Assembly: GCA_029567325.1 (NCBI GenBank)
Contig: JAKQLF010000310.1
Coordinates: 1 to 32,565 of the forward strand
Origin: Bacteroidota bacterium
GTDB lineage: Bacteria; Bacteroidota; Bacteroidia; Chitinophagales; Saprospiraceae
Direction of reading: 5' to 3'
Length of the DNA: 32,565 nt
In this document: positions 1-32,565 of the stretch, one piece after another
Layout: the number at the start of each line of letters is the position of its first letter
Position numbering within the stretch: the stretch's first letter is position 1
Notes under the pieces: generated by a model
Seen by the model: the letters and a program-made list of their open reading frames with translations, nothing else
What the model was told of the DNA's origin: nothing
Databases searched by the model: none
Made by a program: the position numbers and the translations under genes

Positions 1-24
1 AATTTCAAGAGCAGCCCCTTTTTT

Positions 25-62
25 CTAGTCTTGCATCACCGTACAGACTAGTGCAGTTTTTT
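25..62 (+). terminator. Possible intrinsic terminator
   Basis: CTAGTCT at 25-31 pairs with AGACTAG at 45-51 (7 bp, 13-base loop). A T-rich stretch at 57-62 follows after a 5-base gap. The gap and modest stem make this uncertain. It could end a gene lying upstream of the window. Confidence 0.3.
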
Positions 63-133
63 CCTTCCATCATTTTTTATTACAAATATATAAATTATTC
101 ATAATATATATTTAGATGTGTCCTAACCTCAGG

Positions 134-147
134 CCACGAGCCACGAG
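134..147. repeat. Two tandem CCACGAG heptamers
   Basis: Two perfect tandem copies of CCACGAG. The same heptamer forms a longer array at 19999-20040, so the same word has appeared in two gaps nearly 20 kb apart. Confidence 0.6.
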
Positions 148-276
148 CCTCTTTACATATTTTATAACACCCGAACTTTCAACCCTGTAAATGTACGGGC
201 GGAAAGCTTTCTACCCCTTCTTTTCTTATGCAGCCACAAGGCTTTAAGTCTCTTCGTATATTGCAATACCCGACTT

Positions 277-424
277 TCCACTTTATGAAATTTCCACTTT
301 GTACAGACGAAGGGCCCTGCGTCTCTGCATTTATGAACTTGTCAAACTTTATGAACTCTCCACTTTATGAACTTTATGAACTTTTCACTTTATGAACTTT
401 ACAAACTTTCCACTTTATGAACTT
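277..424. repeat. Degenerate TTTATGAA tandem repeat cluster
   Basis: The octamer TTTATGAA occurs seven times in about 150 bases, usually within a longer ACTTTATGAACTT context. Spacing varies: two copies abut with a 9-base period, others are separated by short degenerate spacers such as TTTCC. There are no conserved repeat/spacer lengths, so it is not a CRISPR array. It lies entirely in non-coding DNA. Confidence 0.7.
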
Positions 425-684
425 AAAAATGGGTTAAAATAATTCAAGTAGTAAACTGTTGTAGAAAAACAGATGTTTAATAGATTTGCAACATATGTAA
501 AAGTAAGTTTCTGCCCTTTTTGATTTAATTATTTCTTAAATCAAGACAAAACCTGCAAACTAGCTGCCAAAATTGCACAAAAAGTATAGCTGGCACAATT
601 TTGTTGGTATAAAAGAGAGAAATGAATAACACATATGAATTATAATTTATTAATATTGCTTTCATAATAACACATTTACCACGA

Positions 685-3228
685 ATGGACAGAAAATTTT
701 CACCAGAAGTAAAGAAGATCATAAAGCAAAGTAGAGAACAAGCTTTGAAGCAAGGGAAATCATCCATTGGCACTGAGCATTTCCTACTAAGCATTCTTGA
801 TGAGAAGGAAAGTTTGACCAGTAAGGTATTGGACTCTCTTCAAATTGATAAAGATGGTATCAAGGAACGAGTATTGCAACTAGAGACCAGCAATGTCATT
901 GCTGAAGAAAAATACAATTTGGACAGTATTCCGCTAAATAAGCATGCTGAGAAAGTACTCAAGGTTACTTTTTTGGAGGCTAAAGTTTATAAAAATGAAG
1001 AGGTTCACTCTGAGCACCTCATGTTGTCGATTTTGAAACACAAAGACAACACTTCAGATATCTTAAATCATGAATTTGATTTGGATTATGAATCTTTCAG
1101 ATCTGAACTCGAATACATCAAACAAGAATTGGAAGGAAGCGTTGACGAATTTTTTGATCAAGCACCATCTGATTCTGAATCACCGATGGATGATGATATG
1201 GGAGATTCTTTTTCGACCTCACGCAAACAAAATACCAAGTCTAGAACTCCGGTTTTAGATAATTTTGGTAGGGATGTGACCAGACTGGGAGAAGAAGGAA
1301 AACTCGACCCAATCATAGGAAGAGAAGTAGAAATTGAGCGTGTTTCTCAGATCTTATCTAGAAGAAAAAAGAACAATCCAATTCTTATTGGAGAACCTGG
1401 TGTTGGTAAAACAGCCATCGTAGAAGGTCTTGCATTGAGAATTCTGCAAAAGAAAGTTTCACGTACCTTATTCAACAAAAGGGTAGTGATGCTTGACCTT
1501 GCAGCGCTTGTAGCTGGAACAAAATACCGTGGTCAGTTTGAAGAAAGGATGAAGGCAATCATGAATGAGCTTGAAAAAGCAAAGGATGTGATTTTATTCA
1601 TTGATGAAATTCATACGATAGTTGGTGCAGGAGGAGCAACTGGGTCGCTAGATGCAAGCAACATTTTCAAACCTGCTTTGGCTAGAGGAGAATTACAATG
1701 TATTGGTGCATCTACCTTGGATGAGTACAGACAATACATCGAGAAAGATGGTGCATTGGACAGAAGGTTTCAAAAAGTAATGGTTGAACCACCATCTGTT
1801 GAAGAAACCATTCATATACTGCACAATATCAAAACCAAATACGAAGAGTTTCACAATGTTGATTACAGCGATGCAGCAGTCGAAGCATGTGTGAAACTAA
1901 GTGAAAGATACATTACAGACAGATTTTTGCCAGACAAAGCAATCGATGTAATGGATGAAGTTGGAGCGAGAACGCACCTTAAAAACATCCACGTTCCAAA
2001 ATATATTGAAGATTTGGAAACCCAAATCGAAGATGTAAAGGAAAAGAAAAACCTGGCAGTAAAAAATCAGCAATATGAAAAGGCCGCTGACCTCAGGGAC
2101 AATGAGTCCAAATTGTTGAGACGATTAGAACAGGCCAAAGAAGAGTGGGAAGAGGAGTCTAAAACTAAAAGATATCCTGTCGGAGAAGAAGAGATTGCTG
2201 AAGTTGTTTCCATGATGACTGGAATTCCTGTCATGAAGGTGGCCCAAAGTGAAAGCAAAAAATTGGTGACCATGTCTGATGACATACAAGCTTCAATCAT
2301 TGGACAAGACGATGCAATCATCAAAATTTCTAAAGCAATTCAAAGAAACAGGGTTGGTCTAAAAGATCCATCAAAACCGATAGGTTCATTTATTTTCCTT
2401 GGTCCTACAGGAGTTGGAAAAACTCAGTTGGCCAAGTCACTTGCTAAATACCTCTTTGAAACGGAAGATTCACTGGTGCGTATGGACATGAGTGAATACA
2501 TGGAGAAATTTTCTATCAGCAGATTGATAGGAGCGCCTCCGGGTTATGTTGGATATGAAGAAGGGGGTCAATTGACAGAGAAGATCAGAAGAAAACCATA
2601 TTCTGTTATTCTTTTGGATGAAATAGAAAAAGCACACCCTGATGTATTCAACATTCTTTTACAAGTATTGGATGACGGTCAATTGACTGATGGTTTGGGT
2701 AGAAAAGTGGACTTCAAAAATACCATCATCATCATGACGTCAAACATTGGTGTGAGACAGCTCAAAGATTTTGGAATGGGTGTAGGTTTCAACACATCTG
2801 CAAGACAAGATAATAGCGAGGAACACAGCAAGTCTGTTATCCAGAATGCGTTGAAAAAGACTTTCTCACCAGAATTTTTGAATAGAATTGACGACGTTAT
2901 CATTTTCAATAGCTTGGATAGAGCAGATATCTTTAAAATCATTGACATCTCGTTGGCAGATTTGTATAAAAGATTGCATGGTCTAAACCTCAATATTGAG
3001 TTGACACAAGAAGCGAAGGAGTTTGTCGCGGACAAAGGTTATGATCCTCAATTTGGAGCAAGACCACTCAACAGAGCTATTCAAAAATACATAGAAGATC
3101 CATTGGCAGAATTCATCCTCAGCAATAATCCTCAAGATGGTGCAAAATTGGTTGCTAAACTCAATAAAGAGGAGGAGCGATTAGAAATTTCATCAATTGA
3201 AAATCAGATAGAGGAAGACGTCAAATAA
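685..3228 (+). CDS. clpC: ClpC-type AAA+ chaperone, ATP-binding subunit of Clp protease
   Basis: Hexameric cytoplasmic unfoldase that, with ClpP, degrades misfolded and regulatory proteins. The 847-residue product has the full Hsp100 class I layout. It has an N-terminal Clp-N double repeat (about 1-150, beginning with the FSPEVKKII helix). The first AAA+ module has Walker A GEPGVGKT at 236-243 and Walker B DE at 307-308. A short UVR-like helical segment lies around 453-487 (QQYEKAADLRD). The second AAA+ module has Walker A GPTGVGKT at 573-580 and Walker B DE at 645-646, followed by the C-terminal D2-small domain. The short middle domain with a UVR motif, instead of the long ClpB coiled coil, favours ClpC over ClpB. 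The ATG start agrees with the family N-terminus. The family usually carries an LGF-like ClpP-contact loop; I did not assign it with confidence. infC follows after 41 bases with its own promoter-like box. Confidence 0.95.
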   Translation: MDRKFSPEVKKIIKQSREQALKQGKSSIGTEHFLLSILDEKESLTSKVLDSLQIDKDGIKERVLQLETSNVIAEEKYNLDSIPLNKHAEKVLKVTFLEAKVYKNEEVHSEHLMLSILKHKDNTSDILNHEFDLDYESFRSELEYIKQELEGSVDEFFDQAPSDSESPMDDDMGDSFSTSRKQNTKSRTPVLDNFGRDVTRLGEEGKLDPIIGREVEIERVSQILSRRKKNNPILIGEPGVGKTAIVEGLALRILQKKVSRTLFNKRVVMLDLAALVAGTKYRGQFEERMKAIMNELEKAKDVILFIDEIHTIVGAGGATGSLDASNIFKPALARGELQCIGASTLDEYRQYIEKDGALDRRFQKVMVEPPSVEETIHILHNIKTKYEEFHNVDYSDAAVEACVKLSERYITDRFLPDKAIDVMDEVGARTHLKNIHVPKYIEDLETQIEDVKEKKNLAVKNQQYEKAADLRDNESKLLRRLEQAKEEWEEESKTKRYPVGEEEIAEVVSMMTGIPVMKVAQSESKKLVTMSDDIQASIIGQDDAIIKISKAIQRNRVGLKDPSKPIGSFIFLGPTGVGKTQLAKSLAKYLFETEDSLVRMDMSEYMEKFSISRLIGAPPGYVGYEEGGQLTEKIRRKPYSVILLDEIEKAHPDVFNILLQVLDDGQLTDGLGRKVDFKNTIIIMTSNIGVRQLKDFGMGVGFNTSARQDNSEEHSKSVIQNALKKTFSPEFLNRIDDVIIFNSLDRADIFKIIDISLADLYKRLHGLNLNIELTQEAKEFVADKGYDPQFGARPLNRAIQKYIEDPLAEFILSNNPQDGAKLVAKLNKEEERLEISSIENQIEEDVK

Positions 3229-3233
3229 TCTAT

Positions 3234-3241
3234 TATATTTG
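3234..3241 (+). promoter_or_regulatory. Bacteroidota -7 promoter box before infC
   Basis: TATATTTG matches the TAnnTTTG consensus and begins 5 bases after the clpC stop, 28 bases before the infC start. No TTG -33 box is seen at 17-23 bases upstream, so this is a partial match. It suggests infC can be transcribed independently of clpC. Confidence 0.5.
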
Positions 3242-3269
3242 CCTTCATTATTAATTTAAAAACGAGCAT

Positions 3270-3833
3270 TTGAGTAAATTCATTCAAGAAAAAGCAGAGC
3301 ACCGCCTTAATCAGCAAATCAGAGTACCGAAAATAAGATTGGTTGGTGACAATTTTGAAGAGATTAGTGCCATCGCAGGCAGACCCCTGGAATCAGGAGT
3401 TTTTTACACCAATCAAGTTTTGGGTTGGGCAGAAGATTTAGAGTTGGATTTAGTAGAAATAAGTCCGACAGCAGATCCTCCTGTTTGTAAAATCATCGAC
3501 TACAAAAAGTTCGTTTACGACAAGAAAAAGAAGGAAAAGGAGATCAAGTCTAAAGCTCAGAAGACGGTTGTCAAAGAGATCAGGTTTGGTCCTAATACAG
3601 ACGATCATGATTTTGAATTTAAAACAAACCATGCCAAAAAGTTTCTGGAAGAAGGCGCAAAAGTGAAAGCTTATGTGCAATTCAGAGGTAGGGCAATTGT
3701 GTTTAAAGACAGAGGAGAATTGATATTACTGAAATTTTTGAAAGAACTGGAAGAGTTGGGAGCTGCTGAAGAGTTGCCAAAATTGGAAGGAAAAAGGATG
3801 ATTGTAATAGTATCGCCAAAGAAAAAGAAGTAG
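3270..3833 (+). CDS. infC: Translation initiation factor IF-3
   Basis: IF-3 binds the 30S subunit, prevents premature 50S joining and checks start codon and initiator tRNA pairing. The 187-residue product has the usual two-domain structure. The N-terminal domain carries RLNQQIRVPKIRLVGDN near residues 12-28. A Lys-rich linker (YDKKKKEKEIKSKAQK) follows, then a C-terminal domain starting at VVKEIRFGPNTDDHDFEFK and ending in SPKKKK. No ATG precedes the conserved region. TTG at 3270 is chosen; an in-frame ATT at 3282 is an alternative, notable because infC in several bacteria uses rare start codons for autoregulation. The common partners rpmI and rplT are absent downstream; a terminator follows instead. 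The identification is secure; the exact start is less so. Confidence 0.95.
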   Translation: MSKFIQEKAEHRLNQQIRVPKIRLVGDNFEEISAIAGRPLESGVFYTNQVLGWAEDLELDLVEISPTADPPVCKIIDYKKFVYDKKKKEKEIKSKAQKTVVKEIRFGPNTDDHDFEFKTNHAKKFLEEGAKVKAYVQFRGRAIVFKDRGELILLKFLKELEELGAAEELPKLEGKRMIVIVSPKKKK

Positions 3834-3853
3834 TATTAAAATACATAACAAAA

Positions 3854-3880
3854 GAAAAGGGGACTAAGGTCCCTTTTTTT
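3854..3880 (+). terminator. Intrinsic terminator after infC
   Basis: GGGAC pairs with GTCCC around a TAAG loop, extended by A-T pairs (AAAAG with TTTT), and the 3' arm runs into seven T residues ending at 3880. It lies about 20 bases after the infC stop and closes the clpC-infC unit. Confidence 0.85.
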
Positions 3881-4203
3881 GTGCCCAACCACGAACGATG
3901 TTCCTTTTCCTGAAAGACAGACGAACCTATGAAGTCACTTATAATAAATCTGATGGACGCATGAGATCGAAGCAATATTTTTTTGTAAATTAGTGCTTTG
4001 CATATTCATTCTATAAGCAATATGGAGCAATATTTTCTGCTCTTTAAGTTATCAATTCCCACTCAACACTAAATTACATGTATAATTGCATGTTGTTTAT
4101 GAAAAAACATATTATACATTTGAATTATGTATGATGTATTATATTATATTTGAGCAAAATTAGGTGTGAACCAAAAATTTTAAACCTTAATGTAATTGAA
4201 GAA
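3881..4203. other. Intergenic region between infC terminator and ompA-like gene
   Basis: No coding sequence is recognisable. Small inverted repeats occur (ACATG/CATGT at about 4076-4093; GAGCA/TGCTC near 4025-4046). The 3' half holds two tandem promoter matches for the ompA-like gene. L35 and L20 genes, expected after infC in many bacteria, are not here. Confidence 0.6.
4093..4152 (+). promoter_or_regulatory. Two tandem Bacteroidota-type promoters for the ompA-like gene
   Basis: Promoter 1: TTG at 4093-4095, 19-base spacer, TACATTTG at 4115-4122. Promoter 2: TTTG at 4119-4122, 22-base spacer, TATATTTG at 4145-4152. Both fit the TTG-N17-23-TAnnTTTG pattern. The -7 box of the first doubles as the -33 box of the second. 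The expected transcript from promoter 2 begins about 45 bases before the ATG at 4204, which also argues against a TTG start at 4150 inside the box. Confidence 0.6.
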
Positions 4204-5661
4204 ATGAAGAAATTCTCCGTTATACTACTCCTTATTATCGTGCCATTTGTCATGAATGCACAAGACACCATCAAGAAAAATGGAATTTCATTTAAAGCAT
4301 TGGTGATGGATTATCAGTCTCAAAATGGAGGAGACATTTCTGCTATTAAAGATTATCACCATGGTTTTGAAATTGGATACCACCGTTTGATCAATGATAA
4401 TTTTTCACTCAACATTCCATTTAAATTTGGGAATGTGAATAAAGGTAGCAAAGATACGCTGGATGGTCTACGCGAACAGGTTTATGGTCTGGACTTACAG
4501 GGACAATACAGTTTTAAAAAACCTATGGAACAAATCAATCCATACGCTTTATTGGGTGTAGGCGTTGTTTCATTGGGATCTGATGGGATAGATGTACAGG
4601 TTCCGGTGGGATTAGGGGTTAGCATTAGAGTTGCTCCGGGAGGATTTATCAATCTGCAGGCAGAATACCGACAATCATTCATTAAAGAAAGAAGTAATTT
4701 ACATTATGGATTGGGATTCAAATTTTTCCCGGGCCAAATGGCTCCTCCAAAATCAGAAGAAAAAGAAGTAGAAAAAGACAGCGATGGTGATGGTATTACC
4801 GATAAACTAGATTTATGTCCAGATATTGCTGGGTTAAAATTATATAATGGTTGTCCTGATACAGACGGTGATGGCATTCCAGATTATCAAGATAAATGTC
4901 CAAAAGTTGCAGGTACGAAGGCATTGATGGGATGCCCTGATAGCGATGGAGATGGCATTTCAGACAATGAAGATGAGTGCCCAACCATGGCTGGAACCAA
5001 GGAAAATAAAGGTTGCCCTGAAAAAGTGAAGGACACTGATGGTGATGGTGTGAATGACGATGTGGATAAGTGCCCAGATCAAGCAGGAACTGCAGCAAAC
5101 AATGGATGCCCGGAAGTAAAGGTAAACCTTGACAGAGATGGTGATGGAGTTTTGGATAAGGATGATAGATGTCCGGATGCACCAGGACCTAAGGCTTACA
5201 ATGGTTGTCCAGATACGGATGGTGATGGATTGGATGATAGCATTGACAGATGTCCTAAAACTCCAGGAACTGTGGCTGCTAATGGATGCCCTGAAATTAC
5301 TAAAGAGGATAAGAAAACGCTTGATGTAGCCATGAGGGCTGTGCAATTTGATACAGGAAAAAATACACTCAAATCAGAGTCCTATACGATACTAAGACAA
5401 ATTGTAAGCATCATGAACAGATATCCTGATTACAATCTGGTAATCAGTGGTCACACAGATAATGTTGGTAGTGCAATAGCCAATCAAGATTTATCAGAGA
5501 GAAGGGCTAGAGCATGTTTGGATTACCTTGCTGGTCAAGGAGTTCAAAAATCCAGATTATCCTCTGTTGGTTATGGAGAATCTAGACCAGTTTCTAGTAA
5601 TGATTCTGAGCCAGGAAGAACACTCAACAGAAGGGTAGAGTTTACCATGTTACCGCGATAA
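4204..5661 (+). CDS. OmpA-family outer membrane protein with thrombospondin type 3 repeats
   Basis: Probable outer-membrane protein that anchors the membrane to peptidoglycan. The start is ATG 4204, because it begins a clear signal peptide (MKKFSVILLLIIVPFVMNAQ). The open frame extends upstream to a TTG at 4150, but that lies in a promoter box. The mature part has a predicted beta-barrel-like N-terminal domain (about 20-180) and a short acidic linker. Six Ca-binding thrombospondin type 3 repeats follow (about 192-375), of the form DxDGDGxxDxxDxCP with a trailing GCP. A C-terminal OmpA domain (about 385-485) carries SGHTDNVG, NQDLSERRA and the final NRRVEF, the expected peptidoglycan-binding elements. 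Product is 485 residues. The repeat DNA generates long meaningless open frames in other frames. HAD genes follow after 22 bases and may be cotranscribed. Confidence 0.92.
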   Translation: MKKFSVILLLIIVPFVMNAQDTIKKNGISFKALVMDYQSQNGGDISAIKDYHHGFEIGYHRLINDNFSLNIPFKFGNVNKGSKDTLDGLREQVYGLDLQGQYSFKKPMEQINPYALLGVGVVSLGSDGIDVQVPVGLGVSIRVAPGGFINLQAEYRQSFIKERSNLHYGLGFKFFPGQMAPPKSEEKEVEKDSDGDGITDKLDLCPDIAGLKLYNGCPDTDGDGIPDYQDKCPKVAGTKALMGCPDSDGDGISDNEDECPTMAGTKENKGCPEKVKDTDGDGVNDDVDKCPDQAGTAANNGCPEVKVNLDRDGDGVLDKDDRCPDAPGPKAYNGCPDTDGDGLDDSIDRCPKTPGTVAANGCPEITKEDKKTLDVAMRAVQFDTGKNTLKSESYTILRQIVSIMNRYPDYNLVISGHTDNVGSAIANQDLSERRARACLDYLAGQGVQKSRLSSVGYGESRPVSSNDSEPGRTLNRRVEFTMLPR

Positions 5662-5683
5662 TTTATTAGTTTAAAAACAAGAT

Positions 5684-6337
5684 ATGTCAAACTTGTATAG
5701 GGGAATCATCTTTGATATGGATGGTACTCTGGTAGATAGTGAAAATTTGCACATCGCAGCTTGGTTGCAAATGTTCAGGGATAACAATATTCCCATATAC
5801 GAACATGACATTGAGGATTATATCGGTGTATCTGATGTTTTGATTTGTGAAGACATTGCAAGTAGATTTCCTACAATGAAAGATGCAAAAACTTTACTCG
5901 ATGAGAAGCGTCATTATTTTAGAACTTCGGCTCAATCAATGGTCAAATTGATTCCAGGTGTAAATGATGGTTTGCAAAGACTTCGCCACATACCAAAGGC
6001 AGTAGCTACGATGAGTAGTAGGTATGAAGCTGATAGATCATTGGAGTTCACAGGTATCAGACAATTTTTTGAAGGTGTGGTCACTGCGGACGATGTGAAA
6101 ATTCATAAACCAGATCCAGAGTGTTATCTCAATGCGTGCAAAATAATCAATCTGGAACCCAATTATTGTATAGGAATTGAAGATTCAGTATCGGGTATTT
6201 CTTCATCCAAAAGTGCAGGACTCTTTACCATTGGTGTTGCAAATACAGTGAGTTTTGATCGCTTGAGTCATGCAGACATCGTTTTTAACAACACCATAGA
6301 AGTCATGGATTATTTGGCAGGAGTATTTAAGCTTTGA
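5684..6337 (+). CDS. HAD-superfamily hydrolase, beta-phosphoglucomutase/phosphatase-like
   Basis: Cytoplasmic 217-residue HAD subfamily I enzyme, acting on a small phosphorylated metabolite (sugar phosphate most likely). Motif I is FDMDGTLVDSE with nucleophile D11 and acid D13. A helical cap follows (about 18-85). Motif II is in the ATMSSRYEADRS segment, motif III is the Lys of IHKPDPECY, and motif IV is GIEDSVSGI. The VDSE after motif I and the KPDPE signature match phosphatases and phosphohexomutases of the PgmB/YcjU/Gph group. The substrate cannot be read from sequence. It sits between the ompA-like gene and a second HAD gene, which begins one base after its stop. Confidence 0.88.
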   Translation: MSNLYRGIIFDMDGTLVDSENLHIAAWLQMFRDNNIPIYEHDIEDYIGVSDVLICEDIASRFPTMKDAKTLLDEKRHYFRTSAQSMVKLIPGVNDGLQRLRHIPKAVATMSSRYEADRSLEFTGIRQFFEGVVTADDVKIHKPDPECYLNACKIINLEPNYCIGIEDSVSGISSSKSAGLFTIGVANTVSFDRLSHADIVFNNTIEVMDYLAGVFKL

Positions 6338-6338
6338 A

Positions 6339-6914
6339 ATGAGTGACCGAAGTCATTTTATTTATGAAGTTGATGAGTCTTGGTCCTTATTTTTGGATAG
6401 GGATGGAGTAATAAATGAAAGAAAAGTTGGCGGCTACGTACAATCGATCAATGAATTTGAAATATTGCCTGGTGTCTTGGAGGCACTTTTTCATTTTGAT
6501 GGTATTTTTCAAAAAATATTTGTTGTGACCAATCAGCAAGGAATTGGGAAAGGTATCATGAGCCATGAAGACTTGGCTTTGATTCATGAATATTTTCTGC
6601 ACGAAGTTGCCAATGCAAGAGGAAGAATCGATGATATTTACTACAGTCCAGATTTATCTCACATGGCTTCCTTAACCCGAAAACCTCAAATAGGAATGGC
6701 TTTGCAGGCCTGTGAAGATTACAAAACAGTAGACCTTTCTAAATCCATCATGGTTGGCGATAGTCTAAGTGATATGCAATTTGGACGTAATGCAGGTATG
6801 TATAATGTATTAGCCGGTAAGAAAAAGGATGAAGTTCAGCCAGAATTATATGACCTACGTGTAGAAGACCTGATGGGTTTTTCCGTACTTTTGCAGCGTG
6901 CATTATCCAAGTAG
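6339..6914 (+). CDS. HAD-IIIA phosphatase, GmhB/histidinol-phosphatase-like
   Basis: 191-residue HAD hydrolase related to D-glycero-manno-heptose 1,7-bisphosphate 7-phosphatase (GmhB), an enzyme of the ADP-heptose branch of LPS core synthesis. Visible motifs are LDRDGVINE (nucleophile D20, acid D22), VVTNQQGIGKG (motif II), RKPQIGMALQA (Lys/Arg motif III) and MVGDSLSDMQFG (motif IV). In classical GmhB the loop before motif III is zinc-binding with several Cys and a CPH start. Here it reads YYSPDLSHMASLTRKP and has no Cys, so a zinc site is unlikely. The start ATG lies one base after the stop of the preceding HAD gene, and queE follows after 6 bases, so the three genes form a tight cluster. 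A heptose or another sugar bisphosphate substrate is inference. Confidence 0.8.
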   Translation: MSDRSHFIYEVDESWSLFLDRDGVINERKVGGYVQSINEFEILPGVLEALFHFDGIFQKIFVVTNQQGIGKGIMSHEDLALIHEYFLHEVANARGRIDDIYYSPDLSHMASLTRKPQIGMALQACEDYKTVDLSKSIMVGDSLSDMQFGRNAGMYNVLAGKKKDEVQPELYDLRVEDLMGFSVLLQRALSK

Positions 6915-6920
6915 GATTTT

Positions 6921-7574
6921 TTGCAGCAATCAGAACATTTGCAATTGAAGAACTACAAAGTCAAAGAAATTTATTATACCCTGCAAGGAGAGGGACATTA
7001 TACAGGCAGAGCTGCAGTATTTTGCAGATTTGCCGGATGTAATTTATGGAGTGGTCTTGAAAAAGATCGAGAAAATGCCATTTGCAAATTTTGCGACACA
7101 GATTTTTGGGGTACAGATGGTGTCAATGGCGGTAAATTTTCTGCAATTGAACTAGCTACCAAAGTAAGAGGTCTTTTTCCTTCTGATGTCAACCCTCTGG
7201 TAGTTTGTACAGGTGGTGAACCAGCTTTGCAACTGGATGAAGAATTAATAAATGTTTTTCATCAATTAGGTCTTGAAATTGCCATAGAAACAAATGGTAC
7301 TGTTGAATTGGCTGATGGTATCGATTGGATTTGTGTAAGTCCGAAATCCAATACCAATATTTTGGTCACTAAAGGTAATGAATTAAAATTGGTTTATCCT
7401 CAAGTTGAAAACCACCCTAATCAATTCCAACGCCTTGATTTTCAGCACTTTTATTTGCAGCCTTTAGATAACTTATACAGAGCCCAGAACACAAAAGCGT
7501 GTATTGATTTTTGCATGGAAAATCCCTTATGGAAACTCAGTGTGCAAACCCATAAAGATATTGGCATTGCTTGA
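6921..7574 (+). CDS. queE: 7-carboxy-7-deazaguanine synthase (radical SAM)
   Basis: QueE converts 6-carboxytetrahydropterin to 7-carboxy-7-deazaguanine, a step towards queuosine in tRNA, using a [4Fe-4S] cluster and SAM. The 217-residue product starts with VKEIYYTLQGEGHYTGRAAVF, typical of QueE. It has the modified cluster motif C40-x14-C55-x2-C58 rather than CxxxCxxC; this long spacing is known in a subgroup of QueE. VCTGGEPALQLD is the SAM-binding GGE motif, and ETNGT and KLSVQTHKDIGI are characteristic later segments. No ATG lies upstream of the conserved region and an in-frame stop sits at 6912-6914. The start is therefore TTG 6921, or one of the TTG codons at 6939 or 6945. queC, queD and queF are not in the window. 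Confidence 0.92.
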   Translation: MQQSEHLQLKNYKVKEIYYTLQGEGHYTGRAAVFCRFAGCNLWSGLEKDRENAICKFCDTDFWGTDGVNGGKFSAIELATKVRGLFPSDVNPLVVCTGGEPALQLDEELINVFHQLGLEIAIETNGTVELADGIDWICVSPKSNTNILVTKGNELKLVYPQVENHPNQFQRLDFQHFYLQPLDNLYRAQNTKACIDFCMENPLWKLSVQTHKDIGIA

Positions 7575-7579
7575 TTTAA

Positions 7580-8017
7580 CTATCGCAACCTATCCATTGA
7601 CTTGACTAACTTATCGTCCTTACCAATGTAAAAATAGGATAGGATTCCAAATATGATAGGAATAACTAAAATATACAATCCAGCTTGATCATGGATTTCG
7701 GAGAAATCTGGCACAGCAGTCCTTTCATTGTAAATGAGTAAAAAAGCGACCAAAGGCAAAAATATGGCACAAATCACAGTGAATATGCTGAGTTTTTGCT
7801 GTAATGGACGGTTCCTAAACATAAAAATTGCAGCAAGGCTTACTAATGCTCCTACTAATGTCAAGCCAACTAAAACTGGGCTATCTTGAACTTCATAAAC
7901 TTGGTCTGAAAGCAGATATGGAATGGGTTTTGTGCTGGTTGCCAAATCTGTAAAAAATTGACCTATAAAACCAGAACTAGATAAAAGCAAAAATATGGAT
8001 TGAATTCTTTGTATCAT
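7580..8017 (-). CDS. DUF4293 family integral membrane protein
   Basis: 145-residue protein with four predicted membrane helices (about 5-25, 48-68, 74-98 and 112-130) and short loops. The N-terminus MIQRIQSIFLLL resembles the DUF4293 family of Bacteroidota, whose function I do not know. It runs convergently with queE, the stops being 5 bases apart with no hairpin between them. A good promoter match lies about 30 bases upstream on the same strand. The C-terminal tail (KDDKLVKSMDRLR) is basic and probably cytoplasmic. Confidence 0.75.
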   Translation of the reverse strand: MIQRIQSIFLLLSSSGFIGQFFTDLATSTKPIPYLLSDQVYEVQDSPVLVGLTLVGALVSLAAIFMFRNRPLQQKLSIFTVICAIFLPLVAFLLIYNERTAVPDFSEIHDQAGLYILVIPIIFGILSYFYIGKDDKLVKSMDRLR

Positions 8018-8049
8018 TTTATGTGATTTTCTTTATCTGAAATTGACAG

Positions 8050-8079
8050 CAAAGATATTTTTTCCAATTGTCAATCAAA
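8050..8079 (-). promoter_or_regulatory. Promoter of the DUF4293 gene
   Basis: On the minus strand TTTG (8079-8076), an 18-base spacer and TATCTTTG (8057-8050) match the Bacteroidota -33/-7 pattern. The gene starts at 8017, leaving a leader of roughly 30 bases. Confidence 0.6.
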
Positions 8080-8113
8080 ACAAAGATTAAGTATTATTTT
8101 ACAACGGTAACAA

Positions 8114-8292
8114 AGAGGAACATTTCATGATTTTTTAAATTGGTTATTGTGATTTTGTCATGATTTTTTGAAATTTGATCAAATATTCCGCTAAAATTAT
8201 ATTAACTTTTCATATTTCAACATGGACTTTATCTATGGTTAATACTATTTAATACCTCTGGAGTGTTTAAAACGATATTATGAAATAAAACC
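8114..8292. mobile_element. Palindromic ~180-bp element, degenerate copy
   Basis: This segment aligns along its whole length with 29410-29589, with only about three single-base gaps. Identity is roughly three quarters by eye, with runs such as ATTTTGTCATGATTTTT identical. Termini are imperfect inverted repeats (CATTTCAT near 8121 versus ATGAAAT near 8280; TTTAAA inside each). Two hairpins of the better copy are kept with wobble pairs: ATGGA 8222-8226 with TCTAT 8232-8236, and AATAC 8251-8255 with GTGTT 8263-8267. No coding sequence and no clear target duplication are visible. It lies 58 bases before the FAD oxidoreductase start. It may be a decayed miniature transposable element or a structured RNA. 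Confidence 0.65.
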
Positions 8293-8350
8293 TAAAAAAT
8301 ACATGTTAATTTTCGATTTCGATTTAATTTTTTAAAATCACCATCACAAT

Positions 8351-9457
8351 ATGGCACTGAGTTTTTGGGAAAGGGATTACTACGGTCAAATTGATTTTGC
8401 AATTTTGGGCTGCGGTATTGTTGGCTTATCCACCGCTATTCATCTCAAACAGACACAACCAGAAGCCAATATTGTAGTCATTGATAGATCTTGGCCTCCA
8501 CACGGTGCTAGTACCAAAAATGCAGGATTTGTATGCTTTGGGAGCCCAACTGAAATATTGGATGATATACAGCAAAATGGCCCGGTGACTGCAATGAATA
8601 TTTTTGAAAAGCGTTGGCTGGGTAGAGAGACTTTATTTTCTATGATAGACACAACAAATTTGGACTATCAACAAATTGGAGGATTAGAGCTTTTTGAAAA
8701 TGCTGATCTTCCAGAAAAAGAAGAAATAGATTATCTCAATCAATTGATTTACAGCAAAATAGGTATAAAAGATTATTTTGAATATGTAGAAAATAACAGT
8801 TTTCTAAATTTTAATCAAAAGGCAATTTTGGCTCAGAAAGAGGGAAGAATTAACCCAATGAAGTTGATTTTGACGCTCAAAAATATTGCCGATCAACTTG
8901 GTATAAAATTTCTATTTAAGGAGGTGAAATCTATAGACAGAACAAACAATGGTTTGGTCTTGGATCAAGATACGGTATTGCCATATAGAAAATTATTGGT
9001 TACACTCAACGCCTTTGCAGCGAAACTTTTCCAAGAACTTCAAGATGTTAAGGCTGCTCGAAATGTAGTTTTGGTAACATCACCTCTTAAGTATTTTAAT
9101 ATCAATCATGTCATCCATATAGACAAAGGTTATGTCTACATGCGGATGATCGGCAATCGGATTTTATTGGGTGGTGCAAGGAATAAGTTTTTGAACACAG
9201 AATACACTGATGAAATTTCAGTTAATGCTGAAATTGTATCTTATCTAAAGGATTATCTCAAGCATAAATTTGATATCAAAGAAGCATTTACAATAGAAGC
9301 AGCTTGGTCTGGTATTCTTGGAGTAGGTAGTAACAAAAATCCTATTATAGAAAAGTTAGATGAACATATTTATGTGGGGGTGCGAATGGGCGGAATGGGC
9401 GTGGCTATTGGTGCATTGGTAGGAAAGCAGCTAGCTGAACTATCTGCCTCTCAATAG
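8351..9457 (+). CDS. FAD-dependent oxidoreductase, DAO (glycine/D-amino acid oxidase) family
   Basis: 368-residue flavoenzyme of the DAO fold. The N-terminal dinucleotide-binding motif is AILGCGIVGLSTA (G20, G22, G25), and VVIDRSWPPHGASTKNAGFVCFGSP resembles the FAD-contacting region of glycine oxidase and sarcosine oxidase relatives. A C-terminal GVGSNKNPIIEKLDEHIYVGVRMGGMGVAIG segment is the second FAD-binding region. DAO enzymes oxidise amino or imino acids with release of peroxide, but members of this Bacteroidota group are uncharacterised as far as I know, so the substrate is open. No signal peptide is visible. The gene is convergent with ostA, whose stop lies only 2 bases away. No promoter box was found; the palindromic element occupies the upstream gap. 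Confidence 0.85.
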   Translation: MALSFWERDYYGQIDFAILGCGIVGLSTAIHLKQTQPEANIVVIDRSWPPHGASTKNAGFVCFGSPTEILDDIQQNGPVTAMNIFEKRWLGRETLFSMIDTTNLDYQQIGGLELFENADLPEKEEIDYLNQLIYSKIGIKDYFEYVENNSFLNFNQKAILAQKEGRINPMKLILTLKNIADQLGIKFLFKEVKSIDRTNNGLVLDQDTVLPYRKLLVTLNAFAAKLFQELQDVKAARNVVLVTSPLKYFNINHVIHIDKGYVYMRMIGNRILLGGARNKFLNTEYTDEISVNAEIVSYLKDYLKHKFDIKEAFTIEAAWSGILGVGSNKNPIIEKLDEHIYVGVRMGGMGVAIGALVGKQLAELSASQ

Positions 9458-9459
9458 CT

Positions 9460-11739
9460 TCATTCTTTTTTATTTTCCTTCTTTTCACCTGGTGTTGGTT
9501 CTGAATCTTGCTTTAACTCAGTGGACGGGCTTTCTAAAGTTTGAATAGTCAATGGAGTAGGTTGAAACAATTCATCTTTATTTTTAGGTTGCTCGCTGAA
9601 TCTGAGGTTGAAGTTTTTGAGCTTAATATCCTCATGGTTAGTGCCTTGCATCGGTAGTATTTTGGATTGTGGGCTATTGTAAAACCTGATATCAGAAATC
9701 TTTTTATCTGTAAAATAGAAAACCATGTAACTGCAGTCTGTAGTATTGGCTCCAATATATGCATCTTCATCATCCAACATGTAATATACAATTTGGGCAT
9801 TCCCGTTGACTCGCATTAGTTTCATTTCTCCCTCTTCAAATTCACCAACCAATACTTTACCGCCTATCTGATTGAAGAATTTGAAGTCCGTGCTATTGAT
9901 CATGAAAGCATTATCATTGACCACCAAAGAAGAAATTTTATTATCTCTCAATCCGATTCTGATCGTATCGCCTAAGATCTGCGTGGTGTCTGTCCACATG
10001 ACGGGATTATAAAACAAAGTAAAAATCGAATCCAGGTCATTGTATGCCAAAGAATCAGCGCGCGCCTGAAGATCACTCTTGTACAAAACTACATCGTCTT
10101 CAGCTATTAAATAGTTGATGCTATCCAATCCAGAAATCTGGCTGGTATCTACCATCAGTGAATCATTGAAATTTATATAGATACTATCTTTTTTAATGGA
10201 CATCGAATCCATTTTGATGGTGCTATTTGTGTCCAGCAGAATAATTGTAGAATCCTGCGAATTCAAATGAAGGCTGTCCGTTTTTGAAATAACACCTGTT
10301 TCCTTTTTTATGAATAAGGAATCCAATTTGGGTTCTGATCCTTTATCTATTTTATTTAAGTTTATATAATCAATTGACTGACTATCAATCAGTTCATTGG
10401 TTTTTACTGAATCAATACTCAATGAATCTTGACTAGTTTTTATTGAATCGTTTTGCATTTTAGATAGGGTGTCTATAACAGCAGCTTTTGGATCAATAAT
10501 TTTTCTATAAGTTCTCAAGACTCTTGCAGTAATGTATAGGGTATCACCATCTATCTCAGTGCCCATAACGGGTTTGCGATTTTGGGCTGTGGCGCGCATA
10601 AAATTGATGGTACCATCATAATCTAATGTGTCAGCCCAAATGATCAGCCCTTCTGAAGTGTCTCTGTAGACCACATTTCCAACCGCATATCCTAATTGTT
10701 TATTTTTATCATAATCCAAAAAATCCGCGTCAATAAAGAGCGGCGCATCTGCCAATTGACTTCTACCTTCAAATTTAAAAGTCTCATTCTTCTTATCATA
10801 CCTTAGTTTATCTCCCTTCGCACTATTGTCCTTCCCTCGATAGTCAGCTTTCCCGATCAGTTCAATCAACTCATTTTCACGGTCATAGATAATGGTGTCT
10901 GAAGTAGCGGTGTCACTTTGTGAGACATAAGAGGCATTTCCAAGAAGACTGATGTGATTTTTTACACCATCATAAATGATAGTGTCAGCTAGAGCGGTTA
11001 TGGTATCTTCTTCGTATTGGGCTTCCCCCATAAATATACCATTTTTGGTGTCTAGATTATAATCTCCACTTTTACTAAAGAGTCTGGCATTTTTATTTTT
11101 GATGATGGCAGGTGCATACCACGCAGCTTGTTTGGATTCAGTATTGTATCGCAATGTGTCTGTAAGAAGTGATAAGCTATCACCATCAACGCTCACTTTT
11201 GTATAAAACCATGCTTCTTTTGTTGCTGTGTTGTAGGTTCCAAATTGGCTCTTTAGCGTGTTGGTGGCATCTTTCATCAATGCTTTGTGGACGTAATCGG
11301 CCACCTTGGTAGAGAGATTGTATTTGAGGTCAGGAGCATATAAGGTATCTTGATTGTTGATCAAAATGACATCTTTTACCAAATATGCTAAAGAAGAATC
11401 ACCTTGGTAGATGAGTGTATCTGCATATATTTGTAAAGTATCTGCCTCCAAAATCGAAACATTACCTACTGCATACAAATTATTGCCAGTGAGTATGGCA
11501 TTGTCGCAAAAAATAAATGCTCCTTCGTGATAAGCTCTTACATTACCAAGATATTTGGTTACTTGAGGAGTTTGCCCTGTTTCAACAATAGCTTGATCAG
11601 CATTTTCAACAATAATCTGTGAAGATGAAACACTGTCTTTATTCGACGTATTTTGTGCAAAACCCCATTGTAAGCTTAGAGTCATGAGAAAAACCATGAA
11701 ATACTGAAGCTGTCGTGAAGGCTTGATGATCGATGACAA
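9460..11739 (-). CDS. OstA-like (LptA/LptD N-terminal fold) periplasmic protein
   Basis: Probable component of LPS transport across the periplasm. The 759-residue product has a signal peptide ending in WGFAQ (about residue 29). A long run of OstA/LptA-type beta-jellyroll repeats follows (about 35-400), with recurrent GNV.I.....ADTL.Y and GDxLxYD patterns. A Ser/Asp/Ile-rich low-complexity linker (about 430-530) leads to a second OstA-like stretch (about 540-720) and a charged tail rich in Lys, Glu and Pro. A similar architecture is known for the OstA_2 family of Bacteroidota, usually larger than proteobacterial LptA (about 185 residues). It follows topA after 11 bases, so the two are likely cotranscribed. 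MVFLMTLSLQ at residue 15 is an alternative start. Direct LPS binding is inferred from family membership. Confidence 0.85.
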   Translation of the reverse strand: MSSIIKPSRQLQYFMVFLMTLSLQWGFAQNTSNKDSVSSSQIIVENADQAIVETGQTPQVTKYLGNVRAYHEGAFIFCDNAILTGNNLYAVGNVSILEADTLQIYADTLIYQGDSSLAYLVKDVILINNQDTLYAPDLKYNLSTKVADYVHKALMKDATNTLKSQFGTYNTATKEAWFYTKVSVDGDSLSLLTDTLRYNTESKQAAWYAPAIIKNKNARLFSKSGDYNLDTKNGIFMGEAQYEEDTITALADTIIYDGVKNHISLLGNASYVSQSDTATSDTIIYDRENELIELIGKADYRGKDNSAKGDKLRYDKKNETFKFEGRSQLADAPLFIDADFLDYDKNKQLGYAVGNVVYRDTSEGLIIWADTLDYDGTINFMRATAQNRKPVMGTEIDGDTLYITARVLRTYRKIIDPKAAVIDTLSKMQNDSIKTSQDSLSIDSVKTNELIDSQSIDYINLNKIDKGSEPKLDSLFIKKETGVISKTDSLHLNSQDSTIILLDTNSTIKMDSMSIKKDSIYINFNDSLMVDTSQISGLDSINYLIAEDDVVLYKSDLQARADSLAYNDLDSIFTLFYNPVMWTDTTQILGDTIRIGLRDNKISSLVVNDNAFMINSTDFKFFNQIGGKVLVGEFEEGEMKLMRVNGNAQIVYYMLDDEDAYIGANTTDCSYMVFYFTDKKISDIRFYNSPQSKILPMQGTNHEDIKLKNFNLRFSEQPKNKDELFQPTPLTIQTLESPSTELKQDSEPTPGEKKENKKE

Positions 11740-11750
11740 TGGTTTTTATA

Positions 11751-14315
11751 CTATTTTTTTGTCTTTGTCTTTGGTTTAGCTTTCGCTTTTGCAGTTGATG
11801 CTGGGGCAGTAAAGCTTCCTGGCAATTCAGTCTCGATCCATTGTTTTACAGTTTCCAGACTGATCGTTGTAAGAGCATCTGACTCAATTTTTTCCCCTTC
11901 AACTTTTGGAATCTTTACATTCGCTTTTCTATAACGAATATATGGACCCCAACGGCCATTTTCTATGGAAATATTTTCTTCTGGCCAATGCTGAATGTAT
12001 CTGTTTGACTCTTTTTCGATCTTTGCAGAAACTAATTCTATCGCCTCAGCAGCGGTCAAATGGTCGAAATCATATTTTTTGGGCACATTCACAAACAAAT
12101 CACTCCATTTTACAAATGGACCAAATCTTCCTTTGCCTTTCGTTATCGGTAAGTTTTGGTAATGAGCTACGGGTTCAGCTTCCTTGAGTTTTTCTGAGAT
12201 GAATGTTATTGCATCCTCTTTGCTCAATTCCACAGGGTCAGTGCCTCTTGGTAAGTTTGCATATGTGTCACCCAATTTCACATAAGGACCGAATCGACCA
12301 TTGTTTACCACTAATTCTAGGCCTTTATATTCTCCAAAGGACTTTGGTAGTTTAAACAATTCCAAGGCTTCTTCCAAACTGATGGTTTCTATAGATTGAC
12401 CTGGTTTGAGATTCGCAAACTTTGGTTTTTCATCTTCCTTCAATTCGTCTACATCACCAATTTTGACAACAGGGCCATATCTCGTAATCTGCACTACAAC
12501 ACTGTGGCCAGAAACTGGATCTTTACCAATGACCTTCTTACCTTTTGCACGCTCAGCATTTTCAATCGTATCTTCTATCAATTTGTGAAAAGGAAGATAA
12601 AAGTCCTTGAGCATTTTACGCCATTCAGAATTTCCCTTTGCAACTTGATCGAGTTCATCCTCTACGTCAGCTGTAAATCCATATGTCATGACCTTTTCAA
12701 AGTGTTCGTCCAAAAAGTCAGTGACGATCATTCCTAAATCTGACGGATAAAGTCTATTGGAAGTTGCGCCAGTAGTCTCTGTTTGCATTGACTCCGTTAT
12801 TTTACCAGCTTTGAGTGTTACCACCTTGAAATTTCTAGCTTCGCCTTCTCGGCTTTCTTTGGTAACATAACCTCTATCTTGCTCCATGATTTTGCTGATG
12901 GTTGGCGCATAAGTAGAAGGTCGACCAATGCCAAGTTCTTCCAACTTTTGAACCAAACTTGCTTCTGTAAACCTGGAAGGAGGTCTGGTGAATTTTTCAG
13001 TCGCAGTCATTTGATTTAAATCCAATTCTTGACCTGCTTTGACTGGAGGAAGCATTCCTTTTACCTCCTCATCATCATCGTCATCACTACTTTCTATATA
13101 AACTGTAAGGAAACCATCAAATTTCAATACTTCCCCTTCTGCTCTTAAAGTGGCATCTGGAATGGTATTTATGCCAATATCCACAACCGTTTTCTCTAAT
13201 TGAGCATCAGCCATCTGACTAGCAATGGCCCTTTTCCAGATTAGTTCGTAAAGTTTTTGCTCATCAGGATTTCCGCTGATGTTTTTCTTTTGAATGTAGG
13301 TTGGTCTGATGGCTTCGTGAGCTTCCTGCGCATTGGCAGTTTTTGATTTATATTTTCTGATTTTGAGGTATTTCTCACCATATTCAGTGACAATTTGATT
13401 GGACATTTCTTCCAAAGCTTGATCACTGATGTTGGTACTGTCTGTTCTCATATACGTAATATGCCCCTCTTCATACAATCGCTGTGCAAGTGACATGGTA
13501 CGGTTCACACCATAATAAAGTTTTCTACTGGCCTCTTGTTGTAAAGTAGAAGTTGTAAACGGAGCAGCAGGTTTGCGTGTCAAGGGCTTTGTTTCGACAC
13601 TTTTTATTTTGAATGTAGCACCATTTGCTTTTTCAACAAAAGCTTTAGCATCTGCGATGTCAGGGATTCTATCCAATAGATCAGCTTTCAGTAAAACTTG
13701 GTCACCACGATCATTTTTCACGTTGAAAACTGCAGTAACTTTAAAATAGGGCTCTACTTCAAATGCTTGGATATTCCTTTCTCTTTCGACGATGAGCTTT
13801 ACGGCTACCGATTGAACACGACCGGCGGACAATTTGCCTTTCACTTTTCTCCAGAGCACTTCACTAAGTTCAAAGCCCACAAGTCGGTCTAGGATCCTTC
13901 TTGCTTGTTGAGCATTGACCAGGTCAAGATCTACAGTCCTGGGGTTTGTTACAGCTTTTTGAATGGCTGGTTTGGTGATTTCACTAAAGACAATTCTTTT
14001 GGTAATGTGAGGATTGAGTCCCAAAACTTCACACAAGTGCCAAGAAATGGCTTCTCCCTCACGGTCTTCATCCGTTGCAAGCCAAACCTCTGAAGCTTTT
14101 GCACTTGCATCTCTCAATTCTTTAACCACTTTTCTTTTCTCAGGAGAAATGATGTATGTTGGTTCGAAATCGTCTTGTATGGATACGCCATTACTTCCCT
14201 TATCGAGATCTCTGATGTGACCGAAACTCGACTTAACTTCAAAGTCCCCGCCTAAATATTTTTGGATGGTTTTTGCTTTTGCCGGAGACTCTACAATGAG
14301 TAGTTTTTTTGACAT
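11751..14315 (-). CDS. topA: DNA topoisomerase I (type IA)
   Basis: Relaxes negatively supercoiled DNA by single-strand passage. The 854-residue product has an N-terminal Toprim domain (KKLLIVESPAKAKTIQKYL, metal-binding ATDEDREGEAISWH with D82, D84 and E86). The catalytic Tyr288 lies in the motif YMRTDST, and the central domain includes SAGRVQSVAVKLIVERE and GIGRPSTYAPTISKI. The C-terminal part has no zinc-finger cysteines. It consists of several Toprim-C repeats (patterns such as GRFGPYVKLGD, GRFGPFVKWSD and GRWGPYIRYRK) and ends in a Lys/Ala/Thr-rich tail that probably contacts DNA. This layout is common in Bacteroidota. ATG start at 14315 fits the family. It appears to lead a two-gene unit with ostA and has a very good promoter match upstream. 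Confidence 0.96.
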   Translation of the reverse strand: MSKKLLIVESPAKAKTIQKYLGGDFEVKSSFGHIRDLDKGSNGVSIQDDFEPTYIISPEKRKVVKELRDASAKASEVWLATDEDREGEAISWHLCEVLGLNPHITKRIVFSEITKPAIQKAVTNPRTVDLDLVNAQQARRILDRLVGFELSEVLWRKVKGKLSAGRVQSVAVKLIVERERNIQAFEVEPYFKVTAVFNVKNDRGDQVLLKADLLDRIPDIADAKAFVEKANGATFKIKSVETKPLTRKPAAPFTTSTLQQEASRKLYYGVNRTMSLAQRLYEEGHITYMRTDSTNISDQALEEMSNQIVTEYGEKYLKIRKYKSKTANAQEAHEAIRPTYIQKKNISGNPDEQKLYELIWKRAIASQMADAQLEKTVVDIGINTIPDATLRAEGEVLKFDGFLTVYIESSDDDDDEEVKGMLPPVKAGQELDLNQMTATEKFTRPPSRFTEASLVQKLEELGIGRPSTYAPTISKIMEQDRGYVTKESREGEARNFKVVTLKAGKITESMQTETTGATSNRLYPSDLGMIVTDFLDEHFEKVMTYGFTADVEDELDQVAKGNSEWRKMLKDFYLPFHKLIEDTIENAERAKGKKVIGKDPVSGHSVVVQITRYGPVVKIGDVDELKEDEKPKFANLKPGQSIETISLEEALELFKLPKSFGEYKGLELVVNNGRFGPYVKLGDTYANLPRGTDPVELSKEDAITFISEKLKEAEPVAHYQNLPITKGKGRFGPFVKWSDLFVNVPKKYDFDHLTAAEAIELVSAKIEKESNRYIQHWPEENISIENGRWGPYIRYRKANVKIPKVEGEKIESDALTTISLETVKQWIETELPGSFTAPASTAKAKAKPKTKTKK

Positions 14316-14346
14316 ATATCAATAAGATTAATATTTATTTAGAATG

Positions 14347-14377
14347 CAAATGTAACGCCAATTTGTTTTTAATCAAA
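14347..14377 (-). promoter_or_regulatory. Promoter of topA
   Basis: On the minus strand TTTG (14377-14374), a 19-base spacer and TACATTTG (14354-14347) give a perfect -33/-7 match for Bacteroidota. The topA ATG begins at 14315, so the leader would be roughly 25 bases. Confidence 0.7.
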
Positions 14378-14536
14378 TTTTATGCAAAATGCTTATAGTT
14401 TATTTCTCAGTGTATTGATTATTTAGCTTTCATTTTCAAATTAATATTTGGTATTAATACATTCCTTTATATCATTCAAAAACAAAAAGAGAGTCAACTA
14501 TTAAATATTTAATAACCAAGGGCTTTGATTAATGTT

Positions 14537-14544
14537 TACATTTG
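14537..14544 (+). promoter_or_regulatory. -7 promoter box before the ABC exporter
   Basis: TACATTTG matches TAnnTTTG and lies 23 bases before the preferred ATG at 14568. No TTG at the proper distance upstream is seen. Its position supports the downstream ATG over the one at 14532, which would begin upstream of this box. Confidence 0.45.
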
Positions 14545-14567
14545 TACTTCGATTTAAAAAGTATTAC

Positions 14568-16379
14568 ATGTCCGATAGCACAAAGAAAGATCCAGAGAAA
14601 AAAGCCAAAATAACCAAAGATAGTTTGATGGCTTCGATGGGTATTTTCAGATATATCAAACCATATCGAGGTTACTTTATTGCAGGAATGGTTTTATTGG
14701 TCTTGGGGAGTATATTATTTATGGCATTCCCTGGCGTTGCTGGCGAAATGGCCAATATAGCAGTTGGCAAAGACAAATATAATCTCAATATTGAGGTTGA
14801 AGACTTTTGGTGGATCTTTTTGATCATATTGGTAGGGCAGGGTATTTTGTCTTATTTCAGAACCATCTTTTTTACCATCGTTTCTGAGAAAGGTATGGCA
14901 GATCTTCGCAAAGACTTATATGACAAGATCATCACTCAAAGCATTGGATTTTTTGAGGAAAGAAGGATAGGAGAGCTCACTAGTCGGATTACCACTGACG
15001 TAGAACAAATGCAAACTGCATTTTCTATTACCCTTGCAGAATTCCTGCGCCAAGTGATCATGTTGGTTGTGGGTGTGATCATCATTGCGGCACTTACGCC
15101 CAAACTTTCACTCATCATGTTGGGTACCTTTCCCATCATTGTAATCATAGCTGTTGTATTCGGTCGCTACATCAGGAAATTATCCAAGAAAAGACAGGAT
15201 AAACTTGCAGAAACCAATACCATTGTGGAAGAGACTTTTCAGTCTTTCAGTGTTGTGAAATCTTTTGCAAACGAATGGTTGGAGTCTATCAGATACAGCA
15301 AAAGCGTCGGCGAGGTAGTGAAAATCTCGATTGAATTTGCCAAGATCAGAGGTTTGTTTTTTGCTTTCATCATTACCATTTTATTTGGTGGATTTTTTTT
15401 CATCTTATGGAGAGGTGCTTTGCTGGTGAAAATGGGACAAATGGAAGTGGGTGATTTATTTTCCTTTATCATTTATACAGGAATTTTGGGGGGAGCAATA
15501 GCGAGTTTCAGTACTTTGTATGCAACCTTAGCTCAAGCCATCGGAGCCACCGAGCGTGTAATGGATATCATCAATGGGGGACAGGAAGTCACTCAAATCG
15601 ATGGTCCAGCTGTTCCAGCAGCCATAAAAGGAGAGATAAAGTTTGACAATGTACAATTTTCATATCCTTCCAGAAGCGATTTACCAGTCTTGAAAGGCAT
15701 AAACCTCAACATTGCCAAAGGGAATAAGATTGCGTTGGTAGGGCAGAGTGGAAGTGGCAAATCAACCATTGTGCAGCTGCTGATGAAGTTTTATCAAATT
15801 AGTGGAGGTCAAATCAGTATTGATGGCAAAGACATCAATGAGTACAATATTTCTCAACTCAGATCAGCAATGGCTATTGTTCCTCAAGAGGTAATTTTAT
15901 TTGGTGGAAGTATTAGAGAAAATATCCTTTACGGAAAACCAACAGCCACTGAATTTGAATTGGAGGAGGCTGCCAGAAAAAGTAATAGTTTGGAGTTCAT
16001 CAATTCATTTCCAGATGGTTTTGAAACGATTGTAGGGGATAGAGGGATAAAACTTTCTGGCGGGCAAAGACAACGTATTGCCATCGCAAGAGCTATTCTA
16101 AAAGACCCAGCCATTTTAATTTTGGACGAAGCTACTTCTTCTTTGGATGCGGGTTCTGAAAAAGTTGTTCAGGATGCGCTAGACTTTTTATTGGAAGGTA
16201 GAACATCTATCATTATTGCACACAGGTTATCTACGATCAAAGATGTAGACCACATATATGTATTGGATAAAGGCACCATTGCAGAGGAGGGTAGTCACGA
16301 GGAATTATTAGCCAAAGAGGAAGGTATTTACAGTAATTTGGCCAAACTGCAATTTGATGTAAGGATGGCTAATAGCTGA
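14568..16379 (+). CDS. ABC exporter half-transporter, MsbA/ABCB-like
   Basis: 603-residue inner-membrane exporter with a fused membrane domain and ATPase. Six membrane helices span about residues 25-320, with the coupling-helix-like SIGFFEERRIGELTSRITTDVEQMQ segment of type I exporters. The nucleotide-binding domain has Walker A GQSGSGKST (392-400), a Q-loop within AIVPQEVILFGGSI, the signature LSGGQRQRIAIARA starting near 496, Walker B ILILDEATSSLD (D520) and the H-loop IIIAHRLST. It works as a homodimer. The substrate (lipid, LPS core or drug) cannot be told from sequence. ATG 14568 is preferred over the ATG 12 codons upstream because a promoter-like box lies between them. It converges with the MazG-like gene, with no good terminator in the 42-base gap. 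Confidence 0.9.
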   Translation: MSDSTKKDPEKKAKITKDSLMASMGIFRYIKPYRGYFIAGMVLLVLGSILFMAFPGVAGEMANIAVGKDKYNLNIEVEDFWWIFLIILVGQGILSYFRTIFFTIVSEKGMADLRKDLYDKIITQSIGFFEERRIGELTSRITTDVEQMQTAFSITLAEFLRQVIMLVVGVIIIAALTPKLSLIMLGTFPIIVIIAVVFGRYIRKLSKKRQDKLAETNTIVEETFQSFSVVKSFANEWLESIRYSKSVGEVVKISIEFAKIRGLFFAFIITILFGGFFFILWRGALLVKMGQMEVGDLFSFIIYTGILGGAIASFSTLYATLAQAIGATERVMDIINGGQEVTQIDGPAVPAAIKGEIKFDNVQFSYPSRSDLPVLKGINLNIAKGNKIALVGQSGSGKSTIVQLLMKFYQISGGQISIDGKDINEYNISQLRSAMAIVPQEVILFGGSIRENILYGKPTATEFELEEAARKSNSLEFINSFPDGFETIVGDRGIKLSGGQRQRIAIARAILKDPAILILDEATSSLDAGSEKVVQDALDFLLEGRTSIIIAHRLSTIKDVDHIYVLDKGTIAEEGSHEELLAKEEGIYSNLAKLQFDVRMANS

Positions 16380-16421
16380 GCTAGCACAAGCCATGAGCAA
16401 ATGTCTGAGGGATCTAAATAC

Positions 16422-16898
16422 TTAATCCAAAACTACTTTTGCAACTTCAGCAGCAGAATAATTGATTGATTTTAAAACTTTACTGTCTTCCTTGCGGTAA
16501 ACCAAATATTCTCCTTCTTTTTCAACAATGTAGGAATCAGTTGCTTTTGTTGCTAAATAATATTCTTGAGTTTTAATTGCTTCTTCATATGTTTTGCATG
16601 TTTTGCTCATATTTGATCTTTGGACCTCATCAAACAAAGCGCTGAATTTACTTCCTAATCCTAGTTCAAGGATGGCGCCACTCAAAACATATTGCAAATC
16701 AGCCAGTGCATCTGCAGCCTCTACCAAGTCATTATTTTCGAGCGCATCTTTAAGCTCTTGCAATTCTTCTGCTAAAAGACTGATTCTCAATTTACAACGG
16801 TCTTCTGAGGGGATGGCTGGTGTTTCAATAACGGGTAGTCCAAAAGTACGGTGAAATTTTGCAACACCATTGAGTGCTTGAGCTTCATCAAAAGTCAT
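16422..16898 (-). CDS. MazG-like nucleotide pyrophosphohydrolase (all-alpha NTP-PPase)
   Basis: 158-residue protein of the MazG/phosphoribosyl-ATP pyrophosphohydrolase superfamily, which removes pyrophosphate from nucleoside triphosphates or related compounds using Mg. The four-helix core is at about 30-110. The metal-binding residues fit the ExxE...ExxD pattern: E44, E45 and E48 in LLAEELQELKDAL, then E60, D63 and D67 in VEAADALADLQYVL. The C-terminal ~50 residues (YYLATKATDSYIVEKEGEYLVYRKEDSKVLKSINYSAAEV) form an extra region read as a small domain. This is a house-cleaning or specialised enzyme rather than HisE, since no his genes are near. A -7 box lies 16 bases upstream. Confidence 0.82.
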   Translation of the reverse strand: MTFDEAQALNGVAKFHRTFGLPVIETPAIPSEDRCKLRISLLAEELQELKDALENNDLVEAADALADLQYVLSGAILELGLGSKFSALFDEVQRSNMSKTCKTYEEAIKTQEYYLATKATDSYIVEKEGEYLVYRKEDSKVLKSINYSAAEVAKVVLD

Positions 16899-16914
16899 GT
16901 TTGAATATTTTTGG

Positions 16915-16922
16915 CAAATATA
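16915..16922 (-). promoter_or_regulatory. -7 promoter box before the MazG-like gene
   Basis: On the minus strand TATATTTG, a full match to TAnnTTTG, begins 24 bases and ends 16 bases before the ATG at 16898. No clear -33 TTG is present. The leader would be very short. Confidence 0.45.
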
Positions 16923-17077
16923 TCATTTCTAGATTGACCTTTACGAAAGAGGCAGAGTCAATTTTAATTATCCATAGAATGATGACTTTTGTCCAAAATG
17001 TGATCAGTATTAAGTATTTTGATTTAATTTGTAAGTGTTTAGTACCAAAAATACCAATGAGAATTTTATTCAAATGC

Positions 17078-17105
17078 TTGAAAACAAAATACTTTACTAT
17101 TTTTG
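17078..17105 (+). promoter_or_regulatory. Promoter of the small outer-membrane protein gene
   Basis: TTG at 17078-17080, a 17-base spacer and TATTTTTG at 17098-17105 match the Bacteroidota pattern. The ATG at 17139 follows at 33 bases. The match shows that the possible TTG start at 17103 lies inside the promoter. Confidence 0.55.
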
Positions 17106-17138
17106 AGAAGTCATTTTAATGCTAAAACCGAAGAAATA

Positions 17139-17570
17139 ATGCGATATAAAATCTTTTTTATAATTTTCTTGAGTCTGTTTTTCTTTGCGAAAGAGGGCAA
17201 AAGTCAGGTTCATGGAGCAGTAGGTATGAACTTCCTATTTTCTGATTTCAAACTTGGTTTGCAGGGAAGGATCATGAAAGATGTTGGTGAACGTTTTGTA
17301 ATTTCCGGGACATTTACCTATTATTTGGAAAAGAGCACAAGTATTGCATTTGATTTTGACGCCAGATACCGCTTGATTAAAATTGGAGCTGTAGGTTTTG
17401 AGCCTTTGTTGGGCATTAACATCAGAAGGTTTGATGAATTTGGCGACACTTCCATGAATGCAGGTATGTTTATGACTTATGAAGCAGACAAGCTCACCGT
17501 CTATTTTGAACCTAAATATATATTGGATTCAAAACCAGTTTTTGTTTTCTCGACAGGCTTCTATTTTTAG
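17139..17570 (+). CDS. Small secreted beta-barrel-like protein, function unknown
   Basis: 143-residue protein that I do not recognise. ATG 17139 begins a clear signal peptide (MRYKIFFIIFLSLFFFAKEGKSQ). The rest alternates hydrophobic and polar residues in short strands (VGMNFLFSDFKLGLQGRI, FVISGTFTYYLE, STSIAFDFDARYRLI, MTYEADKLTVYFEPKYIL) and ends in an aromatic residue (FVFSTGFYF). This is typical of outer-membrane beta-barrels, where a terminal Phe guides assembly. About eight strands could fit, like small OmpA/OmpW-type barrels. No catalytic motif is visible. It stands alone behind its own promoter. The repeat-rich gap 17571-17776 follows. Confidence 0.65.
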   Translation: MRYKIFFIIFLSLFFFAKEGKSQVHGAVGMNFLFSDFKLGLQGRIMKDVGERFVISGTFTYYLEKSTSIAFDFDARYRLIKIGAVGFEPLLGINIRRFDEFGDTSMNAGMFMTYEADKLTVYFEPKYILDSKPVFVFSTGFYF

Positions 17571-17575
17571 GTACC

Positions 17576-17624
17576 AGCTGTCAGCTTTCAGCTATCGGCT
17601 GTCAGCTTTCAGTTGCCAGCTTTC
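17576..17624. repeat. Seven tandem heptamers related to AGCTTTC
   Basis: Seven consecutive 7-base units follow without a gap: AGCTGTC, AGCTTTC, AGCTATC, GGCTGTC, AGCTTTC, AGTTGCC and AGCTTTC. Three are identical and the others differ at one to three positions. The array starts 5 bases after the stop of the small outer-membrane protein gene. No protein-coding reading is plausible. Confidence 0.75.
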
Positions 17625-17719
17625 CAAATTAAGAGCATTAGCTGAGCTTTGAGCCATGTCCCATGGGAGGTTTATTTGTTTATGCGTTTATTTGTCTAAA
17701 CTAGAAATCAGACAATTCA

Positions 17720-17759
17720 GCAGTTTAGCAAATCAGCAATTTCGCAGTTCAGCAATTCA
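17720..17759. repeat. Five tandem octamers related to GCAATTCA
   Basis: Five consecutive 8-base units: GCAGTTTA, GCAAATCA, GCAATTTC, GCAGTTCA and GCAATTCA, ending shortly before the 3' end of the von Willebrand A gene. This array has a different word and period from the heptamer array 100 bases upstream in the same gap. Confidence 0.65.
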
Positions 17760-17776
17760 ACAACCAGATGTTTTCA

Positions 17777-19879
17777 TCAATAATTTCCCATATATCTTCT
17801 GATAAACCATTCCGCTGCCAAAGCAATCAGAATGAGGAAAAACAACCATTTATGATTCAATAAAGGCTGCGTAGTTGTCGCTGTGTAGATCGTAGGTTTT
17901 AGTGTATTAGCATCCAAAATCAGAGTTTCCAGATCGTTGGCTTGACTAAAATGTTTGTAAACTCCACCATATTTTCCAGAAAGACCTCGCAATAGATTGT
18001 GATCTGCGGTAAGATTATTGGTTTCTAACTGAATATTTTGCACCGAAAAACGACCTTTAGCATCCAATACTTTACCTCCAAAATTGGTTTTTCCTTCATA
18101 ACTGTAATCTCCTGCTGGTAATACACCTGCGTTCAAAGTGTAATAGTTTTCTGTCTTTGAAAAAACATATTCAAACTTTTTGCCAGCTTGGTTATTAAGT
18201 GTCAATTGGACATCTGGCGCATTGATCATCTCAAATGCATCATTATACAATTGAGCATCAAAAAGTACTGTTTCGTTTTCCTTGTACAGGTTTTTGGATG
18301 TATTTACTCTGAATTTGCGTTTATCGTCCTTTACGCTCAAATATTGAATGGTTTTATTAATGAGTTCGCCACTGAGATCAGCATTTTTGAAGTCAATCAT
18401 ATCTTGCATTCTCCACTTCCAGATACCTTCACCCACAAAAACACCAATACGACTCCCTGCTTTTTCTTCAAAGCTCATCATTGGATTTTTGGTAGGAACC
18501 TTTTTGACTTTTTGATTGAAAAGAGTATGAGCCAAATCTCCAGCTTTGTAGTTACCAAATAAAGTCAATAAAGGAGGATATTGTGATAATCTTGATTTGA
18601 GTGGATCAGACAGCGTGAATTTATCGAAACCAGCTATGAAATTGGGTTCTATAATTTCATTCACAGTAGCATTCCCGTTGACTTTGATGACGTCTTGTAG
18701 GGCATTGAGTCTGGCCGGGTCCGTTTGAGACCCTACAATGAAAAGTTTGGAAATTCCTTTTTTATTTACAGCAGTCTCGATGGTGGTGATATCCACTGAT
18801 CTGGAAGGTAAATTATGATAAATTATTAAATCAGTATTGGCAATATCAACTCCTGATTCACCGTAGATAGCCACTTTTACTTCATAATTTTTATTATTGG
18901 TGATGAGGTCTTGTAGAGCAGCCAAGTCTGGGTGCGGGCTATTGGCTAATATCAAAATCTTTTGACGTGCATCAATGACTTCAATATAGAAGTCCCTTTT
19001 ATTGTTGGCATAACTAACTTCATTGCTAGTAGTTCCTATTGAAACTTCGTACCTTAAAATACCAGATACATCTGCGTCTAACACAAAAGACTTTGAAGTA
19101 AAGAAATTTCCAGAATTGATGGCAATTTGTTCTGAAGCCACAGTTGAGCGGCCGTTGGCAGTGATTTTCTCTACCGTGAGTTTGGAATTGATGCCCGATG
19201 CGTTAAATGCAGCAACATCAATTTGTAGTGAAAATTTATCTCCTAAATAAGCAATTTTGTTGGAAAGCACGTTTTTGATGACGATGTCCTTTCTGATCGA
19301 AGTATCACCTAAGCCAAAAGTATGGATAGGCGCATTAAAATTGGCATTTAAATAAAGTGGATTTGCTCCCTCATTATATATTCCATCAGATAAAAGCACC
19401 AAAGCACCTACATTTTGATCGGCATAATTATCGTAAACATAGTTGATGGCCTCAGCAATATTGGTTGCTTTTTGATTAAAACTGTCAGACCCCGATTCTT
19501 GTGTTTGTGCACCAAACGAAAGATTTACCAATTCGTACTTGTCGGCCAGCGCTTCTTTCCCTTTATTGATTTCTTCATTGAATTTATCTAGTTGCCCTTT
19601 GGTCATACCCAATGGTATACTTTCTGATTTGTCATCCAAAAACACGATGATGGGATCTTTCTGTTCACTTTTTTGGCTGGTGAGCAAAGGATTTAAAAGT
19701 AAAAACGCTATCAAAGCGGCACTCAAAAAACGCAAGCCAAATAGCAAAGCCCTTATCCAAGTTGCTTTTTCAGAAAAACGGGCGTCCTTGTAGTACATTA
19801 AAAAGCTCCATATAAGTCCAACCAAGACGCATAATAAGAGAAACCAAGAAGGGTAGGATAATGATAAATTTTGAAACAT
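17777..19879 (-). CDS. Inner-membrane protein with von Willebrand factor A domain
   Basis: About 700-residue membrane protein of unknown role. ATG 19879 is preferred (MFQNLSLSYPSWFLLL); the frame opens at a TTG 10 codons earlier. Two N-terminal membrane helices (about 12-28 and 44-66) precede a vWA-like fold with a MIDAS-type DxSxS (D83, S85, S87 in FLDDKSES) and LLSDGIYNEG about 85 residues later. Further on are Ig-like beta segments (KFRVNTSKNLYKENETVLFDAQLYND and GDYSYEGKTNF). A C-terminal membrane helix follows (LLNHKWLFFLILIALAAEWFIRRY), so most of the protein is periplasmic. Layout is reminiscent of BatA/BatB-like aerotolerance proteins, but the AAA+ MoxR partner and other bat genes are not adjacent. 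Function is not assigned. Confidence 0.75.
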   Translation of the reverse strand: MFQNLSLSYPSWFLLLCVLVGLIWSFLMYYKDARFSEKATWIRALLFGLRFLSAALIAFLLLNPLLTSQKSEQKDPIIVFLDDKSESIPLGMTKGQLDKFNEEINKGKEALADKYELVNLSFGAQTQESGSDSFNQKATNIAEAINYVYDNYADQNVGALVLLSDGIYNEGANPLYLNANFNAPIHTFGLGDTSIRKDIVIKNVLSNKIAYLGDKFSLQIDVAAFNASGINSKLTVEKITANGRSTVASEQIAINSGNFFTSKSFVLDADVSGILRYEVSIGTTSNEVSYANNKRDFYIEVIDARQKILILANSPHPDLAALQDLITNNKNYEVKVAIYGESGVDIANTDLIIYHNLPSRSVDITTIETAVNKKGISKLFIVGSQTDPARLNALQDVIKVNGNATVNEIIEPNFIAGFDKFTLSDPLKSRLSQYPPLLTLFGNYKAGDLAHTLFNQKVKKVPTKNPMMSFEEKAGSRIGVFVGEGIWKWRMQDMIDFKNADLSGELINKTIQYLSVKDDKRKFRVNTSKNLYKENETVLFDAQLYNDAFEMINAPDVQLTLNNQAGKKFEYVFSKTENYYTLNAGVLPAGDYSYEGKTNFGGKVLDAKGRFSVQNIQLETNNLTADHNLLRGLSGKYGGVYKHFSQANDLETLILDANTLKPTIYTATTTQPLLNHKWLFFLILIALAAEWFIRRYMGNY

Positions 19880-19998
19880 ACGACAATACGCATTTAGAGT
19901 AGAACGCAAATATTAGCATAATTTACTATTCAAACGGCTAATTTAGATTTATTTAAGAAAGTATCTGGGTAATTCGTTCATATATATTGGTTTTCTTG

Positions 19999-20040
19999 CC
20001 ACGAGCCACGAGCATCGAGCCACGTGGCACGAGCCACGAC
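19999..20040. repeat. Six tandem heptamers related to CCACGAG
   Basis: Six consecutive 7-base units: CCACGAG, CCACGAG, CATCGAG, CCACGTG, GCACGAG and CCACGAC. It lies between the von Willebrand A gene and the tRNA-Lys terminator. The same heptamer occurs twice at 134-147. Confidence 0.7.
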
Positions 20041-20063
20041 GAGATTTGATTACATATTGAAAT

Positions 20064-20099
20064 AAAAAAAGGGAATCGTATTGCTACAATTCCCTTTTT
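20064..20099 (-). terminator. Intrinsic terminator of tRNA-Lys
   Basis: AAAAAGGGAAT (20066-20076) is perfectly complementary to ATTCCCTTTTT (20089-20099); GTA/TAC can pair further inside. Read on the minus strand it begins a few bases after the tRNA 3' end and finishes in a T run. Confidence 0.85.
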
Positions 20100-20105
20100 C
20101 TTAAG

Positions 20106-20178
20106 TGATCCCGCTGGGATTCGAACCCAGGACCCATACATTAAAAGTGTATTGCTCTACCAGCTGAGCTACGGAATC
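20106..20178 (-). tRNA. tRNA-Lys, anticodon UUU
   Basis: 73-nt cloverleaf on the minus strand. The acceptor arm GATTCCG pairs with CGGGATC (one G-U), followed by discriminator A. Bases 8-9 are TA. The D arm is GCTC...GAGC. The anticodon stem ATACA/TGTAT closes the loop CTTTTAA, giving anticodon TTT. The T arm is CTGGG-TTCGAAT-CCCAG. CCA is not encoded. A terminator hairpin follows a few bases after the 3' end. Confidence 0.97.
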
Positions 20179-20361
20179 CTATTTTATTTATATAACGTTT
20201 CTTTCAAACGCGGTGCAAAGGTAAATCTTTATTTTTATTTTCAAAACATATTTAAAAAATTTTGTTTTGATATTTCACTTTTATCAATCGGAAACCACAT
20301 AAAATTCCAAAAAATCGAATAGGATGTTGGAAATTAAAACCTTCTTGCTTTTTATAAGGTC

Positions 20362-21828
20362 TTAAGACTTAGCGGTTTTCATCGCATTTTCTGTTTTCAA
20401 TACCTCCTCAAACACCTCGTCAATTTTTTCAGCAGAAAAATCCTTGATCAATATTTTTTTATTTTTATCAAGCAAAAATACCTTTGGAGTACTCGGTACA
20501 CTGATATACCGTCGGTAAGCTTGATCTTTATCGCTCGTATTGATGAAGTTTTCCATCTTTTTTTCTTTTACTCCAGGCCAACATTGCGGCTCTTTGTCAT
20601 AGGCAAAAGTACAAACGGATACAATTTTGACATTGTCATTTCTATGTTTTTCCTCCCAATCTACTATGAAGGGCATTGCCTTTTTGCAATGGCCACAATC
20701 AGGAGCCCAAAATACGAGTAGGGTATAATCTGCTTTTACTTGATGCAGTTGTATCAGAGTACTGTCTTCTTTGTATAGGGCTATATTTGGTATTGTTTTT
20801 CCAATTAAAATGGGTCTCCAATCATCGGCATATCTATATAGCTTTTCCATTTTCTCAGGATCAGCCCATGGTGTCTTACCTGCTTTGAAATAATGGTCAA
20901 TTAAATGAACAAACAAAGCATCGGTGCCTATGAACTTTCCATTTCCATATTGCTGAATCCATTGTGAAAGAAAAAATCTTTCGGCATCCTCATTACCTTT
21001 AATCTTGGCCATAAACTGATCCGTTTCCGCAATCAGTGAGTCAGGTGATTGGGGTACCAATTTGGTAAAATAATCATTGACTTTGTTGTAAAAGAAATTA
21101 TTGTAAATCAATGACGGATTCTTCATATCAATATTGTCGAAGAAATGGCTTCTGTAATAATAGTATTTCTTGAGTTGAGCTGCTTTTTCATCAGTCTCCT
21201 CCTCAAATTTTGGAACTTCAATATCATTAGATCCTTTGAGTATGAAGGTTGTCAGAGATTTTGGATATTGCTCGTAGACTTTTTGCTGATAAGCTTTCAC
21301 TTCCTTATCCAATTTATCAAGTGCTGCCTTTTCTTTACTGACATCAACGGTTTTGGTACTGTCCTTGTCAGCTGCTTCTATTTTTGCTTTAAGGGGATCA
21401 GCTTCTTTTCTTTTCTGAGAGATGTAGGCTATAAAGTCATAGAATAAATCATTCTCCACGCTACCCTTGAAAACAGGTCTGGCTAAATCGCTGGTATCAA
21501 AAGTGATAGTAAAGTTTTTTTCATCTTGGACTAAAAACTGGAAGGGTGTATTGTTGGGTTTTAAAACAGCCATATACAAGCCATTTCTCAATGTGTCCTT
21601 GCCAGACATTTCAAAAAAACCTTCCTTATTTCTGAATAAACTGTCCTTAACCAATTGTTTGTCTCCATAATAATATCCAACAAGCAAAAGACTATCACGA
21701 TAATTTGGTGACTTAAACTTGATGCTGTATTGCGCATTGATTGCAAAATAGCAAAAGGTAAAAGCGATGATAAAAAACGATTGAGGACTAAACTTCAAAA
21801 TGGAAAATCTTCTGAGAGTGTTATTCAT
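20362..21828 (-). CDS. Secreted thioredoxin-fold protein (TlpA/DUF5106-like)
   Basis: 488-residue exported protein. An N-terminal hydrophobic segment (about 16-32, ending CYFAINAQ) is a signal peptide. The first ~100 mature residues are beta-rich (YSIKFKSPNYRDSLLLVGYYYG), resembling DUF4369-like domains that often precede TlpA. A long helical middle follows (about 130-330), rich in Lys, Glu and Asp. The C-terminal thioredoxin domain (about 345-480) has the active-site CGHC at 378-381 in FWAPDCGHCKKAMPF and a cis-Pro in VPSTPKVFLLD. Similar proteins act as periplasmic thiol-disulfide reductases, often in cytochrome c maturation or outer-membrane protein repair; the partner here is unknown. It stands between pyrB and tRNA-Lys, separated from pyrB by 143 bases with a weak hairpin. 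Confidence 0.85.
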   Translation of the reverse strand: MNNTLRRFSILKFSPQSFFIIAFTFCYFAINAQYSIKFKSPNYRDSLLLVGYYYGDKQLVKDSLFRNKEGFFEMSGKDTLRNGLYMAVLKPNNTPFQFLVQDEKNFTITFDTSDLARPVFKGSVENDLFYDFIAYISQKRKEADPLKAKIEAADKDSTKTVDVSKEKAALDKLDKEVKAYQQKVYEQYPKSLTTFILKGSNDIEVPKFEEETDEKAAQLKKYYYYRSHFFDNIDMKNPSLIYNNFFYNKVNDYFTKLVPQSPDSLIAETDQFMAKIKGNEDAERFFLSQWIQQYGNGKFIGTDALFVHLIDHYFKAGKTPWADPEKMEKLYRYADDWRPILIGKTIPNIALYKEDSTLIQLHQVKADYTLLVFWAPDCGHCKKAMPFIVDWEEKHRNDNVKIVSVCTFAYDKEPQCWPGVKEKKMENFINTSDKDQAYRRYISVPSTPKVFLLDKNKKILIKDFSAEKIDEVFEEVLKTENAMKTAKS

Positions 21829-21937
21829 TACGTGTTAAATTATTTATTTATACAAAAGCAGATCAAACGAAAGTTAAATTGTCTAATTCCGTTTGGTATA
21901 AGATCACAAAAATCAACAATTTGTATCAAGTTTGAAA

Positions 21938-21959
21938 GCGTTTAATATTTTATTAACGC
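21938..21959 (-). terminator. Possible terminator after pyrRB
   Basis: GCGTT(T)AAT and ATTAACGC form an 8-bp stem with one bulge, 13 bases past the pyrB stop when read on the minus strand. There is no long T run after it, so function is uncertain. Confidence 0.35.
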
Positions 21960-21971
21960 AATTTTTAATGT

Positions 21972-22895
21972 TTATCTTTTGCCCGAAAGTAAGTATAAAA
22001 CAGCCATTCTTATAGCAACCCCGTTTTCAACTTGCTGAAGAATGATCGAATGGTCGCTGTCTGCCACGTCGCTGGTGATCTCCACTCCTCTGTTTATAGG
22101 ACCAGGATGTAGAATGGTAATGGGCTTCCCGATTTCTTGAAGCAACTTTTTATTGATTCCGTAATACAACATGTATTCTCTCAGGGAAGGGAAAAATTTA
22201 GTGTCTTGTCTTTCTAATTGTATTCGCAAAACGTTGGCAACATCACACCATTCCAAGGCTTTTCTGATATCATATTCCACCTCTACGCCTAGCTCTTTGA
22301 TGTGTTTGGGTATGAGCGTCGGTGGCCCACAAACCTTGACATTTGCACCCAATTTTAACAGACAAAAGATATTACTCAAAGCAACCCTAGAATGTAAAAT
22401 ATCTCCAACAATGACAATGTTTTTCCCTTTCAAATTGCCGATCACTTCTTGCATAGAAAAGGCATCGAGCAAAGCTTGGGTTGGGTGTTCGTGTGTACCA
22501 TCACCAGCGTTGATGATATTTGCATCGATGTGTTTTGCAAGAAAATGATGTGCGCCAGGTGCAGGATGTCGCATAACCACCATATCCACTTTCATGGATA
22601 AAATATTTCTGACTGTATCCAGTAATGTTTCGCCTTTACTCACAGAGGAAGAAGATGCCGTAAAATTAAGCACATCTGCAGACAACCTTTTTTCTGCCAA
22701 TTCAAATGAAATCCTTGTTCGTGTAGAATTTTCAAAAAATAAGTTGGCAATGGTTATGTCCCTGAGAGAGGGTACTTTTTTGATTGGTCTGTTGATGACT
22801 TCTTTAAAATCTGTCGCTGCTTTAAAAATTGCCTGAATATCTTCCGTAGAAATGTACTTGATACCCAAGAGATGTTTTGTGCTCAATACAGACAT
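21972..22895 (-). CDS. pyrB: Aspartate carbamoyltransferase catalytic subunit
   Basis: Condenses carbamoyl phosphate and aspartate, the first committed step of pyrimidine synthesis. The 307-residue product has the carbamoyl-phosphate site FENSTRTR (S57-R61), the catalytic loop Ser/Lys in SSSVSKGET (K87), GDGTHEHPTQALLDAF (H137-Q140) and the HPGPINRGVEI aspartate-site loop near residue 265. Length is right for the catalytic chain. The regulatory chain gene pyrI is not in the window, so this may be an unregulated trimer or a pyrI elsewhere. It begins immediately after the pyrR stop (adjacent, no spacer), implying coexpression and possibly translational coupling. Confidence 0.96.
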   Translation of the reverse strand: MSVLSTKHLLGIKYISTEDIQAIFKAATDFKEVINRPIKKVPSLRDITIANLFFENSTRTRISFELAEKRLSADVLNFTASSSSVSKGETLLDTVRNILSMKVDMVVMRHPAPGAHHFLAKHIDANIINAGDGTHEHPTQALLDAFSMQEVIGNLKGKNIVIVGDILHSRVALSNIFCLLKLGANVKVCGPPTLIPKHIKELGVEVEYDIRKALEWCDVANVLRIQLERQDTKFFPSLREYMLYYGINKKLLQEIGKPITILHPGPINRGVEITSDVADSDHSIILQQVENGVAIRMAVLYLLSGKR

Positions 22896-23447
22896 CTATA
22901 TTATTTCGTTTTGTCCTGAATACATGGTTATTACGTCATTACCTTCCAATCCCCAAGCTACTTTTACATATGCGTCGTCCAAAGCATCAACTGCCAATCC
23001 TGTATAGTCTGGAGCGATTGGTAAATGTCTATTGAATCTTCTATCCACCAAACAAAGCAGTTCGAGTAATGCGGGTCTTCCAAAATCTTGAATAGCAGAA
23101 ATTGCAGCATGAACCGTACGTCCTGTATACAACACATCATCAACCAAAATGACCCTTTTGTTTTCTACCAAAAAGTTTATTTCAGTCGATGCTGCCTTTA
23201 AAGGTTTTTCTCTTTGCCGGTAATCGTCTCGGTAAAAGGTGATATCCAATTTACCGTATTGTGGAACTTTATTTTTGTTGATTTTTTTCAGACGACTCAT
23301 CAATCTATCTGATAGGAGCGCACCTCTTTCTTGAATTCCAATGAGGCAAACGTCTTCGAAAGTATCATAATTTTCAATGAGCTGATAACAAAGCCTATCT
23401 ATTGTAAGCTCAAATCCTTTCCCAGCTAGTATGATCCTTCCTGACAT
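22896..23447 (-). CDS. pyrR: PyrR-like pyrimidine regulator / uracil phosphoribosyltransferase
   Basis: PRTase-fold protein that in Firmicutes binds pyr mRNA in a UMP-dependent way and has some uracil phosphoribosyltransferase activity. From ATG 23447 the product is 183 residues (MSGRIILAGKGFELTIDRL), the family size. The frame is open 13 codons further to 23486, but that would add an unusual leader. The PRPP loop is VILVDDVLYTGRT at 99-111, and KLDITFYRDD (about 66-75) and LVDRRFNRHLPIAPDY are typical PyrR segments. It directly precedes pyrB, supporting a pyrimidine role. A -7 box lies only 8 bases before ATG 23447, so the mRNA may be nearly leaderless; that would leave no room for a classical PyrR attenuator downstream of this promoter. 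Confidence 0.9.
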   Translation of the reverse strand: MSGRIILAGKGFELTIDRLCYQLIENYDTFEDVCLIGIQERGALLSDRLMSRLKKINKNKVPQYGKLDITFYRDDYRQREKPLKAASTEINFLVENKRVILVDDVLYTGRTVHAAISAIQDFGRPALLELLCLVDRRFNRHLPIAPDYTGLAVDALDDAYVKVAWGLEGNDVITMYSGQNEII

Positions 23448-23455
23448 AATGGTCG

Positions 23456-23463
23456 CAAATATA
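23456..23463 (-). promoter_or_regulatory. -7 promoter box before pyrR
   Basis: TATATTTG on the minus strand ends 8 bases before ATG 23447. No -33 TTG lies at 17-23 bases. If used, it gives an mRNA with almost no 5' leader. Confidence 0.45.
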
Positions 23464-23531
23464 CCAAAGGAAATGAATTTGACCATTTTCTTGTTGCAAA
23501 TTTAATCTATATCTTCATCATTCAATTTCGC

Positions 23532-23547
23532 CTTAGCTTAGGCTAAG
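23532..23547 (-). other. Small hairpin at the stop of a short ORF upstream of pyrR
   Basis: CTTAGC and GCTAAG form a 6-bp stem with a 4-base loop. The TAA stop codon of the 40-residue open frame at 23538-23660 lies at the hairpin tip (23540-23538). No T run follows on the minus strand, so it is not a canonical terminator. Confidence 0.4.
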
Positions 23548-23660
23548 ATCCAATTTCTATCTTCGATCGCAATCAAATTTTCTACACAATAATTCTGGTC
23601 AATCCAATTTCCGGTTGGTATATAGCAATCGAAAGCAAAAATATTGAGTTTCTGCTGCAT
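23538..23660 (-). CDS. Possible 40-residue protein upstream of pyrR, unrecognised
   Basis: ATG 23660 to TAA 23540-23538 on the minus strand encodes a 40-residue peptide with no Cys pairs, membrane segment or motif that I recognise; it begins MQQKLNIFAFDCYIPTGNW. It lies between the glucosidase stop (38 bases upstream) and pyrR (90 bases downstream), in the same direction as both. It could be a gene remnant, a small protein, a leader peptide, or chance. No ribosome-binding site or promoter box stands out. Confidence that it is translated is low. Confidence 0.25.
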   Translation of the reverse strand: MQQKLNIFAFDCYIPTGNWIDQNYCVENLIAIEDRNWILA

Positions 23661-23698
23661 ATTTATTTAGTCATCATTTGACCTTAATTTCAAAAGAA

Positions 23699-26431
23699 CT
23701 ATAAATCTTTTTTTATCTGTGGAGTCAAGTTTATTTCAGGAATTCCAATGGCAGATTTATCAATAACAGGTTCTGGTATTTTAAGCCCAGTGTAGTTATG
23801 TTCTTTCAAATCCAGGATAAGATTTGCAACGATTCCCGTCCAACCAGTTTGGTGTGATGCTCCTAAACCTCTACCGCTATCTCCATGGAAATATTCGTAA
23901 AACAATACCAGATCATTGAATTTTTTATCCCGATAAATGCGCCGGTGACTTTGATTGATCGGACGATCGCCATCTTCATTTTTACGGAATAAATTGACCA
24001 GTCTATGACTTATTTCTAAACTTATTTCCAGCGCATTCATCATGTTTCCAGTCCCTTTTGGAAATTCGAATGAAAGTTCATTTCCATAATATTTGTGATA
24101 TTCTTTCAGAGACTCAATGATGATGTAATTCATTGGAATCCAAATCGGGCCGCGCCAATTGGAGTTGCCTCCAAACATGTAGGACGTAGATTCAGCTGGG
24201 TCATAACGGATGCCAAAAGCAGCACCATCAATTTTGATACTGTAAGGTTTTTTATGAATTTTAGAAAGCGACCTGATGCCATAATCGCTTAGGAATTCTT
24301 GTTCATCTATCAGTGTTTTGATCAAAATTTTCATTCGATCTTTGGGTACCAATGCGAGCATGATGTCATCACCATCCGCGTAATGTTCAATTACCAAATA
24401 TTTTCCACTGCGCTTTCTGTAATTTCTAAACCAAATCATGCGGTCTTTAAAACCTGGCAGACTTTCCAAGGTTTCATTACTGATGACCATGACTGGATTG
24501 AGGGTCATCAAACCAACCAATGACCTGGTTTTGAGCGGAATAGCTTCATTATTTGGTCGCACCAAAACGTCAAAAAAGAATCCATCTATTTCATCCCACA
24601 AACTTTTACCATCTTCATTGAGGGAGTTTAGAGATTCTGCGATGTAAACAAAATGCTCAAAAAACTTAGTAGCCATTTCTTCGTAAGAGTTATCCACCTT
24701 CGAAATTTCGAGTGCTATTTGCAACATATTTAAGGCATAAAGCGCCATCCACGCGGTACCGTCTGCTTGCTCTAAATGTCCACCCCCAGGCATGGATTGA
24801 CTTCTGTCAAAGATTCCAATGTTATCCAAACCGAGGAATCCGCCTTCAAAGATATTTTTATCGTATTTGTCTTTTTGATTTACCCACCAGGTGAAGTTGA
24901 TCACCAACTTATTGAAGATTTTTTTCAAAAAGTTGACATCACCTTTTCCGGTAATTTTTTTGTCTATTTCATAAACTTTGAAGGTAGCCCAAGCTTGCAC
25001 AGGCGGATTTACATCGCTGAAAGACCATTCATAAGCTGGAATTTGCCCTTTGGTAGACATGTACCATTCCCTCAAAACCAAGGACATCTGATGTTTGGCA
25101 AAAGAAGGGTCAAGCAATGCAAGTGGAATGCAATGAAATGCCAAATCCCAGGCAGCATACCATGGATATTCCCATTTGTCGGGCATGCTGATGATGTCTT
25201 CATTGATGAGATTTTTCCACTGACTATTCCGACCGTATTTGCGCCATGGTTCAGGGTTTGGTTGTTTTGGATCGCCTTTCAACCATTCCTCCATGTTGAG
25301 ATTGTAATATTGCTTGGTCCAAAGCATTCCAGAAAGCGCCTGCCTCAAAATATTGGTATCATCCTCAGTAAGTCCATCTGAAAAATGATTGTAGAACTCG
25401 TTGGCTTCTTCTTTGCGCTCTTGCATGGTTTGGAGAAATTCCTCGCCAAGCGGATCGCTGAGATCTTTGACATTACTCAACCTCAATTTCACACTTGCAG
25501 AAGATTTACCCTCTAACTCCATTTCGTAAAGTGGAGAAAATTTTGTACCATAGAGTCTTTGGTCGGTTAGCGTGAAGTCATCATTAATCACTACCTCATG
25601 AAACAGATCCTTTACATATGGGCTTTCATTTTCGATGCCAAATAATCGCTCAGCATTGGTATTGTTTTCTGTGAAAAGCCATTTTTTGGGCTTGTCAAAG
25701 TATAAAAAATAATCGTATAATCTTGGATGTTGCGCCATCACCGAGCAAAAATCATCACCTTCTCTTTGTTTGGTAAGAATAGGAATTTTATCTACAAACT
25801 TAAATCCCCAATCATTTCTAAAAAGTAGGGTAGGGAGTATCGAGATTTTGGCTTTGTTGTTACTTCTGTTTTTTACACTGATTTTGATGCAAATATCGGT
25901 TTCTGTCTTTTTTGCGTAAGTAATGAAAATATCAAAATAATCCTTTTTAGTAAATAGGTCAGTGTCTAGGATTTCATATTCCAAGTGTTGGAGTCCTCTT
26001 CTTCTATTGATATTCACCAAATCGCCATATGGGTACTGATTGTGTGAGTACTTATACAAGTATTTCATGTAGGAATGCGTCGGTGTATTATCCAGATAGT
26101 AATACAATTCTTTTACATCCTCGCCATGGTTTCCTTCAGGTCCAGTCAAACCAAAAAGCCTTTCTTTTAAAATAGAATCTTTGCCATTCCATACAGCAAG
26201 AGAAAAGCATAAGTTACATTTTATGTCACTGATTCCGGCAATTCCATCTTCGCCCCAACGATAAACTCTGCTCCGGGCAAGGTCGTGGGTGAAATAACCC
26301 CAAGCATCCCCATTGGCACTGTAATCTTCCCTCACTGTTCCCCACTGCCGCTCACTCAGGTATGGCCCCCAGATATGCCACTTTCTACCTTCTCTGTGGT
26401 TTTGTTTCAGCCTGCTTATTTCTGCCCCCAT
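23699..26431 (-). CDS. MGH1-type glycoside hydrolase (GH63-like glucosidase)
   Basis: Large (about 910 residues) probable alpha-glucosidase-type enzyme, cytoplasmic by lack of a signal peptide. ATG 26431 is chosen because the product then starts MGAEISRLKQNHREGRKWHIWGPYLSERQW, the usual N-terminus of this family; the frame is open to an ATG 21 codons upstream. The N-terminal beta-rich part is about 1-380, with WGTVREDYSANGDAW near its beginning. The (alpha/alpha)6 catalytic barrel is about 390-880, with WYAAWDLAFHCIPLALLDP, YEWSFSDVNPPVQAWA, FDRSQSMPGGGHLEQADGTAW and NWRGPIWIPMNY. The last is the conserved glucosidase segment of the GH63/GH37 clan. Which glucoside it acts on is not readable. 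The neighbours (pyrR on one side, mdh on the other) give no pathway clue. Confidence 0.82.
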   Translation of the reverse strand: MGAEISRLKQNHREGRKWHIWGPYLSERQWGTVREDYSANGDAWGYFTHDLARSRVYRWGEDGIAGISDIKCNLCFSLAVWNGKDSILKERLFGLTGPEGNHGEDVKELYYYLDNTPTHSYMKYLYKYSHNQYPYGDLVNINRRRGLQHLEYEILDTDLFTKKDYFDIFITYAKKTETDICIKISVKNRSNNKAKISILPTLLFRNDWGFKFVDKIPILTKQREGDDFCSVMAQHPRLYDYFLYFDKPKKWLFTENNTNAERLFGIENESPYVKDLFHEVVINDDFTLTDQRLYGTKFSPLYEMELEGKSSASVKLRLSNVKDLSDPLGEEFLQTMQERKEEANEFYNHFSDGLTEDDTNILRQALSGMLWTKQYYNLNMEEWLKGDPKQPNPEPWRKYGRNSQWKNLINEDIISMPDKWEYPWYAAWDLAFHCIPLALLDPSFAKHQMSLVLREWYMSTKGQIPAYEWSFSDVNPPVQAWATFKVYEIDKKITGKGDVNFLKKIFNKLVINFTWWVNQKDKYDKNIFEGGFLGLDNIGIFDRSQSMPGGGHLEQADGTAWMALYALNMLQIALEISKVDNSYEEMATKFFEHFVYIAESLNSLNEDGKSLWDEIDGFFFDVLVRPNNEAIPLKTRSLVGLMTLNPVMVISNETLESLPGFKDRMIWFRNYRKRSGKYLVIEHYADGDDIMLALVPKDRMKILIKTLIDEQEFLSDYGIRSLSKIHKKPYSIKIDGAAFGIRYDPAESTSYMFGGNSNWRGPIWIPMNYIIIESLKEYHKYYGNELSFEFPKGTGNMMNALEISLEISHRLVNLFRKNEDGDRPINQSHRRIYRDKKFNDLVLFYEYFHGDSGRGLGASHQTGWTGIVANLILDLKEHNYTGLKIPEPVIDKSAIGIPEINLTPQIKKDL

Positions 26432-26783
26432 TTCGATATTATTACCTGTATTTAAAGATACTTTACGCAATATCATAAAAAAACTAAAATGCATAATACA
26501 AAAACCTGATTTTTGTTTTAACTGTGTGTTTTATTATCCTTAATTATATCTTATGAAGGGATTGTGGGTTAATAATGTATATTCGATGGCTTGATTTTTT
26601 AGTTATCTTTTGCCAATGGTCAAATATTAAGAATTTGTGAATTTTCAAACAATTGTACTACAATCAGATTAATTATCATTTTAGTTAATATAGATTTGAA
26701 ATTCAAAAGTTATTCTATTTGAATTTCTTATTTTTGCGTTCAAATTATAAAAGTTATTAATATTAATCATTATTTAGAGAATT
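26432..26783. other. Divergent intergenic region between glucosidase and mdh
   Basis: AT-rich DNA separating two divergent genes. The first ~63 bases could belong to the glucosidase if its upstream ATG is used. I see one -7 box for mdh and no convincing box for the glucosidase (TATCTTTA at 26460-26453 on the minus strand is a one-mismatch candidate). No other structure is recognised. Confidence 0.6.
26729..26736 (+). promoter_or_regulatory. -7 promoter box before mdh
   Basis: TATTTTTG matches TAnnTTTG and lies 47 bases before the mdh ATG. TTTG boxes occur at 26718-26721 and 26695-26698, but at unsuitable spacing (7 and 30 bases), so the -33 element is unclear. Confidence 0.45.
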
Positions 26784-27719
26784 ATGAGTAAGGTTACAGT
26801 AATTGGAGCAGGTAACGTAGGCGCAACCGTAGCAAATGTCCTGGCTCACAGAGATTTTGTGAATGAAATAGTGTTGGTGGATATCAGGGGTGAAATGGCT
26901 GAAGGAAAGGCTTTGGATACTTGGCAACAAGCACCAATTGATTATTATAGTACTAAATTGACAGGTACAGGCGATTATGCTTTGACTGCTGATTCAGATG
27001 TAGTGGTAATTACCGCTGGTTTGCCAAGAAAACCGGGAATGAGTAGAGATGATTTGATTTCTACGAATGCAGGTATTGTGGTTTCTTGTGTAAAGAGTGT
27101 ACTTCAATACAGCAAAGATCCCATCATCATCATCGTTTCAAATCCATTGGATGTCATGACGCATGCAGCTTTTAAGGCTTCATGTTTGCCATCTAGCAAA
27201 GTTTTTGGAATGGCGGGCATCTTGGATACAGCAAGATACAGAGCATTTTTATCAACTGAATTGAAAGTTTCACCAAAGGATATCCAAGCAGTATTGATGG
27301 GCGGTCATGGTGATACCATGGTTCCACTTCCAAGATACACAACCGTTGGTGGTATTCCAGTTACAGAGTTGATCGATGCTGATAAATTGGACGCAATCGT
27401 TGAGCGCACCAAAAAGGGTGGTGGAGAATTGGTACAATTAATGGGAACTTCTGCTTGGTATGCTCCAGGTGCAGCAGCTGCTCAAATGGTTGAAGCCATT
27501 CTTAAAGACGAAAACAGAATTTTCCCTGTTTGTGCTAAAACTGAAGGCACTTATGGCGTTGAAGATATGTATTTAGGCGTTCCTGTGAAATTGGGGAAAG
27601 GTGGTATCAAAGAAATCATCGAACTCAAACTCAACGAGGAAGAAAAGGCTTTACTCAATGCCTCTGCAATTGCGGTAAAAGAAGTCATTGATGTATTTGA
27701 CAATATGAATTTGATTTAA
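26784..27719 (+). CDS. mdh: Malate dehydrogenase (LDH-like type)
   Basis: NAD-dependent oxidation of malate to oxaloacetate in the TCA cycle. The 311-residue product has the Rossmann motif IGAGNVGATVA (G8, G10, G13) and D33, which binds the NAD ribose. The mobile loop is LPRKPGMSRDD, with R82 (malate-type specificity, where lactate dehydrogenase has Gln) and R88. The catalytic His175 is in GGHGDTMVPL. This belongs to the LDH-like MDH group (MDH type 3) rather than the E. coli dimeric type. ATG start agrees with the family. A strong hairpin terminator follows about 70 bases after the stop, and the gene appears monocistronic. Confidence 0.96.
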   Translation: MSKVTVIGAGNVGATVANVLAHRDFVNEIVLVDIRGEMAEGKALDTWQQAPIDYYSTKLTGTGDYALTADSDVVVITAGLPRKPGMSRDDLISTNAGIVVSCVKSVLQYSKDPIIIIVSNPLDVMTHAAFKASCLPSSKVFGMAGILDTARYRAFLSTELKVSPKDIQAVLMGGHGDTMVPLPRYTTVGGIPVTELIDADKLDAIVERTKKGGGELVQLMGTSAWYAPGAAAAQMVEAILKDENRIFPVCAKTEGTYGVEDMYLGVPVKLGKGGIKEIIELKLNEEEKALLNASAIAVKEVIDVFDNMNLI

Positions 27720-27790
27720 TTTGAAAGTAATAAGGGAAATCTGAATGGATTAAAGTTTCAGATCTTTCTTAGACTTGATAATAGAAATAT

Positions 27791-27834
27791 ACGTCATGCC
27801 AAAAGTTTTGAACAGCTTTGGCATGACGTTTTTG
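27791..27834 (+). terminator. Strong intrinsic terminator of mdh
   Basis: ACGTCATGCCAAA (27791-27803) pairs perfectly over 13 bp with TTTGGCATGACGT (27817-27829), and the 3' arm continues into a T run. It lies between convergent genes and could also slow minus-strand transcription from 27880, although the minus-strand T run is weaker. Confidence 0.9.
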
Positions 27835-27879
27835 TTTAGACTATTTTTTTTGTATTAATAGATATAACTAGATTGGAGA

Positions 27880-28587
27880 TCAAAATTTAATCCCCATACC
27901 CAACCTAAATTTCAATGGATTGTAGATGTCAATCTGTTGTCCGTTATTTGAAAGAGCATCGTCCTTAAACATAACATTAAATGCTCTGACCTGAGCAAAG
28001 TATTGTATGTCATTTTTCTCCAAATCCATTCCAATGAAGCTTTCTAAATCTGAAGGTTCGAAAGTCCATTTTTCGAAATTCTGAAGATTAACAGCATTTT
28101 TTCTCCTCACTAATTTATGAAATGACATGCATAATGTATTTGTTGAAATCAAACCCACTTTCCTCTTGCGATCTAAATAATATTTAAAGTCAATTGGGAT
28201 ATATAAACTACTCTTTATGTAAAGATTATTGAAAATTAAAATCTTATAATCAACATCAAAATATTTTAAATTAATAGGGTATTTTACTGAATTACCTTTT
28301 AAAAGTAAACCTAGCCCACCTTTTATATAGAATCGATTTTTTTTTAATATCTCAATATGTATACTAGAATAAATATCAATTGCTATCCTATTTTTCCCAT
28401 TATTCTTAACTGTTTCAACTATGGGGCTCCAACCTTTAGGCAAAAAATCTGTGCGCTTGTCAGCCTCTGCTAATGAAAAACCAGATTGGATGCTTATTTT
28501 TTCTTGCCAAAAATTTTGAGAAAAAAGATCATAGGGTATTATTTGTAAAGCAGCATAGATTATTATAATTTTATGAAGTCGTCTCAT
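27880..28587 (-). CDS. Secreted beta-barrel-like protein, paralogue of the next gene
   Basis: 235-residue protein of unknown function with a signal peptide (MRRLHKIIIIYAALQIIPYDLFSQ) and many alternating short strands, ending in GMGIKF with a terminal Phe, as expected for an outer-membrane beta-barrel. It is clearly homologous to the gene directly upstream (28593-29291). Shared elements include the LFSQNF cleavage region, KNRFYxxGG, LYIK, DFKYYL, EPSDLESFIG, FKDDAL and a C-terminus of the form YNPLKFRLGMGxKF. The ATG is 5 bases after the stop of that neighbour, so the two form an operon created by tandem duplication. No functional domain is recognised. Confidence 0.7.
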   Translation of the reverse strand: MRRLHKIIIIYAALQIIPYDLFSQNFWQEKISIQSGFSLAEADKRTDFLPKGWSPIVETVKNNGKNRIAIDIYSSIHIEILKKNRFYIKGGLGLLLKGNSVKYPINLKYFDVDYKILIFNNLYIKSSLYIPIDFKYYLDRKRKVGLISTNTLCMSFHKLVRRKNAVNLQNFEKWTFEPSDLESFIGMDLEKNDIQYFAQVRAFNVMFKDDALSNNGQQIDIYNPLKFRLGMGIKF

Positions 28588-28592
28588 ATCAT

Positions 28593-29291
28593 TTAAAATT
28601 TCATACCCATACCCAACCTAAACTTCAATGGATTATAATAGTCAATTTCTTTGCCATTGTTTCTGAGTGCATCATCCTTAAACATTAAATTAAATACCCG
28701 GATTTGGCCAAAATATTGAAATTTATCCCTGTCTATACCAAGACCAATAAAGCTTTCAATATCTGAGGGATCCAATGTCCATTTGCTAAAATGACTATAT
28801 TTACCTTGACTATAACCCCAATTTTTAACCCACTTATGAAAGGTTAAACTCATTGTATTTGAAGAGATTAAACTTATTTTTCTTTTGTTTGAAAGATAAT
28901 ATTTGAAATCAAGAGGTAAGTATAAATTATTCTTTATGTACAAGGAATTATACCAAAGTGGCTGTATGGATAAATTAAAATAGGCCAAATTTATAACATT
29001 GGCAACTCTGTGAATATTTACTAAATAACCAATTCCACCTTGAACATAAAATCGGTTTTTATTTAGCAATTGCCTATTGATGCTGATATAAAAATCGGAC
29101 TCCAATTTGATATTGCCGAACCCACTTGTATTATTACCACCATTCAAAGGAGCTTTTCGTGTATCAGCTTTGCCAATGGAAAGGCCAACTTGAAAACTTA
29201 CTTTTTCAGATAAAAAGTTTTGAGAGAAAAGATCTATTTCTATAATCATCACTGCAGCAAGAATGATCAGTATTTTACTTTTTCTAAACAT
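28593..29291 (-). CDS. Secreted beta-barrel-like protein, first of a tandem pair
   Basis: 232-residue protein with a signal peptide (MFRKSKILIILAAVMIIEIDLFSQ) and beta-strand-rich mature part ending in GMGMKF. It is the upstream member of the tandem pair with 27880-28587. The N-terminal ~90 mature residues are the most divergent between the two (GGNNTSGFGNIKL here versus GWSPIVETVKNNGK in the other), whereas the C-terminal third is highly alike. Such a pattern suggests different exposed loops on a common barrel. No promoter box was found upstream; its start faces the palindromic element about 120 bases away. Function is not known to me. Confidence 0.7.
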   Translation of the reverse strand: MFRKSKILIILAAVMIIEIDLFSQNFLSEKVSFQVGLSIGKADTRKAPLNGGNNTSGFGNIKLESDFYISINRQLLNKNRFYVQGGIGYLVNIHRVANVINLAYFNLSIQPLWYNSLYIKNNLYLPLDFKYYLSNKRKISLISSNTMSLTFHKWVKNWGYSQGKYSHFSKWTLDPSDIESFIGLGIDRDKFQYFGQIRVFNLMFKDDALRNNGKEIDYYNPLKFRLGMGMKF

Positions 29292-29409
29292 GTTTCATCT
29301 TAAAGGTGGACTGAAGAATATTCCGAAATATTAAAAATACATATAAAACCTACATCTAGTCAATAGGCCTATAAAACTTTAACATTTATTCTTTAAATAT
29401 ATTGTCTGT

Positions 29410-29589
29410 AGGGGTGCATTTCATCACTTCTTAAATTTGTAGGTGGGATTTTGTCATGATTTTTGGAAGCTTCGCCAAAAAACCCCGCCAAAATCATATT
29501 CACTTTTCATTTTTCGCAATGGACTTCATCCATGGTTATTAATATTTAACCCCCTCTGGGTTATTTAAAAGGTAGTGATGAAATGCACC
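29410..29589. mobile_element. Palindromic ~180-bp element with terminal inverted repeats
   Basis: The ends GGTGCATTTCATCACT (29413-29428) and AGTGATGAAATGCACC (29574-29589) are perfect 16-bp inverted repeats, continued by TTAAAT/ATTTAA. Inside are three hairpins. The first is GATTTTG/CAAAATC (29447-29453 with 29489-29495), enclosing TTTTTGG/CCAAAAA (29460-29466 with 29475-29481). The others are ATGGA/TCCAT (29519-29523 with 29529-29533) and TAACCC/GGGTTA (29547-29552 with 29558-29563). The whole could fold as a multi-arm cruciform or RNA. TGTCTGT occurs on both sides (29403-29409 and 29590-29596), a candidate target-site duplication, though three bases separate the left copy from the inverted repeat. 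A related copy lies at 8114-8292. It has no coding capacity, so if mobile it needs a transposase in trans. Confidence 0.7.
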
Positions 29590-29652
29590 TGTCTGTCGCA
29601 TAGATAAATAGAAAATAGAATGGCAAAAAACGGAGTTACTCATTGATTTATA

Positions 29653-29660
29653 TACATTTG
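29653..29660 (+). promoter_or_regulatory. -7 promoter box upstream of the redox protein
   Basis: TACATTTG matches TAnnTTTG but has no -33 TTG at 17-23 bases. It lies 115 bases before the ATG at 29776, which would leave an unusually long leader. Confidence 0.35.
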
Positions 29661-29775
29661 CGATTTTTTATTTTTAGTCTGGAACTTTTAAAAGGAATAT
29701 GCTTAATAGTACCAATTCTAAAAAAGGATAAACTCTTTTCTAAATCCTTTGTTAGAAAATTCTTAATGTGTTGAA

Positions 29776-30297
29776 ATGGATAAACAATTGCTAAATAGTA
29801 TGGTCACCGTAAATGACATCAATGTCTTAGATGAGTCATACAACAAACCCATTATGCTTGTGTTTTTGAGGCATTTTGGGTGCATATTTTGCAAAGAAGC
29901 CCTATTTGACATTGCTAAAAAGAGAAAAACCCTTGAGGCAAAGGATATACGCATTGTATTCGTACACATGGCTCCAAAAGATGTAGCAGAGGACTATTTC
30001 AAAACTTTTGGTTTGAAAGGAATAGATCACATTTCAGATCCAGAATGTGAACTGTATTTGGCATTTGGACTCACCAAAGGCACTTCTTCCCAGTTGATGG
30101 GTTTAAAAAACTGGTACAGAGGATTTGAAGTAAGCGTCGGAAAAGGTATTGAAGTTTCCATCAAACAAATTGGAGATGCCTTCCAAATGCCCGGTGTTTT
30201 TGTGCTTAAGAAGGGTGAAATAAGACAGTCATTTATACACAAAACAGCAGCCGATAGACCCGATTATGAAAAATTGATTGATTGCTGTGCAGCTTAG
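29776..30297 (+). CDS. AhpC/TSA-like (SelL-related) redox protein
   Basis: 173-residue thioredoxin-fold protein. The active site is FLRHFGCIFCKEAL (C36 and C39, CxxC), a position and context resembling the AhpC/TSA-like family related to SelL, where some homologues have selenocysteine in the first position. Here both are cysteine codons. The helix after the active site and the VFVHMAPKDVAEDYFKTFGL segment are typical, as is the GVFVLKKGEI strand. The protein ends with two adjacent cysteines (C170-C171) followed by AA; whether these act as resolving residues is not known. No signal peptide, so probably cytoplasmic peroxide or disulfide metabolism. It is convergent with the DUF1835 gene. Confidence 0.8.
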   Translation: MDKQLLNSMVTVNDINVLDESYNKPIMLVFLRHFGCIFCKEALFDIAKKRKTLEAKDIRIVFVHMAPKDVAEDYFKTFGLKGIDHISDPECELYLAFGLTKGTSSQLMGLKNWYRGFEVSVGKGIEVSIKQIGDAFQMPGVFVLKKGEIRQSFIHKTAADRPDYEKLIDCCAA

Positions 30298-30323
30298 TAG
30301 ATGAAGTTACTTCAATTTACTCT

Positions 30324-31121
30324 TTACTCTGATTTGAGTTTTACTTCGTAATCGTACATAGAATCAAGACTTCCTTGCATTTCTAATTGACCTTTTTCAA
30401 TTAAACTTCTTAACACAAATTCAACCGTGATGTCCGAAATTGGATGTGGATCATTGGTGAGAATTTCTTCAATGATGTCTTTTGCCATCACATATTCAAC
30501 AGTAACATAAGGTAATACGATGTTTTCATAGTAAGTAATATCAGCAGAAACAATATTTGAATCTTCCATGATTCTATAATCTTTGTTTTCCGTTGCAAGA
30601 ACCTTCCATTCTCCAGCCCATTGTTGTACTTTCATTGGGTGAACCAACTCAAAGTTCTCATAAGTAGACGCCAATTCCACGGGTGAAAGCATGGCCGCGT
30701 TGAAAATAATGTCATTTACATCAGTTTCCAAACCATACTTACATTCAAAAAGTTGTATGTTCCTGGAAGTCAAAACATTGGCTACCCACATCGTTGCCAA
30801 TTGATCGTAGGCAGAATATCCTGTCCAAATAAATGCAGCACTTTTATTGGGAATAGATTCCAATTCTTCGATCGAATACTCCAGAACCTGATCAATATCA
30901 GAGACATTGTACAGCACAGCAGACAATTTATGCCAAAACGCTAAACGTTGTCGTAAGGACAAAGTGTTAAACTCGATGTCAATTGGGCCTTGGGTAAAAT
31001 CATCCCTAAAACAAACGATTTTACCTTTGGGAAGGCCTTCATAAAAGGCATTTTTGATATTCAGCGCAGCTGCATCGCCATAAGCCACATAAAATCTTTC
31101 CGACTCGGTTATGTTTATCAT
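30324..31121 (-). CDS. DUF1835 domain protein
   Basis: 265-residue cytoplasmic protein resembling the DUF1835 family, whose function is unknown to me. The N-terminal segment FYVAYGDAAALNIKNAFYEG and IVCFRDDFTQGPI fit the family pattern of a GD.A motif followed by a D..GP motif. The C-terminal part may be the companion DUF3658 region. The preferred start is ATG 31121, because it overlaps the stop of xth by 4 bases (ATGA), a typical translational coupling; the frame is open 9 codons further upstream. The xth-DUF1835 pair shares one promoter. Confidence 0.72.
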   Translation of the reverse strand: MINITESERFYVAYGDAAALNIKNAFYEGLPKGKIVCFRDDFTQGPIDIEFNTLSLRQRLAFWHKLSAVLYNVSDIDQVLEYSIEELESIPNKSAAFIWTGYSAYDQLATMWVANVLTSRNIQLFECKYGLETDVNDIIFNAAMLSPVELASTYENFELVHPMKVQQWAGEWKVLATENKDYRIMEDSNIVSADITYYENIVLPYVTVEYVMAKDIIEEILTNDPHPISDITVEFVLRSLIEKGQLEMQGSLDSMYDYEVKLKSE

Positions 31122-31882
31122 AAGGACATCTCTAAAGTAATCGGGCAATGATCAGATCCCATGATTTGATCGTAGATTTCTGCATTGACAATTTTATCTG
31201 ATATGCGATTACTCACCAAAAAGTAGTCTAGCCTCCAACCAACATTTTTGGCCCTTGCTCCAAATCTCACACTCCAAAAAGAGTATTGAACTTTCTCTGG
31301 ATTTATTTTTCTAAAACTGTCCGTATAGTTGTCAGCGATGATGGCCGTAATTCCACCAATTTCCGTTTGGGTATAACCAGAAGTTTTATTGTAATTCTCC
31401 TTTGGTCGAGCTAAATCAATGGGTTGGTGTGACACATTAAAGTCACCACACATGATCACTGGTTTTTTACTTTCCAGTTCTGCAAGGTAATTTTTTAAAG
31501 CAAGATCCCAAATCGCTCGATATTCCAATCTTTTGAGTCCGTCGCCACTGTTTGGAATGTAGCCATTCATGATGTAAAAATCATCGTATTCTAGTGTGAT
31601 CAAACGACCTTCTGTATCGTGTTCTTCCTTTCCCATACCCATAATGATGGAAATGGGTTTGTGTTTTGTAATGATACTGACGCCAGAATAGCCTTTCTTT
31701 TCTGCAGAATTTGAATAAATATGATGGTCATCCAAAAAACTCAAGGCCTCAGCAACTTGGTCATCTTGGGCTTTGGTTTCCTGAAGGCAGAAAAAATCAG
31801 CATCCATGTCTTTAAATACCTCCTTAAAGTTTTTGCCAACTACCGCACGTAAGCCATTTACATTCCACGAAACAAATTTCAT
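31118..31882 (-). CDS. xth: Exodeoxyribonuclease III (AP endonuclease)
   Basis: Mg-dependent AP endonuclease and 3' exonuclease of base excision repair. The 254-residue product has the EEP-family motifs: WNVNGLRA with N7, QETKAQ with E35, the Tyr-containing NGYIPNSGD segment near 105-115, CGDFNVSH, WRLDYFLVS and SDHCPI near the end (D244, H245). Length is normal. Its stop overlaps the start of the DUF1835 gene (ATGA), and a good promoter match lies upstream. Confidence 0.94.
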   Translation of the reverse strand: MKFVSWNVNGLRAVVGKNFKEVFKDMDADFFCLQETKAQDDQVAEALSFLDDHHIYSNSAEKKGYSGVSIITKHKPISIIMGMGKEEHDTEGRLITLEYDDFYIMNGYIPNSGDGLKRLEYRAIWDLALKNYLAELESKKPVIMCGDFNVSHQPIDLARPKENYNKTSGYTQTEIGGITAIIADNYTDSFRKINPEKVQYSFWSVRFGARAKNVGWRLDYFLVSNRISDKIVNAEIYDQIMGSDHCPITLEMSL

Positions 31883-31913
31883 AACCTATTTTATCTTTTA
31901 TTTAAAGCGAAAG

Positions 31914-31944
31914 CAAAGGTAAAAATACTCATCGAATATTTCAA
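31914..31944 (-). promoter_or_regulatory. Promoter of xth-DUF1835
   Basis: On the minus strand TTG (31944-31942), a 20-base spacer and TACCTTTG (31921-31914) match the Bacteroidota pattern. The xth ATG begins at 31882, giving a leader of about 25 bases. Confidence 0.6.
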
Positions 31945-32014
31945 TACAACAATACAAATGCCTCAATTAGCACAAATCTTTTCCTTTATATATTACGTTT
32001 TTATTTAATATGTT

Positions 32015-32022
32015 TATATTTG
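32015..32022 (+). promoter_or_regulatory. -7 promoter box before the last gene
   Basis: TATATTTG, a full match to TAnnTTTG, lies 18 bases before the ATG at 32041. No -33 TTG lies at the expected distance. Confidence 0.45.
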
Positions 32023-32040
32023 CCGTAAATATTTCCAGAT

Positions 32041-32565
32041 ATGAATAGATTTTACAACTATACAGTACTTGCGATTTCATTGTTTTTTGCACAAAGTGTA
32101 ACAGCTAATACTGCCACAGATTTTGAACCTTATTTCTATTCTGTCACTGCAAAAAATGGTGATGGCATCATTATCGTCTTACAAAGATATGGCTTGTCGC
32201 AACACGACTGTAATTTCAAAAAGTTCTTGGAATTAAACAATTTGCAGGGTAGTGGTGGTTTGTTTATCAATAAAGAATACAAATTGCCCATCAAAATTTA
32301 TCACTATAACGGCAAAAGTATTCGCTCTACAATTGGTATTTCCGACATTGAAAAGGCAAAAAGGATCCAAAATTACAATGAGGAAATATTGAAAAAAGGA
32401 TTGAGGTCTTCTTCCTATACCGCCAGTAAAATTTTGTGGGTTCCATTGCATGAATTGGATTGTGAAGGTGGTCAAGCCATCGAAAGTGTGCCCACTGCAT
32501 TAGAAAAATCTAAAGAAGATGAAGCAATAACCAACATCACTGAATCACCTGTTTTGGTCTCCAAA
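32041..32565 (+). CDS. Secreted protein, 5' part only; possible N-acetylmuramoyl-L-alanine amidase N-terminus
   Basis: Open from ATG 32041 to the window end (175 codons), so the gene is truncated by the boundary. A signal peptide is evident (MNRFYNYTVLAISLFFAQSVTAN). The mature N-terminus has a LysM-like look: YSVTAKNGDGIIIVLQRYGL, then FLELNNLQGSGGLFINKEYKLPIKIYHYNGKSIRS. This resembles, from memory, the N-terminal region of Bacteroidota amidases whose catalytic domain comes later. The catalytic zinc residues would lie outside the window, so the enzyme assignment is inference. An 80-codon open frame on the other strand is a shadow. Confidence 0.55.
   Translation, partial: MNRFYNYTVLAISLFFAQSVTANTATDFEPYFYSVTAKNGDGIIIVLQRYGLSQHDCNFKKFLELNNLQGSGGLFINKEYKLPIKIYHYNGKSIRSTIGISDIEKAKRIQNYNEEILKKGLRSSSYTASKILWVPLHELDCEGGQAIESVPTALEKSKEDEAITNITESPVLVSK

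Follow-up and report, generated by a model that had tools for sequence, protein, structure and literature searches.

The window, i.e. the whole stretch of 32,565 nucleotides analysed here, contains two related elements, designated copy 1 and copy 2. Copy 1 is located between divergent genes with the Pfam names DUF4293 and FAD-dependent oxidoreductase. In a global alignment the segments 8114-8292 and 29410-29589 were identical in 135 of 181 columns, with three one-base gaps. The alignment score was 83, and 1000 dinucleotide shuffles gave a mean of -28.8 (sd 6.1, maximum -10; z ~18). Thus, the end-to-end likeness described in an earlier note on this DNA was confirmed, and no shuffle approached the real score. 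No listed ORF of at least 90 aa overlaps either copy, in agreement with the description of both as non-coding.

Copy 2 is well preserved and extends, outermost bases included, from 29412 to 29590 (+), as determined by genome search, inverted arms and target duplication (TSD). Its left terminal inverted repeat (TIR), GGTGCATTTCATCACTTC, was found by inverted-repeat analysis at 29413-29430 (+). The right TIR at 29572-29589 (-) is identical to it in 17 of 18 bases, and the arms 29413-29428 and 29574-29589 form a perfect inverted pair of 16 bp. In the target-duplication test the TSDs were located at 29404-29411 (GTCTGTAG) and 29591-29598 (GTCTGTCG) on the + strand, with 7/8 bases in common. Copy 1 is decayed and covers 8117-8292 (+; 176 bp); counting the outermost base adds one position at either end. 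Alignment with other copies placed its decayed TIRs at 8117-8134 (+) and 8275-8292 (-), where a residual arm pair of 10 nt with 90% complementarity is left. The statement that both copies carry TIRs is fully true of copy 2 only, because the ends of copy 1 are decayed.

Inside these ends, three hairpins (HP1, HP2 and HP3) were found in both copies. The covariance model R1 matched copy 2 at 29447-29561 with 97 bits and copy 1 at 8151-8264 with 61 bits; copy 2 is among the 26 sequences of the model and copy 1 is outside it. The internal hairpins claimed as common to both segments were recovered by these matches. In copy 2, HP1 is located at 29447-29495, HP2 with one broken pair at 29517-29535 and HP3 at 29549-29561 (all +). 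HP1 consists here of the outer stem GATTTTG/CAAAATC, the internal loop TCAT/CCGC and an inner stem formed by GATTTTTGG and its partner, and has one A more than most copies. The corresponding hairpins of copy 1 (+) are HP1 with some pairs broken (8151-8198), HP2 (8220-8238) and HP3 with one pair broken (8252-8264). The folding of copy 2 was better than that of 200/200 shuffles on each strand (z -4.3 and -4.6). For copy 1 a z of -1.2 was obtained, and 23 of 200 shuffles were equally good.

Two adjoining paralogous genes of the window (27880-28587 and 28593-29291 (-)) are 51% identical by tblastn and have no Pfam match. In the congener stretches examined, this gene pair was not found beside the AhpC-like gene.

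A dispersed family with target duplications

With copy 2 as query against its own genome (5.8 Mb, 402 contigs), 39 separate places were found at E <= 1.5e-4, both window copies included. The dispersed family predicted from two copies does exist. Three of its copies (on C110, C268 and C135) reach a contig end or stop at most 2 bases short of it. Full copies measure ~178 bp and end in the inverted repeats GGTGCATTTCATCACTTC and its complement; the TIR begins with GGTGC, and the end sequence of the family is GGTGCATTTYAYSACTTC. A search for the TIR in the own genome gave 40 matches with <=3 mismatches, compared with 1 for a control pattern. Ten TIR-like places are situated outside the copies. Two of them are right-end remnants (L041, L049), additional to the 39 places, and at the other eight no transposon was seen by eye. 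Within one region, G000:C373:1942-2267 (L012, L036), two copies stand side by side, the second one strongly diverged.

The target duplications were examined with the 29 copies having both flanks (30 in an earlier version, with L036). At fixed bounds the 8-bp flanks matched in 4.45 bases on average, compared with 2.46 in 2000 permutations (sd 0.23, maximum 3.36). A match of 7-8 of the 8 bases was present in 6/29 copies and did not occur in the 2000 permutations. With one base of slack 9/29 copies were counted (permutation mean 0.57, maximum 4).

Furthermore, the orthologous site of copy 1 was inspected in five congeners. In four of them the gap between the DUF4293 and the oxidoreductase gene is 112, 46, 47 and 47 bp long, versus 333 bp with copy 1, and R1 detected no element in the gap of these four. 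For the fifth congener (G005) no DUF4293 gene was found in the stretch examined. The sole other R1 match in the congener stretches was a 23-nt fragment outside the gap (L259, E 3.2). Hence, the empty orthologous sites looked for are present for copy 1 in 4/4 congeners which keep the gene pair. The left neighbour of copy 2 was seen in none of the five congeners examined.

The TIRs, the 8-bp TSDs and the empty site of copy 1 identify the element as a MITE. Dispersed copies complete this picture, and with ~178 bp of non-coding DNA the element is within the size range of 70-300 bp. Host-maintained transcription terminators or mRNA stabilisers that multiply by ordinary duplication only would also be intergenic and conserved: 0/22 HP1 sites of the own genome are situated within a called ORF of at least 80 aa, and HP1 and HP2 are conserved. 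However, the TSDs and empty sites show transposition, and no clear T run directly after the hairpins was visible by eye. We consider this explanation highly improbable.

Search for an autonomous partner and for known families

No autonomous element with the TIR of the window family was found in the own genome (402 contigs) and in the ~3-kb stretches read from 150 family genomes. A TIR-like match was present in 19/150 family genomes, own included. Apart from the own copies, facing ends were detected in these ~3-kb stretches at one locus of G005 only (L224, 1501-1871). There, 371 bp of other contents, without the three-hairpin module, are enclosed by facing TIRs, and no clear duplication was seen by eye. 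An IS1595 partner was rejected: the domain PF12762 gave 0 matches in the own genome (402 contigs), and the one match (L247, also G005) is in a stretch without the window TIR at < 6 mismatches.

Members of the IS66 family generate 8-bp duplications, and their ends start with GTAA. The window family shares the 8-bp TSD with them. In contrast, its TIR starts with GGTGC, and the IS66 domain PF03050 gave 0 matches in the own genome (402 contigs) at E <= 1e-3. An IS66-derived MITE is not supported for the window family in these contigs.

Searches of plasmids, phages and viral contigs were negative at the limits chosen. In the part of the literature that was accessible, the element was not found described.

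The three-hairpin module

The inner module HP1-HP2-HP3 covaries. In many cases HP1 is followed after ~20-30 nt by HP2, and a spacer of the type CTATTAATATTT leads to HP3; HP2 or HP3 is missing in some cases. Covariation was analysed with 26 sequences (alignment A2), which were picked for having HP2 and HP3, come in several cases from one genome and omit the listed L017, L106 and L127. On these 26 sequences 14 pairs change on both sides, and 76 double-changed cells were counted versus 26.5 after shuffling. When the partner was slid by one column, pairing dropped from 92% to 56-58%. Covarying stems, named in the earlier note as a mark of a mobile structured element, were thus found. Since the core letters of HP1 were fixed by the search pattern itself, independence from this pattern is limited to HP2, HP3 and, within HP1, the apical stem and the outermost pairs.

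Among 40 near genomes, three matched copy 2 at E <= 1e-3 (own, G004 and G005), and G004 and G005 match it in the inner part only. The core-hairpin pattern was found in 72 stretches of genome_contigs, which, with three exceptions, bear the titles of Bacteroidota groups. These three, titled 'Bacillota' (L079), 'Chlorobiota' (L139) and unplaced bacterium (L081), may be misbinned contigs. With R1, 31 of 395 phylum genomes, own included, gave matches at E <= 1e-3 with stricter filters, most of them weak. Among 19 such loci that were read, the HP1 core is present in L189 and L190. In several others (e.g. L192, L193, L194) HP2, spacer and HP3 follow a first hairpin of another kind, and some matches resemble chance (L195).

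Two arrangements were observed in other genomes. Three units with a common core hairpin (L062, L066, L068) follow each other at ~240 bp spacing in G004:C50:24375-24912. A common stretch like TTTCATRTGTTTATAATTTTGTA precedes HP1 in L085, L089, L099, L102, L107 and L129, and in some cases it overlaps the start of a gene called on the opposite strand.

A structured regulatory RNA, i.e. a 5' UTR element or sRNA dispersed by chance whose HP1-3 transcripts act on neighbouring genes, would account for the strong covariation and for the good conservation of HP1 and HP2 among the copies. Among the loci of named genomes, a start facing HP1 was seen for the HP1-side gene in 40 versus 24 cases, with some sites counted repeatedly. 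The distance from HP1 to such a gene start is 33-47 nt in L087, L089, L091, L101, L107, L124 and L139, and in these seven loci a same-strand gene is on the far side. In the own genome, however, no orientation preference was seen at 22 sites (left gene + 11 and - 10, right gene + 9 and - 9). At gathering score Rfam matched only tRNA in the window and nothing at the element; four matches to the element at E <= 5 were all far below the gathering scores. Whichever strand is read, the 17 variable pairs contain few wobble pairs (12 G-T and 29 A-C of 431 cells), which is not decisive. As the TSDs show transposition, the RNA explanation appears unlikely.

Units beside Y1 genes

Y1 domains (PF01797) were detected in the own genome (6 places) and in 14/14 genomes searched, all of which bear HP1. 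R1 matched at E < 0.01 at 9 of 36 loci with Y1 genes, compared with 1 of 31 other loci, which were not a random sample: they had been chosen for TIR-like words or the IS1595 match, and loci with family copies were left out. At four of the nine (L075, L178, L179, L180) the gene has matches to its left and right, and those of L179 alternate in orientation. The sole matching comparison locus (L231) is itself an HP1 module, with repeat-like ends by eye. In the own genome the HP2-spacer-HP3 architecture flanks Y1 genes at L075, L076 and L077 with differing letters. A first hairpin of other sequence precedes HP2-HP3 in L171 and L178. Thus, the three-hairpin plan is shared, the letters of HP1 are not. 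The HP1 sequence with both arms was found at 0/30 RAYT loci, and two of the RAYT loci (L167, L183) contain one HP1-arm-like word each with 2 changes. By reading and R1, no HP1 sequence was seen at the six Y1 loci of the own genome.

The accessible part of PMC6006769 describes 'atypical secondary structures' beside TnpA_REP (RAYT) genes of subclass 2.6, mostly in Bacteroidetes. As far as this description goes, unusual hairpins beside Y1 genes, further copies elsewhere in the genome and the occurrence mostly in Bacteroidetes are common to both systems, whereas the window element has in addition TIRs, 8-bp TSDs and an HP1 with a sequence peculiar to it (PMC6006769). Compared by description only and not by sequences, the present HP2-HP3 units may be the repeats of this subclass (PMC6006769).

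The units beside Y1 genes in the own and other genomes, and the Y1 domains in all 14 HP1-bearing genomes searched, are what would be expected of a pure REP/BIME-like unit that is moved as ssDNA by RAYT (Y1), with the terminal repeats being incidental. Y1 transposition is not known to make target duplications. The 8-bp TSDs are statistically clear and recur with other TIRs, and the search of RAYT loci did not recover the HP1 sequence; both argue against such a unit, the TSDs in the case of the TIR-bearing copies, and we regard it as quite improbable.

The module in other transposon-like elements

Flanks were also compared for 105 HP1 rows (85 distinct sites). With several offsets allowed, nine rows had an inverted repeat flanked by an 8/8 duplication, three from the own genome (L006, L008, L021) and six from five other genomes (L095, L100, L126, L134, L137, L143). 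In the five other genomes the module is therefore enclosed by elements with TIRs and 8-bp TSDs, in four of them with ends unlike those of the window family. The ends fall into classes: GTAACTATTTA (L095, L143), TACTACTCAGCAG (L100, L126, L137) and GGGTGCATTT (L134), which is like the window family. The inverted repeat was better than the best of 30 shuffles in 4/9 rows (L008, L095, L100, L134), equal to it in L126 and L137 and below it in L006, L021 and L143. Since the inverted repeat by itself is significant in 4/9 rows, the case for other transposons is based on the duplications and on ends that recur among members of a class. In the majority of the 105 rows both a significant TIR and a full TSD are lacking. 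In the TACTACTCAGCAG class the position of HP3 is unpaired in L100 and L126, and L137 looks alike by eye.

For one member of the TACTACTCAGCAG class a possible trace of a transposon gene was found. In G041 the right end of L137 matches the end of an ORF piece in 27/40 bases (null maximum 20 within the locus). The same end matched with 28 bases in L100 and with 24 in L126 and L138. No family was matched by the ORF piece itself. It is directly preceded by a piece in a different frame that matched IS66 models with E 1e-4 and 4.6e-8, below the model cut-offs. Both pieces are probably parts of one broken gene. The resemblance of the GTTACTACTCAGCAG class end to the ORF piece adjoining the IS66-like piece is a further likeness to the IS66 family, beside the 8-bp TSD.

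Proposed composition of the element

The best explanation for these results, to which we assign a probability of about 75%, is a non-autonomous MITE of ~178 bp that is inserted by a DDE enzyme with an 8-bp TSD and carries a REP-like three-hairpin module. The new MITE family and its mobility are well supported, and the composite nature, a REP-type unit within a MITE, is likely. The earlier note had left the choice between MITE and REP-like element. Seemingly both apply, the TIRs and 8-bp TSDs standing for the MITE and the module, like the units adjoining RAYT genes, for the REP side.

Presumably, a DDE-type transposase acts in trans at the TIRs, inserts the element and duplicates 8 target bases. 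The payload would be the three-hairpin module. Its first hairpin, HP1, has a conserved sequence and the internal loop TCAT/CCGC, and the units on the RAYT side can have a first hairpin as well, of other sequence. As the HP2-spacer-HP3 architecture is the one found beside RAYT/TnpA_REP (Y1) genes, the element gives the impression of a REP-type unit enclosed in a MITE. Transposition by the DDE enzyme would spread the entire unit into intergenic DNA. The hairpins may be kept since they fold and are bound, either as ssDNA by the Y1 enzyme or as structures of a transcript.

Bacterial MITEs including RUP, NEMIS and Nezha are characterised, in the accessible part of PMC3733652, by 70-300 bp, TIRs of 15-30 bp and no coding capacity. 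Measured by that part, the window element resembles them in size, TIRs and lack of coding (PMC3733652). It differs from them as described there in the conservation of HP1 and HP2, which exceeds that of the TIRs, and in the related inner modules that recur with other TIRs (PMC3733652).

If the composition as REP-type unit within a MITE is true, REP-type hairpin units are clients of RAYT and also repeated cargo of DDE MITEs, and such cargo is a route for palindromic repeats through a phylum. HP1 is a concrete target for finding its binder. A still wider reading is tentative and rather doubtful. The three-hairpin unit could be a phylum-wide module riding two unrelated machineries, the ssDNA hairpins of Y1/RAYT and DDE transposition with exchangeable TIRs. 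HP1 (TCAT/CCGC) would then be an undescribed recognition structure, as DNA or RNA, on which selection acts, and it might have been domesticated in the intergenic regions of Bacteroidota.

Conservation within the copies

Mean pairwise identity was determined with 30 of 40 aligned places, i.e. the 39 places and C348. L011, L029, L030 and L033-L039 were omitted as partial, shortened or strongly decayed. Because these ten were left out and the copies had been found by similarity, conserved copies are favoured in all values. The stems of HP1 reached 0.94-0.97, its internal loop 0.90 and HP2 0.95. HP3 (0.87) was no higher than the adjoining spacer (0.87). Identity was lowest in the TIRs (0.68-0.69) and in the apical loop of HP1 (0.68), followed by the spacer between HP1 and HP2 (0.76) and by the subterminal parts (0.77 and 0.81). 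Thus, the hairpins are better kept than their surroundings, and HP1 and HP2 better than the TIRs, unlike in a simple MITE. Between the TIR arms 21 joint-change cells were counted versus 8.5 expected, mostly from two changes, each common to about eight copies. The identity value of the TIRs is lowered by such subfamilies.

In groups of nine copies each with falling TSD match (7-8, 5-6 and 3-4 bases), the identity to the majority was 0.97, 0.95 and 0.97 for the hairpins, 0.89, 0.78 and 0.72 for the TIRs and 0.86, 0.82 and 0.86 for the spacers. As the spacers are likewise steady along this series, the loss of the TSD is no clean clock for selection after insertion. Constraint on the transposing copies would explain the conservation of the hairpins equally well. 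With HP1 and HP2 conserved beyond the TIRs, the question 'selfish or useful?' becomes testable.

Single copies of the own genome deviate from the common structure. In L003, L013 and L017, HP2 or HP3 is altered by a small internal insertion or duplication: L017 has a second HP2, and L003 and L013 have a GGGCCC-containing insertion in HP3. In L024 (G000:C238:2903) the 3' half of the internal loop of HP1 now reads ATGA, which makes HP1 a nearly perfect palindrome. This change looks as though it had been copied from the opposite arm.
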